From Microbacterium sp. LWO13-1.2 (GTDB lineage Bacteria; Actinomycetota; Actinomycetes; Actinomycetales; Microbacteriaceae), in the NCBI RefSeq assembly GCF_038397725.1, contig NZ_CP151634.1:1488001-1552000 (forward strand): a stretch of DNA of 64,000 nt, given 5' to 3'. The notes below the pieces were generated by a model. The model saw only the letters and a program-made list of their open reading frames with translations, ran no database searches and was not told the origin of the DNA. Below are positions 1 to 64,000 of this stretch, one piece after another. The position numbers and the translations under genes were made by a program. The stretch's first letter is position 1. The number at the start of each line of letters is the position of its first letter.

Positions 1-2177
1 CCGGGGTTCGACGGGAACACGCTCGGTCCCTCCCCGTGGGTGTAAGTGCCGCCCGGTTCGCCGTTCGGCAGGCCGGTGGCCACCTCGTCCTTGATCAGCG
101 TCCACTCGTCGGCCGGCCCGGTCGTACCGGGGTACGTTCCCGAGATCGGTGCGAGCAGGTCGGTCGACTTCTCCAGGCGCAGCGTCATCGACGACTCGTC
201 CTTGCTGAAGCGGTAGTACGTGCCGTCCTTCTTCGCGACGGTCGAGTCGATGGTTCCCCAGTTGTTGTTGACGACGTCCGTCCAGACCTGCGGTTCCGAG
301 AAGGTCACGAAGTCGTCGGTCGTGACGTACATCATGCGGTTGTAGGTGACGCCGGTGCGGTCGGCGGGATCGGCGGTGGGGTACAGGTTCGATGCCCAGA
401 ACACGACGTAGCGGCCGAGTTCGTCATCCCAGTACGCCTCGGGCGCCCAGGTGTTCCCGGCGAACGGCGATGAGACCTCGACGTGCCGTTGCGCCGACCA
501 GTTCACCAGGTCGGTCGATTCCCACACCTCGATCGAGCGGGAGCCGGAGATCTGCGCCGTCGTGAAGCCCCCGGGGAGTCCGGCTACCTTCAGGTCGGTG
601 GCGAGCATGTAGAACTTGTCGCCCTCGTGCGAGCGGATGATGAACGGGTCGCGCAGTCCCTGCGTGCCCTGGGTGGAGGTGAAGATCGGCTCGCCGTCGT
701 TCAGGGTGTTCCAGCGGAGTGCGTCGTTCCCCTGAGACGCGGCGAGACTGACGCGTTCGGCGCCGGCCCCCTCACCGGTGAAGAAGGCCCAGACATAGGC
801 CTCCGGGTCGGCGGATGCTGCGGGCATCGGGCGCACCGTCAGCGTGAATTCGCGCTCGGCTGTCGCCGAGCCGCTGGTCGCCGTGGCCGTGAGGACCACG
901 TCGACGGCCGCGGCATCCGCTGCCGGACGGGTGATCGACACGGTCGCCGAACCCGCCTTGACCCCGTCGCGGATCTCCGCGTGCGCGGAACCCGACGTGA
1001 CTGACCAGGTCAGCGTCGAGCCGTGCGCCCCCGTCGTGGGGACGGCGATGCTGGTGCGGATGTCATCAGTCGCGCCGAGGTCGACGGCGGCGATGTCGGC
1101 CTCCGCCTTTGCGGCATCCGTGAGCTCAGCGGGGATCGTGACCGTATAGGTGCGGGTCGTGCTCTCCCCAGCGGCCGTGAAGGTCGCGGTGAGAGTGGCG
1201 GTTGCGTCTGCCGACCCCGCTGCGGGCCGGACGACCGCGGCATCGCCGCCGATGATCGTGACGGCGGCATTGTCGGATGCCCACGAGATCGTGGCCCCGC
1301 TGGCAGCCGTCGGCAGGGTGAAATCGGCATCGGCGGTGGCCGGCACCGTCACCGCGGCGACCGCGCGCTCGAGCGCCTGATCGGCGAACACCTGCTGCAC
1401 GTCGGCGGCGCTGAGCGCTTCGCCGTACACCGCGAAGTCGTCGACGTCGCCGGCCCAGCCAGGGTCGTTGTAGGTCGATCGGCCGAGGTACGACACCAGC
1501 TGCGATCCGAACGACGACACGTCGCGGTTCAGCGCCTGCTGTGCGATCTGGGTGCCGTTCACGTAGACGGTGAGCTGCTTGCTCGCCCCGTCGATCACAG
1601 TCGTGTACAGCGACATCGTGGCTGGCGTGCGGATGCCGGAGGTGGCGGCGTTCGTGGAGCCGGGACCGACTTCGGTGCCCCAGGGCGCACCGGCGTTCAC
1701 GGTGCCGGTGACGACCGACTTCACGTACCCGCTCGGGTTCGCGGGGTTGAGCAACCAGTACCCGCTGGAGTACGAAGCGCCAGAGGCGACCGGGGCGCCG
1801 ATGAAGGCCGCTGCCGTGTTCCCGGGGCCGGAGCGACCGGCGAGCCATGTCGACACCGTCAGCTGCTGCTTTCCGGTGAGCTGCGCCGTCGGGATCTCCA
1901 GATACCCGGCGGTGCCGCGCGTTCCGCCCGGCAGCGACAGCCGACCGTCTGCGACGGCGGCTCCGCTCTGCCGGATGATGCCGTCGTTGCCGTTGCCCGA
2001 TGAATCGGCCACGATGCCGCTCTCGGCGGCGTCGAAGGTGTAGTGGATGAGCGGGGTGGGGCCGTCGGCGGCGAAGGTCGCAGATGGTGACGTGGTCACG
2101 CCGATGGCGATGACCGTCGCGGCGGCGGCGGTGAGGGCCGCCGCTCTGCGCACGCGCTGGCTGAAGGTGCCGTTCAT
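1..2177 (-). CDS. Secreted GH43-type arabinosidase with LamG and Ig-like domains (3' end outside window)
   Basis: Extracellular glycosidase, probably removing L-arabinose from arabinan or arabinogalactan. The ATG at 2177 follows AGAGGAGATC, a good ribosome site; at least 725 codons are present and the C-terminus lies beyond base 1. Order: signal peptide (about 1-36), LamG-like domain (about 40-255), two atrophied bacterial Ig-like domains (about 265-460), then the five-bladed GH43 domain. The GH43 triad can be placed: base Asp510 in LRDPF, modulator Asp644 in IDSTV, acid Glu716 in HGEGP. These lie at almost the same residue numbers as in the upstream gene at 2269, so the two are tandem paralogues, probably co-transcribed. 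Whether it carries the locus's Cys-rich C-terminal module cannot be seen. Exact substrate is inferred. Confidence 0.9.
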   Translation of the reverse strand, partial: MNGTFSQRVRRAAALTAAAATVIAIGVTTSPSATFAADGPTPLIHYTFDAAESGIVADSSGNGNDGIIRQSGAAVADGRLSLPGGTRGTAGYLEIPTAQLTGKQQLTVSTWLAGRSGPGNTAAAFIGAPVASGASYSSGYWLLNPANPSGYVKSVVTGTVNAGAPWGTEVGPGSTNAATSGIRTPATMSLYTTVIDGASKQLTVYVNGTQIAQQALNRDVSSFGSQLVSYLGRSTYNDPGWAGDVDDFAVYGEALSAADVQQVFADQALERAVAAVTVPATADADFTLPTAASGATISWASDNAAVTIIGGDAAVVRPAAGSADATATLTATFTAAGESTTRTYTVTIPAELTDAAKAEADIAAVDLGATDDIRTSIAVPTTGAHGSTLTWSVTSGSAHAEIRDGVKAGSATVSITRPAADAAAVDVVLTATATSGSATAEREFTLTVRPMPAASADPEAYVWAFFTGEGAGAERVSLAASQGNDALRWNTLNDGEPIFTSTQGTQGLRDPFIIRSHEGDKFYMLATDLKVAGLPGGFTTAQISGSRSIEVWESTDLVNWSAQRHVEVSSPFAGNTWAPEAYWDDELGRYVVFWASNLYPTADPADRTGVTYNRMMYVTTDDFVTFSEPQVWTDVVNNNWGTIDSTVAKKDGTYYRFSKDESSMTLRLEKSTDLLAPISGTYPGTTGPADEWTLIKDEVATGLPNGEPGGTYTHGEGPSVFPSNP

Positions 2178-2223
2178 GATCTCCTCTGATCAGTCTGGGG
2201 TGTTCGGGTTCGGGCGGATTCAG

Positions 2224-2267
2224 CCACCCGTGGGCGCATCCGTCGGACGACGGATGCACCCGAGTGG
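2224..2267 (-). terminator. Hairpin between two minus-strand GH43 genes
   Basis: Arms 2232-2245 and 2248-2261 are complementary with one wobble, and the flanking CCAC/GTGG extends the stem. It lies just after the stop of the gene at 2269 and before the ribosome site of the downstream gene. There is no long U-run, so it may be a partial terminator or mRNA-stabilising hairpin. Confidence 0.5.
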
Positions 2268-2268
2268 T

Positions 2269-5223
2269 TCAGCCGCAGGCTCCCGGAGGTATCGGCGCGG
2301 AGCCTTCGTAGCGCTGGCCGTCAGCGGCGATGCCGGTCACGGTCGCCGTGCCGCTCGTGATCGACGCGAGGCGCGTCGGGAACGAGGTCGAGGCTGCAGC
2401 CCCCGCGGCGATGGTGGCGGTCTTCGTGCCGAACGGGGTGCGGATCACGGTGTCGGCGGGAACGGTGTCGAGATTGCGAACGGTGACGACGACCTGCGCC
2501 TTGCCGGCGACGCAACGCACGGCGGTCGAGGCGGTGAGGTCGAGGTCGCCGGCCACGGTCTCGGCGGTCGACGTCGAGGTCGCGACGGCGCCGTCGGCGT
2601 ATCCGTCGTAGGTGGCCGTGACGGAGGTCACTCCTGCGGGCACCGTGACGGTGGCCGCCGCATCCGCGAGCGTCGCAGACTGCGTCCAGCCGTCGCCCGA
2701 GAACGTGACGGTGCCAACGACCTCGCCGTCGTCGGCCGCCGTCACCGTGGCTGTGGCCTCGCGGCCATTCACCGTGAGCTCCGTCGCCGAGGCGACAGCC
2801 GCGATCGAGGTCCAGTCGTGCATCGCGGTGAGCACCGTCTGCGGCACGCTCACGAACGCCCCGTGGCGCGGGCTCGCGGGGAGTCCGCCGGCCGGGCGCA
2901 CGTTCCACTCGGGCCGCTTCGAGAGTCGATCGGCCTGCGTGCTCGACGCGATCTCGTCACCGGTGGTCACGAATGCCCGGTAGCCCCCGGCGCCGTAGTT
3001 GTCGACGAGGAAGACATAACCGTCGCCGCCGGTGTTGCTCGGGTCGCCGGCGTTCAGCTTCACGATCTCCGGGCCTTCGCCGGCCTGCCCCGTCTCCAGC
3101 CCCGTCATCCGGGTGTCGGTGAGCTGCCAGGTCTGCGTGGGATCCGCGTTCCAGTTCGAGGTCGTGGTCGGCGCGGTCAGTACCTTCGACCGCTCCAGGA
3201 AGATGTCCTTGCCCGCTTCGAGGGGGCCGGCCGCGCCGCCGTCCTCGTTCTTGGTGAACCGGTAGTAATACTCGCCGATCTTGGTGACCGTCGAGTCGAT
3301 GCGCGCGAAACCGGTGTCCTGCCACGTCGCCGGTGGAGAGGTGAACGTCTGGAAATCGCGCGTCAGGACGGCGAACATCCGCGCGTGCAGATTGTCGGAG
3401 TTCGTGTGCGAGGCGTCCGAGTACAGACGTGAGGCGAAGAAGACGACGTACGACTGCAAGTCGTCGTCCCAGTACGCCTCGGGCGCCCAGGTCATCCCGG
3501 CCTCTGGCTGGTTGATCGTGATGCCGGTGTTCTCGCCGTTGGTCCTGTCCCAGTGCACGAGATCGGTGGATTCCCAGACCTCGACCTTGAGGCTGCCTTC
3601 GGACTGCGCCGGTCCCCAGCCGGTTCCGCAGCCGATGCAGAGGTCGGTGGCGATCATGTAGTACTTGTCGCCGTCGTGCGAGCGCAGGATGTACGGGTCG
3701 CGGAGTCCCCGGGTATCGGTCGTCGATGTGATCACCGGAGCGCCGCCGTTGACGGGTGAGAAGGTGAAGAAGTCGTTGCCGCTCGTCGCCGCCTGGTAGA
3801 TCTTCTCATCGGAGTCGGAGCGGAAGTACGCCGCCGCATAGCCGGCATCTGGGGCGGTGCGGGCGCGTTCGGCCACCGCGACCGAGAATTCGCGTTCGAT
3901 CGTCGTGCCGCCCGCCGTCGCGTGCGCGGTGAGGGTCACGGACCGGTCGCCCGCTCCGTATGCCGGCCGGCTGACGATCCCGCCTCCGCGGTACGGGTCG
4001 GACATGCCGGCGGCCGGGGCCGTGTAGCCGGGGTCGGTGGGGGAGACCAGTGACGCATCGGACGACGTCCAGGTGATCTGCGAGCCGTCCACGGATCCGG
4101 TGGTCACCAGCGGGAGGTTCTCCGTCGTGCGCGGTGCGAGGGCGATGGCGTCCAGGTCGGCGGATGCCGAGGGTGCGACGACCACGGCCGTCAGCTGGAT
4201 GCTGGTGCCGAGCGACGTGGTCGCCGTGAGCTGCACGGAGGTGTCGGACGAGATGGCGCGGGAGACCGTGCCGGTGGCGGAGATGACGGACGGGTCGGAG
4301 CTCGACCAGGTGAGCGTGATCCCGTTCGACGACGCGGGCAGCACGAGGTCGCTGCGGACCGCATCCAGCGAGGCGTTCTCTCCCCGCACGACTGCCGGCA
4401 GATCCAGTCGCAGCAGGGCGTCGGTGCTGGCAGCCTTCCGCTCGGCGGTGGGCATGCTCGCGGTCACCTGCTCGGGGGTCAGTGAGGTGTCCCAGAAGCG
4501 CACATCGGTGACATCCGCCTGCAGCAGCGGGTCAGGCGCGTAGAGCGAGCGGCCGAGGTAGCCGAGGGTGCTGCCCGTCGGCACGATCGAGGAGAGGCTG
4601 TAGGCGTGCGTCACGGTCGAGATCTGCTGGCCGTCGCGGTAGAGGGTGATCCGGTCGCCGCTTCCGACCATCGTGATCGTGGAGAATCCGGGGTTCAGGC
4701 CGCCGCCGGCGGGAACGCGCACCTCGCCGTTGCTCGAACCGGTCTTGACCCGGATGCCGGAGAGGACCTGGCCGCTGTACGAACCCTCTGCCGAGCGCGG
4801 ATTCACGAACACGTGGTTGCCGAGTGCGGTGGTGTTCCACGCGCCGACGCCGTCTCCGATGACCCAGCCGAACTGGTTGCCTGACGTCGATGCCGACACG
4901 GTGTACTCCACGGTGAAGGCGTTGTCCGTGCCGGTCACGAGGCCCTGCGGCAGCGCCGCATATCCGTCCCGCTTGAAGCGCAGCACCGCATCGCCGTCGG
5001 CGTCGGTGAATGAGGCGTCCGTCAGGCCGGTGAGCGTCGCGTCGCGGCCGTTGCCGGAGACATCCAGCAGAGTGCTGCCGGAGTGGGACATGTCGTAGTG
5101 CGCGGTCGGCGCGGGGACGTCGGCCGCAGACGCGGCAGGGGCGAGGGTGCACAGCGAGGCTGCCAGACCGACGCTGATCCCGGCGGCGAGCAGTCGCCGG
5201 GAGCGGGTTTCGGGTGTTCTCAT
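2269..5223 (-). CDS. Secreted GH43-type arabinosidase, LamG-Ig-GH43 with C-terminal Cys module
   Basis: Extracellular enzyme of the GH43 beta-propeller class, 984 aa from the ATG at 5223, which follows AAGGAC. A longer in-frame start at 5325 would put charged sequence before the signal peptide and is rejected. Order: signal peptide with Ala-rich cleavage site (about 1-32), LamG (about 35-255), two Ig-like domains (about 265-460), GH43 domain with Asp509 (LRDPY), Asp643 (IDSTV) and Glu716 (GEGPE), a bacterial Ig-like stretch, then the shared final module beginning near the RCVAGK motif and ending CG. It is the first gene of a minus-strand pair and diverges from the gene at 5445; a CGGTAACATT operator faces it at 5297-5306. 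Substrate (arabinan or arabinogalactan side chain) is inferred. Confidence 0.92.
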   Translation of the reverse strand: MRTPETRSRRLLAAGISVGLAASLCTLAPAASAADVPAPTAHYDMSHSGSTLLDVSGNGRDATLTGLTDASFTDADGDAVLRFKRDGYAALPQGLVTGTDNAFTVEYTVSASTSGNQFGWVIGDGVGAWNTTALGNHVFVNPRSAEGSYSGQVLSGIRVKTGSSNGEVRVPAGGGLNPGFSTITMVGSGDRITLYRDGQQISTVTHAYSLSSIVPTGSTLGYLGRSLYAPDPLLQADVTDVRFWDTSLTPEQVTASMPTAERKAASTDALLRLDLPAVVRGENASLDAVRSDLVLPASSNGITLTWSSSDPSVISATGTVSRAISSDTSVQLTATTSLGTSIQLTAVVVAPSASADLDAIALAPRTTENLPLVTTGSVDGSQITWTSSDASLVSPTDPGYTAPAAGMSDPYRGGGIVSRPAYGAGDRSVTLTAHATAGGTTIEREFSVAVAERARTAPDAGYAAAYFRSDSDEKIYQAATSGNDFFTFSPVNGGAPVITSTTDTRGLRDPYILRSHDGDKYYMIATDLCIGCGTGWGPAQSEGSLKVEVWESTDLVHWDRTNGENTGITINQPEAGMTWAPEAYWDDDLQSYVVFFASRLYSDASHTNSDNLHARMFAVLTRDFQTFTSPPATWQDTGFARIDSTVTKIGEYYYRFTKNEDGGAAGPLEAGKDIFLERSKVLTAPTTTSNWNADPTQTWQLTDTRMTGLETGQAGEGPEIVKLNAGDPSNTGGDGYVFLVDNYGAGGYRAFVTTGDEIASSTQADRLSKRPEWNVRPAGGLPASPRHGAFVSVPQTVLTAMHDWTSIAAVASATELTVNGREATATVTAADDGEVVGTVTFSGDGWTQSATLADAAATVTVPAGVTSVTATYDGYADGAVATSTSTAETVAGDLDLTASTAVRCVAGKAQVVVTVRNLDTVPADTVIRTPFGTKTATIAAGAAASTSFPTRLASITSGTATVTGIAADGQRYEGSAPIPPGACG

Positions 5224-5296
5224 GCGAAAGTCCTTGTCATCGTTGACGGTCGGCCGCACGTGGTCGGGTCGTGCGATCCAATGCCCGGGGTACGTG

Positions 5297-5306
5297 AATG
5301 TTACCG
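5297..5306 (-). promoter_or_regulatory. LacI-type operator box facing the minus-strand GH43 pair
   Basis: On the minus strand this reads CGGTAACATT, matching the box at 5405, 20710, 23386 and 26069. It lies 74 bases before the start at 5223. Confidence 0.55.
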
Positions 5307-5399
5307 GACACAATGGCGGAAACATAGGAGTTTCTCGTGACGCGAAGGTTGCCGAAACAAACCCTCGCGAGACGCGACCGTGCTGTGCTACGGTTCCTG

Positions 5400-5414
5400 G
5401 TTACCGGTAACAGT
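5400..5414 (+). promoter_or_regulatory. Palindromic LacI-type operator GTTACCGGTAAC
   Basis: GTTACCGGTAAC (5400-5411) is a perfect 12-base palindrome with a central CG, typical of LacI-family operators. It is 30 bases before the ATG at 5445, where it would overlap the transcription start. No clear -10/-35 pair could be assigned. Confidence 0.65.
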
Positions 5415-5444
5415 GAGTGTTGCCGCCACAACCAGGAGTCCTCG

Positions 5445-8165
5445 ATGGCGAAGTCCCCTTCTCTCTGTGCCCGTCCGGCGCGACGACGCTTTCCGCTGTC
5501 TCTGCGGGGCGCCGGTGCGCTCGCACTCGCCGCGGTCATCGCCCCGGGACTGATCGGTCCGACGAGCGCGTCCGGTGCCGAGATCACGGCCCCGCGCACC
5601 GGACTCGTCGCCGAGTACCTGTTCTCGCAGGAGGCCGGAACCGCCGTCCCGAACACCGCAGGCAGCGCCGTCGGCGCCGCCACGGTCGTCAACGGCACGG
5701 ATGCGCACTGGACCGGATCGTCTCTCGTGCTCACCGGCGGGGACAAGGGCGGCACCGGCGACTGGGTGCGGCTGCCCGACAGCCTGCTCGCCGGCGAGGA
5801 ATCGGCCACGATCACGGTCGAGACGAAGTTCGATGCGTCGATGGCATCCGCCTGGCACTTCCTCTGGAACATCGGCAGCGAGGGCACCTCGGCATACTGG
5901 TTCGCCTCGCTGAAGGACACCGCGCGCACCGCGATCACCACCGGCGGCGGCGGCGCAGAGGTGAACGCGCGCGGCCCCGCGCCGCTCACCCCTGACCGCT
6001 GGTACAGCGTGACCAGCGTGATCGACGGCGCCGCCGACGTCATCACCTTCTACGTCGACGGCGTGCGCGCGGGCAGCGCCCCGACGACGCTCACGCCCGG
6101 CTCCATCGCCGCGCAGACCATGAACACCATCGGCCGTGCGCCGTACCCCGACCCGCTCTACAAGGGCGAGGTCGCCGCATTCCGGGTGTACGACCGGGCC
6201 CTGAGTCAGGAAGAGGTCGCAGACGTGTCGATCGCAGACGCCGTAGCGCACGCAGACGAGATGGAGGCAGCGGCGCAGACCGCGGTGGACGCGCTCGCCC
6301 CGGTCACCATCGACGACGCGCATGTCACGCTGCCGGGATCGACTTCCGCGGCCGTCACCTGGACGTCGTCGAGCGACGACATCGTGATCGGCGCCGACGG
6401 CCGCTCGGCCACCGTGACGCAGCCGGCGGCAGGGTCCGCGCCCGTGGAGACCACCCTCACCGCGACCGCGACGGTGCGCGGAGTCGCTGCGACGAGAGAG
6501 ATCCCCGTGACGATCCAGCCCGCGGCGACCGAAGCAGACGACTACGGATACCTCATGGTGCACTTCATCGAGGATGCCGACGGATACGCCGAGAAGATCT
6601 ACCTCGACGTCTCGCGCGGTGACGACCCCGAGAAGTGGGACCCGCTCAACAGCGGCAAGCCGATCCTCGCCTCGCAGCTCGGGACGACCGGCGTGCGTGA
6701 TCCGTTCCTGACGCGCAACCCCGAGACCGGCCGGTACTACATCATCGCCACTGACCTGCGGGTGTTCGGCGGTGACGGCGGCTCCGGCTCGTGCACCAGC
6801 TGGTGCCACTGGACGACGAAGGGCAGCACCGACCTGGTCGTCTGGGAATCCGACGACCTGGTGAACTGGGGCGAGCCGCGCACGTTCGACACGGCGCTGG
6901 ACAGCAGCGGCGCCCAGGTGGCCGAGCTCGGCATGGCCTGGGCACCCGAGGCGCTGTGGGTCGACGACTACCACCCGGACGGTCGGGGCGCGTTCGTCAT
7001 GTACTGGTCGTCGAATGTGTACCCGGATGCTTCGCACACCGGTCCGAGCCACAACCGGGTTCTGTGGGGTGCCACCACCGACTTCTCCCAGGAGACCTAT
7101 TCGTACGGCGGTGACTTCGTCAACACCGGCGCCAACACGATCGACACGACGATGATCCAGGACGACGGCACGACCTACCGCGTCACCAAGGACAACGGCC
7201 TGGGCAAGGGCATCTACATGGAGTCCACCACGGCCGAGCGGTGGTGGGAGCAGGGCACCTCCTGGACGACCCTGCAGACCGAGATCGGCGCGGCATGGGC
7301 GGGCGGAAACGCCGGCGGAGTCGAGGGGCCCGCCGTCTTCAAGAGCCACAGCGACGAGAAGTGGTACCTGTACGTCGACGTGATCCCGAGCACCGGATAT
7401 CGGCCCATGGTCACAACGGATCTCGATGCCGGGTGGACGCAGCTGAACGACCCCTCGTTCTCGATGGCCCCGCACACCAAGCACGGCGGCATCGTCTCGC
7501 TGACCAAGGGCGAGTACGACCGGGTGCGAGCCGCGGATGCCGTCTCCGTCGTCACGGCGGATCTCGGGGTGGTCGAGGTCGAGGCGGGCGCCGGTACCGG
7601 CGACCTCGTCGCCGCGCTTCCGCAGGAGGCCGACATCACACTCGCCTACGGCCGAGGCGCGGCTTCGCAGCCGGTCTCGTGGGACACCTCGTCCGTCGAC
7701 CTGTCCGCACCGGGAGCCTACGAGGTCACCGGAATCGTGCAGACGCTCGGCGCCAACCTCGACTCGTGGACCGGCGCCGGCGGCTCGACCGCCTGGAACG
7801 CCCCCGATCGTGTGCTCGCTCGCAGCGGGGCGCTCACGGTCACCGCGCAGGTCACCGTGACGGATGCCGCCACGCCGACCATCACCGCGACCGCGATCAC
7901 CCGTTGCGTCGCCGGCAAGGTCGTGCTCGTCACCGAGGTCGAGAACGCCGGGACGACGCCGGTCTCACTGACCGTCACCACGGCGTTCGGTGTGACGGAT
8001 GCCGGAACCCTCGCCGCAGGGAAGTCCGTCAGTCGCAGCACGAGCACCCGCCTGGCCGCGGTCGAATCCGGTGAGGTCACGGTGACCGCATCCGCCCTGA
8101 TCGACGGAGCGGTTCGCACCACCACTGCCGTCGCCGAGTACGCCGCGCGAACCTGCGCTCGCTGA
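5445..8165 (+). CDS. Secreted GH43-type arabinosidase with LamG, Ig-like and C-terminal Cys module
   Basis: Extracellular GH43-class glycosidase, 906 aa. The ATG at 5445 follows AGGAG (5434-5438) and gives a twin-basic signal peptide (about 1-43); the longer frame from 5337 reads through the operator and is rejected. Order: LamG (about 45-260), one Ig-like domain (about 275-360), GH43 domain with Asp419 (VRDPF), Asp567 (IDTTM) and Glu627 (VEGPA), a short Ig-like (Big_4-type) stretch with a GAYEV core, and the shared module (RCVAGK ... TCAR). It is a paralogue of the enzymes at 1, 2269 and 16832. The next gene starts 46 bases downstream, so an operon is likely. Confidence 0.92.
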   Translation: MAKSPSLCARPARRRFPLSLRGAGALALAAVIAPGLIGPTSASGAEITAPRTGLVAEYLFSQEAGTAVPNTAGSAVGAATVVNGTDAHWTGSSLVLTGGDKGGTGDWVRLPDSLLAGEESATITVETKFDASMASAWHFLWNIGSEGTSAYWFASLKDTARTAITTGGGGAEVNARGPAPLTPDRWYSVTSVIDGAADVITFYVDGVRAGSAPTTLTPGSIAAQTMNTIGRAPYPDPLYKGEVAAFRVYDRALSQEEVADVSIADAVAHADEMEAAAQTAVDALAPVTIDDAHVTLPGSTSAAVTWTSSSDDIVIGADGRSATVTQPAAGSAPVETTLTATATVRGVAATREIPVTIQPAATEADDYGYLMVHFIEDADGYAEKIYLDVSRGDDPEKWDPLNSGKPILASQLGTTGVRDPFLTRNPETGRYYIIATDLRVFGGDGGSGSCTSWCHWTTKGSTDLVVWESDDLVNWGEPRTFDTALDSSGAQVAELGMAWAPEALWVDDYHPDGRGAFVMYWSSNVYPDASHTGPSHNRVLWGATTDFSQETYSYGGDFVNTGANTIDTTMIQDDGTTYRVTKDNGLGKGIYMESTTAERWWEQGTSWTTLQTEIGAAWAGGNAGGVEGPAVFKSHSDEKWYLYVDVIPSTGYRPMVTTDLDAGWTQLNDPSFSMAPHTKHGGIVSLTKGEYDRVRAADAVSVVTADLGVVEVEAGAGTGDLVAALPQEADITLAYGRGAASQPVSWDTSSVDLSAPGAYEVTGIVQTLGANLDSWTGAGGSTAWNAPDRVLARSGALTVTAQVTVTDAATPTITATAITRCVAGKVVLVTEVENAGTTPVSLTVTTAFGVTDAGTLAAGKSVSRSTSTRLAAVESGEVTVTASALIDGAVRTTTAVAEYAARTCAR

Positions 8166-8211
8166 TCCGTCAGCCGCCCGAACTGTCATCACCCACCTGA
8201 GGAGCGTCAGC

Positions 8212-11200
8212 ATGTCACGGAGAACCCGCGTCGCGGCATCCGCCACCATCGCATGCCTGGTCGGCGGTGCTCTCGTCGTCGGCTCCGCACCCGCCGCGGT
8301 CGCCGCAGAGGAGATCAGCATCGAATCGTCCAAAGTCCTCGAGCTCGGTTTCGACGGTGCCCTGACCGACACCAGCCCGCGCGGAGCCGCCATCGGCCTG
8401 CAGAAGGGATCGGCGGTGTATGCGGCCGGCATCCGCGGGCAGGCATTCGCGTTCGACGGTTCCACCGCGCTGCGCCTCGGCACCGACGCCTACCTGCAGC
8501 CGCAGGACCTGACCGTCTCGTTCTGGTACAACCCGAGTGCGCCGATGACTGGCGAGCAGGTGTTCTCCTGGAACAAAGCCGCCTACAACTCCGACGGCTG
8601 GTATCTCACCAGCGAGAACGACACCGCCCCGCTCGCGCTGTCGATCGGACCGTCGTCGGGTCAGCCTTACAAGGTCGCGGTCGAGGGCACCCGCTCGACG
8701 TTCTTCCCAGCCGGCACGTGGACGCACATCGTCGCCACCTACGACCACCAGAGCAAAGCGGTTACGTTCTACCGCAACGGCGTGCGGCAGGTGTCCTCGG
8801 TCAAGTACCCGGTCAGTGCCGCCGCGAGCGGTGTGCTGGGCTCCGAGAGCACCACCGTGAAGACGATCGGCTACAACGGACCGCAGTACAACGGTTCGCA
8901 CCTGAAGGGCCTGCTCGATGACTACGCGGTCTACGACGGCGTGGCCACGATCGACGATGTCGTCGCGCTCACGCAGCGCGGTACCGCCGATTTCGACCCC
9001 GCCACTGTCGCCGGCGCCGACATCGCAGCGCTGACGCTGCCCGCCACGGTCAGTGTCGACTTCCCGCTGCCGATCGAGGGCGCGAGCGGCAGCGCCGTCG
9101 CGTGGTCTTCGTCGGACACCGATCTCATCGAGGTCGACGGCGCGACCGCGCACGTCACCGTTCCGGCTGAGGGGGAGGGCACAGCCACTCTCACGGCCTC
9201 GGCCACGTATGGTGCGAGTGCGCCTGCCACCCGGGAGTTCGCGGTGACCGTCACACCGCCGGCCGGCGCATCGGAGTACCTGCTCGATGCGGGGCTCGAG
9301 AACCTGGCTGTCACCGACGAGTATCTGGGGAACGCGAACGGTCAGACGATCGACTATCTGCTCAGCCTCGATCCGGAGAAGTTCCTGTACGGCTGGTATC
9401 AGCAGGCGGGGCTCACCCCGACCACGGCCTCCGGCTATGGCGGCTGGGAGCGGACCAGCGGCACCCGGTTCTCCGGCCACTTCTTCGGCCACTATCTGTC
9501 GGCGCTCGCCCAGGCCTACGCGACGACGACGGATGCCGAGGTCAAGGCGCAGCTTCTGGCCAAGCTCACCGCGGGTGTCGAAGGACTCAAGCGATGCCAG
9601 GACGCGTGGGCGGCCGCGCACCCCGAGAGCGCCGGTTTCATGGCGCCCTTCCCGATCAGCGCCCTCCCCAGCGGTCAGGACGGATTGCTCGTGCCGTTCT
9701 ATAACCTGCACAAGGTGCTCGCCGGGCTCATCGACGCACACCAGTACGCCCCCGAGGCTCTCGCCGACGATGCGCTGTCCGTGGCATCCGGATTCGGCAC
9801 CTGGGTGCGCGACTACGCCGCGTCTCTCCCCAACCCCGCCACGATCCTGAACACCGAGTACGGCGGAATGAACGAGGCCCTATACGAACTGTACGAACTC
9901 ACCCGCGACCCGGCGCACAAGCGGGCGGCGGAGTACTTCGACGAGGTCGCACTGTTCCAGAAGCTCGCGAACGGGCAGGACGTCCTGAACGGCCTGCATG
10001 CGAACACGACGATCCCGAAGCTGATCGGCGCGCTGAAGCGATACACCCTCTTCACGAGCGATGCCGGGCTCTATGAGACGCTGAGCGACGCCGAGAAGGC
10101 GGCTCTGCCGATGTATCTCGCTGCGGCGAAGAACTTCTGGCAGATCGTCGTCGACGACCACACCTACGCCAACGGTGCGAACAGCCAGTCCGAGCATTTC
10201 CACGGGGCGGACAGTCTGTACGCGTACGCCACCAACGGGGTGACCACCGGCTACGGCGAGAACTCCACCGCCGAAGGGTGCAACGAGTACAACATGCTCA
10301 AGCTCACCCATGCGCTGTTCGCCGTGGAGCCGCAACTGAAGTACGCCGACTACTACGAATCGACGTTCATCAACACGATCCTCGCTTCACAGAACCCCGA
10401 GACCGGGATGGTCACATACTTCCAGCCGCAGACCGCCGGCTACGCCAAGGTCTTCGGCACTCCGCTCGACCAGTTCTGGTGCGACCACGGCACCGGCATC
10501 GAGAGCTTCACGAAGCTCGGCGATTCGATGTACTTCACCGACTCAGACGGCGTGTGGCTGAACCAGTTCTACAGCTCCGAGTTCCGCGATCCGGCGCATA
10601 ACCTGCGCGTGACGCAGGCCGCGAACGTACCGGCAGATCCGCTGGTGAGCATCTCCATCGACGCGCTCGACGGCACCACCGTCGCCGAGGGAACGCTGCT
10701 GCGCCTGCGCGTGCCGTCGTGGGCGGCATCCGCTCCCACGCTCACGGTGAACGGCACTCCAACCGAGATCGCCCCTGTCGACGGCTACATCACGCTGGAA
10801 GTGGCGGCCGGAGACGAGCTCGCGTACACGCTCCCGGCGCAGGTCACGGTGGATGACGGCACCGAGAATGCCAACTGGGTCGCATTCAAGTACGGGCCGG
10901 TGCTGCTGGGCACCGAGCTCAGCCGTGCGAACGTCGAAGCGAGCTACACGGCAGGGGTGCTCGTGCAGATGGGCGTGGCCGACAAGTCACTGAACGCGAA
11001 CGTCGTCGTCGATGACGCGCCCGCATGGAAGGCCGCCGTCGCACAGAACGTCGAACGCCTCGCCGACGGCGTGAACGCGAACGGCCGCACCACGATGCGC
11101 TTCGCCCTTCACGGCGTCGACCCGGCGGCATCCGCCCTCACCTTCGAGCCGTACTACAGCCTCTACGGCGCGCGCTACGCGACCTACATGACGCTCGTGC

Positions 11201-12345
11201 AGCCGGACTCGGCCGAGGCGCAGGCGCTGATCCTGAGGGAGAAACAACAGCTGCGCATCGACGAGACGACGATCGACGCGCTGACGTCATTCGACAACAA
11301 CAACAGTGAGGCCGACAAGAACCACCGCTACAACAAGTCGTCGGTCGGTGTCTTCAATGGTCAGCCGTACCGCGACGGACAACGCGCGGCCGACGCCTTC
11401 TTCCAATACGACATGATCGTCGATCCCGCACTGCCGGCGAACCACCTGGGCGTCCGCTACTACGGCGGCGACGTGGGGCGCACGTTCGACGTCTACCTCA
11501 ACGACGTCCTGCTCAAGCACGAGCGGATCACCGACGCGCACGGCGCGCAGGACTGGTACATCCAGTACGACAGGATCCCGCAGGAGGTGCTCGACGGCAT
11601 CGTGGCGAAGGACAGCTACAAGCGCGATCAGAACGGCCAGTATGTGCTGGATGCCGAAGGGCAGCGCATCCCGATCGTCACCGTGCGCTTCCAGAGCAAC
11701 GGGACGAGTTTCGTCGGCGGCGTCTTCGGGGTGTACACCTCGGCGGTCGACCACTATGCGACGGATGCCGAGCTCTCGGCCCTCGCGGTCGACGGCGGAG
11801 CCCTCAGCCCTGCGCTCACCGCGGGGGTGGTTGACTACACGGTCACCGTGCCGGTGGGGGCGACCGAGGTGGCGCTGACGCTGACGCCGGCCGTTCCGAG
11901 CGGGCTCGTCCACGTCGACGGGATCCTGATCGACGACACCCTGCCGCGTACGGTGGCGGTGGCGCCGGGGGAGGCACCCACGGTCGTCGCGGTGAAGGCG
12001 ACCGCACAGGACCACGTCACGACCGCCGAGTACTCGATCCGCATCGTGCGCGAGTCCGAACTCGAGGTGACATCCGACGCCTCGGTGCGCTGTGTCGCCG
12101 GCAAGGCCGTGCTCGTGGTCAAGGTGCGCAACGGTGCGGACGCCCCGGTGAACGCCGTGATCATGTCCGCGTTCGGCAGCGCCCGGTTGCGGGTCGGTGC
12201 GGGCGGGAGCGCTTCGACGTCGATCGCCACCCGTCAGCCGGCGATCGCGGCCGGCGAGGTCGTGGTCGAGGCGTCAGCGGAGGTCGGTGGCCGACTGATC
12301 GTGACACGGACGACCGTGAGCCATCTCGCCGCGACCTGCCGCTGA
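8212..12345 (+). CDS. Secreted GH127/GH146-type beta-L-arabinofuranosidase (DUF1680)
   Basis: Large extracellular enzyme (1377 aa) predicted to release beta-linked L-arabinofuranose, as on hydroxyproline-rich glycoproteins or pectic side chains. The ATG follows GAGGAG. Order: signal peptide (1-31), LamG (about 38-255), Ig-like domain (about 260-345), alpha/alpha-barrel DUF1680 domain (about 360-960), a linker region, a cadherin-like beta-sandwich domain (about 1185-1280), and the shared module ending TCR. In characterised family members a Cys nucleophile sits in a zinc site made of Glu-x-Cys plus Cys-Cys. Here Glu688-Gly-Cys690 (AEGCNEYN) and Cys757 (FWCDHGTG) are present, but the second Cys of the pair is Asp758. 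Family assignment is strong; activity on a given substrate is inferred. Confidence 0.88.
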   Translation: MSRRTRVAASATIACLVGGALVVGSAPAAVAAEEISIESSKVLELGFDGALTDTSPRGAAIGLQKGSAVYAAGIRGQAFAFDGSTALRLGTDAYLQPQDLTVSFWYNPSAPMTGEQVFSWNKAAYNSDGWYLTSENDTAPLALSIGPSSGQPYKVAVEGTRSTFFPAGTWTHIVATYDHQSKAVTFYRNGVRQVSSVKYPVSAAASGVLGSESTTVKTIGYNGPQYNGSHLKGLLDDYAVYDGVATIDDVVALTQRGTADFDPATVAGADIAALTLPATVSVDFPLPIEGASGSAVAWSSSDTDLIEVDGATAHVTVPAEGEGTATLTASATYGASAPATREFAVTVTPPAGASEYLLDAGLENLAVTDEYLGNANGQTIDYLLSLDPEKFLYGWYQQAGLTPTTASGYGGWERTSGTRFSGHFFGHYLSALAQAYATTTDAEVKAQLLAKLTAGVEGLKRCQDAWAAAHPESAGFMAPFPISALPSGQDGLLVPFYNLHKVLAGLIDAHQYAPEALADDALSVASGFGTWVRDYAASLPNPATILNTEYGGMNEALYELYELTRDPAHKRAAEYFDEVALFQKLANGQDVLNGLHANTTIPKLIGALKRYTLFTSDAGLYETLSDAEKAALPMYLAAAKNFWQIVVDDHTYANGANSQSEHFHGADSLYAYATNGVTTGYGENSTAEGCNEYNMLKLTHALFAVEPQLKYADYYESTFINTILASQNPETGMVTYFQPQTAGYAKVFGTPLDQFWCDHGTGIESFTKLGDSMYFTDSDGVWLNQFYSSEFRDPAHNLRVTQAANVPADPLVSISIDALDGTTVAEGTLLRLRVPSWAASAPTLTVNGTPTEIAPVDGYITLEVAAGDELAYTLPAQVTVDDGTENANWVAFKYGPVLLGTELSRANVEASYTAGVLVQMGVADKSLNANVVVDDAPAWKAAVAQNVERLADGVNANGRTTMRFALHGVDPAASALTFEPYYSLYGARYATYMTLVQPDSAEAQALILREKQQLRIDETTIDALTSFDNNNSEADKNHRYNKSSVGVFNGQPYRDGQRAADAFFQYDMIVDPALPANHLGVRYYGGDVGRTFDVYLNDVLLKHERITDAHGAQDWYIQYDRIPQEVLDGIVAKDSYKRDQNGQYVLDAEGQRIPIVTVRFQSNGTSFVGGVFGVYTSAVDHYATDAELSALAVDGGALSPALTAGVVDYTVTVPVGATEVALTLTPAVPSGLVHVDGILIDDTLPRTVAVAPGEAPTVVAVKATAQDHVTTAEYSIRIVRESELEVTSDASVRCVAGKAVLVVKVRNGADAPVNAVIMSAFGSARLRVGAGGSASTSIATRQPAIAAGEVVVEASAEVGGRLIVTRTTVSHLAATCR

Positions 12346-12353
12346 ACGGACGC

Positions 12354-12385
12354 TTGACGGATGGATGGAGGTTACCTAATCTAAC
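12354..12385 (+). promoter_or_regulatory. Promoter of WxL-like cassette with iron-box-like overlap
   Basis: TTGACG (12354-12359), a 17-base spacer and TAATCT (12377-12382) form a good vegetative promoter nine bases after the preceding stop codon. The -10 lies inside AGGTTACCTAATCTAAC (12369-12385), whose reverse strand resembles the DtxR/IdeR iron box except for one missing base. A ~165-base leader follows before the ATG at 12549. Confidence 0.55.
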
Positions 12386-12548
12386 TTTGTTCCCGCTAAC
12401 ATTGGGGCGGGAGCGTGGTCCACAGACGGAACACGAAAAGGCGACGATGCCGACCGAGGTCGCATGCGAAGCCTGAGAAGCGAACCGACAGCCTGGGGCT
12501 GATCGCTGATTCGGCACGGCAGACGCCGACCGAGGAATTGGAGTAACC

Positions 12549-13193
12549 ATGAAGATCACCAAGGGAACCGCGGCACGTTGCGCCGCAGGCATCCTCGGCG
12601 GAGTGCTGCTGGCGGGCGTCGGAAGCGCCGCCTTCGCGGCGTGGCCGGACGAGGAAGACAGCTCGGGCGTCGACGTCAAGGTCGACATCGCCCCGGTGGC
12701 GGGCGGCGCACTGAGCCTGACCGTCGACGGCACCGAATCCGTGCTGACCGAGACGGGGTCGACGGCCTCGTACCGCCAGTTCACCGGCACCCTGCCGAAC
12801 GTGACGGTGACGGATACCCGCACCGACGTGCCCGCCGGCGTGTACTGGTACGTCACGGGTCAGGCCGGTGACTTCACTGGAGCCGCCGGACAGCCGAGCA
12901 TCACGCCCGACCACCTCGGGTGGACCCCGGCCCTGGTGACTACGGGCAACGGCGAGGTCACCGCCGGCGATGCCGTCGCCACCTCGAAGGATGACCCGAC
13001 GCCGCCGGTGCCGAACAACGTAGGACTCGTCGGCCAGGAGATGCTGCAGCTCGCGCTCGACTCTGCCGAGGCGCAGGCCGCGGCCGGACAGTGGACGGCG
13101 AATGCCGGCCTCGTCCTGAAGACCGACGTGAACGTCGCTCCGGGCAGCTACACGTCGTTGCTGACGCTGTCGCTCTTCGAAGACACGTTCTGA
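12549..13193 (+). CDS. Secreted WxL-domain-like surface protein
   Basis: Predicted exported wall-associated protein of 214 aa, with a signal peptide ending near AFAAW (1-31). Two family landmarks can be seen in degenerate form: LGWTPAL (123-129), corresponding to the first WxL motif, and a C-terminal Y-x3-L-T-L-S-L pattern (201-209), where the usual Trp of the distal motif is Leu. Regions such as DTRTDVP and QAGDFTG are typical of actinobacterial WxL-like proteins. In Firmicutes, WxL proteins bind peptidoglycan and work with DUF916 and LPXTG partners, and both follow here. It starts a three-gene cassette with its own promoter inside the hydrolase cluster. Function is inferred from family and neighbours. 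Confidence 0.7.
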   Translation: MKITKGTAARCAAGILGGVLLAGVGSAAFAAWPDEEDSSGVDVKVDIAPVAGGALSLTVDGTESVLTETGSTASYRQFTGTLPNVTVTDTRTDVPAGVYWYVTGQAGDFTGAAGQPSITPDHLGWTPALVTTGNGEVTAGDAVATSKDDPTPPVPNNVGLVGQEMLQLALDSAEAQAAAGQWTANAGLVLKTDVNVAPGSYTSLLTLSLFEDTF

Positions 13194-13208
13194 GCACCAT
13201 TCCGACGA

Positions 13209-13239
13209 GGGGCTGGGTCCGGGTGACCGGCCCAGCCCC
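13209..13239 (+). terminator. Strong hairpin between WxL-like and DUF916 genes
   Basis: GGGGCTGGG (13209-13217) pairs with CCCAGCCCC (13231-13239), and inner CCGG sequences also pair. It sits 15 bases after the WxL stop and 21 before the next start. There is no U-tract, so it may attenuate rather than end transcription, giving more WxL protein than membrane partner. Confidence 0.6.
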
Positions 13240-13260
13240 CATCACCTGATCAGGACTCCC

Positions 13261-14313
13261 GTGAACTCTGTGCGATTCCGTTCGCTGCTGGTGAGTGCGC
13301 TGGCCGCTCTCACTCTGCTCGGTGCACCCGCCGTGGCGGCTGCTGCCGAAGGCGACGCGCCGATCTCGTGGTCGGTGACCCCGGCTGACGAGTCCGGGCC
13401 GGACGGTCGCGTGTTCGTGGAGCACGCCATCGACCCCGGTGAGACCGTCGACGATCACCTGGCGGTGCGCAACCTCGGTGCCGAGCAGGTCACCTTCCGC
13501 CTTTCCGCCGCTGACGGCTTCTACAACGCGAACGGCCGGTTCGACATGCTCCGCTCCGATGAGGAGTCGGTGGCGGCCGGAACCTGGATCACGCTGCCGG
13601 AAAGCGTCACCGTCGCACCCGGGGCGACAGCGGTGGTTCCGTTCTCCCTGACGGTCCCCGAGGATGCGGAGCCGGGTGACCATGCTGCCGGCATCACCGC
13701 GTCTGTGGTCTCCGGGTCGAACGGCGAGGGCACCGGAGTCGGCGTGGAGAGCCGCGTCGGGTTCAAGGTGATGACTCAGGTCACCGGCCCGCTGAAGCCG
13801 GCGTTCTCCGTCGAGAAGATGCAGACCGACTATCTGCTCTCCTGGAACCCGTTCCGACCCGGTGACATCGCGACGACGTTCACCGTGGTCAACACGGGCA
13901 ACACCCGGCTGATGGTCGAGGGCGCGCTAGACGTCGCCGGTCAGACGATCGTCTTCCCCGCCGAGGGGGAGCGTCGCAGCGAGCTCCTGCCGGGCGAGGA
14001 GAGGTCGTACGCGCTAGCGGTCGATGACGTGTGGCCGCTTTTCGGCTTCCCCGCCGACCTCACCGTCGCACCGGTGGTGTCGTCATCCGCCGAAGAGACA
14101 ACTGTCGTCACTGCCGCGACCACCACGCAGTTCCTCTGGGCCATGCCGTGGCCGCATCTCCTGGTCATCCTGGGTGTCGGACTTCTCCTGGTCGCGCTGC
14201 TGTGGAACCGCATCCGTTCGCGTCGGCGATTGGACGGCCTCATCGAGAAGGCCGTGGAGCGCGGCCGTGAGCAGGCGCTCAGAGAATCCTCCGTCCAGAC
14301 GGAGAGCGTATGA
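13261..14313 (+). CDS. DUF916-type membrane-anchored surface protein
   Basis: 350 aa from a GTG start preceded by AGGACT. Signal peptide about 1-29, then an extracellular beta-rich region resembling the DUF916 (WxL-protein peptidoglycan-binding) family: an early VTPA segment, IDPGETVDDHLAVRN, and PEDAEPGDHAAGI. A second beta-sandwich region follows (about 180-275), then one membrane helix (about 292-315) and a basic cytoplasmic tail (RIRSRRR). In the Firmicutes surface complexes the DUF916 protein is membrane-tethered and binds WxL proteins. It overlaps the next gene by four bases (ATGA), so the two are translationally coupled. Confidence 0.75.
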   Translation: MNSVRFRSLLVSALAALTLLGAPAVAAAAEGDAPISWSVTPADESGPDGRVFVEHAIDPGETVDDHLAVRNLGAEQVTFRLSAADGFYNANGRFDMLRSDEESVAAGTWITLPESVTVAPGATAVVPFSLTVPEDAEPGDHAAGITASVVSGSNGEGTGVGVESRVGFKVMTQVTGPLKPAFSVEKMQTDYLLSWNPFRPGDIATTFTVVNTGNTRLMVEGALDVAGQTIVFPAEGERRSELLPGEERSYALAVDDVWPLFGFPADLTVAPVVSSSAEETTVVTAATTTQFLWAMPWPHLLVILGVGLLLVALLWNRIRSRRRLDGLIEKAVERGREQALRESSVQTESV

Positions 14314-14573
14314 ATCCGTTCGCGATCGCGGCCCTGGAGCGCGAGGGCGGTGAACTCGCAGACGGAACGGTCGGCGTCTACATCCATGTCGAGATCCTCC
14401 CGCGCACGTGCCTCGAATCCTGCGTCGGACTCCCGGCGACGGGCGGCGAGGTGCCAGCGGTTCTGCTGGCCATCGGCCTCGTGCTGATCGTCGTCGGCGT
14501 CGCATTCCTGGCGATCAGGAATGTTCGCCGTCGCATCCGGACTGACCAGGCAACCTCGGGCGCCATCCTCTGA
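14310..14573 (+). CDS. Short LPATG sorting-signal peptide without visible signal sequence
   Basis: 87 aa. The C-terminal half is a textbook sortase sorting signal: LPATGGE (41-47), a hydrophobic segment (about 48-69) and a basic tail (RNVRRRIR). The first 40 residues (MNPFAIAALEREGG...) contain no export signal, but have two Cys (34 and 38) just before the LPATG. It overlaps the DUF916 gene by four bases and probably completes the WxL/DUF916/LPXTG trio. Without its own signal peptide, either another export route or an upstream start would be needed; none is seen because it begins inside the preceding gene. No sortase gene is in the window. Confidence 0.7.
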   Translation: MNPFAIAALEREGGELADGTVGVYIHVEILPRTCLESCVGLPATGGEVPAVLLAIGLVLIVVGVAFLAIRNVRRRIRTDQATSGAIL

Positions 14574-14611
14574 TCCTCACCCCGGCGGCTGCCGGATACC
14601 CAGGAAGTGCA

Positions 14612-16786
14612 ATGATGCAGACTTTCACCAGACGGACCATCGCGGGTCTCACCGCGCTCACGCTCGGCCTCGCAGGTGCTCTGATCGTGACGCAGCCCGC
14701 CCTCGCAGCCGCACAACCGGAGCCCATCGCCGAATACGACTTCGACGACGGCACGCTTGCGGACTCGATCGGCGGAGCCGACCTCACCGCGAGCGGCACG
14801 GCCGTCGTCACCACCGACGCGGAGAAGGGCAAGGCGTTGCGGCTGGACGGTACAACCGACGGCTTCGCCGCGTTCCCGGCCGGGTTCTTCGACGGGCGCA
14901 GCACCATGACGGTGTCGATGGACGTGAAGTCCGAGAAGACCAGCGGCAACTTCTTCACGTTCGCGATTGGTGCGGATGCGAACAAGTACCACTTCCTTCG
15001 GGTGCGCGGGGCCGATGTGCGCAGCGCGATCACGCAGAACTCGTGGCAGAACGAGTCCGCAGTGACCGGCACCGTGTCGAGCGGGCAGTGGCACAAGATC
15101 GATGTCGTCTTCGACGGCACCGCCATGACGGTGTACGCCGACGGTGTGAAACTCGGTGAGAACGCCGCGCTGGGCACGACGGTGGAACAACTGGGTACCG
15201 ACCTCGCCGGATACCTCGGCAAGTCGTTCTACGCGGGTGACGAGTACTTCAAGGGCTGGTTCGACGACGTGCGCATCTACGACCGGGCGCTGTCGGCCAC
15301 CGAGGTGCTGGGGAACGCCGGCGTGACGGATCAGCTCATCGATGTCTCGCTCACCGACCCCGCAACGCTCAAGCTGGCTCCGATCGTGAACGCGACAGCG
15401 CACACGGTCGTGCTCCCGGTGGTGAAGGGAACGGACGTGACCGCGCTCGCACCGACGTTCGGCGCGGCCGACGGCGTCACGGTTTCGCCGGTATCCGGCA
15501 CCGTCGTCGATCTGAGCGCTCCGGTGACCTACACGCTCACCGCCGCAGGTGGCGCGACCGCGACCTGGACGATCGAGGCGCGAGTGGTGAACAGCCCGGT
15601 GCTGCCCGGTCTCTACGCAGACCCCAACATCGCGGTGTTCGGCGACACCTACTTCATCTACGCGACCTCTGACGGTTACGCCGGGTGGGGAGGCAAGGAC
15701 TTCTACGTGTGGAGCTCGAAGGACCTGGTGGACTGGGTCCGCTCCGATCAGCCCTTCCTGTCGCTCGACGGCGCGAACGGCAACGTGCCGTGGGCCACGG
15801 GCAACGCGTGGGCGCCGACCATCATCGAGCGTGCGGGGAAGTACTACTTCTATTTCAGCGGTCACAACGAGAGCCTGAATCGCAAGACGATCGGGGTCGC
15901 CGTCGCGGACAGCCCGTACGGGCCGTTCATTGCGGAGCCGAGCGCGATGATCCTCAACAACGAGACCGTCACCTCGGGTCAGGCCATCGACCCGGCCGCC
16001 TTCCACGACCCGGTGACCGGCAAGTGGTACCTGGGCTGGGGGAACGGATCACCGGTGCTCGCTGAGCTCGGCGACGACATGGTCTCGATCAAGCCGGGCA
16101 GCTACCAGCGGATCACCGGGCTGACCGACTTCCGTGAAGGGGTCTTCTTCAACCATCGCAACGGGCTGTACCACCTCACCTACGCGATCGACGACACCGG
16201 CTCGGAGAACTACCGCGTCGGGTACGCCACGGCGACGAGCATGAACGGGCCGTGGACCTATCGCGGAGTGATCCTGCAGAAGAACCTGGGCCTCGGCATC
16301 AAGGGCCCCGGTCACAGCTCGATCATCAACGTCCCCGGCACGGATGACTGGTACATCGCCTATCACCGGTTCGCGATTCACGGCGGCAACGGCAACAACC
16401 GCGAGACGACCATCGACAGGCTTGAGTTCGGGGCCGACGGTCTGATGAAGCCGGTCGTTCCGACGCTCGAGAGCGTGCCGGCGCAGATCGTGGAGCAGCC
16501 GCCGACGGGGCCCGATGTCGAGGTCGCGCTCATCACGCGCTGCACCGCCGGCAAGGTCACGCTCGTCGTTACGACCTGGAACAGGGACGATGCTGCGGTG
16601 AGCGTGGAGATCAGCACGCCGCATGGCACGAAGACCGTCGCGGAGGTAATGCCGGACAGGTCGTCTTCGCTGGCGATCTCCACGAGGCTCGCGTCGATCG
16701 ATGCGGGCTCCGCCACCGTGGTGGCGACAGGCGAATCGGGCACGACCGAGATCACCGAGTCCTACTCCGCCCGCGCCTGCGGCTGA
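14612..16786 (+). CDS. Secreted GH43 glycosidase with LamG and C-terminal Cys module
   Basis: Extracellular GH43 enzyme, 724 aa (a start at 14615 is equally possible; both follow AGGAAG). Order: signal peptide (about 1-33), LamG (about 38-225), a short beta-domain (about 245-325), then a canonical GH43 propeller opening LYADPNI. Triad: Asp337 (YADPN), Asp460 (IDPAAF), Glu509 (FREGVF). This region looks more like alpha-L-arabinofuranosidases and beta-xylosidases than the GH43s at 1, 2269, 5445 and 16832 do. It ends in the shared module (RCTAGK ... RACG). It follows the WxL cassette by 38 bases and precedes another GH43 gene by 45. Substrate is inferred from context. Confidence 0.9.
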   Translation: MMQTFTRRTIAGLTALTLGLAGALIVTQPALAAAQPEPIAEYDFDDGTLADSIGGADLTASGTAVVTTDAEKGKALRLDGTTDGFAAFPAGFFDGRSTMTVSMDVKSEKTSGNFFTFAIGADANKYHFLRVRGADVRSAITQNSWQNESAVTGTVSSGQWHKIDVVFDGTAMTVYADGVKLGENAALGTTVEQLGTDLAGYLGKSFYAGDEYFKGWFDDVRIYDRALSATEVLGNAGVTDQLIDVSLTDPATLKLAPIVNATAHTVVLPVVKGTDVTALAPTFGAADGVTVSPVSGTVVDLSAPVTYTLTAAGGATATWTIEARVVNSPVLPGLYADPNIAVFGDTYFIYATSDGYAGWGGKDFYVWSSKDLVDWVRSDQPFLSLDGANGNVPWATGNAWAPTIIERAGKYYFYFSGHNESLNRKTIGVAVADSPYGPFIAEPSAMILNNETVTSGQAIDPAAFHDPVTGKWYLGWGNGSPVLAELGDDMVSIKPGSYQRITGLTDFREGVFFNHRNGLYHLTYAIDDTGSENYRVGYATATSMNGPWTYRGVILQKNLGLGIKGPGHSSIINVPGTDDWYIAYHRFAIHGGNGNNRETTIDRLEFGADGLMKPVVPTLESVPAQIVEQPPTGPDVEVALITRCTAGKVTLVVTTWNRDDAAVSVEISTPHGTKTVAEVMPDRSSSLAISTRLASIDAGSATVVATGESGTTEITESYSARACG

Positions 16787-16831
16787 ATCACTGACACACA
16801 CACCGATGCACGAAAGAACGAAGGGGTTCTC

Positions 16832-19498
16832 ATGATGAGTTCTGAACAGACGCGCAGCCGCGGCCGGCGCGTGATCGCGGGCGCACTGGGCGTGGTGCTG
16901 GTGGGGGGTCTGTCACTCACCGTCCCGGCGGCGGCGAATGCGGCACCGGTCCGTGCCGCAGGAGCCGACGAACCGGCGTCACTCGTGGCGCTGTACGACT
17001 TCTCGGAGGAGAGCGGCACGATCGCGCACGATGCGAGCACGCACGGCAACGACGCCACGGTGGTCGGCGGTGACGCCTGGAACAGCGGATACATGCAGTT
17101 CACCGGCGCCAACCACGTGAAGATGCCGAACGACCTGCTGGCCGGACGCAGCGCGGCGACGATCGTCATCGAGACCTCGCCGCAGGCGCTCACCGGCGCG
17201 AAGTTCCTGTGGAACATCGGCGGCACCGCCGGCCCGTCGAGCGGTCAGGGCCAGTTCTTCATCCAGCCGGTCGCACCCCGCGTCGCGATCACCAAGACGA
17301 ACTGGTCCGGTGAGCAGACGGTCACGTCGCCGACGAAGCTCGTCGAAGGGCAGTGGCAGTCGGTCGCCGCGACCATCGCGAAGAACCCCGACGGCACCAC
17401 GTCGACCCTGCGGCTGTTCATCGACGGAGCGCAGGTGGCCGAGAAGACCGACTCGAGCGTCAACCTCACCGACCTGCTGACGCACACCGTCAATTACATC
17501 GGCAAGAGCGCCTACCCCGCAGACACCCTGTATCAGGGCAAGGTCTCGACGTTCCGGGTGTACGAGGAGGCACTGCCGGCGGCGACGCTGACCGAGATCG
17601 CAGCGACGGATGCCGCGAGCGCCGCGACCGAGACGGTCGCAGCGATCGATCTCGCCGCCGTGAACGCGCAGAGTCTCGACGCCGTGGAGACGAACCTCAC
17701 GCTGCCCACCGCCGGCGGCGTCACGTGGACCTCGTCGGAGCCCGGCATCGTCGCCGCCGACGGCACCGTGACGCAGCCGGAGTCCGACACGGGCGTGACC
17801 CTTACGGCGGTCTCCGCCGTGCGCGGAGTGCAGAGCACGCCTCGCACCTTCCCGGTCACTGTGCTCAGGGATCCCGCGGCCTCGGACAAGGCCCAGCGCG
17901 ACCTCGATGCGATCAGCATCGCGGGCACCGACGACATCCGCTCGAACTTCGCGCTGCCCGCATCCGGATCCCGCTACGGCTCCGCGCTGACCTGGCAGAG
18001 CTCCTCTCCTTCGATCGTCGATGTGGCCGGCACCGCGCAGACCGCACCCGGAATCGTGACGCGTCCCGAGGGCGGCGACGCCAAGGTCATGCTGACCGTC
18101 ACCGCGACGATCGATGGCGAGACCGCCACCCGCGAAATCGCGCTCGTGGTTCGTGCGGCCTACGACATGCCCGCGACGACCGACTACATCTTCGCCCACT
18201 TCACCGGTACGGAGGGCTCTGCGTCCGACGAGCAGATCTACTTCGCCACCAGCCGCGACGCCAAGGTCTTTACCGACACCCGCCCTGCAGGCGCCCCGGT
18301 GCTGTCGACCGAACGCAACGCCGGAGAGGGCGAGGGCGGCGTGCGCGACCCGTTCCTGGTGCGCTCGCCGGAGGGCGACCGGTTCTACCTGATCGCGACC
18401 GACCTGAGCATCTACCACCGCGGCGGCTGGGGCAACGCCCATGCCACCGAGGACGGCTCGACCGAGCTCGTGATCTGGGAATCCACCGACCTCGTGAACT
18501 GGAGCGAGCCGCGTCTCTCGGACGTCGCCGGCGAGATCCCGAACGCCGGGATGGCCTGGGCGCCCGAAGCGATCTGGGATGAGGTCACGGGTCAGTACTA
18601 CGTGTATTGGGCGACCCGCGCCGACGGGAACACCGCATTCGGGGACAGCGTCGACATCTACCTCTCGACCACGCGGGACTTCCGTACCTTCTCGACTCCG
18701 GTCAAGTGGATCGACCGCGAGCATTCCATCATCGACACCACGGTGATCAAGGTGGGTGACTGGTACTACCGTGCCTCGGGCGACGGTGAGATCACGATCG
18801 AGCGATCGAAGAACCTCGCCGCGACCACGGCGTCGGCTCTGCCGGCCGCCACGGGCACCGATCAGCAGTGGGTGCTCGTCGGGACGCTGCAGTCGATCCT
18901 GCAGGGCAGCGGCACCTGCGCCGTCGGCACGAACTACACCGGCGCCTGCCTCGAGGGTCCGGAGTTCTTCCAGTACAACGACGACGATCGTGCCGGCGCG
19001 CAACAGCTCTACGGGCTGCTCGCCGACCAGTACGCGACCGGTCGCGGTTATGTGCCCTTCCGGACGACCGACCTCGCCTCCACGTCGAACACAGTGTGGA
19101 GCAAGGCGAGCGACGTCAACCTCGGTGCGATCAAGAAGCGTCACGGCGGCATCGTGCCGATCACCGCGGCGGAGTACCAGCGCGTGATGTTCCATTACGC
19201 CGGAGTCGGCGCCGATCCCGACCTGAAACTGAGCTCGGCGGTCACCACGCGCTGCGTCGCCGGCAAGGTGGCCCTCGCCGTCTCGGTCACGAACGACGAC
19301 AGCCGGGCGGCCGATGTCGTCATCACAACCCCTTTCGGCGACAAGACGGTCAAGGCCCTGCAGGCGGGTAAGACAGTGACGCAGACCGTGTCGACCAGGC
19401 AGAGCGCGATCGCGGCGGCATCCATCGCCGTGCAGGGCACCGCGAGTGACGCCTCGTACTCCGCAAGCACCTTCTACGAGACCCGCACCTGCGGCTGA
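16832..19498 (+). CDS. Secreted GH43-type arabinosidase, LamG and two Ig-like domains, C-terminal Cys module
   Basis: Extracellular enzyme of 888 aa; the ATG follows AAGGGG, and the second Met is an equal candidate. Order: signal peptide (about 1-36), LamG (about 45-255), two atrophied Ig-like domains (about 265-445), GH43 domain with Asp506 (VRDPF), Asp635 (IDTTV) and Glu708 (LEGPE), then the shared module (RCVAGK ... TCG). It is the fourth member of the paralogous group with the genes at 1, 2269 and 5445. A strong hairpin follows its stop, so it probably ends the transcript begun upstream. Confidence 0.9.
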   Translation: MMSSEQTRSRGRRVIAGALGVVLVGGLSLTVPAAANAAPVRAAGADEPASLVALYDFSEESGTIAHDASTHGNDATVVGGDAWNSGYMQFTGANHVKMPNDLLAGRSAATIVIETSPQALTGAKFLWNIGGTAGPSSGQGQFFIQPVAPRVAITKTNWSGEQTVTSPTKLVEGQWQSVAATIAKNPDGTTSTLRLFIDGAQVAEKTDSSVNLTDLLTHTVNYIGKSAYPADTLYQGKVSTFRVYEEALPAATLTEIAATDAASAATETVAAIDLAAVNAQSLDAVETNLTLPTAGGVTWTSSEPGIVAADGTVTQPESDTGVTLTAVSAVRGVQSTPRTFPVTVLRDPAASDKAQRDLDAISIAGTDDIRSNFALPASGSRYGSALTWQSSSPSIVDVAGTAQTAPGIVTRPEGGDAKVMLTVTATIDGETATREIALVVRAAYDMPATTDYIFAHFTGTEGSASDEQIYFATSRDAKVFTDTRPAGAPVLSTERNAGEGEGGVRDPFLVRSPEGDRFYLIATDLSIYHRGGWGNAHATEDGSTELVIWESTDLVNWSEPRLSDVAGEIPNAGMAWAPEAIWDEVTGQYYVYWATRADGNTAFGDSVDIYLSTTRDFRTFSTPVKWIDREHSIIDTTVIKVGDWYYRASGDGEITIERSKNLAATTASALPAATGTDQQWVLVGTLQSILQGSGTCAVGTNYTGACLEGPEFFQYNDDDRAGAQQLYGLLADQYATGRGYVPFRTTDLASTSNTVWSKASDVNLGAIKKRHGGIVPITAAEYQRVMFHYAGVGADPDLKLSSAVTTRCVAGKVALAVSVTNDDSRAADVVITTPFGDKTVKALQAGKTVTQTVSTRQSAIAAASIAVQGTASDASYSASTFYETRTCG

Positions 19499-19532
19499 CG
19501 GGAGGCCGGAACAGAGTAGCGCCGCACCGCAT

Positions 19533-19568
19533 CGAGCCGCGCTGGGCGAATCGCCCCAGCGCGGCTCG
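19533..19568 (+). terminator. Terminator after GH43 gene
   Basis: Perfect 14-base arms (19533-19546 and 19555-19568) around an 8-base loop, 34 bases after the stop at 19498 and before the LacI gene. Confidence 0.7.
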
Positions 19569-19630
19569 GCGCGCCCTTCCCCGCCGCCCGGGTAGTCTTG
19601 CGATGTTCGCGGTCGCGGGGAGGGGGAGGC

Positions 19631-20650
19631 ATGAGCAGTGGTTCGGCGCCCTCAGGCGACTCGGCACGTCCGAGCATCTACGACGTCGCGGATCGCGCCG
19701 GCGTCTCGCACATGACCGTGTCGCGCGTGCTCAACGGCCACCCCAACATCCGGGAATCGACCAGGCATCGCGTCATGGATGCGATCGAGCAACTGAACTA
19801 CACCCGCAGCTCGATCGCCCGCGCCCTCGCGACCCGCAGGTCGATGCGGATCGGCGCGATCGTCGACAACCCCGAGCAGTTCGGTCCGAACAGCACTCTT
19901 CGAGCAGTCGAGACCGCGGCGCGCGCTGAGGGGTACGCGGTCAGCGCGTTCTCGGTCGTCGATGCCGAGGCCGGCGGCATCGATGCCGGGGTGCTGGAGC
20001 TCGTCACCCAGGGCATCGATGCGCTGTGCGTGATCGCACCGCGTGCTTCGTCTCTGGATGCGGTGCGGCTCGCGACCGTCCCCACGCTCGTGGTGAAGGA
20101 AGAGCCGGATGACCGCATGCACACGGTCGCGGTCGACCAGCGAGCCGGTGCGACGGCCGCGGTGCGGCACCTCATCGACCTCGGGCACCGGGTGATCCTG
20201 CACGTCGCCGGTCCGCAGGACTGGCTCGATGCCAAGGCGCGGACCGAGGCATGGCGGAGCTGCCTCGAACAGGACGGGCTTGAGGTGCGCGACCTCGCCA
20301 TCGGCGACTGGTCATCCGACTCCGGGTACGAGTTCGGGCGGACGCTCGAACTGGGCGACGCCACCGCCGTGTTCGTCGCGAACGACCAGATGGCGCTCGG
20401 CTTCATCCATGGACTCGCCGAGCGCGGCCTCCGGGTGCCCGAAGACATCAGCGTCGTCGGCTTCGACGACCTCCCCGACGCCCGCCACTATCTGCCGCCG
20501 TTGACCACTGTGCGGCAGGACTTCGCCGCGCTCGGACGACTGGTGATGCGCGAGCTGCTGATCGCGATCGACGGCGGCGAATCGGATCTGCGCGAGCTCA
20601 TCCAGCCCGAGCTCGTTGTGCGTGCCTCGTCGGCGCCGCCGCGCGCCTGA
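19631..20650 (+). CDS. LacI-family transcriptional regulator (1 of 3)
   Basis: 339 aa sugar-responsive repressor. The ATG at 19631 follows GGGGGAGG; upstream in-frame codons lack a ribosome site. N-terminal helix-turn-helix SIYDVADRAGVSHMTVSRVLN (about 15-35), hinge, then a periplasmic-binding-like sensor with the usual ending VVGFDDLPDARHYLPPLTTVRQD. Its recognition helix (VSHMTVSRVLN) is the same as in the regulator at 23424, so the two probably read very similar operators, the CGGTAACA(T/G) boxes of this locus. The gene downstream at 20763 carries such a box. The effector (arabinose or an arabino-oligosaccharide) is inferred. Confidence 0.9.
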   Translation: MSSGSAPSGDSARPSIYDVADRAGVSHMTVSRVLNGHPNIRESTRHRVMDAIEQLNYTRSSIARALATRRSMRIGAIVDNPEQFGPNSTLRAVETAARAEGYAVSAFSVVDAEAGGIDAGVLELVTQGIDALCVIAPRASSLDAVRLATVPTLVVKEEPDDRMHTVAVDQRAGATAAVRHLIDLGHRVILHVAGPQDWLDAKARTEAWRSCLEQDGLEVRDLAIGDWSSDSGYEFGRTLELGDATAVFVANDQMALGFIHGLAERGLRVPEDISVVGFDDLPDARHYLPPLTTVRQDFAALGRLVMRELLIAIDGGESDLRELIQPELVVRASSAPPRA

Positions 20651-20706
20651 GCACCGCACGCGAGCGCTGTCAAGGCTTTTCGAAACCGTTGCTCCTCGTT
20701 TTCTGA

Positions 20707-20719
20707 TACCGGTAACATC
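20707..20719 (+). promoter_or_regulatory. LacI-type operator before GH43-CBM6 gene
   Basis: TACCGGTAACATC, with the 8-base palindrome TACCGGTA at its left and the shared CGGTAACATC word at 20710-20719. It lies 43 bases before the ATG at 20763. Confidence 0.6.
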
Positions 20720-20762
20720 CGAGCTGTCGGCGTCTCGCGCCGCATCTCGAAGAGGAGACCGC

Positions 20763-23303
20763 ATGAAGAAGATCATCGACGGCGCCAGGACGGCGCCGCA
20801 TACCGGACGGGCGCGAGGCAGGTCGATCCGACTCGCCACGGCGCTGGTGGGCGCCGCCGCACTCGTCGCATCGCCGATGGCGGCGTTCGGCAGCAGCGCG
20901 GTGTACACCGCACCTGCCGGCATCGTCGAGAGCGGCGTGCTCTCCGGCATCGTGCCGGCAGCCGGCGCCGTCGTGACGGCCGTGGCCGACCCGCCGGCCG
21001 TACCGGGGAACCTGCTGCCGGATGGCCGCTTCGTCAGCGACTTCGCCGGTTGGAGCGCTCCGCGCGGGGGAACGCTGGCATTGAGCGAGGATGCCGCGAG
21101 CGGTGCGCACTCATTGCAGGCGACGGCCCGCGCGAACACCCAGTCCGGTCCCTTCGCCAGTGTCACCGGCAAGATCGAGCTCGGCGCCGTGTACCGGTTG
21201 ACCGGAAAGCTGAAGTTCGACGAGGGCAACGCCACGCAGCAGTTCAACTTCACGTTCTGCCCGGCGAACTTCAACGGCTGCGCCGACTATGGCCAGACTT
21301 TCACCAAGGGTGAGTGGGGCAGCTTCTCGCGGGAGTTCACCGCCGAGGCGAAGCACGTCGCCGCGGACTGGCTCTTCGTCGAGACGCCGTGGGGCTCCAG
21401 CGCGCTGCAGGCGTTCAGCGTCGACGAGGTCTCTCTCATCAAGATCGCCGACGCGCCGGAAGGGCCCGACTTCGCAGGCCTGGAGAACGTGCAGACCAAG
21501 CCGATCGGCGACCACAACCCGCTGGTCGGCCACAAGTTCGGCGCCGATCCGCACCACCTCGTCTACGACGGTCGCCTGTACATCTACTCGACGGACGACA
21601 CGCAGCAGTACGACCTGAACAGCAAGGACGCGAACGGACTGCCGACGCAGTCCAATGGCTACGGCGGGATCACCCGGCTGAACGTGATGTCCACCAGTGA
21701 CATGGTCAACTGGGTCGATCACGGCACGGTTCCCGTCGCGCGTGAAGGCGGCGCGGCGCCGTGGAGCCGGAACTCCTGGGCACCGGCCGCGATCGAGAAG
21801 GACGGCAAGGTCTACCTGTACTTCTGCGACAGCGGAACAGGAACGGCCGTGGTCGTCGGCGGTTCGCCGCTCGGGCCGTGGGAGGACCCGCTCGGGAAGA
21901 AGATCATCCCGGACACCGTGTCGCCCGAGTACATCGCCGGCGGCGGATTCCCGGCCGGGATGTGGCTGTTCGACCCCGAGGTGTTCATCGACGACGACGG
22001 ACAGGGCTACCTGTACTTCGGCGGCAACTCGCAGATCGGCACCTCACCAAACGTGCAGGGACCGCAGAACCCGAAGTCGACCAGAGTGGTCAAGCTGAAG
22101 GACGACATGGTCACCCTCGACGGCGACCCGGTCGAGATCGACGGGCCCGGGATGTTCGAGGCCTCGAGCATGTTCAAGCACGACGGCAAGTACTACTACT
22201 CGTACTCGTCGAACTTCCAGGTCAACGAGGTGCCGGGGGCGTACCCGTCGCGGGGCGCGATCGCGTACATGATGACCGATGACCCGATGGATCTCACGGC
22301 CGCACAGTACGCGGGCGTGGCATTCCAGAACCCCTCGACCTTCTTCGGCGCAGGCAACGGGGGCAACAACCACTCCGACATGTTCGACTACAAGGGCGGC
22401 ACGTACTTCACCTACCACGCCCAAACCAGGGGTGCGGCATGGGCGGCGGCGCTGGGAACGCCGGGTGCGACTCAGGGTTACCGCTCCGTGCACATCGACA
22501 AGCTCGAGTTCAACGCGGACGGCACGATCAAGCCGGTCACCGGAACCCGGGCCGGCGTCGAGCAGGTCGAGAGCTTCGATCCGTATCGCACCTTCGAGGC
22601 CGAGACCCTGGCGTGGCAGCGCGGAATCAGCACGGCGAAGACGGATGCCGCCTCGGTGGAGTTCCCGAAGCACAACGGCGGCGGCAACATGATGCTTTCC
22701 GCCATCGATGACGGGGACTTCGCCGGAATCGCCGGAGTCGACTTCGGGGCAGGCGCCGCGACGGTCTCGGCCACGGTGAAGCCGCTCGTCGCCGGCGGCA
22801 GCATCCAGGTGCGCCTGGATGACGTCGACGGTCCGGTCATCGCCGAGATCCCTGTCGGCGGCACCGTCGGTGAGTGGACGAGTGTGCAGGCGGCCGTGAC
22901 GGGAGCCACCGGAGAGCATGACGTGTTCTTCGTGTTCGCCGGTCCGGAGGGTGCCGAAGCGACGGCCGATCTCGTCGAAGTGGACAACTGGTCCTTCACG
23001 GCCGCCGCGTCGCTGGAGTTCTCGGTCGAGGTGACCACGCGCTGCGTCGCGGGCAAGAACCTGACCCAGACCGTACGGGTGGTGAACGAGGATGCGGTGG
23101 GGATCGCTTTCACCGCGGTGTCCGACTTCGGGCGTCGTGATCTCGGCACGGTGCTGCCGGATGCCGGAAAGTCTGCCGCGATCAACACCCGCGCGGCGAC
23201 CATCCCGGCCGGCGAGGTGACGGTCGAGGCCACGGCCACGGTCGGCGGCGAACAGGTGCAGGTGCAGCGGCAGGTCGACACCGAGGCGGCCGCATGCGGC
23301 TGA
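20763..23303 (+). CDS. Secreted GH43 enzyme with N-terminal CBM4/9-like and C-terminal CBM6-like domains
   Basis: 846 aa. The ATG at 20763 follows GAGGAGA; the longer frame crosses the operator and is rejected. Order: basic N-terminus and hydrophobic signal segment (about 1-45), a CBM4/9-like jelly roll (about 80-235, from LPDGRF), GH43 domain with Asp262 (GADPHH), Asp404 (FDPEVF) and Glu466 (FEASSM), a CBM6-like domain (about 610-750, from TFEAET), and the shared module (RCVAGK ... ACG). The GH43-CBM6 combination is common in arabinofuranohydrolases acting on arabinoxylan or arabinan. It has its own operator and a strong terminator, so it is probably monocistronic. Confidence 0.9.
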   Translation: MKKIIDGARTAPHTGRARGRSIRLATALVGAAALVASPMAAFGSSAVYTAPAGIVESGVLSGIVPAAGAVVTAVADPPAVPGNLLPDGRFVSDFAGWSAPRGGTLALSEDAASGAHSLQATARANTQSGPFASVTGKIELGAVYRLTGKLKFDEGNATQQFNFTFCPANFNGCADYGQTFTKGEWGSFSREFTAEAKHVAADWLFVETPWGSSALQAFSVDEVSLIKIADAPEGPDFAGLENVQTKPIGDHNPLVGHKFGADPHHLVYDGRLYIYSTDDTQQYDLNSKDANGLPTQSNGYGGITRLNVMSTSDMVNWVDHGTVPVAREGGAAPWSRNSWAPAAIEKDGKVYLYFCDSGTGTAVVVGGSPLGPWEDPLGKKIIPDTVSPEYIAGGGFPAGMWLFDPEVFIDDDGQGYLYFGGNSQIGTSPNVQGPQNPKSTRVVKLKDDMVTLDGDPVEIDGPGMFEASSMFKHDGKYYYSYSSNFQVNEVPGAYPSRGAIAYMMTDDPMDLTAAQYAGVAFQNPSTFFGAGNGGNNHSDMFDYKGGTYFTYHAQTRGAAWAAALGTPGATQGYRSVHIDKLEFNADGTIKPVTGTRAGVEQVESFDPYRTFEAETLAWQRGISTAKTDAASVEFPKHNGGGNMMLSAIDDGDFAGIAGVDFGAGAATVSATVKPLVAGGSIQVRLDDVDGPVIAEIPVGGTVGEWTSVQAAVTGATGEHDVFFVFAGPEGAEATADLVEVDNWSFTAAASLEFSVEVTTRCVAGKNLTQTVRVVNEDAVGIAFTAVSDFGRRDLGTVLPDAGKSAAINTRAATIPAGEVTVEATATVGGEQVQVQRQVDTEAAACG

Positions 23304-23322
23304 TGCTCTGACGCTCTGACGT

Positions 23323-23357
23323 GCAGAAGGATCCGGGCAATGCCCGGGTCCTTCTGC
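23323..23357 (+). terminator. Terminator after GH43-CBM6 gene
   Basis: Arms GCAGAAGGATCCGGGC (from 23323) and GCCCGGGTCCTTCTGC pair over 16 bases with one wobble and an AAT loop. Confidence 0.75.
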
Positions 23358-23383
23358 GCATCGATTGCGCCGCCGGAGCTGTT

Positions 23384-23395
23384 CTCGGTAACATC
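23384..23395 (+). promoter_or_regulatory. LacI-type operator half before LacI-2 and ABC ATPase genes
   Basis: CTCGGTAACATC shares the ten-base word CGGTAACATC with 20710 and 26069; its left half is degenerate. It lies 28 bases before the ATG at 23424 and may give autoregulation. Confidence 0.5.
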
Positions 23396-23423
23396 ATCGA
23401 AGGCGGGGCCGACGGAGGTGCGC

Positions 23424-24443
23424 ATGGTGAACGTCGGCTCGGACAAGCCCAATATCCGCCAGGTGGCGGTGATCGCCGGCGTCTCGCACATGACCGTCTC
23501 GCGGGTGCTGAACGATCACCCGAACATCAAACCGGACACCAAACGGCGCGTGCTCGAGGCCATCGAAGAGCTCGACTACCGTCCCAACCTCGTTGCCCGC
23601 GCGCTTGCGACTCAGCGCACCAGGCGCATCGGCGTCATCATCGAGAGTCCGGTGGCCTTCGGTCCGACCAGCATCCTCCGGGCCGTCGAACTCGCCGCCA
23701 GGGCCGCCGGGTACTCGGTCACAGCGGTCGCGCTGCACGAGGGCGATGCGCTCACCCCGCAGGATGCCGTCGACAACCTCGTCACGCAGGGCGTCGACGC
23801 GCTGTGCGTGATTGCGCCGCGATCGTCGTCGGTGGCCGCGTTGCGCAGGATCTCGCTCAGCGTGCCGATGCTCGTGGTGAAGGCGGATGCCGACCCCACG
23901 TTCCTGACGGTATCGATCGACCAGCACGCCGGCACGACGCTCGTCGTCGACCACCTCGTCTCGCTCGGGCATCGCGACATCCTGCACCTCGCCGGCCCCC
24001 TGGATTGGCTGGACGCTCGGGCCAGAGAACGCGCCTTCCACTCCAGGGCGAAGTCCTGGGGTATCCGGGAGCGACCGATCGTGGTCGGCGATTGGACCGC
24101 CGACTTCGCCTACGACTTCGCCATGGGACTGAACCGCCTCCCCGACTACACCGCGATCTTCGTGGCCAACGACGACATGGCGATCGGGCTGATCCACGGA
24201 CTGCATGACAAGGGATTCGAGGTGCCGAAGGACCTCAGCATCGTCGGCTTCGATGATGTGCCGCTGGCGCGCCACTTCCTGCCGCCGCTGACGACCGTGC
24301 GCCAGGACTTCCACGCGCTGGGCGGCGCCGTCGTCGAGATGCTCCGCGCTGCGATGGAGGAGCGCGAGATCCCGCCGCTGACCCGCATCCCGACCGAACT
24401 CGTGCCGCGGGCGTCGTCTGCCGCGCCGCGGGAGGTGCGCTGA
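23424..24443 (+). CDS. LacI-family transcriptional regulator (2 of 3)
   Basis: 339 aa. The ATG at 23424 follows GGAGGTG. Helix-turn-helix at about 8-32 (VAVIAGVSHMTVSRVLN), hinge with ARALATQRT, sensor domain ending VVGFDD-type sequence and LPPLTTVRQDFHALGG. It closely resembles the regulator at 19631 and has the same recognition helix. Its stop overlaps the ATPase start by one base (TGATG), so regulator and ATPase are made together. A CGGTAACATC box at 23386 suggests autoregulation. It probably controls the sugar importer that follows. Confidence 0.9.
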   Translation: MVNVGSDKPNIRQVAVIAGVSHMTVSRVLNDHPNIKPDTKRRVLEAIEELDYRPNLVARALATQRTRRIGVIIESPVAFGPTSILRAVELAARAAGYSVTAVALHEGDALTPQDAVDNLVTQGVDALCVIAPRSSSVAALRRISLSVPMLVVKADADPTFLTVSIDQHAGTTLVVDHLVSLGHRDILHLAGPLDWLDARARERAFHSRAKSWGIRERPIVVGDWTADFAYDFAMGLNRLPDYTAIFVANDDMAIGLIHGLHDKGFEVPKDLSIVGFDDVPLARHFLPPLTTVRQDFHALGGAVVEMLRAAMEEREIPPLTRIPTELVPRASSAAPREVR

Positions 24444-25987
24444 TGGCGCTCCCCGACCCGCAGCCGCTGGTCGAGCTCGAAGGAATCACCGTGGATTTCC
24501 CCGGGGTGCGCGCTCTCGACGATGTCGACTTCCGGCTGTTCCCCGGCGAGGTGCACGCGCTGATGGGTGAGAACGGCGCAGGCAAGTCCACGCTGATCGC
24601 CGTCCTCACCGGTACCTGCGCACCGGTGACCGGAACGGTCAGCGTCGCCGGTGAGCAGCGCCGCTTCGCGGGTGTGGCCGATGCCCGTGCCGCGGGGATC
24701 GCGACCGTCTTCCAGGAGACGCAGCTGAGCCCGAACCTGAGTGTCGGTGAGAACGTCATGCTGGGGCGCGAGCGCCGCGGCATGTTCGGCATCGACTGGC
24801 GCCGGACGAGAGCGGATGCGGCTGCCGCACTGGCACGGCTCGGTCTCGACGACCTCGACCCGAAGACTCCGTTGTCGATGCTCTCGCCGGCGCAGAAACA
24901 GCTCGTGGCGCTTGCGCGCGCCGTCGTCGATGACCCCCGGGTGCTGGTGCTTGACGAACCCACCTCGAGCCTCGATCAGGCCGAAGTCGCCATCCTGATG
25001 CGCGTGATCCGGGGCCTTCGGGAACGCGGGGTCGCGATCCTGTTCGTCTCGCACTTCCTCGAACAGGCCTTCGCGATCAGCGATCGGATGACGGTGCTGC
25101 GCGGCGGGCGCTGGATCGGAGAGCACGCGACCCGCGACCTCGAGCGCGCCGACCTCATCTCGCAGATGCTCGGCAAGGACATCGAGAGCCTGCGAGCGCT
25201 GAAGTCGGAGCGCAAGGCCCACCACTACGCCTCGGACGCCACACCCGTGCTGCAGGCGACGGATCTGGGACGCCGCGGCGAACTGGACCGGATGGATGTG
25301 GAGGTGCAGCGCGGCGAGATCGTCGGCCTCGCGGGGCTGCGCGGCTCCGGGCGGACCGAGCTGGCCTCCCTGCTGAGCGGATCCGTCCGGGCGGACAGCG
25401 GCGAGATATGGGTCGACGGCGCGAAAGTCGACATGCGCAGTCCCTCGACGGCGCTGCGGCACCGCATCGCGATGACCGCCGAGAGCCGCCGCACGCAGGG
25501 GCTGATCGGCGAGCTCACGGCGCGCGAGAACATCGTGCTCTCTCTGCAGGCGCTGCGTGGCTGGTCGCGACCATTGTCGCCGTCGGAAGCTGCGACGCTG
25601 ATCGACACCTACGTGGAGGCGTTGCACCTGGACCCCGCCGACCTCGATCGGCCGGTGAAGCTGCTCTCCGGTGGTACCCAGCAGAAGGTTCTGCTGGCCC
25701 GCGCCCTCGCGGTGCGCCCGCACGTGCTGATCCTCGACGAGCCGACGCGCGGCATCGACATCGCCGCGAAGCTCGACATCCAGCGCCGGATCACACAGCT
25801 CGCCGGCGACGGCGTGGCGGTGGTGTTCATCTCCTCCGAACTCGAAGAGGTCGTGCGCTTGAGCGATCGCATCATCGTGCTGAAGGACCGGGAGAAGATC
25901 GGCGAGCTGAGCAACGGCCCCGGGGTGACCGTCGACACGGTCGTCGAGATGATCGCCGCAGACAGGGGGTCGACCGACGAATCGTGA
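24443..25987 (+). CDS. Sugar ABC transporter ATPase, duplicated-cassette type (first copy)
   Basis: 514 aa cytoplasmic ATPase of the RbsA/AraG/YtfR kind, with two nucleotide-binding domains in one chain. Walker A GENGAGKST at 42-50, Walker B VLVLDEPTSSLD, and a second half with GSGRTE, LSGGTQQKV and LILDEPTRGID. It is coupled to the LacI gene and is separated by about 190 bases, with two operators, from the binding-protein gene. A second, very similar ATPase at 27265 sits directly before the permeases. This copy therefore has no dedicated permease in the window; all key motifs look intact. It could share the permeases or be specialised for another substrate. Confidence 0.9.
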   Translation: MALPDPQPLVELEGITVDFPGVRALDDVDFRLFPGEVHALMGENGAGKSTLIAVLTGTCAPVTGTVSVAGEQRRFAGVADARAAGIATVFQETQLSPNLSVGENVMLGRERRGMFGIDWRRTRADAAAALARLGLDDLDPKTPLSMLSPAQKQLVALARAVVDDPRVLVLDEPTSSLDQAEVAILMRVIRGLRERGVAILFVSHFLEQAFAISDRMTVLRGGRWIGEHATRDLERADLISQMLGKDIESLRALKSERKAHHYASDATPVLQATDLGRRGELDRMDVEVQRGEIVGLAGLRGSGRTELASLLSGSVRADSGEIWVDGAKVDMRSPSTALRHRIAMTAESRRTQGLIGELTARENIVLSLQALRGWSRPLSPSEAATLIDTYVEALHLDPADLDRPVKLLSGGTQQKVLLARALAVRPHVLILDEPTRGIDIAAKLDIQRRITQLAGDGVAVVFISSELEEVVRLSDRIIVLKDREKIGELSNGPGVTVDTVVEMIAADRGSTDES

Positions 25988-25991
25988 CCGG

Positions 25992-26009
25992 ACTGTGACC
26001 GGTAACGAG
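25992..26009 (+). promoter_or_regulatory. Hybrid LacI-type operator, upstream site
   Basis: ACTGTGACCGGTAACGAG. Its left half equals the left half of the araD operator at 33001, and its right half carries the GGTAAC of the other boxes. A second box lies at 26064-26078, about 70 bases on, so repressor looping is possible. Confidence 0.5.
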
Positions 26010-26063
26010 AACGCGGCCGCGACTTTGAAAGAACTTTGCGAGAAATGTTGTGTTCCACGAATT

Positions 26064-26078
26064 GTTCCCGGTAACATC
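26064..26078 (+). promoter_or_regulatory. LacI-type operator before sugar-binding lipoprotein gene
   Basis: TTCCCGGTAACATCG contains CGGTAACATC (26069-26078), 99 bases before the ATG at 26178. Confidence 0.55.
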
Positions 26079-26177
26079 GCCGCAGGGCGCTCGACCAGGC
26101 GTCCTGCAATCACGCAGGGGACCACGTCGGTCCGCACGCTTGCCGGGGGAGAACCCCGGCCTCTCAAGGAGGAGAAC

Positions 26178-27176
26178 ATGTCCGTGAACACGCGCATCCG
26201 CACCGCACTGGGGCTGGCCGCAGTCGGCGCGCTCGCATTGGGTCTTGCCGCTTGCTCGACCGCGGCCCCGGAAGAGGGCAACGGAGGCGGCTCCGGTGAG
26301 CTGACCACCGTCGGCTTCGTCGCCGTCGGCCCCGAGGGAGCATGGCGCGAGGCGAACGAGCAGAACATCCAGGACACCTTCACCGAGGACGCCGGATACG
26401 AGCTCAAGTACGCACCAGCCACCAACCTCGACCAGAAGTCGCAGATCGACGCATTCACGTCTTTCGTCGACGAGGGCGTCGACGTCATCCTGCTGTCCGC
26501 CACCGAGGCGTCCGGCTGGGAGGACTCGCTCAAGCGTGCGCAGGAGGCCGAGATCCCGGTCATCCTGCTCGACCGCGGCATCGAGCCCGATGACGACAGC
26601 CTCTACGTCACCCGCATCGCCCCCGACAACGTCGAGGTCGCCAAGGAGGTCGGCGCCTGGGCTGCAGCCACCTTCCCCGATGGCGGCAACTACGTCGTCC
26701 TCGAGGGCCCGGCCGGCGTCGGCGTCGTCAACGAGCGCAACAAGGGCTTCGACGAGGGCCTCGGAGACACGAAGCTGACCAAGCTCGACGCGCAGACCGC
26801 GAACTGGTCTGCCGAAGAGGGCAAGAGCGTCTTCGAAACGATGCTGAAGGCCAACAGCAACAACATCCAGCTCGTGTTCGCCCAGAACGACGAGATGGGC
26901 CTCGGCGCGGCTCAGGCAGCTGAAGAGGCGGGCCTGGTCGTGGGCAAGGACGTCAAGATCGCCACGATCGACGGCACCAAGAACGCCATGACGGCGCTCG
27001 CCGACGGCCAGCTCAGCTACGTGCACGAGTACAACCCGCTGTTCGGGGAGACCGCCCTCGAGGTTGTCGAGAAGGCTCTCGCAGGCGAGAAGGTCGATTC
27101 CTACATCGTCGTCCCGAGCGAGGAGTTCGACTCGGCCGAGGCGGCCAAGGCCGTCCTGGCGGACCGCAAGTACTGA
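26178..27176 (+). CDS. Sugar-binding lipoprotein of CUT2-type ABC importer
   Basis: 332 aa extracellular substrate-binding protein. The ATG follows AGGAGGAG, the strongest ribosome site in the locus. A lipoprotein signal ends at LAACS, with Cys about residue 26, and a Gly/Ser-rich linker follows. The body is a periplasmic-binding fold resembling YtfQ-type galactofuranose/arabinose-binding proteins (VGFVAVGPEGAWREAN, ILLDRGIEPDD, FAQNDEMGLGA). It heads the importer operon with ATPase 27265 and permeases 28869 and 29945. A hairpin after its stop probably keeps it more abundant than the membrane parts. Arabinose or arabino-oligosaccharide as ligand is inferred from the locus. Confidence 0.92.
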   Translation: MSVNTRIRTALGLAAVGALALGLAACSTAAPEEGNGGGSGELTTVGFVAVGPEGAWREANEQNIQDTFTEDAGYELKYAPATNLDQKSQIDAFTSFVDEGVDVILLSATEASGWEDSLKRAQEAEIPVILLDRGIEPDDDSLYVTRIAPDNVEVAKEVGAWAAATFPDGGNYVVLEGPAGVGVVNERNKGFDEGLGDTKLTKLDAQTANWSAEEGKSVFETMLKANSNNIQLVFAQNDEMGLGAAQAAEEAGLVVGKDVKIATIDGTKNAMTALADGQLSYVHEYNPLFGETALEVVEKALAGEKVDSYIVVPSEEFDSAEAAKAVLADRKY

Positions 27177-27204
27177 TCACTCCGCCGGAGCGATCCGGCG
27201 ACCG

Positions 27205-27235
27205 GCCCGGGTGGCGGCGCGTCCGCCACCCGGGC
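27205..27235 (+). terminator. Attenuating hairpin after binding-protein gene
   Basis: Perfect 13-base arms (27205-27217 and 27223-27235) with a 5-base loop between the binding-protein and ATPase genes. It probably lets only part of the transcription continue into the importer genes. Confidence 0.7.
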
Positions 27236-27264
27236 AACACCATCTTCGAAACTGAGAGTCAGCG

Positions 27265-28868
<1,604 letters not shown>

Positions 28869-28872
<4 letters not shown>

Positions 28873-29948
28873 CCGCCGCATCTCGCACGTCGCTCTGGCG
28901 TGAACTCATCCACAAGCCGTTCTTCTGGGGGATCGTCGCGATCCTCGCGCTGCTCGCGCTGAACGTGGTGAAGGACCCCGCGTACCTCGCGATGTCAGTC
29001 AACCCCAACAACGGCAACCTCGTCGGAAACCTCATCGACATCCTGCGCCAGGCGGCGCCGATCATGATGATCGCGATCGGGATGTCGCTGGTCATCGCCA
29101 CCGGCGGCATCGACCTCTCGGTCGGATCGCTGATGGCCGTCGCCGGTGCCGTGTCGATGGAGTTCCTCAACGCCGCCGGCGACTCTGGCTCGGTGGGGGT
29201 CGCATTCGCCGCCGCCGGTCTCGCGCTGCTGATCACCGCCATCCTGGGCGCCGTCAACGGTGTGCTGGTGGCGTACGTCGGACTGCAACCCTTCATCGCC
29301 ACGCTCGTGCTGATGCTCGCCGGTCGCGGAATCGCGAAGGTGATCACCGGCGGGCAGAACACCGCGGCATCCAGTGATCCGTTCCGGTGGATCTCGAACG
29401 GGTACCTGATCGGCATCCCCGTGGTGTTCATCCTCGCCGTGCTGATCGTCATCCTCGTCGGCTGGGTCGTGCGCCGCAGCGCGCTCGGTCTGATGATCGA
29501 AGCGATCGGCATCAACCCCAAGGCCAGCCGGATGGCGGGCATCAAGCCCAAGGGCCTGCTGCTGACCACCTACATCCTGAGTGGCATCCTCGCCGGGATC
29601 GCCGGCATCATGTCGGTCGGCAGTGTGATGACCGTCGACATCTCCCGCACCGGCTACCAGCTGGAGCTCGACGCGATCCTCGCGGTCGTGATCGGCGGAG
29701 CATCCTTGGCCGGCGGAAAGTTCTCGCTCAGCGGGGCATTCGTCGGCGCCCTGCTCATCGCGACCCTCGACAAGACCGTGCTGTTCCTGGGCGTCTCCTC
29801 GTCGGCGACACCCGCGTTCAAGGCGATCGTGATCGTCGTGCTCTGCCTGCTGCAGTCCGAGCGCGTTCGCAGCTGGTTCCGCACGCGTCGGCGGGAGAAA
29901 CCGGCAGCATCAGAGCTGAAGACCATGAAAGAGGAGGTGCAGGCATGA
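28869..29948 (+). CDS. CUT2-type sugar ABC permease (YtfT-like)
   Basis: 359 aa integral membrane protein with about ten hydrophobic helices and the BPD_transp_2 hallmark ATGGIDLSVGS (about 77-87). It is coupled by four-base overlaps to both the ATPase upstream and the second permease downstream, so the two permeases probably form a heterodimeric channel. A basic cytoplasmic tail ends the protein. Confidence 0.92.
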
Positions 29949-30982
29949 CCGCCCTGACCGCGGCACGCGTGCGCGACGAACCTGTGGCCATCCTGGACCG
30001 GGTGCGCCGGATGATCCAGGCGAACCCTTCTGTCCTGCCGACGATCGCCTCCGTCGTGATCTTCGTCGGCATGGTCGTCTACGGCGAGGTGGCCTATGGG
30101 CGCATCCTCCAGGCGAGCACCCTGTCGAACCTGCTCATCAACAACGCGCACCTGATCGTGCTCGCCGTGGCTCTGACGTTCGTCATCATCACCGGCGGCA
30201 TCGACCTGTCCGTGGGCTCGATCATCGCGTTCTCCTCGGTGGCCGGCGTGATGCTGGCCAACGCAGGGTGGAACGCGATCGCGGTGATGGTCGTGATGGT
30301 CGGCATCGGCGCGCTCTTCGGCGTGGTGTCCGGCGTGCTGATCCGGTACTTCAACGTGCAGCCGTTCATCGCCACGCTGGCGATGATGTTCCTCGGGCGC
30401 GGCCTGGCATCGCTGCTGAGCACCAAGCCGGAGCGTCTCGGCGAGGACTCCCCGATCCGTTGGATCGGCGTCCAGCTCAAGGTGGTCGACGGCCCGAAGG
30501 TGAACGACCTGGTGATCACGCCGGCCGTCATCATCGCGGTCATCGTCGTCCTCGCAGCGTTCTTCGTCCTGCACCGCACCCGCACCGGGCGCACGGTCTA
30601 CGCGATCGGCGGCTCCGAGAGCTCCGCCCTGCTGATGGGCCTGTCGGTGCAGCGCACCAAGGTTCTCGTCTACGTCATCAGCGGCGCCCTCGCCGGTCTC
30701 GCCGCCGTCCTCTACACGGCCCGCCTCGGCACGGCGCAGAACATCACGGGCATCGGCTGGGAGCTCGACGCGATCGCCGCGGCGGTCATCGGCGGCACGC
30801 TGCTGACCGGCGCCTACGGCTACGTGCTCGGCTCGGTCATCGGCGCGCTGGTCCTCGGGCTCATGAACGTGCTGATCACGCGCGACGGCGGGATCCCCCC
30901 GGAGATGACGACGATCATCACGGGCGGCATCCTGCTCGTCTTCGTGCTGCTGCAGCGCGCGGTGACGCGCAAGAAGGAGTAG
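29945..30982 (+). CDS. CUT2-type sugar ABC permease (YjfF-like)
   Basis: 345 aa integral membrane protein of the same family as its neighbour, with ITGGIDLSVGS (about 79-89), VQPFIATLAMMFLGRG and a basic end (RKKE). The ATG at 29945 overlaps the preceding stop; a longer frame from 29387 is only the shadow of the first permease. It is the last gene of the importer operon, and a bidirectional terminator follows. Confidence 0.92.
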   Translation: MTALTAARVRDEPVAILDRVRRMIQANPSVLPTIASVVIFVGMVVYGEVAYGRILQASTLSNLLINNAHLIVLAVALTFVIITGGIDLSVGSIIAFSSVAGVMLANAGWNAIAVMVVMVGIGALFGVVSGVLIRYFNVQPFIATLAMMFLGRGLASLLSTKPERLGEDSPIRWIGVQLKVVDGPKVNDLVITPAVIIAVIVVLAAFFVLHRTRTGRTVYAIGGSESSALLMGLSVQRTKVLVYVISGALAGLAAVLYTARLGTAQNITGIGWELDAIAAAVIGGTLLTGAYGYVLGSVIGALVLGLMNVLITRDGGIPPEMTTIITGGILLVFVLLQRAVTRKKE

Positions 30983-31005
30983 CGCAGACAGCGAAAGCGA
31001 TGAGT

Positions 31006-31038
31006 CCGCCCCGGCCCGCGTGCGCGTAGCCGGGGCGG
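31006..31038. terminator. Bidirectional terminator between convergent genes
   Basis: CCGCCCCGGC (31006-31015) pairs with GCCGGGGCGG (31029-31038) between the permease gene (plus) and the oxidoreductase gene (minus). Confidence 0.75.
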
Positions 31039-31039
31039 T

Positions 31040-31885
31040 TCACCCGTGGTCGCGCCAGGAATGCCGCGGCTCGAAACCGAGCACGCTCCGCGCCTTCTCG
31101 ATCGAGAGCAGAGTCTCGTGCGGTCCGACCTCGCGGGTCACCGGCACGCCGGGGAACACTTCGGCGATGAGCTCGGCGTTCGGTCGAGACATCACGGTGT
31201 CCGCCGCGGCGATGATGAACCGGTCGAAGCCGGGTGCGGCCACCTCGAGCGCGCGCTGCACGGCCTGCGCGCCGTCACGCCCGTCGATGTAGCCCCAGAG
31301 GTTCCACTTGCGGCGCAGGGCATCGGCGTCGAAGTCGGGGAACTCCGCATAGTCCTCCGGGTCCATCACGTTCGAGAATCGCAGGGCCGTGATCGAGAGA
31401 TCGGGGTGCCAGCGGACCAGCTCCGATGCGAGCTGCTCCTCGAGTGTCTTCACGAGCGAGTACACCGACTCGGGGCGGGCCGGATACTCCTCGTCGACGG
31501 GGATGTACGGGGGCGGCACGTCGAACGGCAGCCCGAGCACGGTCTCGCTCGAGGCGTACACGATGCGACGGATGCCGAGGCGCACCGCTGCCCAGAACAC
31601 GTTGAACGTCGCCGGCATGTTGTTGTGGAACGTCGCGACATCGCTGCGGATGCCCGGGGCGGGGATCGCGCCGAGATGCACGACGGCGTCGATGCCGTCG
31701 TGACGATCGCCGACGGCGGTGAAAGCGTCGATGACCTGGCCGTAATCCGTCAGATCGACCTGCACGAAGCCGGCTCCTCGAGGGCCGGAGAGGTCCATGC
31801 CGATGACCTCGTAGCCGTTCGATCGCAGTTCGCGTGCGACGACGCGACCGAGCTTGCCGGATGAGCCAGTGAGAGCGATGCGCAT
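31040..31885 (-). CDS. NAD(P)-dependent epimerase/dehydratase-family oxidoreductase
   Basis: 281 aa extended short-chain dehydrogenase. The start at 31885 (MRIALTGSSGKLG) puts the nucleotide-binding motif GSSGKLG at residues 7-13; a much longer open frame upstream is antisense to the LacI gene and is rejected. Catalytic-type residues visible: YASSE and YSLVK (Tyr-x3-Lys). Family members include uronate and aldose dehydrogenases and sugar epimerases; oxidation or epimerisation of a sugar from this locus is plausible but unproven. It is divergent from LacI-3, with 57 bases between starts, and no obvious ribosome site is seen. Confidence 0.85.
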   Translation of the reverse strand: MRIALTGSSGKLGRVVARELRSNGYEVIGMDLSGPRGAGFVQVDLTDYGQVIDAFTAVGDRHDGIDAVVHLGAIPAPGIRSDVATFHNNMPATFNVFWAAVRLGIRRIVYASSETVLGLPFDVPPPYIPVDEEYPARPESVYSLVKTLEEQLASELVRWHPDLSITALRFSNVMDPEDYAEFPDFDADALRRKWNLWGYIDGRDGAQAVQRALEVAAPGFDRFIIAAADTVMSRPNAELIAEVFPGVPVTREVGPHETLLSIEKARSVLGFEPRHSWRDHG

Positions 31886-31929
31886 GTCACCAGAGTGGCA
31901 CGAAGGCGCGCGGCCGGGGCGCGGGGTCA

Positions 31930-31943
31930 TACACTCAACGGCG
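31930..31943 (+). promoter_or_regulatory. -10 element for probable leaderless LacI-3 mRNA
   Basis: TACACT (31930-31935) lies seven bases before the GTG start at 31943, which has no ribosome site. That spacing puts transcription start at or next to the GTG. No clear -35 is seen. Confidence 0.4.
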
Positions 31944-32956
31944 TGAGTGAGTCCCGCAGCACCCCCGGCCGCACCGTCGGCGTACGCGATGTCGCGGCGC
32001 TCGCCGGCGTCTCCCGGCAGACGGTCTCGCGGGTGTTGAACGACCATCCCGAGGTCGCTGCCGACACCAAGGAGCGCGTGCTTGCCGCCATGGCCGAGCT
32101 CGGCTACCGGATGAACAACGCCGCCAGAGCATTGGGCACCCGACGCTCGCGCACGCTCGGCGTGCTGGCATCGGATGCGCTGCAGTACGGACCGTCGCGC
32201 AGCATCGCCGCCATCGAGGCTTCCGCTCGCGGGGCCGGGTACTGGGTGAGCGCCGCGTTCGCCGACGCCGGGGATGCCGGGGCGGTGGTCGCCGCCGTCG
32301 ACCATCTGATCGCCCAGGGAGTCGAGGGCATCGTCGTGGTCGCCCCGCACGCGCGGACCCTCGAGGTGCTCGACGCGCTCCGCACCGGCGTGCCGGTGGT
32401 CACCCTGCACTCGGCGGGGCGCGGTGCACGCGGTCTCTCCGTCGACCAGGCGGCCGGAGCGCGACTCGCGGTCGCCGCGCTGGCGGATGCCGGACATACC
32501 CGCATCGCGCATCTCGCCGGTCCAGCGGACTGGCTCGAGGCGGAGTCGCGCGCTGACGGCTATGCCGCCGAGCTGGCCGCGCGGGGACTGCCGATCGGAC
32601 CGGTCATCGCGGGGGATTGGTCTGCGGGATCCGGCTATGCCGCCGTACCGGCGCTGCGGGATTCCGGCGTCACCGCGGTCTTCGCCGCGAACGACCAGAT
32701 GGCGCTGGGGCTGCTCGGCGGCCTTCAGGAGATCGGTCTCGCCGTGCCGCGCGATCTCAGTGTGGTGGGGTTCGATGACGTGCCGGATGCCGCGTACTAC
32801 TGGCCCCGGCTCACCACCGTCCGCCAGGACTTCGACGAGCTCGCGCGCCGTGCGGTCGCCGCCGTCGTCGGAGGGGCAGATGCTCCGGCATCCGACCTCG
32901 CCCCCGTCGCCCCCGAGCTGATCGTGCGCGACTCGGTGGTGCCGCCGCGCGCCTGA
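31943..32956 (+). CDS. LacI-family regulator (3 of 3), probable local arabinose repressor
   Basis: 337 aa from GTG 31943; the longer frame from 31895 would begin inside the divergent promoter. Helix-turn-helix at about 12-36 (VRDVAALAGVSRQTVSRVLN), with a recognition helix different from the other two LacI proteins (SRQ instead of SHM), then the sugar-sensing domain ending VVGFDDVPDAAYYWPRLTTVRQD. It sits immediately upstream of araD, whose promoter carries an 18-base palindrome, so this is the obvious candidate repressor of the arabinose operon. Ligand is inferred. Confidence 0.9.
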   Translation: MSESRSTPGRTVGVRDVAALAGVSRQTVSRVLNDHPEVAADTKERVLAAMAELGYRMNNAARALGTRRSRTLGVLASDALQYGPSRSIAAIEASARGAGYWVSAAFADAGDAGAVVAAVDHLIAQGVEGIVVVAPHARTLEVLDALRTGVPVVTLHSAGRGARGLSVDQAAGARLAVAALADAGHTRIAHLAGPADWLEAESRADGYAAELAARGLPIGPVIAGDWSAGSGYAAVPALRDSGVTAVFAANDQMALGLLGGLQEIGLAVPRDLSVVGFDDVPDAAYYWPRLTTVRQDFDELARRAVAAVVGGADAPASDLAPVAPELIVRDSVVPPRA

Positions 32957-32971
32957 ACCGCGTCCGTCGTC

Positions 32972-33018
32972 TTGACGGTCGGCGGGCTCCGTGACACACT
33001 ACTGTGACCGGTCACAGT
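32972..33018 (+). promoter_or_regulatory. araD promoter with 18-base palindromic operator
   Basis: TTGACG (32972-32977), 17-base spacer, CACACT (32995-33000). Directly after it comes ACTGTGACCGGTCACAGT (33001-33018), a perfect 18-base palindrome with central CG. It covers the expected transcription start, as expected for repression by a LacI-family protein. Confidence 0.75.
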
Positions 33019-33043
33019 GATCGCCGACGAACCAGAGGTACCC

Positions 33044-33763
33044 GTGAGCAACGAAGCCCCCGTCTTCTCCACCGAGATCGACGCATCGATCCAGGCCGTG
33101 CGGGCCGATGTCGCACGTCTGCACAGCGAACTGGTCCGGTACGGCCTCGTCGTCTGGACGGGCGGCAACGTCTCCGGCCGCGTTCCCGGCGCCGACCTGT
33201 TCGTGATCAAGCCGTCCGGCGTCTCGTACGACGACCTGACGCCGGCGAACATGATCCTCTGCGACCTCGACGGCAACGTCATCCCCGGCACGCCGGGCAG
33301 CGACCGTTCACCGTCCAGCGACACCGCGGCGCACGCCTACGTGTATCGGAACATGCCGGAGGTCGGCGGCGTCGTGCACACGCACTCGACCTATGCGGTC
33401 GCCTGGGCAGCGCGCGGCGAGGAGATCCCCTGCGTGATCACGGCCATGGCCGACGAGTTCGGCGGCCCCATTCCGGTCGGCCCCTTCGCGATCATCGGCG
33501 ACGATTCGATCGGCCGCGGGATCGTACAGACCCTGCATGGGCACCGCAGCCGCGCGGTGCTCATGCAGAACCACGGACCGTTCACGATCGGCGTGAACGC
33601 GAAGGATGCGGTGAAGGCGGCCGTCATGGTCGAAGACGTCGCCCGCACCGTGCACCACGCGCGGGAGGCCGGTCCGCTCATCCCGATCCCGCAGGAGGCG
33701 ATCGACAGCCTCTACAACCGGTACCAGAATGTGTACGGCCAGAACTCGGACACCCGCCGATGA
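33044..33763 (+). CDS. araD: L-ribulose-5-phosphate 4-epimerase
   Basis: Converts L-ribulose 5-phosphate to D-xylulose 5-phosphate, the last arabinose-specific step. 239 aa from GTG 33044, chosen because AGAGG precedes it; an in-frame GTG at 33017 lies inside the operator. Class II aldolase fold: TGGNVSGRV and IKPSGVSYDDL near the N-terminus, the metal-binding HTHSTYAVAWAA segment, and a later His in LMQNHGPF. It is first gene of the operon and overlaps araB by four bases (ATGA). Confidence 0.95.
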   Translation: MSNEAPVFSTEIDASIQAVRADVARLHSELVRYGLVVWTGGNVSGRVPGADLFVIKPSGVSYDDLTPANMILCDLDGNVIPGTPGSDRSPSSDTAAHAYVYRNMPEVGGVVHTHSTYAVAWAARGEEIPCVITAMADEFGGPIPVGPFAIIGDDSIGRGIVQTLHGHRSRAVLMQNHGPFTIGVNAKDAVKAAVMVEDVARTVHHAREAGPLIPIPQEAIDSLYNRYQNVYGQNSDTRR

Positions 33764-35343
33764 GCGGCCGCGACGACCTCCTCACCGGTCGCACCAGCCT
33801 CGGCATCGAACTCGGCTCGACCCGCATCAAGGCATGCCTGATCGGCGCGGATGCCACCGAGGTGCTCGCCACGGGATCCTTCGCGTGGGAGAACAAACTC
33901 GAGGACGGCCTCTGGACCTACGCGCTCGAGGAGGTCTGGCAGGGGGTGCAGGCGGCGCTCGCCGACCTCGTCGCCGACGCGCACGATCGCTTCGGCATCC
34001 GCCCCGACTCGTTCGGGGCCATCGGCATCTCGGCGATGATGCACGGCTACCTCGCCTTCGACGATGCGGGTGAGCAGCTGGTGCCGTTCCGCACCTGGCG
34101 GAACACGAACACCGGGGTCGCGGCCACCGAGCTCACCGAGCTGCTGGGCGTCAACATCCCGCTGCGCTGGTCGATCGCTCACCTGCATCAGGCCGTGGTC
34201 GACGGCGAGGCGCACGTGCCGCAGCTCGACTTCGTCACCACCCTCGCCGGTTACGTGCACTGGAAGCTCACCGGCGAGCGCGTGCTCGGCGTGGGCGACG
34301 CGTCCGGCATGTTCCCGATCGATTCCGCGACGGGCGACTATGACGAGCGGATGCTCACCGCATACGACGCCCTCGTCGGTGACCGCATGCCCGCCCCGGT
34401 CATCCGCCTGCTCCCGGCTGTGCTCCCCGCCGGTGCCGCGGCCGGAACGCTCACACCCGATGGTGCGAGACTCCTCGATCCGACCGGCGCCCTGAAGCCT
34501 GGCATCCCGCTCTGCCCGCCCGAGGGCGATGCCGGCACCGGCATGGTCGCGACCAACTCCGTCGCTCCCCGCACCGGCAACGTCTCCGCCGGTACCAGCA
34601 TCTTCGCGATGGTCGTGCTGGAGCATCCGCTCGCGAATGTCCACCACGAGCTCGACCTCGTGACGACGCCGGCCGGCGACCCGGTGGCGATGGTGCACTG
34701 CAACAACGGCGCGAGTGAGCTCGCTGCCTGGGCCGGTCTCTTCACCCGTTTCTCGGCAGCGGCCGGCCACCCGCTGAACGACGACGCCGTGTTCGACGCG
34801 CTGTTCCGTGAGGCGCTGCTCGGCGAAGCGGATGCCGGTGGGCTGCTCGCTTACAACCATCTCGCCGGTGAGCCGATCGCCGGTCTCGCCGAGGGGCGCC
34901 CGCTGTTCGTGCGCACGCCCGACAGCGCCTTCACTCTGGCGAACTTCATGCGCGCGCAGCTCTACGGCGTCTTCGGCACGCTCGCTCTCGGCATGCAGGT
35001 GCTCGCGGCCGAGGGCGTGGGTCTTGACCGCATGTTCGCGCACGGGGGCATGTTCCGCACCGCCGGCGTCGCGCAGCGGTTCCTGGCGGGAGCACTCGAT
35101 GCTCCCGTCGCTGTGGGCGAACTCGCCGCCGAGGGCGGAGCGTGGGGCATCGCCGTGCTGGCGTCGTACCTCGCGCACGCCGAGTCTGCCGACCTCGGGA
35201 CGTACCTCGACCAGCAGGTCTTCGCCGGCGCATCTCTCGCCGTCGTCGATCCCGACCCGTCCGACGTCGCCGGATTCGCCTCGTATCTCGACCGTTACCG
35301 TGGAGGCCTCGCCATCGAGGCCGCCGCCGTCGCATCGCTCTGA
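33760..35343 (+). CDS. araB: L-ribulokinase (FGGY family)
   Basis: Phosphorylates L-ribulose with ATP. 527 aa from the ATG overlapping the araD stop; a longer open frame upstream is araD read in another phase. FGGY-kinase features: [13 protein letters not shown] at the N-terminus, [21 protein letters not shown] and [16 protein letters not shown] in the ATP-binding C-terminal half. Position between araD and araA fixes the role as ribulokinase rather than xylulokinase. It is cytoplasmic. Confidence 0.93.
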
Positions 35344-35372
35344 TCTCCACCCAGAACACTGAAGGACCATTC

Positions 35373-36896
35373 ATGACCCGTACTCCGCTCACCACCTCCC
35401 TCGACGGCTACGAGGTCTGGTTCCTCACTGGAAGCCAGCACCTGTACGGCCCGGAGACGCTCGCCCAGGTCGCCGCGCAGTCGCAGGAGATCGCCGGCAT
35501 CCTCGACGCGGCCGGCGAGGTCCCGGTGAAGATCGTCTGGAAGCCGGTCCTGACGGATTCCGCCGCCATCAAGCGGATCGCCCTCGAGGCGAACGCCGAC
35601 GATTCGGTGATCGGTCTCGTTGCCTGGATGCACACCTTCAGCCCGGCGAAGATGTGGATCGCCGGCCTGGACGCGCTGCAGAAGCCGCTCGCGCACCTGC
35701 ACACGCAGGCCAACGTCGAGCTCCCATGGGCCGACATCGACTTCGACTTCATGAACCTGAATCAGGCGGCGCACGGCGACCGCGAGTTCGGGTACATCCA
35801 GACGCGTCTCGGCGTGCCGCGCAAGACGATCGTCGGTCACGCCAGCGACCCGCGCGTGCGACAGGAACTCGCCACCTGGCAGCGCGCCGCAGCCGGTCTC
35901 GCGGCCTCCCGCTCCTTGAAGCTCGCCCGTTTCGGCGACAACATGCGTTTCGTCGCGGTCACCGAGGGCGATAAGACCGAAGCCGAGCTGCGCTTCGGTG
36001 TCCAGGTGAACACGTGGGGCGTCAACGATCTGGCCGATGCCGTCGCGGCGGCATCCGAATCCGACATCGACGCCCTCGTCGCCGAATATGAGGAGCTGTA
36101 CGAGGTCGTCCCCGAGCTGCGCAAGGGCGGCGATCGTCACCAGTCGTTGCGCGACGGCGCGGCGATCGAGCTCGGGCTGCGCTCGTTCCTCGAGGAGGGC
36201 GGTTTCGGCGCCTTCACCACCTCGTTCGAAGACCTCGGCGCCCTGAAGCAGCTGCCGGGACTGGCCGTGCAGCGCCTGATGGCGGAGGGCTATGGCTTCG
36301 GAGCGGAGGGCGACTGGAAGACGGCCGTGCTCGTGCGCGTCGCGAACGTGATGGGAGCGGGCCTGCCCGGCGGTGCGAGCCTCATGGAGGACTACACCTA
36401 CGACATGACGCCGGGGGATGAGCTCATCCTCGGCGCGCACATGCTCGAGGTCTCTCCGTCGCTCACGACGGCGAAGCCGACGCTCGAGATCCACCCGCTC
36501 GGCATCGGCGGCAAGGACGACCCGGTGCGCCTGGTCTTCACGGCCGACCCCGGCCCTGCCGTCGTCGTCGCCCTCAGCGACATGCGCGATCGGTTCCGCC
36601 TCACCGCGAACATCGTCGAGAACGTGCCTCCGCGCGCGTCGCTGCCGAAGCTGCCGGTCGGTCGCGCGGTATGGAAGCCCGCACCCGACTTCAACACCAG
36701 CGCGGCGGCCTGGCTGACGGCCGGCGCCGCCCACCACACGGTCATGTCGACCGCGGTCGGCATCGAGGCGTTCCGCGACTTCGCCGAGATGGCCGAAGTC
36801 GAGCTGCTCGTGATCGATGACGCGACGACCCTGCCGGAGTTCCAGAAGCAGGTGCGCTGGAACCAGGCGTACTACCGTCTGGCGCAGGGCTTCTGA
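35373..36896 (+). CDS. araA: L-arabinose isomerase
   Basis: Interconverts L-arabinose and L-ribulose, the first step of the pathway. 507 aa, close to the usual ~500. The manganese/catalytic residues of the family are in place: Glu312 (GAEGDW), Glu339 (MEDYTY), His356 (GAHMLE) and His455 (AAHHTV). The ATG follows GAAGGA. The stop overlaps the next start by one base (TGATG). Confidence 0.97.
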
Positions 36897-37810
36897 TGGT
36901 GTCGCGGTCGGGGCGTCAGCTGCGCATCGCGGCGCACGGGTACGAGGCCGTGATCGCGAGTGTCGGCGCCTCGCTGCGCACGCTCACGCTCGACGGCCGC
37001 GACCTCGTCGTGCCGTTCGAGGCAGACGAGGTGCGCCCCGGGTATCGAGGCACGACGCTTGCGCCGTGGCCGAACCGCATCGTCGACGGCCGCTACACGT
37101 TCGGCGGCGTCGAGCACCAGCTGCCGCTGACCGAGCCGGCTCGGGGGCAGGCCCTGCACGGGCTGCTGTCGTGGGCGGAGTTCTCGGACCGCGTCGTCGA
37201 GGACGACCGCGTCGTGCTCGCCGCGGTCATCGAACCGCAGGGCGGATACCCGTTCCGTATCGAGGTCGAGACCGAGTACCGCCTCGACTCCGGCGGCCTC
37301 ACGCAGACGGTCACGGCGCGCAACCTCGGGGCGGATGCCGCGCCCTGGGGCACCGGACCGCATCCCTATCTCGTCGCAGGCCCCGGCCGGGTCGATGACT
37401 GGACGTTTACGCTGCCGGCATCCGAGGTGCTGACGGTGACCCCCGACCGTCTGAGTCCGGTCTCCGTGGAATCGGTGGCGGAGCATCCGGAGTGGGACTT
37501 CCGCGCCCCCCGCGCGATCGGCGATGTGTTCATCGACCACGCGTTCACGGGGCTGTCGCGTTTCGACGGCGTCGCCGAGGTCCGCCTGACGGCAACCGAC
37601 GGCACCGGTGTCGCGATGACCTGGGATGACCATTGCCCGTGGGTGCAGGTGCACACCGCCGACAATCCAGGGCTCGACGGCATCCACCGAATCGGCCTCG
37701 CCGTCGAGCCGATGACGTGCCCGCCCGATGCGTTCAACTCCGCCGTCGACCTCGTTGTGCTGGAGCCCGGAGACACGCACTCCGCCTCCTGGACCATCCG
37801 GGCGCTATGA
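36896..37810 (+). CDS. Aldose 1-epimerase (mutarotase) family protein
   Basis: 304 aa cytoplasmic protein of the GalM fold, predicted to interconvert alpha and beta anomers of an aldose, here probably L-arabinose. Visible motifs: APWPNRI, the His in QALHGLLSW, the second His in GPHPYL, and the acidic segment AVEPMTCPPDAFN. It is coupled to araA (one-base overlap) and to the GH27 gene (four-base overlap), so it may supply the anomer used by AraA from sugar released in the cell. Confidence 0.9.
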   Translation: MVSRSGRQLRIAAHGYEAVIASVGASLRTLTLDGRDLVVPFEADEVRPGYRGTTLAPWPNRIVDGRYTFGGVEHQLPLTEPARGQALHGLLSWAEFSDRVVEDDRVVLAAVIEPQGGYPFRIEVETEYRLDSGGLTQTVTARNLGADAAPWGTGPHPYLVAGPGRVDDWTFTLPASEVLTVTPDRLSPVSVESVAEHPEWDFRAPRAIGDVFIDHAFTGLSRFDGVAEVRLTATDGTGVAMTWDDHCPWVQVHTADNPGLDGIHRIGLAVEPMTCPPDAFNSAVDLVVLEPGDTHSASWTIRAL

Positions 37811-39108
37811 GCACGGTAACCCCGCCGATGGGGTGGAACAGCTGGGACTGCTACGGCACCACGGTGACCGAGGCCGAGGTGCTCGCGAACGCCGAGTTCA
37901 TGGCCGCGCACCTGCTGGCTCACGGCTGGGACACGGTCGTGGTCGACATCGACTGGTCCGATCCTGCCGCGCGCTCGCACGGCTACAACACGGATGCGCC
38001 GCTGGAGCTCGACGAGTGGGGGCGGCTGATCCCCGACCCCGTGCGATTTCCGAGTTCAGCGGGCGGGGCGGGCTTCGGCCCGCTTGCAGTCCGTATCCAC
38101 GCGCTGGGACTCCGCTTCGGCATCCATACGATGCGGGGCATCCCGCGCCGGGCGGTCGCGCAGAATCTGCCGATCCTCGGAACGGATGCGCAGGCCGCCG
38201 ATGTCGCCGACGTGACCAACGTCTGCGAGTGGAACCCCGACATGGTGGGTATCGATCACACGCACCCTGCGGCCCAGGCCTACTACGACTCGACCCTCGC
38301 GCTGTATGCCGGGTGGGGTGTCGACTTCATCAAGTCCGATGACATGCTCTGGCCGTATCAGGCGGCCGACATCGAGGCATATGCGGAGGCCATCCGCCGG
38401 TCCGGCCGCGACATCGTGCTCAGCCTCTCGCCCGGGCGCGACCTGTCGCTCGAACGGCTCGATCACCTGCGTGCGCATGCGGACATGTGGCGCATCTGCG
38501 ACGACCTGTGGGACTCGTGGGATGACGTCGCGGCGAACTTCGCCCGTTTCGCCCGATGGGCGCCGTTCGCCGGCGAGCACGGCTGGCCGGACGGTGACAT
38601 GCTCCCGCTCGGACGCATCGGTATCCGTGCCGAACGCGGTGAGCCTCGCGACGACCGGCTGACACCGCACGAGCGCATCTCGCTGATGACGCTGTGGATC
38701 ATCGCGCGCTCGCCGCTGATGATCGGCGGCGATCTGCCGTCCACGGATCCCGCCACGATCGCCCTGTTCCAGAACGCCGAGGCGCTCGCGGTGATCAGGC
38801 AGTCCTCGCGGAACCGCGAGGTGTTCCGCGAAGGGCGACTCGTGCTCTGGGCCGCCGACGGACCGGCCGGCGAGCGGTACGCGGCAGCGTTCAACCTGGG
38901 CGACGAGCCGTTCGAGGCCGTGTTGGATGCCGTGAACATCGGTTTCCCGGCATCGGGAACGGTCACCGAGCTCTGGAGCGGTCACGCGGTCGTGCTCGAG
39001 CCGGTCTCCGTGCAGAGCGACGCGGCGCGCGGTGTTGCTCCCGGCAGCGCCGCTCTGCGACTGACCCTCCAGCCGCACGGCGCCGCGCTGCTGCGGCACC
39101 GCGACTGA
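37807..39108 (+). CDS. Intracellular GH27 glycosidase, probable beta-L-arabinopyranosidase
   Basis: 433 aa without a signal peptide. A GH27 barrel from residue 6 (TPPMGWNSWDCYGTTV). Nucleophile Asp178 (IKSDDM) and acid/base Asp232 or Asp233 (WRICDDLWDSW) are visible. GH27 covers alpha-galactosidases and beta-L-arabinopyranosidases, whose substrates differ only at C6. Its place as the last coupled gene of araD-araB-araA-epimerase favours arabinopyranose, as found in arabinogalactan side chains. It overlaps the epimerase gene by four bases. Specificity is inferred; alpha-galactosidase remains possible. Confidence 0.88.
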   Translation: MSTVTPPMGWNSWDCYGTTVTEAEVLANAEFMAAHLLAHGWDTVVVDIDWSDPAARSHGYNTDAPLELDEWGRLIPDPVRFPSSAGGAGFGPLAVRIHALGLRFGIHTMRGIPRRAVAQNLPILGTDAQAADVADVTNVCEWNPDMVGIDHTHPAAQAYYDSTLALYAGWGVDFIKSDDMLWPYQAADIEAYAEAIRRSGRDIVLSLSPGRDLSLERLDHLRAHADMWRICDDLWDSWDDVAANFARFARWAPFAGEHGWPDGDMLPLGRIGIRAERGEPRDDRLTPHERISLMTLWIIARSPLMIGGDLPSTDPATIALFQNAEALAVIRQSSRNREVFREGRLVLWAADGPAGERYAAAFNLGDEPFEAVLDAVNIGFPASGTVTELWSGHAVVLEPVSVQSDAARGVAPGSAALRLTLQPHGAALLRHRD

Positions 39109-39168
39109 CGCCTGAGGAAGACGCATTCGGGAAAGGGCTTGCCCGGCGAGTGCCCGTCCTGCTTGGAT

Positions 39169-39201
39169 GTGTGTTGACGTCAACCGTTAACGTCAACACA
39201 C
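39169..39201 (+). promoter_or_regulatory. 33-base inverted repeat before galactanase gene
   Basis: Arms GTGTGTTGACGT (39169-39180) and ACGTCAACACAC (39190-39201) are perfectly complementary around a 9-base centre. It also contains the 12-base palindrome GTTGACGTCAAC. It differs from the CGGTAACA boxes, so a different regulator, perhaps the ROK protein at 48961, is likely. It is 34 bases before the ATG at 39236. Confidence 0.65.
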
Positions 39202-39235
39202 GGAGCGATGAAGCTTCGATCACAAGGGAGTGGTT

Positions 39236-42064
39236 ATGAAGAGAACGAAGGCTGTCGCCATGGCGGTCTGCACCGCTGCGGTACTGACGGTTTCGGCTGT
39301 GGGTTCGGCGCAGGCCGCCGTTCCCACCGGCGACCCCGCGACGTACACCTCTTATCCCGGCATCCAGGACCCGGGGAGTGCATCGCCGAGCTACTTCCAG
39401 CCGTACTGGTTCGACGACAACGGCGCCCACATCCAGGCGCACGGCGGCGCGGTCGTCTCCGCCCAGGAACTCGGTGTCGAAGGAGGCGATGTGGTCACCG
39501 GTGAGGAGGATGACCGCACCGTCTACTACTGGTACGGCGAAGACCGCAGCAACGGCTACTATGGCAGCCCCGGCGTGCACGCCTACAAGTCCTACGACAC
39601 GCTCAACTGGACCGACGAGGGCGTCGTGCTGCGCTCGGTGTCCGACGCCGCCGAGCTCGAGTCCGAGTACTTCGACACGCTCTACGACACCGTCGACGAC
39701 GCCGGACAGCCGCGGGCTGAGCGCATCTCCACGCTGAACTACCACCTCAACACCAACGACGCCGCCGAGCTCACCACGATCTTCGAGCGGCCCAAGGTGC
39801 TCTTCAACGAGTCGACGGGCAAATGGGTGCTGTGGTGGCACTCCGACGGGCAGACCTCGGCCGGCGGCAGCATGTACGCCCGATCGATGGCGGGAGTCGC
39901 GGTTTCCGACAGCCCGACGGGTCCCTTCCGCCTGACGGGTGTCTATCGGATGCCGAACCGCACCGACTACAAGGCCTGCATCTCGGCCGCAGTTCCCGGT
40001 CAGGCGCGCGACATGACGGTCTTCCAGGACGACGACGGCACCGCGTACATCGTCTACTCGTCCGAGGAGAACCGCTCGCTCTACGTCGCCGAACTCGACG
40101 CGTCGTACACGAACGTCACGCACACGACCGACGTCGACATGGCGAACGCCGGACAGTACTCCGACGACGGCCGCTACCCGTATCTGTTCGCGGACGGCAC
40201 CGCCGACGCTCCGGTGCGCGGCGAGGACTTCCAGATCGTGAAGGAATGCGGGATGCTCGAGGCGCCCGCGCTCTTCCAACACGGCGGCAAGTACTACGCC
40301 GTGGCATCCGGCGCGACCGGGTGGGCACCGAACCCGCAGACGTACCACACGGCCGACAGCATCCTCGGCACCTGGATCCGCGGCGTCGAGACCGGCGACG
40401 TCTACGAGAACGTGGCCTACAACGCGATTCCCGAAGGGGGCGACGGGCTGCTGTCCGTCGGCGACACCCGGCGCACGTCGTTCGGATCGCAGTCGACCAA
40501 CGTGCTCGACCTCGGCGGCGGCCGCTTCGTCTACATGGGCGATCGCTGGAACTCCGGCGCTGCCGACTCCACATACGTGTGGCTGCCGATCACGATCGGC
40601 GAGAACGGTCGTGCCGAGATGCGCAACCCCGCCACCGAGGATCCGACCAGGTGGGCTGCGGGCTGGGACGCGTCGTACTGGGATGACAAGGGCACGGGCA
40701 CCGAGATCTGGCGCGTCGTCGAAGACGGCCTTCCCGAGACCGTCGAACCCGGCGAGGACTTCTCGGATGCCCTCCCGGCGACTGTCTCCGTCGACGTCGG
40801 TGGTGTGACCACCGACGTGGCCGTGGAGTGGAGCGCGAGCTCGTTCACTGAGCGCGGCACGCAGGCGATCATCGGAACGCTCCCGGCGGACGCGCAGTTC
40901 ACGGCTGGGCGCACCTTCACCCGGACGATCGAGGTCGCCACCCCAGGGGTCGTGAATCTCGCGCCGGAGTCGGCGGTGTCCGCATCCAGCCGTCCGACGC
41001 TCGCGCCCACGGTCGTGGACGGCAACGTCAAGGGCAAGGGCTGGGATGACTGGGTCGGCGGCGGCGTCTACCCGAAGTCCGGCTGGCTCTCGTTCTCGTG
41101 GCCGTTGGCGCAGGACGTCGACGAGGTCGTCGTGCACACGTACAAGGACGGCGCGGGCGCGACCTGGCCGTCGACGATCGCGGCCGAGTACCTCGACGCG
41201 TCGGGCGCCTGGGTCTCGGCGGACGTGAGCGTCGAATTGGCGCAGGATGCCACGGCAACCGCACCCGTCGCAGCGCTCGACGTCTCGGCGTTGCCGCGGA
41301 CCAACGGCGTCCGCCTGCAGCTGAAGACGGCGACCAACACCTGGCAGTCCATCTCGGAGGTGCAGATCTGGGGCGCCGACGGCGTCGAGGACATCTGCTC
41401 GGCTGAGGGCACGGCCGTGTCGGCGAGCTTCTCGCAGACCGAGTGGGAGACGATGCCCGCCCGGAACGCCTGTGACGGCAGCGCCGCGACCTCCTGGTCG
41501 ACCTGGACCGGCGGCACCATGAAGGACTCGGCGACGTTCACCGTCGAGCCGGCGGCGGCCCGCATCGTCGACAGCGTCGGCTTCACGAACATCGAGGGGA
41601 CGATCACCGCCGTGGGGGTCGAGTACCGCGATGTCGAGGGCAGCTGGCATGCGACGAGCGCGCAGAACGTCGTGCCGAGCGCCAATGGCGCACCGACGTC
41701 GATCTCGTTCGACGCGGTCGTCGCGTCGGCCGTCCGGATGACGTTCGCGACACCGGGGTCGTTCCTGAAGATCCCGGTCCTGGCGGTCGGGGCGCGGTCC
41801 TCGGACTTCGTTCCGGCGGTCTCCACGCGCTGCATCGCCGGCAAGGTGCAGCTCGTCTCCAGTGTGCACAATGCGGGCGCCGAACCGGTGGATGCCGTCG
41901 TCGAGACGCCATTCGGGCGCAGGGTCGTCGAAGCGGTGGGCGCAGGGGAGAAGGGTTCTGCCGTGGCCGCGACGCGCAAGGCCTCGATCGCCGCCGACGA
42001 GGTCGTCGTCTCCGTCGGAGAGTCGACGGTGACGGCGGGTTACGCCGCGAAGAACTGCGGCTGA
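39236..42064 (+). CDS. Secreted GH43_24-like exo-beta-1,3-galactanase with discoidin-like domains
   Basis: 942 aa extracellular enzyme; the ATG at 39236 is seven bases after AAGGGAG. Signal peptide about 1-28. The GH43 propeller begins QAHGG (67-71) and YYWYGED, the signature of subfamily 24, in which the usual Asp base is absent; Asp259 (ARDMTV) and the acid-type Glu342 (MLEAPA) are seen. Then a Big_4-like domain (about 510-570), two discoidin/CBM32-like domains (about 575-715 and 720-855), and the shared module (RCIAGK ... NCG). Known subfamily members cut galactose from the beta-1,3-galactan backbone of arabinogalactan proteins. The oligosaccharide importer and GH2 enzyme downstream fit this. 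Confidence 0.87.
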   Translation: MKRTKAVAMAVCTAAVLTVSAVGSAQAAVPTGDPATYTSYPGIQDPGSASPSYFQPYWFDDNGAHIQAHGGAVVSAQELGVEGGDVVTGEEDDRTVYYWYGEDRSNGYYGSPGVHAYKSYDTLNWTDEGVVLRSVSDAAELESEYFDTLYDTVDDAGQPRAERISTLNYHLNTNDAAELTTIFERPKVLFNESTGKWVLWWHSDGQTSAGGSMYARSMAGVAVSDSPTGPFRLTGVYRMPNRTDYKACISAAVPGQARDMTVFQDDDGTAYIVYSSEENRSLYVAELDASYTNVTHTTDVDMANAGQYSDDGRYPYLFADGTADAPVRGEDFQIVKECGMLEAPALFQHGGKYYAVASGATGWAPNPQTYHTADSILGTWIRGVETGDVYENVAYNAIPEGGDGLLSVGDTRRTSFGSQSTNVLDLGGGRFVYMGDRWNSGAADSTYVWLPITIGENGRAEMRNPATEDPTRWAAGWDASYWDDKGTGTEIWRVVEDGLPETVEPGEDFSDALPATVSVDVGGVTTDVAVEWSASSFTERGTQAIIGTLPADAQFTAGRTFTRTIEVATPGVVNLAPESAVSASSRPTLAPTVVDGNVKGKGWDDWVGGGVYPKSGWLSFSWPLAQDVDEVVVHTYKDGAGATWPSTIAAEYLDASGAWVSADVSVELAQDATATAPVAALDVSALPRTNGVRLQLKTATNTWQSISEVQIWGADGVEDICSAEGTAVSASFSQTEWETMPARNACDGSAATSWSTWTGGTMKDSATFTVEPAAARIVDSVGFTNIEGTITAVGVEYRDVEGSWHATSAQNVVPSANGAPTSISFDAVVASAVRMTFATPGSFLKIPVLAVGARSSDFVPAVSTRCIAGKVQLVSSVHNAGAEPVDAVVETPFGRRVVEAVGAGEKGSAVAATRKASIAADEVVVSVGESTVTAGYAAKNCG

Positions 42065-42073
42065 TCCTTGTCC

Positions 42074-42109
42074 TGACGGGCGGAGTCGGTCAACCGGCGC
42101 CGCCCGTCA
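42074..42109 (+). terminator. Terminator after galactanase gene
   Basis: TGACGGGCGG (42074-42083) pairs with CCGCCCGTCA (42100-42109), followed by the pyrimidine-rich CTTTCTTCTGTT. Confidence 0.7.
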
Positions 42110-42118
42110 CTTTCTTCT

Positions 42119-42148
42119 GTTGACTTTCATCGACGGTTAGTTTTAGTC
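42119..42148 (+). promoter_or_regulatory. Candidate promoter of oligosaccharide importer operon
   Basis: TTGACT (42120-42125) with a weak -10 (TTAGTC, 42143-42148) after 17 bases. GTTGAC at 42119 repeats the start of the palindrome at 39173, so co-regulation with the galactanase is possible. Confidence 0.35.
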
Positions 42149-42197
42149 TTGGAATTGCTTCGACGACGAAGCGATGGCATCCCGCAGAGAGGCGAAG

Positions 42198-43139
42198 ATG
42201 GCACAGTTGCAGACCTCCCGACCGCGCGCATCAGTGTGGCGGAGCATGATCCAGAACAGGATGCTCCTGTTCATGTGCCTGCCGGCGATCGCGTTCTTCC
42301 TGCTCTTCAGCTACGCGCCGCTCCCCGGTATCTGGATCGCGTTCACGAACTTCAATTACAACGACGGGATCTTCGGCAGCCCGTTCGTCGGACTCAAGAA
42401 CTTCGAGTTCCTGCTCAAGTCCGGTCAACTCTGGCTGCTGACCCGCAACACGATCCTGTACAACGTCGCATTCATCGTGCTCGGCAACATCCTGCAGATC
42501 GCGATCGCCATCATGCTCAACGAGGTGCGGCTGAAGTACTTCAAGAAGATCAGCCAGGGCGTCATGTTCCTGCCCTACTTCATCTCGGTCGTCCTCGTCG
42601 GCGTCATCGCCTTCAACCTGCTCAACTACGACACCGGCGCGCTCAACGCCCTCATCGTGCAGACCGGCGGCGATCCGGTCAAGATCTACAGCACCGCCGG
42701 CGCCTGGCCGCTGATCATCATCCTGGTCCAGCTCTGGCAGAGCACCGGCTACGGCTCCATCGTGTACTTCGCAGCCATCATGGGCATCGACAAGGGGCTG
42801 ATCGAGGCGGCATCCATCGACGGTGCCTCCGCCTGGCAGCGCATCCGCCACGTCATCCTGCCCAGCCTCAAGCCGACTTTCATCATCCTGCTGCTGTTCT
42901 CCCTCGGCGGCATCATGAACGGCAACTTCGGCCTGTTCTGGAACCTCGTCGGCAACAACGCCGCACTCTTCGCCACCACCGACATCATCGAGACCGCGGT
43001 CTACCGCATGGTCATGTCGCAGAACAACTTCACGACGTCCACCGCCGTGGGGCTGTACCAGTCGCTGTTCGGGTTCGCGATCGTCATGACGGCGAACTGG
43101 ATCGTACGAAGGATGAACAAGGACTATGCGCTCTTCTGA
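42198..43139 (+). CDS. CUT1-type ABC permease (LplB-like)
   Basis: 313 aa membrane protein with six helices and the family EAA loop (EAASIDGASAWQRIRHVILPSL). The ATG at 42198 follows AGAGG; an in-frame ATG at 42174 lacks a good ribosome site but is possible. LplB/YtcP-type transporters import plant-wall oligosaccharides. It overlaps the second permease gene by 14 bases and needs an external ATPase, which is not in the window. Confidence 0.92.
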   Translation: MAQLQTSRPRASVWRSMIQNRMLLFMCLPAIAFFLLFSYAPLPGIWIAFTNFNYNDGIFGSPFVGLKNFEFLLKSGQLWLLTRNTILYNVAFIVLGNILQIAIAIMLNEVRLKYFKKISQGVMFLPYFISVVLVGVIAFNLLNYDTGALNALIVQTGGDPVKIYSTAGAWPLIIILVQLWQSTGYGSIVYFAAIMGIDKGLIEAASIDGASAWQRIRHVILPSLKPTFIILLLFSLGGIMNGNFGLFWNLVGNNAALFATTDIIETAVYRMVMSQNNFTTSTAVGLYQSLFGFAIVMTANWIVRRMNKDYALF

Positions 43140-44118
43140 ACTCGCACCCGCCGTCATCTCCGACCCTGTGACCACCGAGGCGATCGTCCTCGCCGGGCGC
43201 AAGCCGCGCGGCAGGAAGCCGGCCGGCAGGCCCATCAAGCTCGAACGCGGCGACTACCTGCTGCGCGGCATCTCGTACGTCACGGTCTCGCTGTTCGCCC
43301 TGTTCTGCCTGCTGCCGTTCGTGCTGATCGTGTCGGCCTCGTTCTCCAGCGAGTCCGAGATCATGAAGACCGGCTTCGGACTGCTTCCCAAAGGCTTCAC
43401 CTTCACGGCCTACGAGTACATCTTCAAGGCGCCGGGTCAGATCATCGGGTCCTACGTCGTCACGATCATCATGACCGTCACCGGCACCGCCGTGGGACTG
43501 CTCGTCATCTCGATGACCGGGTACGCCCTCTGGCGCCCGGACTTCCGGTTCCGCAACCAGATCTCCTTCTTCATCTACTTCACCACCCTGTTCTCCGCCG
43601 GTCTCGCGCCGACCTTCCTCTGGATCGGTCGCACGCTCGATCTCCGCGGCAACTATCTCGCCGTCTGGCTGCCGCTGCTGATGACGCCGTGGCTCATCAT
43701 CCTGATGAAGAGCTTCATGCGCACCGTGCCCTTCGAGATCGTGGAGTCGGGCAAGATCGACGGCGCCGGCGACTTCCGCATCTTCTGGCAGCTGACGCTG
43801 CCGATGATGAAGCCCGCACTCGCGACCGTCGGGCTCTTCCTCGCCCTCGGCTACTGGAACGAGTGGTATCTGTCGTCGCTGTATCTCGGCAGCACGGTCG
43901 AGTTCAAACCGCTCCAGTACCAGCTCTACAACGTGATCAACACGGCGAACGCGCTGCGCAACTCCGTCGCCGGTTCCAACGTCAGCATCACCGACCTGCC
44001 GAGCAACACCCTGAAGATGGCGAGCGCGGTCGTCGCGACCGGCCCGATCCTGCTCGTCTACCCGTTCGTCCAGAAGTACTTCGTCAGCGGCATCACCGTC
44101 GGCGCCGTCAAGGGCTGA
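43126..44118 (+). CDS. CUT1-type ABC permease (YtcP-like)
   Basis: 330 aa partner permease with a charged cytoplasmic N-terminus (about 1-48), six helices and the EAA-type loop ESGKIDGAGDFRIFWQLTLPMM. Its ending (YPFVQKYFVSGITVGAVKG) is typical of the YtcP group. It is translated from a start inside the first permease gene. Confidence 0.92.
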   Translation: MRSSELAPAVISDPVTTEAIVLAGRKPRGRKPAGRPIKLERGDYLLRGISYVTVSLFALFCLLPFVLIVSASFSSESEIMKTGFGLLPKGFTFTAYEYIFKAPGQIIGSYVVTIIMTVTGTAVGLLVISMTGYALWRPDFRFRNQISFFIYFTTLFSAGLAPTFLWIGRTLDLRGNYLAVWLPLLMTPWLIILMKSFMRTVPFEIVESGKIDGAGDFRIFWQLTLPMMKPALATVGLFLALGYWNEWYLSSLYLGSTVEFKPLQYQLYNVINTANALRNSVAGSNVSITDLPSNTLKMASAVVATGPILLVYPFVQKYFVSGITVGAVKG

Positions 44119-44180
44119 TCCCCGCCCCTACCCGCAGCAACACCACCCGCACCAACAGATATGAGCCGAAGGAGTCTCAC

Positions 44181-45740
44181 ATGAAGAGAAGGATCATCAC
44201 GTCCACGGCAGCGCTGATCGCGCTCGGCATCAGCGCGACCGCGCTGACCGCCTGCACCGGTGGCGACGGCGACCAAGAGGGGGGTGCGCCGACCGAGATC
44301 ACCATGCTCGTACTCGGCGACAAGCCCACCAACGGTCGCCTGGAGGCCATGCTCGACAAGCTCAACGAGCGGCTCGTCGAGAAGGCGAACGCGAAGCTCG
44401 ACCTGTTCTACGTCGAGTGGGCCGACTGGCAGACGCAGTACAACCTCCAGCTCCTCTCCGGCGACGACAACGTCGACCTCATCACCACCGCGACCGACTG
44501 GCTCTACGCGTGGGAGAACGCCAAGAAGGGCGCCTTCCTGCCGCTGAGCGAGGACATGCTCAAGGAGAACGCGCCGAAGACCTGGGAGCAGGTGGATGCT
44601 GCAGGCGACTGGGAGCTCACCAAGCTCGACAACGACCAGATCTACTTCATCCCCGAGGACGCTTACACGCAGTGGACCAACCACGGCTTCTTCTACCGCG
44701 GAGACTGGGCAGCTCAAGCCGGCTTCGCGAACGGCGAGATCACGAAGTTCGAGGACTTCACGACGTACTTCCAGTGGATCAAGACGAACGTGCCGGACGC
44801 GTACCCCTGGGATGTCGCCGGTGCCAATGAGTTCGCCCTCACCGGATACCTCCAGGGGCACACCGACCTGCAGACCATTCAGCAGATCACCGCGGGCAAC
44901 TACTTCCCGTTCCAGACGCCCGAGGGCGACGAGACCGATGTCACCTCCTGGTACATGGAGGGCGACGAGCTGCTCGCCGCGGCCGAGCTCGCCAAGGAAT
45001 GGAACGACATCGGCGTGTGGCGCGAGGATGCGCTGAACTACGACGGAGTCACGCGTGAGCTCCTCTACGCAGGACTGACCGGGACCGACCAGCACCACAC
45101 GCAGACGTTCGTCGGGCAGATCGTCGACAACATGACGACCAAGCAGCCGGGCTCCGACCCGAAGCTGTTCTCCTTCGGGTCCGAGAACGGCAACTACTTC
45201 CGCGACATCAAGACGCATGGAGCGATGGCGGTCAGCGCCAATTCGTCTAACCCGGAGAAGGCGCTGCAGGTCTACGACCTCCTCCGCAACGATGAAGAGG
45301 CGTACAACCTGATCAACTTCGGCATCGAGGGCACCGACTACGTCGTGACCGACGACGGCAAGCTCGGCTACCCGGAGGGCTACGACTCGTCGACCGACGG
45401 TCTCGGCGCCAACTTCTGGGCTGGACGCATGGACGAGTTCGAGCTGCCGCGGACGTCCGAGGCGCCGAACAAGGACGAGATCTACGACGCGCTCGACGCC
45501 GATGCCAAGGACTACCCGTACTCGACGCTCGTGGTCGACAAGACGCCGATCGAATCGACCCTTGCGGCCATGAGCGGCGTGCTCTCCGAGTACATCCCGC
45601 AGCTGCAGTACGGCAAGTTCGACGACCCGGCGGCGGCGATCGCCGAGATGCGTCAGAAGCTCAAGGACGTCGGCTACGAAGACGCCAGGGCCGATGTCGA
45701 AGCGCAGATCAAGGCCTGGGACGAAGCCCGAGAGGGCTGA
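44181..45740 (+). CDS. Oligosaccharide-binding lipoprotein
   Basis: 519 aa extracellular solute-binding protein (LplA-like). The ATG at 44181 follows AAGGAG. Lipoprotein signal with lipobox LTAC (Cys about 25) and an acidic Gly-rich linker. The long two-lobed binding domain contains TATDWLYAWENA and aromatic clusters suited to sugar stacking. It serves the permeases at 42198 and 43126. Galacto- or arabinogalacto-oligosaccharides are the likely ligands, inferred from the GH43_24 and GH2 neighbours. Confidence 0.92.
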   Translation: MKRRIITSTAALIALGISATALTACTGGDGDQEGGAPTEITMLVLGDKPTNGRLEAMLDKLNERLVEKANAKLDLFYVEWADWQTQYNLQLLSGDDNVDLITTATDWLYAWENAKKGAFLPLSEDMLKENAPKTWEQVDAAGDWELTKLDNDQIYFIPEDAYTQWTNHGFFYRGDWAAQAGFANGEITKFEDFTTYFQWIKTNVPDAYPWDVAGANEFALTGYLQGHTDLQTIQQITAGNYFPFQTPEGDETDVTSWYMEGDELLAAAELAKEWNDIGVWREDALNYDGVTRELLYAGLTGTDQHHTQTFVGQIVDNMTTKQPGSDPKLFSFGSENGNYFRDIKTHGAMAVSANSSNPEKALQVYDLLRNDEEAYNLINFGIEGTDYVVTDDGKLGYPEGYDSSTDGLGANFWAGRMDEFELPRTSEAPNKDEIYDALDADAKDYPYSTLVVDKTPIESTLAAMSGVLSEYIPQLQYGKFDDPAAAIAEMRQKLKDVGYEDARADVEAQIKAWDEAREG

Positions 45741-45751
45741 GCAGGCACCAC

Positions 45752-45786
45752 AGCCGGGCGGGCGGGGCCATCTCGCCCGCCCGGCT
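45752..45786 (+). terminator. Attenuating hairpin after binding-protein gene
   Basis: AGCCGGGCGGGCG (45752-45764) pairs perfectly with CGCCCGCCCGGCT (45774-45786), 12 bases after the stop. Confidence 0.7.
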
Positions 45787-45821
45787 CCCGCAGAAGCTCT
45801 CATAGAAAGAGGGGGGACGAC

Positions 45822-46484
45822 ATGTCGAGCAGCATCCTCGCGCCGGATTCCACGCTGATGCGATTCCTCACGCGGATCGCGGATCTGATGATCCTGAACG
45901 TCCTGTTCGTTCTCACATCGCTCCCCATCGTCACGATCGGCGCGTCGCTCACGGCACTGAATTTCGTGGGCATGCGGATCGCCACCGACACCGACCGCAC
46001 GATCGTCGGCGACTACCTCCGCTCGTTCCGCCGGAATCTCAAGCAGTCGACGCTGCTCGCGCTGATCCTCGCCGGCATCGGCAGTGCGCTCGCCGCCTGG
46101 TACTACGTCGTCACCACAGCCCCCCTCCCGTCGATCGCCGTGATCGTGCTGATGGCGATCTGGTACCTGCTCGCGTTCATGTTCGTGATGGCCGCGCTCT
46201 ATGTGTTCCCCTACGTGGCTCGCTTCGAGGGCAGCATCGGCGAAGTGCTGCGCAACGCCCGCCGGATGTCGATCCGGCATCCGCTCGCGCCGCTCACCGT
46301 CGCCGCCCTTACCGCGCTCAGCGTCATCGTGACCATCTACTATCCGCAGGCCACCGCGTGGGGCCTGCTCTGGCTGATGATCGGCTTCGCCGGCATCGCC
46401 TTCCTGGGCGGCGCACTCTTCGCCCGCGTGTTCCAGAGATACATATCGGCATCCGCACTCGTCAGCGACCAGGAAGAGGAATAG
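45822..46484 (+). CDS. DUF624 (YesL-like) membrane protein
   Basis: 220 aa with four to five hydrophobic helices (about 22-45, 75-95, 103-130, 155-175, 180-205) and the family start RIADLMILNVLFVLTSLPIVTIGAS. DUF624 proteins regularly accompany LplB/YtcP-type importers, but their exact role is unknown; a transporter accessory is the usual suggestion. Good ribosome site (AGAGGGG) and only six bases before the GH2 start. Confidence 0.88.
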   Translation: MSSSILAPDSTLMRFLTRIADLMILNVLFVLTSLPIVTIGASLTALNFVGMRIATDTDRTIVGDYLRSFRRNLKQSTLLALILAGIGSALAAWYYVVTTAPLPSIAVIVLMAIWYLLAFMFVMAALYVFPYVARFEGSIGEVLRNARRMSIRHPLAPLTVAALTALSVIVTIYYPQATAWGLLWLMIGFAGIAFLGGALFARVFQRYISASALVSDQEEE

Positions 46485-46490
46485 CACCCC

Positions 46491-48875
46491 GTGCACACGC
46501 AGACCATCGATCAGTGGCTCTTCTCGCGAGCGGACGACCCGGATGCCTGGGCGAAGCGGTACGACGACGCACCATGGCGGGCGGTCGCCGTGCCGCACGA
46601 CTGGAGCGTCGAGGAGGAGTTCTCCGCCACGTTCTCCAGCGGCACCGGATACCTGCCAGGGGGCATCGGCTGGTACCGGGCGCATGTTCCCACGGCAGGG
46701 CTCGGGCTGCGCGAAGACAACGTGGTGCGCCTCGTCTTCCACGGCGTCTACAAGAACGCCGAGGTGTGGGTCAACGGCTACCACCTGGGTCGCCGCCCGT
46801 CCGGGCATGCGCGCTTCTCATTCGACGTCAGCGAGATCCTCGCCTACGCCACCGACGATGATCTGGTGATCAGCGTGCGCGTCGACCACACCGACATCTC
46901 CGATTCCCGCTGGTACAACGGTTCGGGGCTCACGCGTCGCGTCGACCTCGAGGTGCACGAGCCGGTGCACCTGCGCGAGCACGGCACGGTGGTGACCACA
47001 CTGGCGGCGGATGCGGCTGAGGCGACGATCCGCATCGAGCAGACGCTCATCAACAGCACGGCAGAGCAGGTCGCCGTGCACGCGCGGCACGAGCTCACCT
47101 CCCTGACGACCGGTCGGATCCATGTCGCCGAGGTGTCCGCAGAGATCGCGCCCGGTGCGTCTTCGTCGACCTCGACGGACATGCGGATCGCGGAGCCGGA
47201 ACTCTGGTCGGACGACGACCCGCGCCTGCAGCGGCTCACGACGACACTCTCGTGGACCGGCGGCGCGGCATCGGGAGAGGCGCAGTACAGCGAGGTGATC
47301 GGCATCCGCACCTTCCGCTTCGACCCCGACCACGGCTTCTCGATCAACGGCGACGCGCGCATTCTCACCGGCGTCTGCCTGCATGAGGACGCCGGCTGCC
47401 TCGGCACCGCGGTGCCGGTCGAGGTGTGGTTGCGGCGCCTCCTGGCCCTCAAGGAGATGGGTTGCAACGCCGTGCGGATGGCGCACAATCCGCATGGGCC
47501 GGAGCTGTACACGCTGTGCGACGCTCTCGGGTTCTACGTCATCGACGAGGCTTTCGACGAGTGGGAGAACGCGAAGAACAAATGGTGGCAGGGGCACAAC
47601 GTCTACCCGCCGCGGCACCAGGGCTACGCCTCCGACTTCCCCGAATGGCACGGACGTGATCTGACCTCGATGGTCGAGGGCGGTCGCAACCATCCGTCGA
47701 TCATCGCCTGGAGCATCGGCAATGAGATCGACTATCCGAACGACCCGTACGCGAGCCCGCTGTTCACCGAGATGACCGGCAACAACGACGCGAACAAGCC
47801 GGATGCCGAGCGGGTGTACGACCCCACCCGTCCTGACATCCGCCGCCTCACGACGATCGCCAGGAACCTCGCGCGGATCGTCCGCGAGAGCGATCGGACC
47901 CGGCCGGTGACGCTGGCCGCGGCGTTCCCTGAGCTCTCCAGCCGCACCGGGCTCTTCGAACCGCTCGACGTCGTCGGATACAACTACAAGGAGCACCTGT
48001 ACGAGGACGACCACCGTCGGTTCCCTGGCACGCCGTTCCTGGGCAGCGAGAACTCCCATCGATATGCCGACTGGCAGGCCGTCACCGGCAACGAGTTCAT
48101 CGCCGGCCAGTTCCTCTGGACCGGCATCGACTATCTCGGCGAGGCCCATGGCTGGCCCATCCACGGGTCGGGTGCGGGTCTGCTCACCCTCGCCGGCTTC
48201 CCGAAGCACACGTGGCATCTGCGTCGCAGCTGGTGGTCGGATGAGCCGCTCGCCCATCTCGTGGTCCGGCCGTTCACCGAGGGGGAGACGTCGTTCTGGA
48301 GCCACCCGGTCTCGCGGTCGGTCGACTTCGCTGCGGCTGGTCCCACCGAGGTCCTGTGCTTCGCCCGGGCCGACGAGGTGCGTTTGACGGTCGGCGGGCA
48401 GCAGGTCGATGTCGAGTGGGACGACGAGCACGGCTATTGGCGCGGGGTGGTGCCGGCGCTGACCGGGCCCGTCGAGGTGCAAACGCTGCGCGGCGGCACC
48501 GTGGTCGCCACCGATCGTCTCGAGAGCGCGGGCGAGCCGGCGAACCTCGAGGCCGTTGTGTGGCAGTCGCCCGGGGACGCACTAGCGCGGTGCGCCGCTG
48601 CGGGGCTGCCCGCCGCGGCCATCGTGCAGATCGAATGCACCATCCGCGACGCGGGCGGTGCCGTCGCGCGCGGCGACGTGCTCGTGGAGGCGAGTATCGA
48701 GGGCGGGGAACTGCTCGGGTTGGAGAACGGCGATCTCGCCGACGTCACCCCCTATGCGCTTCCGCAGCGCCGCACGCTGGACGGGCGTCTGATCGTCTTC
48801 GTGCGCGCCGGCGGACCGGCATCCGTGCGGCTTCGTGTCGAGGGGCTGGAAGATGCCCTCGTGGTGATCGAGTGA
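46491..48875 (+). CDS. Intracellular GH2 beta-galactosidase-type glycosidase
   Basis: 794 aa from a GTG start, with no signal peptide. Order: sugar-binding jelly roll (about 20-160, with PHDWSVEEEF and GGIGWYR), Ig-like domain (about 165-270), TIM barrel (about 275-560) and C-terminal beta domains. Acid/base Glu412 (SIGNEID) and nucleophile Glu520 (LGSENSH) are visible. Probably removes beta-galactose from imported galacto-oligosaccharides; beta-glucuronidase or related activity cannot be excluded from sequence alone. It is the last enzyme gene of the importer operon. Confidence 0.9.
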   Translation: MHTQTIDQWLFSRADDPDAWAKRYDDAPWRAVAVPHDWSVEEEFSATFSSGTGYLPGGIGWYRAHVPTAGLGLREDNVVRLVFHGVYKNAEVWVNGYHLGRRPSGHARFSFDVSEILAYATDDDLVISVRVDHTDISDSRWYNGSGLTRRVDLEVHEPVHLREHGTVVTTLAADAAEATIRIEQTLINSTAEQVAVHARHELTSLTTGRIHVAEVSAEIAPGASSSTSTDMRIAEPELWSDDDPRLQRLTTTLSWTGGAASGEAQYSEVIGIRTFRFDPDHGFSINGDARILTGVCLHEDAGCLGTAVPVEVWLRRLLALKEMGCNAVRMAHNPHGPELYTLCDALGFYVIDEAFDEWENAKNKWWQGHNVYPPRHQGYASDFPEWHGRDLTSMVEGGRNHPSIIAWSIGNEIDYPNDPYASPLFTEMTGNNDANKPDAERVYDPTRPDIRRLTTIARNLARIVRESDRTRPVTLAAAFPELSSRTGLFEPLDVVGYNYKEHLYEDDHRRFPGTPFLGSENSHRYADWQAVTGNEFIAGQFLWTGIDYLGEAHGWPIHGSGAGLLTLAGFPKHTWHLRRSWWSDEPLAHLVVRPFTEGETSFWSHPVSRSVDFAAAGPTEVLCFARADEVRLTVGGQQVDVEWDDEHGYWRGVVPALTGPVEVQTLRGGTVVATDRLESAGEPANLEAVVWQSPGDALARCAAAGLPAAAIVQIECTIRDAGGAVARGDVLVEASIEGGELLGLENGDLADVTPYALPQRRTLDGRLIVFVRAGGPASVRLRVEGLEDALVVIE

Positions 48876-48960
48876 TGGGATACTGGCGAAGGTCGGCGCA
48901 CAGCGCCCGACGTGCGCCGAGTGAGGGCGGGAACGCGGTGCACGAGCAGAGGGAGTGAGT

Positions 48961-50193
48961 ATGGGGCTGGCGAGGCGGACATCGCGGGATATCCGCAGCG
49001 ACTCGCGCGTCGACGTCCTCCATGCCGTCCTGTCTGCGGGCCAGACCACGAGGAACGGCGTGGCACAGTCCACGGGGCTGAGCCCGGCCACGGTGGCGAC
49101 CATCGTCGGCGAGCTCATCGACGAGGGCATCATCGCCGAGACCCGCGGTATCGCGGGCGGCATCGGCCGACCGACCGCGGTGATTGGCATGAACGGCGAC
49201 CGCGGGCGGGTGGTCGGCATCGATGTCGCCGAGACCTACGTGCGCACCGTGCTCTTCGACACCGCACTGACCCAGCTCGCCACGACGGTGACTGAGCGCG
49301 ACGAGCACATCCTCGACCCGGCATCCGTCGTCGAGGAGATCGGGGGCGCGCTCGATCGGATGCTGCTGCAGGAGAACGTCTCGCGGGATGCGCTGCTGGG
49401 CGTCGGAGTCGCCCTTCCCGCCCTCGTGCAGGAACCCTCCGGCGTCTCGGTGCTAGTGCCGAACTGGACCTGGCACTCCGTCGAGCTGGAGCACCTGCGC
49501 ACCCGGGTCGGCCTGCCGCTTGTGATCGAGAACCCGCTGAAGGCCATGGTCGCCGCCGAACTCTGGCTCGGTCGAGGCCGCTCGGCGGCCAGCCTCGTCA
49601 CCGTGAACCTCGGCACCGGCGTCGGAGCGGGCATCGTCCTCGAGGGGCGGATCCTGCGCGGTGCGACGAACTCTGCGGGGGAGTGGGGGCACTCCCTGCT
49701 CGTCCTCGACGGACGGCGCTGCCGCTGCGGGCGAAACGGCTGCGTCGAGGCGTACATCGGGGCACCCGGCATCCAGCAGACGCTCCGCGAGATCGCGCAG
49801 GACCATCCGCTGGCCGACGTCGCCCTGCAGGCCGACTTCATCGCCGCACTCGCGGCTGCCGCGAACGCGCCCGAGCCGGATCCGGCCGTCGCGGAGACGC
49901 TCGACCGGACCGCCTACTATCTCGGGTCCGCACTCGCAGACCTCGTTGCGATCGTCAACCCCGAGGTCGTGACGCTCACCGGCTGGACCACTTGGGGGCT
50001 GGGCTCCCACCTGCTCGAACCGGCTCGCCGTCACCTGCGGGAGCAGTCGCCGGGGCATGCGGGCGGAGACGTAGAGCTGGTGGTGTCGACGGTGTCGGGG
50101 AACCCGGTGGCGACCGGCGTCGCCCTGATCGCACTCGAGCGCTCTCTCGTCGACGCGGGGTTGCTGACGACGCACATCCCCGTCGCCCTCTGA
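48961..50193 (+). CDS. ROK-family transcriptional regulator
   Basis: 410 aa. The ATG at 48961 is preceded by AGAGGGAG; an in-frame GTG at 48955 is too close to that site. N-terminal winged helix (about 5-70: NGVAQSTGLSPATVATIVGELIDEGII), then the ROK sugar-kinase-like domain with NLGTGVGAGIV, the sugar-binding GEWGHSLL, and the zinc site CRCGRNGCVEAYIG. It probably represses the preceding galacto-oligosaccharide operon and responds to a sugar. The inverted repeat at 39169 is a candidate target. Confidence 0.9.
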   Translation: MGLARRTSRDIRSDSRVDVLHAVLSAGQTTRNGVAQSTGLSPATVATIVGELIDEGIIAETRGIAGGIGRPTAVIGMNGDRGRVVGIDVAETYVRTVLFDTALTQLATTVTERDEHILDPASVVEEIGGALDRMLLQENVSRDALLGVGVALPALVQEPSGVSVLVPNWTWHSVELEHLRTRVGLPLVIENPLKAMVAAELWLGRGRSAASLVTVNLGTGVGAGIVLEGRILRGATNSAGEWGHSLLVLDGRRCRCGRNGCVEAYIGAPGIQQTLREIAQDHPLADVALQADFIAALAAAANAPEPDPAVAETLDRTAYYLGSALADLVAIVNPEVVTLTGWTTWGLGSHLLEPARRHLREQSPGHAGGDVELVVSTVSGNPVATGVALIALERSLVDAGLLTTHIPVAL

Positions 50194-50208
50194 GCGCAGG
50201 TGAGACGC

Positions 50209-50244
50209 AGAAGCCCCGCGACCCGATCGGGTCGCGGGGCTTCT
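50209..50244. terminator. Bidirectional terminator
   Basis: Perfect 16-base arms (50209-50224 and 50229-50244) with a GATC loop, between the convergent ROK (plus) and GH5 (minus) genes. AGAAG/CTTCT ends give A/U-rich flanks in both directions. Confidence 0.85.
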
Positions 50245-50259
50245 CCATGATGGCGGTGG

Positions 50260-51663
50260 CTACCCGCGCGTCCACTGCTGGGTCGGCGAGGCGGGGTCGC
50301 AGGGTGCCAGCGCGAGGCCCCACTCGTTGGCCGGCGTCGCCAGGCAGAGTCCTGGATCTGCGCCGCTGCTGATGGTGAGGTCGGCGTTCACCAGCCACTG
50401 CTGTGCCGCGTCGCCCGAGCAGTCGGCGATGGCGAGGGGGCTACCCGCGACCAGGCCGCCGACGGCTTCGACGCAGAGGTCTCCGTAGACCGAGAGCTCG
50501 CCGGCATCCGTCGCGTGGAACGACTGGTTGCCGCCCCCGTTGCAGTGCCACAGGCCCAGCTGCGTGCCGGGAGTCGTCGAGCCGCCGGGCACGTCGACGC
50601 ACACGCCGTGCGCGACGCTCTTCAGGGGTTCACCGGGGGGAGCCGGCGGCAGGTCGTTGAGCTGCTCCTTCTTGAGCAGGCCCCAGCCCCACTGGAGCTG
50701 GGCGAGACCGGACTCGTTCGTCACCTCGAGCCCGCCGTCATCTGTCTGCTCCGTCAGCGTGTACGAATCGCCGGTGCGAAGGCCGGGCCAGTAGACGACG
50801 CCCATCCCCTGGTCGCGAGTGACCTCGGTGAGAGCACCGAGGTACGCGGTCGACACGTCGCCCTCGTGGTTGCCGTAGTTCAGGCCGGTGGTCATCGGGG
50901 ATCCAGCCTCGGAGACCAGGGTGCGCCAGCCGTACTCGCCGATGCGGGGCAGCAGGTTCGCCTTCCACTCGTCCTCCGTGGTGTGGCTCGCCCAGAAGCC
51001 GTAGAAGTGCAGCGACAGCAGCGTGCCCTCCAGCTCTTCGGCTGCGCCGACGCCGGTCACGTCGTCGTTGTAGCCCGTGCCGGAGATGATCACGCGCTTG
51101 CGCGGCACGGCGGCATGGTCGTCGAGCCATCCGGATGTCAGCGACACCCACTCGTCGAGCGTGTAGCCGAACGGCTCGTTCATCGGCTCGAAGTAGACCT
51201 TCGGGTTCTTGCCGTACTCGGCCACCACGGTGTCCCACATCGCGTCGAAGGCGGCAGCGTCGTCCGCTCGCCCGTCCTTCGCGTTGTCCGCCTCCCAGTA
51301 GCTGAGGATGACCTTGAAACCGCTGTCGACCGAGGCGTCGATGGCCGCCTGATACGACGCCCACCAGTCGGTGCCGACGCTCGAGGGGTTGATCGGCAGG
51401 CGGACCGTGTTGGCCCTGACCTCCGCGCGGAACTCGCCGATGATGGCGGCCGACTTGTCGTATGTCGTGTCGTAGTCGTCGGAGGTGCTGAGGCTGGACG
51501 GCACGACCTCGTCGTCTGCATAGTTGTCTCGGGGGTCGGCCCAGTTCACCCCGCGGAATTCGTTGGTACTGTGCGGGCCTCCCTGAGCTGCGGTGGCGGG
51601 CAACGGGGCGATGCCCATCAGGAGGGCGGCGGCCGCGACGGCCGCTCCGATCTGTCTCTTCAT
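50260..51663 (-). CDS. Secreted GH5 glycoside hydrolase with ricin-type CBM13
   Basis: 467 aa from ATG 51663 (MKRQIG...); a longer frame from 51720 would precede the signal peptide with charged residues. Signal peptide about 1-26; (beta/alpha)8 GH5 barrel with acid/base Glu163 (EPMNEPFG) and nucleophile Glu252 (LVSEAGSP); then a ricin-type beta-trefoil (about 350-467) with three repeats containing Gln-x-Trp-like endings (LGLWHCN, QQWLVN, QQWTRG). It lacks the shared Cys module. Its substrate is unknown: an endo-acting galactanase- or mannanase-like role is possible. Divergent from the GH51 gene. Confidence 0.85.
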   Translation of the reverse strand: MKRQIGAAVAAAALLMGIAPLPATAAQGGPHSTNEFRGVNWADPRDNYADDEVVPSSLSTSDDYDTTYDKSAAIIGEFRAEVRANTVRLPINPSSVGTDWWASYQAAIDASVDSGFKVILSYWEADNAKDGRADDAAAFDAMWDTVVAEYGKNPKVYFEPMNEPFGYTLDEWVSLTSGWLDDHAAVPRKRVIISGTGYNDDVTGVGAAEELEGTLLSLHFYGFWASHTTEDEWKANLLPRIGEYGWRTLVSEAGSPMTTGLNYGNHEGDVSTAYLGALTEVTRDQGMGVVYWPGLRTGDSYTLTEQTDDGGLEVTNESGLAQLQWGWGLLKKEQLNDLPPAPPGEPLKSVAHGVCVDVPGGSTTPGTQLGLWHCNGGGNQSFHATDAGELSVYGDLCVEAVGGLVAGSPLAIADCSGDAAQQWLVNADLTISSGADPGLCLATPANEWGLALAPCDPASPTQQWTRG

Positions 51664-51783
51664 CGGGATCCGTTCGGTTCGGGTGCGCGACTCTGCGCGG
51701 GCGTCGACGGGTATCGACACTCGGCCAGCGTTGCACGGGAGGCGTTAATACTCAAGGGTTAAAACAACGGTGAGAAAAAGTAC

Positions 51784-51821
51784 TTGCGGTTCCGCCGCCA
51801 GGCTCTATAACGTTGCAGGAA
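51784..51821 (+). promoter_or_regulatory. Promoter of GH51 gene, probably leaderless
   Basis: TTGCGG (51784-51789), 16-base spacer, TATAAC (51806-51811). The start codon at 51821 is nine bases past the -10, where transcription should begin; only AGGA directly abuts the ATG. Two GTTAA repeats (51744-51748 and 51758-51762) in the divergent region may be operator halves. Confidence 0.55.
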
Positions 51822-53266
51822 TGATCACCGCCGTCGTTGAATCTGCCTCGCCCGTCATCGATCGCCGCATCTACGGACAGTTCGCCGAACATCTGGGGCG
51901 CGGCATCTACGAGGGTCTCTGGGTGGGTGAATCCTCCGACATCCCGAATCGCAACGGCTTGCGGATCGACGCGATCCAGGCCCTGCGCGACATCAAGGTG
52001 CCGGTCGTGCGGTGGCCGGGCGGATGCTTCGCCGACGAATACCACTGGCTGCAGGGGATCGGGCCCGACCGGGGCGCGATGGTGAACACGCACTGGGGCG
52101 GCGTGGTCGACCCGAACGAGTTCGGCACCCACGAGTACTTCGAGCTGCTGAACCAGCTCGATGCCGAGGCATACATCAACGGCAACGTGGGCAGCGGCAC
52201 CGTCGCCGAGATGCAGGACTGGATCGAGTACATGACGCTCGACAGCCACACGCCGATGGCCGAACTGCGTAAGAGCCACGGGCGCGCGCAGCCGTGGAAG
52301 GTGCAGTTCTTCGGCGTCGGGAACGAGAGCTGGGGATGCGGCGGCAACATGATGCCGTTGCACTATGCGAACCTGTACCGGCAGTACCAGACGTACGTGC
52401 GCGACTACGGAGACAATCGCATCACCAAAGTCGCCTGCGGCGCCAACGCCGACGACTACGAATGGACCGATGTCCTGATGGCACGCGCTGCGGGTCACAT
52501 GGACGCGCTGAGCCTGCACTACTACACGCTCCCGACCGGGAACTGGGACGTGAAGGGCGCTGCTCGTGGCTTCGACGACGCGGCGTGGTACGAGACCATC
52601 CGTCGCACCCTGTTCATGGACACCCTGCTCACTCGCCACGGCGAGATCATGGATCGCTACGACCCCGCGAAGCGCGTCGGGATCTATGTCGACGAGTGGG
52701 GGACCTGGTACGACGTCGAGCAGGGCACCAATCCCGGCTTCCTGTACCAGCAGAACACGATGCGCGATGCCGTGGTGGCAGCGCTGAACTTCCACGTCTT
52801 CCATCGGCACGCGGCGCGCGTGCGGATGACGAACATCGCGCAGATGGTCAACGTGCTGCAGGCGATGCTGCTCACCGACGGCCCGAGCCTGATCAAGACG
52901 CCGACGTACTTCGCCTTCGCGCTGTACACCGATCACCACGACGCGACACTGCTGCCGATCGAGGGTTCGCTGCCGCCGCACACCGACGTCACGGCTTCTC
53001 GCAAGGACGGGGCCGTCACCGTGAGCGCCGTGAACTACGCGCTGGATCGCCCTGCCCGGATCGAGATCGACCTGCCAGGGGCCATCGGCACCATCCGGCG
53101 CAGCGAGATCCTCGCCGGATCATCGACCGACCACAACACCTTCGAGGTGCCATCCGCCGTGGGTCTGACGGCGTTCGAAGGCGTTGCAGTGACCGGGTCG
53201 CGGCTGGTGCTGGACGTGCCGCCGTGCAGCGTCGTCACCGTTCGGGCAGACGTCGCGGGCGTCTGA
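51821..53266 (+). CDS. abfA: Intracellular GH51 alpha-L-arabinofuranosidase
   Basis: 481 aa without signal peptide. Starts MITAVVESA at 51821; a longer frame from 51770 runs through the promoter and is rejected. GH51 barrel with [12 protein letters not shown], acid/base Glu169 (GVGNESWG) and nucleophile Glu292 (VDEWGTW), then a C-terminal beta-sandwich. It cleaves terminal alpha-L-arabinofuranose from imported arabino-oligosaccharides. It is followed 23 bases later by a GH43-type gene, probably co-transcribed. Confidence 0.95.
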
Positions 53267-53289
53267 GGCTCCCACCTCGTGAAGGGATC

Positions 53290-54255
53290 ATGACGATGCA
53301 ACGACTCGACGACTTCTGGGCGCACGACCCGTTCATCCTCCCGTACGCGGCGGATTCGACCTACTACCTGTACACCGCGGCGCGGGACCAGCCGGCCGTC
53401 GTCGCGTACCGCAGTGCCGACCTCGATAACTGGGATGATGAGCCGGTCGTCGTGTTCCGCGTGCCGGAGGGATCATGGGCCTCCGCGACCGAAGCGCCGT
53501 GGGCGCCGGAAGTCCACGAATACCGTGGTCGCTTCTACCTGTTCACGACGTTGCACGACTCGTCACGGCAGCTGGACGTGCCCGGTGGAGCGCGGTTCCG
53601 AGCGTTCGCAGAGGACGGCGGCTCCGCGTACATTCCGACGGCGAGGGGCACGGTGATCGCCGTGGCCGATCATCCGGCCGGGCCGTTCGAGCTGCTGCGC
53701 GCCGACGCGCCCGTCGCGCCGGCCGAGTTCATGACGCTCGACGGCACCCTGTTCGTCGATGACGACGGTGCGGCGTGGATGGTCTACGCGCACGAATGGG
53801 TGCAGATCTTCGACGGGACGATCGAGGCCGTACCGCTCGCGCTCGACCTCACGGCGGCCTCCGGTGATCCGATTCTGCTCTTCCGCGGCTCGGAGGCGGC
53901 GCTGCTGAGAACGCTGCCGCCGAGCGCCAGGACCCGGATGCCGTACGTCACCGACGGTCCGCAGCTGAGGCGGCTGCGCAGTGGCGCGCTCGTGATGCTG
54001 TGGGCGACCTATCATCCGCGCGACGACGGATCCGACTACGTCGAGACGATGGCCGTGTCGCGCAACGGACAGCTGACGGGACCCTGGGAGCAGCTCGAGA
54101 CCCTGGTCGACGGCAACGCGGGCCACGGCATGCTGTTCGACACGTTCGACGGGCGCACGATGCTCGTGCTGCACCGCGGGATGGGGACCCCGCGTGTGCG
54201 TGCCGAACTGCACGAGGTCGTCGAGACCGAGGATCGCGTTCGTCTCGTGGACTGA
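53290..54255 (+). CDS. Cytoplasmic GH43-like glycosidase
   Basis: 321 aa, no signal peptide. GAAGGGA precedes ATGs at 53290 and 53296; the second has better spacing, so the first two residues are uncertain. GH43 five-blade fold: HDPFIL near the N-terminus provides the Asp base, WAPEVHEY the typical inner strand, MTLDGTLF a candidate modulator Asp, and a GHGMLF segment late in the chain. A clear acid Glu was not located. Probably works with GH51 on arabino-oligosaccharides. Confidence 0.8.
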   Translation: MTMQRLDDFWAHDPFILPYAADSTYYLYTAARDQPAVVAYRSADLDNWDDEPVVVFRVPEGSWASATEAPWAPEVHEYRGRFYLFTTLHDSSRQLDVPGGARFRAFAEDGGSAYIPTARGTVIAVADHPAGPFELLRADAPVAPAEFMTLDGTLFVDDDGAAWMVYAHEWVQIFDGTIEAVPLALDLTAASGDPILLFRGSEAALLRTLPPSARTRMPYVTDGPQLRRLRSGALVMLWATYHPRDDGSDYVETMAVSRNGQLTGPWEQLETLVDGNAGHGMLFDTFDGRTMLVLHRGMGTPRVRAELHEVVETEDRVRLVD

Positions 54256-54288
54256 TACGGATTCCACTCGAGCGATTCGAAACGTCTG

Positions 54289-54894
54289 TCAGCGGGCGAG
54301 CCAGTTCCGCAGCGAGCGCGTGACCCACGGCAGCACCCAATAGGTCATGATCGGGGTGAGCACGAGCGTGGTGATGAGTACGCGCAGCCAGATCGGCAGC
54401 ACGTCGCCCCAACCGGGTATCGGGTTCATCAGATAGGTGAAGCCGACGTTCAGCGGGAAGAATCCCAGCCAGATCGCGACGGCCTGCTTCCAGCGCGGCG
54501 GTGCGGTGACGACCTCTGTCGCACCGGTGGCGGCATCCACCACCGTGATCGATCCGGTCGCCGGCTCATCGAACCAGCCCTCGATGCCGGTGCGACGTTT
54601 CGAGCGCTCGCTGCGGACGAAACCCTCGCCCATCGACAGCCACCACTCGCGCTCAGCGGATTGCTCCCAGGCCTCGAGGGTCTCGGTGCCCGCGAACCGG
54701 TAGAGCATGTGCCACACCTGCGAGTTCTCGCCGGCTCGCACCCACCCAGATCCGAGGAACCCGGGATACTTGCTCGCGAGGTTCAGGCCCGTCTGCACCC
54801 ATGCGGTCGCCTCGGCGATGCGGGCGGGATCCACCTCTCGACGGATGGAGACGGTGATCGGCTCGCTGGGCAGCGTGCGGGATTCGCGGGACAT
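54289..54894 (-). CDS. ABM-domain protein with C-terminal membrane helices
   Basis: 201 aa. The N-terminal ~100 residues resemble an antibiotic-biosynthesis monooxygenase (dimeric alpha/beta ferredoxin-like) domain: ITVSIRREVDPARI, YPGFLGSGWVR, VWHMLYRFAGTETLEAWE. The C-terminal third has two hydrophobic helices (about 136-155 and 168-190) with DUF-type membrane sequence WLGFFPLNVGFTYLMNPI. Fusions of this sort are frequent and uncharacterised; the reaction is unknown. It is convergent with the GH43-like gene and not obviously part of the sugar locus. Confidence 0.8.
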   Translation of the reverse strand: MSRESRTLPSEPITVSIRREVDPARIAEATAWVQTGLNLASKYPGFLGSGWVRAGENSQVWHMLYRFAGTETLEAWEQSAEREWWLSMGEGFVRSERSKRRTGIEGWFDEPATGSITVVDAATGATEVVTAPPRWKQAVAIWLGFFPLNVGFTYLMNPIPGWGDVLPIWLRVLITTLVLTPIMTYWVLPWVTRSLRNWLAR

Positions 54895-55000
54895 CGTGGC
54901 CTCAGGAAAGCAGGCGTGCCCGGATCACGGGCACGCCCGAGTGCGGATGCGCCAGGGTATCGGCGCTGTGTCAATTCTACTCCGGCAGCCGGCTGGGGTT

Positions 55001-55057
55001 TCAGAGAGCGCAAACGGCTCGAAAAACCGCCCGGATTGAGCCGTTTGCGCTCTCTGA
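55001..55057. repeat. Palindromic repeat, copy 1
   Basis: Perfect 20-base arms (55001-55020 and 55038-55057) around a 17-base loop. The left arm and loop start share the word GAGCGCAAACGGCTCGAAAA with copy 2 at 56118. It lies between two minus-strand genes and may also end transcription of the DUF559 gene. Confidence 0.8.
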
Positions 55058-55066
55058 ATCGGGTTC

Positions 55067-56050
55067 TCAGCGGCTGAGAGCGGCGGCGACGCGGCGGATG
55101 AGTTCGGCCCGGTTCTTCAGCAGCGACGAGGTGACCTCGATCACGTTCCAGCCGTCGGCGCGGAGGGCAGCGATCCGCTCGACGTCACGCGCCCAGCTCT
55201 CGCCGTGCAGCATCCCGAGATACTCGATCGCGACCCGCTTCTCGCGATAGGCCATGTCTACGCATCCGAGGAAGTGGCCGCGCCCGTCGAACAGGTCGAC
55301 GTTGAGTTCGGGTTCCGGCAGGCCGGCGCTCACCAGGATGTACCGGACCATGGACTCGCGCGGCGACCAGGAGTCTTCGCGGATCCATTCGAGCGCCTCG
55401 CGGAGGCGGGATGCTCCGTGCCGGCGTCCGGCGTCGACGGCTGCCTTCAGGTCATCGACGGTTGCCAGCGGCTCGCGTCCGGCATGCGGACGGCCATAAC
55501 TCTCCCGCCATCGACGGCAGAAGTAGTCGCCGAGTGCGATCAGATCGGGAACCGACAGGGAACCGAGAGACGCCCACGTCGAGGCAGGTGAGGAGAGCCG
55601 AAGCCCGCTGTGTTCCCGCACCGTCATGAGGCTGGACAGTGTGCGATGCCCGGCGACTCCCGCCGCGCGCGGGAGCGGTGCCGGACCAAGCGCGCACACG
55701 TGGAGGTCGAGGTGCGCGAAGTCCAGCGGTCTGCCTCGCGGGTCGACCTCGAGCGGCAGCGGGGCGCCCCACGCCGACGCGGCGGTCTGCCGGCTGAAAC
55801 AATGCCCCGGGTGAAGCCGTGCTTCATACTCTCTGGCACGCATCACGCGAAAGAGCCGCTGTCGTTCGTACGGATCATCGGTCTGCACCGTGTCTGGGCC
55901 ATCGGCGGCCTGCGTCTGAATGCGCACGCCGTGGAAGGGGCGAGCGAGGTCTGAACCGCGCAACCTTCCTCGACCGATTCCGTTCGCTTTCGCGACGGTG
56001 ACAGTGAAGGCGGAGCCGAGGTGTGTCGGCAGATTCTGCTTTCGTCCCAT
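55067..56050 (-). CDS. DUF559/AbiEi-like protein with PD-(D/E)xK-type C-terminus
   Basis: 327 aa. The N-terminal half resembles AbiEi-type antitoxin-like proteins common in Actinobacteria (GRLRGSDLARPFHGVR ... HCFSRQTAASAWGAPLP). The C-terminal ~100 residues look like a DUF559/Vsr-related nuclease fold: ELNVDLFDGRGHFLGCVDMAYREKRVAIEYLG, with Asp and Glu-x-Tyr in the order expected for a PD-(D/E)xK core, then WNVIEVTSSLL. Function unknown. It is bracketed by two copies of a palindromic repeat, and no partner toxin gene is adjacent. The ATG at 56050 lacks a strong ribosome site. Confidence 0.8.
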   Translation of the reverse strand: MGRKQNLPTHLGSAFTVTVAKANGIGRGRLRGSDLARPFHGVRIQTQAADGPDTVQTDDPYERQRLFRVMRAREYEARLHPGHCFSRQTAASAWGAPLPLEVDPRGRPLDFAHLDLHVCALGPAPLPRAAGVAGHRTLSSLMTVREHSGLRLSSPASTWASLGSLSVPDLIALGDYFCRRWRESYGRPHAGREPLATVDDLKAAVDAGRRHGASRLREALEWIREDSWSPRESMVRYILVSAGLPEPELNVDLFDGRGHFLGCVDMAYREKRVAIEYLGMLHGESWARDVERIAALRADGWNVIEVTSSLLKNRAELIRRVAAALSR

Positions 56051-56117
56051 GGCGACACCGTGCCAGGATCGTCGCCGGCTTCGCAGAAGTTGTCCACAGG
56101 AGGCCCCTCCTCAACTT

Positions 56118-56176
56118 TTAAAGAGCGCAAACGGCTCGAAAATGGCCGGAGATCGAGCCATTTGCGCTCTTTGAAA
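56118..56176. repeat. Palindromic repeat, copy 2
   Basis: Arms AAAGAGCGCAAACGGCTCGA (56120-56139) and its near-complement (56153-56172, one mismatch) around a 13-base loop. Same orientation as copy 1, with GAGCGCAAACGGCTCGAAAA in common, about 1.1 kb away across the DUF559 gene. Confidence 0.8.
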
Positions 56177-56194
56177 GGGACCGAGAGGAAAGAG

Positions 56195-56228
56195 AAGACC
56201 CCCGCCGACCCGATTCGGCGGGGGTCTT
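56195..56228 (+). terminator. Hairpin of uncertain owner
   Basis: AAGACCCCCGCCGA (56195-56208) pairs with TCGGCGGGGGTCTT (56215-56228) with a 6-base loop. It has terminator form, but no intact plus-strand gene ends here, so it may be left from a deleted gene. Confidence 0.6.
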
Positions 56229-56366
56229 GCGGTTTGTGAACCGCGGTGGGAGCGACGAGAGCGCTCACCGTGCGCGGAATCAAATGACTACCCGATCCGG
56301 TCTAAGTCCATCCGCGCACCTGCAGGTATACGGAACGAAGGTGTCCGGATGGTGAACCGGCGATGA

Positions 56367-56486
56367 AGGTCTCCTCGTGCGCCTGAGCATCGAGCGGAAG
56401 CAGAGTTCAGCGGGTTCGCCGCGGCGGCGGCACTTCTCCTGCTCGCCGCCGGTTGGCTCCTGCTCGCGCGGCGTAGCGCCGCCTGA
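56367..56486 (+). pseudogene. Remnant of an LPXTG-type wall-protein C-terminus
   Basis: The frame reads ...AEFSGFAAAAALLLLAAG, then WLLLARRSAA and a stop: a hydrophobic segment with a basic tail, as at the end of sortase substrates (often preceded by L-x-x-T-G-A-E). The frame has a stop at 56364, no start codon, and the LPXTG itself is scrambled. It is probably a decayed end of a lost surface-protein gene. Confidence 0.45.
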
Positions 56487-56513
56487 ATCGAGGCGACCGG
56501 ACGTCGCCCACAA

Positions 56514-56553
56514 AGAAGCGCCGGCTCTGACCTGTGTCAGAACCGGCGCTTCT
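56514..56553. terminator. Terminator of M6 protease gene
   Basis: 17-base arms (56514-56530 and 56537-56553) with one mismatch, 18 bases past the stop of the minus-strand gene at 56572. Confidence 0.75.
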
Positions 56554-56571
56554 GTGCTCAGCCCGTCGGGA

Positions 56572-59379
56572 TCACTCCGCGCGGGGCGGCGTGACCGTGA
56601 TCAGCGCCGCGGTGTCGTTCTGCATCGACTTCTTCACGGTGACCACCGTGCCGTAACCGACTCCTGCATCCGCCGGGTTTCCGGTGCCGAGCACCGTGAA
56701 TCCGAGGTCGAGGCCGTACACGTCGGTTGCGGGGGTGCCGTCCGGGTTCACCACTCGCGTGGAGTACGGCGCTTCATTCACCGACGGCACGACCACAGAC
56801 GCGTCACGCAGGCGGTTCAGCAGCTGGCCGTCGCGCAGCTCGATGCCGGCGACCCAGCCCTGGTCGTCGGTGAAGGTGCTCACCGGCGCCTGCGGGGCGA
56901 AGGTCGTGCACGCCTCGTTGCTGAGCGCGGCGTCGACCAGGCAGTCCTTGAACGACGCGGTCGGCACCAGGCCGAATGCGGCGTTCGACGACTGCGCGCG
57001 AGTCGACACGTTCTTCAGCAGCGACGGGTCGAGCTCAGCCTCGGCGCCGGTGCGGCGCAGCGGGTCGAAGTGGCTGTCCACGAGCAGCAGGCCGCCCTTG
57101 GCGCCGTAGCTCGGCAGGTTGGTCAGGTTCGAGCTGACGTGGTTCACGTCACCGTAGGCGGTGTCGCGGTACCAGATCAGTGCGCCGGGCGCGTTGTACG
57201 GAACCTTCTCGACCTTCCAGCCTTCAGCGGAGTACACGGTGGTGTACCCGTACTTCAGGCCTTCATCGAAGCCGTCGTAGTTGCGCCATTCGACCAGGTA
57301 GTACTGCGCCTTGACCTGGGTGCCGCTGTCGCGGTGCCATCCGGCTCCTGTCGTGTCGGTCCAGCTTTCGACGGTCGCGGTCCAGCCGTTGTCGCCGGAC
57401 TCGACGTCGTCGGTCCACACCCCGGCGCCCGCGCTGGTGAGCGCGAAGTCATCCGAGAACCATCCGCGTTCTTCGAAGCCGGCATCCGTCGCCTCCCGCA
57501 GGCGGATCTGGATGTTCTGGCCGGCGAACGCCGACAGGTCCACGTAGTCGTGACGCCATCCACCGGAAGAACCCGTGAGACCGTACTTCTTGTTCCCGTA
57601 GTCCTTCATCCGCCCGTTCGGGTCGGAATAGCCGTCATCGGTCGAGACCAGTGCACCGGACTCGTCGTAGACCTTCTGCTCGGTCCAGGTGGTTCCGCCG
57701 TCGGCCGAGACCTCGACGAAGCCGTAGTCCCAGTCCTCTTCGATGACGTAGTCGTTCCACATCCAGAACCTGGCATCGGCCGGTACCGACTCGATCGTCC
57801 GGGTCAGACGCACATCGGCCCAACTCTGATCCGCGCCGGAGTACCACATCTCCGCGCCGCTGTGCGGCTGGGCGAGAACGATCTCCTTGTCCGGAAGGTT
57901 GATCTTGATGCCGTCCTTCGTGCCCTTCTTCGGGCGCGACGTCTGACCGACCTTGACGGTGGTGGTGTCATCGCCGGGGTTCACGACCTGAGGGTCGACC
58001 CAGCCGAGCACCCACTTGTCCCAGAGGCCCATGTGGGTCGGCATCGACTGGAAGATCGGCCCCGAGTGCGATCCCGAGCTCATCAGATCCCAGAAGTCGA
58101 TGTCGGAGTTGCCGTTGTTCGACGTGTCGTACAGGTCGGGCAGGCCCAGGTCGTGACCGTACTCGTGCGCGAATACGCCGACGCCGGAGTCCTCGGGCTG
58201 CACGATGTAGTTCGAGATCTGGAAGTCGGTGCCGGGGATGACGGCTCCGCCGGCCACGGCTGAGGAGTGCGCCCAGATCGCGTAGGTGCCTTCCTTTCCG
58301 CCGCCGCCCGACTTGTCCTCGCCCGCGTGCACCAGCACGACGTGGTCGATGACGCCGTCGGGTTCGTTGACGTTGCCGTCACCGTCGCGGTCGCCCTGGT
58401 CCTCGATGTCGTAATCGGCCCACGGGAAGTCGGGGTTGTCTGCGGCGACTGCCGCGACCGCGTCGATCGGCAGCTGTCCGGGGCCGAGTGGGTTGTCCGG
58501 GTGACCCTGCTGGTCCTGCATGGGGCCGGCCTCATACTCGCCCTCGTCGTTGAGGTGGCACACCGTTGCGCCGTAGTAGCCCTCGGAGTGGGGCACCGAG
58601 ACCCATGCCGTCGCCTCGCCGCTGAGCGAGTACGCGCCGCGGGACATCTCCTCGTACATGTTCTTCATCGTGTAGCCGGAGATGTCGAAGCCGGGCTGTC
58701 CGTCAGGTCCGGTCAGGTCGGTGCGCACGCGCTCCGTGATGCCGTCTTCAGAGAAGAGCATCTTGTTGTAGTGCTCGGACGAGAAGTCCGGCACCCACAT
58801 GCTGTTGTTGTCCGCCTGTGCGGCATCCGCCGGATTCGGGATGTTGTTGTGCAGGGTGGGCCCCTGCTCGCTGCCGGGCATGCAGGTCGTGGCGCCGAAC
58901 TCGGTGGGCACATAGACGTCGGAGAAGTCGTCGGTGCCGTCGAACTCGACGAGGATCGTGAGCAGCTTCGCCTGCTGAGTGGTCTTGGAGTGCTTCAACG
59001 CCTTCGGGCTCTTGCCCGTCTTGATGGATTGGGCCTCGGTCTTCGCCAGCTGCCTGGCCGCCACCGGATTGCCGTGCGCGTGCTTCTCATCGTTCTTCTG
59101 CGCATGCTCCAGAGGGGAGCCGCCATAGGGCCCTCTGGCGTTGCCGCTGGTGATCACCGAATCATCGGAGGAGTCGAATGCCCCTTCCGCCCGCGGTGCC
59201 ACGTAGTTCATGTAGTACTCGTCGGCGCCGATGACTGCCGGTGCCGGTGGGGCATCAGCATCCGGTGGGGCCGCGGTGGCCGAGCCGGATCCGAGTGTCA
59301 CGAACCCGGTGGCCGCGAGTGCGAACGCCGTGCTCGTGGCGAAGGCACGTCGTCGTGCCTGAGCCGTCCATTGAGACAT
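56572..59379 (-). CDS. Secreted M6-family (immune inhibitor A) metalloprotease
   Basis: 935 aa. The ATG follows AAAGGAG. Signal peptide about 1-37; a propeptide-like region (about 40-145); M6 catalytic domain with His405-Glu406-x-x-His409 in HEYGHDLGLPDLYD, a downstream Met in WDLMSSGSHSG, and Asp-rich calcium-type loop GDRDGDGNVNEPDG. C-terminal beta domains include a MAM/concanavalin-like region (about 575-690). No sorting signal or Cys module is seen, so it is probably released. Related enzymes are broad extracellular proteases. A link to plant-wall degradation (glycoprotein removal) is only suggested by proximity. Confidence 0.92.
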   Translation of the reverse strand: MSQWTAQARRRAFATSTAFALAATGFVTLGSGSATAAPPDADAPPAPAVIGADEYYMNYVAPRAEGAFDSSDDSVITSGNARGPYGGSPLEHAQKNDEKHAHGNPVAARQLAKTEAQSIKTGKSPKALKHSKTTQQAKLLTILVEFDGTDDFSDVYVPTEFGATTCMPGSEQGPTLHNNIPNPADAAQADNNSMWVPDFSSEHYNKMLFSEDGITERVRTDLTGPDGQPGFDISGYTMKNMYEEMSRGAYSLSGEATAWVSVPHSEGYYGATVCHLNDEGEYEAGPMQDQQGHPDNPLGPGQLPIDAVAAVAADNPDFPWADYDIEDQGDRDGDGNVNEPDGVIDHVVLVHAGEDKSGGGGKEGTYAIWAHSSAVAGGAVIPGTDFQISNYIVQPEDSGVGVFAHEYGHDLGLPDLYDTSNNGNSDIDFWDLMSSGSHSGPIFQSMPTHMGLWDKWVLGWVDPQVVNPGDDTTTVKVGQTSRPKKGTKDGIKINLPDKEIVLAQPHSGAEMWYSGADQSWADVRLTRTIESVPADARFWMWNDYVIEEDWDYGFVEVSADGGTTWTEQKVYDESGALVSTDDGYSDPNGRMKDYGNKKYGLTGSSGGWRHDYVDLSAFAGQNIQIRLREATDAGFEERGWFSDDFALTSAGAGVWTDDVESGDNGWTATVESWTDTTGAGWHRDSGTQVKAQYYLVEWRNYDGFDEGLKYGYTTVYSAEGWKVEKVPYNAPGALIWYRDTAYGDVNHVSSNLTNLPSYGAKGGLLLVDSHFDPLRRTGAEAELDPSLLKNVSTRAQSSNAAFGLVPTASFKDCLVDAALSNEACTTFAPQAPVSTFTDDQGWVAGIELRDGQLLNRLRDASVVVPSVNEAPYSTRVVNPDGTPATDVYGLDLGFTVLGTGNPADAGVGYGTVVTVKKSMQNDTAALITVTPPRAE

Positions 59380-59615
59380 GTTTCTCCTTTTCGCGCGCGC
59401 CAGGGCGAAAGGTCATCGCCACGGTGCGATCGGGTTGTGCGCCGATCAGGCGCACCGAACAAGATCTACCGTGCACCGCGCCGCAACGGAAGAGGTGGCG
59501 GGAGATTCGTGTGGCTTCGGTGCAGTCATCCAGATACAAGGATCTCCTAGTAAATAATCGGATGCCGGAGTAACATCGTCATTGTGCCAATGAAGGCACG
59601 GAGGGATGTCACACA
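59380..59615. promoter_or_regulatory. Divergent promoter region between protease and mmsA
   Basis: 236 bases separating divergent genes. AGGAG-type ribosome sites lie at the protease end, and an A/T-rich stretch (TAGTAAATAATC, near 59550) probably marks the promoter zone. No operator was recognised with confidence. Confidence 0.45.
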
Positions 59616-61118
59616 ATGACTCGTACTATCCCGCACTTCGTGGGCGGATCGCTTCTCACCCCTGACGGCGGACGCTTCGCCGACGTCTTCGACCCGAGCA
59701 CCGGATCGGTGCAGGCGCGCGTGCCGCTCGCCTCGCCCGACGAAGTGCGACGCGTCATCGACAACGCCGAGGCGGCGCAGCCGGAATGGGCTGCGACCAA
59801 CCCGCAGAAGCGCGCCCGCGTGCTGCTGCGCTTCCTCGATCTCGTGCAGAAGGACATGACGGCGATCGCCCGGCTCCTCTCCAGCGAGCACGGCAAGACG
59901 CTCGACGACGCGAAGGGCGACATCCAGCGCGGCCTCGAAGTCATCGAGTTCGCGGCCGGCGCGCCGCATCTGCTCAAGGGCGAGTACTCCACCGGCGCAG
60001 GGGCCGGTATCGACGTCTACTCGATGCGGCAGCCGCTCGGTGTCGTCGCAGGCATCACCCCGTTCAACTTCCCGGCGATGATCCCGCTGTGGAAGGCGGG
60101 CCCCGCGATCGCGGCCGGCAACGCCTTCGTGCTCAAGCCCAGCGAGCGCGACCCTTCGGTTCCGGTGCGACTGGCCGAGCTCTTCCTCGAGGCGGGCCTT
60201 CCGGCCGGCATCCTCAACGTCGTGCACGGCGACAAGGAAGCCGTCGACACGATCCTCACCGATCCGCGGATCCAGGCCGTCGGCTTCGTCGGCTCCACGC
60301 CGATCGCCGAGTACATCTACTCGACCGCTGCCGCGCACGGCAAGCGGGCGCAGTGCTTCGGCGGCGCGAAGAACCACATGATCGTGATGCCGGATGCCGA
60401 TCTCGACCAGGTTGCCGACGCGCTGATGGGTTCCGGCTACGGCTCTGCGGGCGAGCGGTGCATGGCGATCTCGGTCGCTGTGCCGGTCGGCGAAGAAACG
60501 GCGGATGCGCTGGCGGCGAAGCTCACCGAGCGCGTCGCACAGTTGCGCATCGGCCCCTCGCTCGCCGAGGACGTGGACTACGGTCCGCTCGTGAACCGCG
60601 CAGCGGTCGAGCGCGTCGAGGGATACATCCAGCAGGGCGTCGACGAAGGCGCCACCCTCCTCGCCGACGGTCGCGGCTTCCGCGTCGACGGTCACGAGGA
60701 AGGCTTCTACCTCGGCCCGACGCTGTTCGACCACGTCACGACCGACATGACGATCTACCGGGAGGAGATCTTCGGGCCGGTGCTCGTCATCGCCCGGGCC
60801 GCCGACTACGAAGAGGCGCTGCGGATGGCATCCGAGCACGAGTTCGGCAACGGCGTCGCGATCTTCACCCGTGACGGCGACGCCGCCCGCGACTTCGCCG
60901 CCAGGGTCAACGTCGGCATGGTCGGCATCAACGTGCCGATCCCGGTCCCGATCGCGTACTACACCTTCGGCGGCTGGAAGAGGTCTGGCTTCGGCGATCT
61001 CAACCAGCACGGCGCCGACGCCTTCCGCTTCTACACGAAGACCAAGACGGTCACCAGCCGCTGGCCGGCGGCGGGCATCCGCGATGGCGCCAGCTTCGTC
61101 ATCCCCACAATGCACTGA
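59616..61118 (+). CDS. mmsA: Methylmalonate-semialdehyde dehydrogenase (CoA-acylating)
   Basis: 500 aa aldehyde-dehydrogenase-fold enzyme converting methylmalonate semialdehyde to propionyl-CoA in valine catabolism. Motifs: PFNFPAMIPLWKAGPAIAAGN in the cofactor-binding half, catalytic Cys282 in GERCMAIS, EEIFGPVL, and the MmsA-typical FGGWKRSGFGDLNQHG. First gene of a run with an acyl-CoA dehydrogenase 15 bases downstream, mmsB and an enoyl-CoA hydratase. Confidence 0.95.
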   Translation: MTRTIPHFVGGSLLTPDGGRFADVFDPSTGSVQARVPLASPDEVRRVIDNAEAAQPEWAATNPQKRARVLLRFLDLVQKDMTAIARLLSSEHGKTLDDAKGDIQRGLEVIEFAAGAPHLLKGEYSTGAGAGIDVYSMRQPLGVVAGITPFNFPAMIPLWKAGPAIAAGNAFVLKPSERDPSVPVRLAELFLEAGLPAGILNVVHGDKEAVDTILTDPRIQAVGFVGSTPIAEYIYSTAAAHGKRAQCFGGAKNHMIVMPDADLDQVADALMGSGYGSAGERCMAISVAVPVGEETADALAAKLTERVAQLRIGPSLAEDVDYGPLVNRAAVERVEGYIQQGVDEGATLLADGRGFRVDGHEEGFYLGPTLFDHVTTDMTIYREEIFGPVLVIARAADYEEALRMASEHEFGNGVAIFTRDGDAARDFAARVNVGMVGINVPIPVPIAYYTFGGWKRSGFGDLNQHGADAFRFYTKTKTVTSRWPAAGIRDGASFVIPTMH

Positions 61119-61133
61119 TCTCCCGGAGCCACC

Positions 61134-62318
61134 ATGACAATCAGTACCGTCACCACCACGACCGCCGAAGAACGCGAGGCGATCCTCGACGCCGTCCGCG
61201 AGTATGTCGACGCCGAGCTCGCGCCGCACGCGAATGAGCGCGACGAGAAGCACGTCTTCCCGAGGGAGTCACTGCAGCGCGGAGGCGAGTTGGGCCTCGG
61301 CGGCATCTACGTGCGCGAGGAGTTCGGCGGCACCGGCCTCAGCCGCACCGACACCGTCGCGATCTTCGAGGAACTCGCCAAGGGAGACCCGGCGGTCGCC
61401 GCCTACATCTCGATCCACAACATGGTCGTCTGGATGATCGACACCTACGGTGATGATTCGCAGCGCGGCGAGTGGTTGCCGAAGCTCACGGCGATGACCG
61501 ATTTCGGCGGCTACTGCCTCACCGAGCCCGGCGCCGGTTCGGACGCCGCGAACATCGCGACCAGCGCTGTCCGCGATGGTGACGACTACGTGCTCACGGG
61601 CGTGAAGCAGTTCATCTCGGGCGCCGGCGAAGCCGCGGTCTACGTCGTGATGGCGCGCACCGGTGAGCCGGGCGCGCGCGGAATCAGCGCGTTCCTCGTC
61701 GCCGGTGACGCCGAGGGGCTGAGCTTCGGGTCCCTCGAGAAGAAGATGGGCTGGCACGCTCAGCCCACACGGCAGGTCATCCTCGACGGCGTGCGTGTGC
61801 CGGCGTCCGCCATGCTGGGAGAGCCGGGCAAGGGCTTCGCGATCGCGATGTCGGCGCTCAACGGCGGTCGTCTCAATATCGCCGCCTGCTCGCTGGGAGG
61901 CGCGCAGTGGGCTTTGGACCGCGCCGTGCAGTACGTGCACGAGCGGGTCGCGTTCGGCGAGCCGCTCGCCGAGAAGCAGTCGATCCTGTTCGCCATCGCC
62001 GATATGCGCACCGATCTGCAGGCGGCACGGCTCATGGTCCGCGACGGTGCTCAGGCGGTCGACGAGCACGCGCCCGACGCGACGATGCGCTGTGCGATGG
62101 CCAAGCGCTTCGCGACGGATGCCGGTTTCGATGTCGCCAATCGCGCTCTTCAACTCCACGGCGGCTACGGGTACCTTCAGGATTACGGGATCGAGAAGGT
62201 CGTCCGTGATCTGCGGGTGCACCAGATCCTGGAAGGGACGAACGAGATCATGCGCCTGATCGTCGGACGAGAGATGCTGCGGCCCGCCGGCTCCGGCTCG
62301 ATGCGGAGCGCATCATGA
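61134..62318 (+). CDS. Acyl-CoA dehydrogenase, probably isobutyryl-CoA dehydrogenase
   Basis: 394 aa flavoprotein. Motifs: YCLTEPGAGSDAANI (FAD/substrate-binding), FISGAGEAAVYVVMAR, and ILEGTNEIMR near the C-terminus with a Glu in the region of the catalytic base. Its place between mmsA and mmsB indicates isobutyryl-CoA as substrate in valine breakdown. Overlaps mmsB by four bases (ATGA). Confidence 0.92.
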   Translation: MTISTVTTTTAEEREAILDAVREYVDAELAPHANERDEKHVFPRESLQRGGELGLGGIYVREEFGGTGLSRTDTVAIFEELAKGDPAVAAYISIHNMVVWMIDTYGDDSQRGEWLPKLTAMTDFGGYCLTEPGAGSDAANIATSAVRDGDDYVLTGVKQFISGAGEAAVYVVMARTGEPGARGISAFLVAGDAEGLSFGSLEKKMGWHAQPTRQVILDGVRVPASAMLGEPGKGFAIAMSALNGGRLNIAACSLGGAQWALDRAVQYVHERVAFGEPLAEKQSILFAIADMRTDLQAARLMVRDGAQAVDEHAPDATMRCAMAKRFATDAGFDVANRALQLHGGYGYLQDYGIEKVVRDLRVHQILEGTNEIMRLIVGREMLRPAGSGSMRSAS

Positions 62319-63217
62319 CCGCGACCGCATCGAAAGTGGTCGCCTTCCTCGGGCTCGGGCACATGGGACTGCCGATGGCCGTCAACCTGGTCAAGGCCGG
62401 GTACGAGGTGCATGGTTTCGACCTGGTTCCCGCCGCGGTCGAGGCCGCAGGAGAGGCAGGCATCCCGGTCGCAGCGAGCGGTGCGGATGCCGTCGCAAAC
62501 GCCGATGTCGTGATCACGATGTTCCCCGCAGGCAGGCACGTGATCGACGCCTATCGGGGAGAGCTGCTGGCGGCAGCCCGGCCGGGAACGCTGTTCATCG
62601 AGTCCTCGACGATCGCCGTCGATGAGGCCCGCACCGCGCACGAGCTCGCGCTCGCCGCGGGGCACCGCAACGTCGATGCCCCGGTCTCGGGTGGTGTCGT
62701 CGGTGCCGAGAACGGCACGTTGGCCTTCATGGTCGGTGGCTCCGACGACGACTTCGCCGCTGCGCTGCCGCTGCTCGAGGCCATGGGCAAGCGCATCGTG
62801 CACTGCGGCGGGCCCGGACTCGGTCAGGCGGCGAAGGTGTGCAACAACATGGTCCTCGCGGTCTCGCAGATCGCCGTCGCCGAGGCGTTCGTGCTCGGCG
62901 AACGGCTGGGGCTCGAACACCAGGCGCTGTTCGACGTCGTGTCGCAGGCATCCGGTCAGTGCTGGTCGATCACGACCAACTGCCCCGTGCCCGGCCCGGT
63001 GCCGACCAGCCCGGCGAACCGCGACTACCAGCCGGGTTTCGCCGGTGCATTGATGGCCAAGGATCTCGGCCTCGCGCTGCAGGCGATCGAGCAGACGTCG
63101 ACGGATGCGCAGATGGGCCGCCTCGCCCAGCAGATCTACGCGGCGTACGCGGCCGGCGACGGGGCAGGGCGCGACTTCTCCGGCATCATTACCGACATTC
63201 GCGAGGACCGCGTCTGA
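62315..63217 (+). CDS. mmsB: 3-hydroxyisobutyrate dehydrogenase
   Basis: 300 aa. Oxidises 3-hydroxyisobutyrate to methylmalonate semialdehyde, the substrate of MmsA. Rossmann motif GLGHMGLPMAVNLVKAGYEV at about 12-31, the DAPVSGG substrate loop, and catalytic Lys in GQAAKVCNNM. Coupled to the acyl-CoA dehydrogenase gene. Confidence 0.95.
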   Translation: MTATASKVVAFLGLGHMGLPMAVNLVKAGYEVHGFDLVPAAVEAAGEAGIPVAASGADAVANADVVITMFPAGRHVIDAYRGELLAAARPGTLFIESSTIAVDEARTAHELALAAGHRNVDAPVSGGVVGAENGTLAFMVGGSDDDFAAALPLLEAMGKRIVHCGGPGLGQAAKVCNNMVLAVSQIAVAEAFVLGERLGLEHQALFDVVSQASGQCWSITTNCPVPGPVPTSPANRDYQPGFAGALMAKDLGLALQAIEQTSTDAQMGRLAQQIYAAYAAGDGAGRDFSGIITDIREDRV

Positions 63218-63238
63218 CGCGTCGCAGCACTCCCCCCC

Positions 63239-63281
63239 CGGTCGTTGAGCGAGGGAGCCTGCGACCGAGACGAAACGCGTT
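63239..63281. repeat. Short intergenic repeat-like element
   Basis: CGGTCG (63239-63244) and CGACCG (63262-63267) form a stem around TTGAGCGAGGGAGCCTG, followed by AGACGAAACG. From memory, elements built on GGTCGTTGAGCGAG...GAGACGAAACG recur between genes in Microbacteriaceae genomes; only this copy is in the window. Confidence 0.4.
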
Positions 63282-63336
63282 CTCAATCACGCAACTCCCG
63301 CAATACTGAAACCACCCACGACGAAGCGGAGGCACG

Positions 63337-64000
63337 ATGGCCGAGTACGAGACGATCCTGGTCGAGCAGCGGGGACGCGTGGGCTGGATCACGCTCAACA
63401 GGCCGCAGGCGCTGAACGCGCTGAACGGGCGCGTGGCCGAAGAGGTCACCGCGGCCGCCGTCGACTTCGATGCCGACGAGGGCATCGGCGCGATCGTGCT
63501 GACCGGGTCGGAGAAGGCCTTCGCTGCCGGTGCCGACATCAAGGAGATGGAGGGGATGTCGGCATCAGAGATGCTCGAGACCGACCACTTCGGCTCCTGG
63601 CGCGACTTCGCCGCCGTGCGCACCCCGGTGATCGCGGCAGTCTCCGGCTTCGCTCTCGGCGGCGGCTGCGAGCTCGCGATGATGTGCGACATCATCCTCG
63701 CCGCCGACACCGCGAAGTTCGGTCAACCCGAGATCAACCTCGGCGTCATCCCCGGAATGGGCGGCACGCAGCGACTGATCCGCGCCGTCGGCTACTACAA
63801 GGCGGCCGAACTCGTGCTCTCCGGGCGCTTCATGGGCGCCGAGGAGGCGGAGCGCGCCGGTCTGGTGTCGCGCGTCGTTCCGGCATCCGATCTGCTCGCC
63901 GAAGCGTCGAAGCTCGCCGAGTCGATCGCCTCGAAGTCGCTGCCCTCCGTCTACGCGGCAAAGGCTGCTTTGGATGCTGCGATGGAGACGACGCTCGCCG
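63337..64000 (+). CDS. Enoyl-CoA hydratase (3' end outside window)
   Basis: At least 221 residues; the ATG follows GCGGAGG. Crotonase fold: [14 protein letters not shown], the oxyanion-hole segment [27 protein letters not shown] with the Glu, and [18 protein letters not shown] with the second catalytic-type Glu. It probably hydrates methacrylyl-CoA (or a general enoyl-CoA) in the valine pathway with the three genes before it. The hydrolase step (3-hydroxyisobutyryl-CoA) is not seen and may follow. Confidence 0.93.

Follow-up and report, generated by a model that had tools for sequence, protein, structure and literature searches.

A common C-terminal module of secreted glycosidases in Microbacterium and its proposed docking on a WxL-like/WxLIP surface platform

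The locus examined here, a stretch of 64,000 nucleotides of Microbacterium sp. LWO13-1.2 (the window; positions G000:C1:1488001-1552000 of a 4.0-Mb genome), raises the question of why secreted hydrolases of several kinds should all finish with one and the same short module. The first-pass annotation offered three answers, a docking tag, a wall attachment, or a common carbohydrate-binding domain. Docking to the two proteins encoded at 12549 and 13261, called W and I below, is now favoured on account of gene order, co-occurrence, and plasmid cassettes, and the binding itself is inferred; attachment to the wall and carbohydrate binding are retained with lower probability.

Module M and its predicted fold

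All seven hydrolases named in the first-pass annotation were found by sequence comparison to be closed by a module of ca. 90 residues, called M (Table 1), and thus the claim of one common end module holds for each of them (7/7). The count of carriers was incomplete, since a profile search found 13 M copies in the source genome, with E-values from 6.3e-39 to 1.6e-7, far above chance. Two gene starts have been corrected: the one given as 5445 belongs to ORF 5337-8165, and the one given as 39236 to the enclosing ORF 39230-42064. As to the six enzymes described as GH43-class, the 2269 protein scores below the PF04616 cut-off and the 5337 protein has no GH43 match, but both match the NCBIfam alpha-arabinofuranosidase model (133-135 bits, cut-off 500). 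Invariant in the seven modules are R-C, A-G-K, one N, one G, T-R, one V, and a terminal Cys, which is next-to-last in six of them, within the range stated previously (last or next-to-last), but third-last in the seventh.

Table 1. Module M copies in the window and the neighbouring genes W and I (window positions)
Feature	Positions	Strand	Basis or remark
M of arabinofuranosidase-like protein 2269-5325(-)	2272..2556	-	alignment and genome profile search
M of arabinofuranosidase-like protein 5337-8165	7863..8162	+	alignment and genome profile search; NCBIfam for the protein
M of GH127-type protein 8212-12345	12049..12342	+	alignment and genome profile search; Pfam for the protein
M of GH43 protein 14612-16786	16499..16783	+	alignment and genome profile search; Pfam for the protein
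M of GH43 protein 16832-19498	19211..19495	+	copy used for structure prediction
M of GH43-CBM6 protein, ORF 20616-23303	23001..23300	+	alignment and genome profile search; Pfam for the protein
M of GH43 protein, ORF 39230-42064	41789..42061	+	alignment and genome profile search; Pfam for the protein
Eighth carrier, a hydrolase gene running beyond the left window edge	3..2177	-	its M outside the window (G000:C1:1487292-1487558), assigned by position
W, small secreted WxL-like protein, proposed socket	12549-13193	+	gene order, homologues, predicted fold
I, WxLIP-type protein (PF06030) with C-terminal hydrophobic segment, proposed membrane anchor	13261-14313	+	Pfam

No Pfam or NCBIfam model covers M in the window proteins, and 86 modules show scattered weak family matches, mostly to Ig-like families (E <= 0.1). 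Apart from these, the statement that M has no named family is borne out for Pfam, NCBIfam, and PDB sequences, with no clear match to a described domain; the dockerin family is not among the best 25 of the 34 families matching the 86 modules at E <= 0.1. The AlphaFold2 model, built with 86 sequences, is all-beta and has seven strands in an Ig-like sandwich (pLDDT 96.7, pTM 0.86), which according to Foldseek and VIA is an ordinary one.

A local iterated profile yielded 144 distinct modules in the loci collected. In 141 of them a stop codon lies no more than seven residues beyond M. The three exceptions are a fragment of 28 positions, a partial match close to the border of a locus, and an ORF truncated where the locus ends; no ORF among those with the 144 modules contains two of them. 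A crude rule recognizes a signal-like N-terminus in 81 of 90 M proteins. Thus, the copies are C-terminal and mostly carried by secreted hydrolases, rather than being mostly intracellular or internal. Of the 141 modules with both ends intact, 137 contain the two Cys residues, four have neither, and none has a single one. This joint retention or loss speaks for a disulfide that links the first strand to the last residues and, together with the model, upholds the disulfide-closed Ig-like fold suggested earlier. The modules devoid of both Cys are found in L032, L037, L021, and L089:1710-3749; those in L032 and L089 adjoin W.

The conserved residues are unevenly distributed over the sandwich. By strand order rather than by coordinates, 13 of the 16 most conserved positions of alignment A3 lie at the pole with the Cys pair and the C-terminus (p 1.4e-4). 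The 47 named loci were collected by the motif [TIA][TV]RCVAGK[VNA], and hence the conservation of this motif in A3 is partly due to selection; in a motif-free set of 54 modules the bias is weaker, with 10 of 16 conserved positions at that pole (p 0.008). The enzyme is joined to M at the opposite pole. A binding face including the C-terminus would explain why nothing follows M.

Neighbours W and I and their association with M

W is an acidic protein with a computed pI of 4.05, whose predicted model, of moderate confidence (pLDDT 72.8), resembles pilus subunits. The WxL family was not matched in Pfam scans of 12 W homologues (E <= 1) or of 10 large proteins with a W domain (E <= 0.1), and a profile comparison of W with an annotated Paenibacillus WxL protein gave no significant result (P 0.31). 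W-x-V and L-x-L in W may occupy the places where W-x-L might be expected. The W-type domain has one WxL-like trait, in that it closes both small and large proteins whose genes are clustered with a WxLIP gene. Cohesin is matched weakly by two of the 12 homologues (best E 0.036). Protein I matches PF06030 (WxLIP_PGBD) with 31.3 bits (cut-off 27.3), as do all 15 of its homologues examined; DUF3324 is absent from the Pfam matches of these 15 (E <= 0.1), and the profile comparison with a Paenibacillus WxLIP-like protein covers ca. 235 columns, extending beyond the first domain. Its C-terminus, read from the sequence, is a hydrophobic stretch followed by basic residues, a putative transmembrane helix. 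A Firmicute relative of the W/I arrangement is seen on a Paenibacillus lautus plasmid (L137), where a DUF916-like protein, a 1089-residue protein, and an annotated WxL protein are encoded in a row.

The source genome has two copies each of W and I against its 13 of M; a second M-W-I set is located at G000:C1:1095718-1097786 (L016). Among the named loci, those most similar to the window belong to Microbacterium. Within the DNA read, W or I is present in 20 of the 47 named loci (W in 17, I in 16) and neither in 27. The W/I-bearing ones come from Microbacterium, Arthrobacter, Frigoribacterium, Brachybacterium, and Tessaracoccus, and from metagenome bins of Naasia, Propionibacteriaceae, and Microbacteriaceae.

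With the own genome counted in each case, M was found in 19 of 58 relatives, in 52 of 396 genomes of the order, and in six of 396 genomes of a phylum-wide draw, all six of the same family. The order-wide search scored at most the best 12 M, five I, and seven W candidates per genome, which makes absences soft; among the matches listed, 52 genomes were positive for M, 81 for I, and 59 for W. M and I occur together in 16 relatives, M alone in three (one of these genomes being 77% complete), I alone in six, and neither in 33 (p 5.8e-7); the corresponding numbers for the order are 39, 13, 42, and 302 (p 1.8e-20), and since the genomes are related, these and the following p-values overstate the significance. 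M is present in 27 of the 29 order genomes with an I match of at least 200 bits, and genomes with a weaker I are also enriched in it (12/52 versus 13/315).

The association with W is graded. All 11 relatives with a W match of at least 100 bits (close W) are M-positive, as are 24 of the 25 such genomes of the order (p 5.7e-23), while the proportion is 6/31 in those with only a W below 83 bits (distant W) and 19/337 in those without W. Three M-positive genomes with a best W of 83-97 bits (G058, G172, and G283) stand outside both W classes in these counts. Compared with genomes without W, the distant-W class is mildly enriched in M (p 0.012), and with the three intermediate genomes added M is found in 9/34 (p 3e-4). 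The conclusion that distant W is unlinked to M (p 0.27) was rejected, as its comparator included close-W genomes; distant W does not provide a clean negative control.

M-enzyme, W, I is the commonest gene order. An M match on the same strand precedes the start of W by 47-518 bp in 11 of the 15 close W copies found in relatives and in at least 23 of 48 in the order sample (together at least 34 of 63), and all 15 copies in the relatives lie within 3.6 kb of an M match. For I copies of at least 200 bits, M is no more than 10 kb away in at least 26 of 48.

Distant W occurs in another form. In ten loci (L119-L128), picked not at random but from rows with long open frames, the W domain constitutes the last ca. 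117-165 residues of an ORF of 582-1354 aa (10/10). An I gene adjoins the large protein in nine of them, once in two pieces, and in the tenth the contig ends there; M was not found in any of the ten loci opened. The cargo is an esterase in seven, a purple-acid-type metallophosphatase in two, and a weak HtaA match in one. It seems that one anchor family is used in two ways, fused to a single enzyme or free beside M-enzymes. No other finding speaks as strongly for M being a plug for W/I.

In a survey of 72,556 plasmid records M was detected in three, two from Clavibacter phaseoli and one from Cellulosimicrobium protaetiae, and these three also give the three best of the 13 I matches among plasmids. 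The regions opened, one of Clavibacter (L135) and that of Cellulosimicrobium (L136), encode three and four M-proteins, respectively, with one W and one I each, as well as LacI regulators and sugar ABC transporter genes, which suggests that these genes are transferred as a unit.

Genomes with at least four M copies have both W and I in 18 of 19 cases, as counted by eye. The exception, G420, has four strong copies, and neither W nor I is present in 39 kb around three of its M genes; in G034 and G014, too, both are missing from the DNA read on either side of strong M genes. Some of the strong M-enzymes of these three genomes (L129-L131, L133, and L134) resemble the 20616 and 39230 proteins. Moreover, judged by the best seven W and five I candidates per genome, 13 of the 52 M-positive order genomes have neither, which counts against docking. 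Such M-enzymes may be orphans or have another receptor, or M may bind something more general. They would be expected if M were itself the anchor to peptidoglycan or a wall glycopolymer, and W and I formed a surface system of their own that is carried along with these loci; the strict terminal position and the conserved basic residues R14, K19, and R63 would also suit an acidic wall polymer. A direct tag of this kind needs neither W nor I, yet M accompanies close W almost without exception and the plasmid cassettes carry all three, so that this explanation is considered unlikely.

Carriers of M and other readings of its role

Domains were scanned in 84 of the 89 full-length M proteins available. 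The carriers comprise GH43 (45), GH127 (9), GH30 (3), and single GH59, GH62, and GH35 proteins, with one pectate-lyase-like match; a plasmid protein annotated as GH53 also bears M. A LamG domain is present in 63 of the 84, and CBM or ricin domains are also found among the carriers. Of the 13 GH43 matches in the source genome, eight share an ORF with M, as judged by position. Among the five without M, one has a lipobox-like LAGC near its start, and in the remaining four no signal peptide is evident immediately ahead of the catalytic domain, their start codons not being established. The window genes between the carriers include those for LacI regulators, sugar ABC transporter parts, a sugar kinase, and an aldose epimerase.

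The prevalence of GH43 and GH127 among the carriers would be in keeping with M being a new carbohydrate-binding module for arabinan-type polymers, and among the 86 modules four match CBM_35 (best E 0.0015) and two CBM_6 (best E 0.019), none significantly. However, M is always single and terminal, Trp is present in just six of the 86 modules, the cargo also includes GH59, GH35, and GH30, and many carriers are already equipped with LamG, CBM, or ricin domains; a polysaccharide binder would, moreover, leave the tie with W/I unexplained. This role is therefore regarded as quite improbable. A secretion or folding tag, with W and I acting as chaperone-like escorts or stabilizers and not as holders, would agree with the terminal position of M, with the pilin-like predicted fold of W, and with the WxLIP hairpin predicted in PMC10599100 to complete the WxL sandwich, but it is very hard to credit, as the enzyme-W fusions without M look like anchored cargo and the W model is of moderate confidence only.

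Proposed docking and its relation to known systems

The reading preferred here is that M is a docking module mounting glycosidases on a W/WxLIP surface platform, a split form of the enzyme-WxL fusion; on genomic grounds it is probably correct. M, Ig-like and disulfide-closed, would stand in one copy at the extreme end of a secreted glycosidase, with its conserved pole (the R-C-V-A-G-K turn, the Y/F-G turn, T-R, and the C-terminal Y-x-A-x-x-C) facing away from the enzyme and binding a platform of W and I, the latter kept in the membrane by its C-terminal helix. One W/I platform would serve many enzymes, and hence a set degrading arabinan and related polymers would be displayed on the cell beside the sugar ABC transporters. 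In this plug-and-socket arrangement an exchangeable set of enzymes would be held at the cell surface, in place of the single enzyme fused to a C-terminal W domain.

Surface clusters of WxL and WxLIP proteins (csc) are known from Firmicutes, where their involvement in plant-sugar use has been proposed (Siezen 2006, PMC1534035; Hassan 2022, PMC9772566; Hassan 2023, PMC10599100), and a 2025 paper notes that a metal-binding domain has DUF916 and metallophosphatase neighbours, one of them from Microbacterium (PMC12537917). As in the csc clusters, a DUF916/WxLIP protein with a transmembrane helix is encoded in one gene cluster with a small secreted partner and with larger cargo proteins, and in the profile comparison I matches a Paenibacillus protein adjoining an annotated WxL protein. 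In the published csc clusters the WxL domain closes the large cargo protein itself, whereas here many enzymes end in M; W also differs from csc WxL proteins in having no significant sequence match to WxL. The WxL/WxLIP clusters of Firmicutes and the plant-sugar role proposed for them are already known, and what is new is module M and its tie to an Actinobacterial W/I subfamily.

The arrangement also resembles the cohesin-dockerin system of cellulosomes in that many enzymes have one small docking module each and the proposed shared receptors are few. Dockerin is a calcium-binding helical module, whereas M is an Ig-like sandwich with a disulfide, and a scaffoldin with repeated cohesins was not seen. 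With chaperone-usher pilins of the FimA type W shares ca. 10% identity and, in a model of moderate confidence, the fold, which by itself shows no function. A bolder version is an Actinobacterial cellulosome-like display, in which as many as 19 enzymes of one genome would bear the disulfide-locked Ig-type plug. The WxL-like socket, being pilin-like in its predicted fold and having WxLIP as its base or donor-strand partner, would perhaps polymerize into an enzyme-bearing surface filament, and the complete kit would move on plasmids; this is a speculation with rather little chance of being right.

If docking is indeed its role, an undescribed domain of many actinobacterial glycosidases would gain a function, and it would be explained how sets of secreted enzymes could stay at the cell although they have no sortase signal. 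The known range of WxL/WxLIP complexes, for the most part Firmicute so far, would then include enzyme display by Actinobacteria, both in the fused form (enzyme-W) and in the split one (enzyme-M plus W), and the one-domain tag with its two-gene receptor could serve as a display tool.
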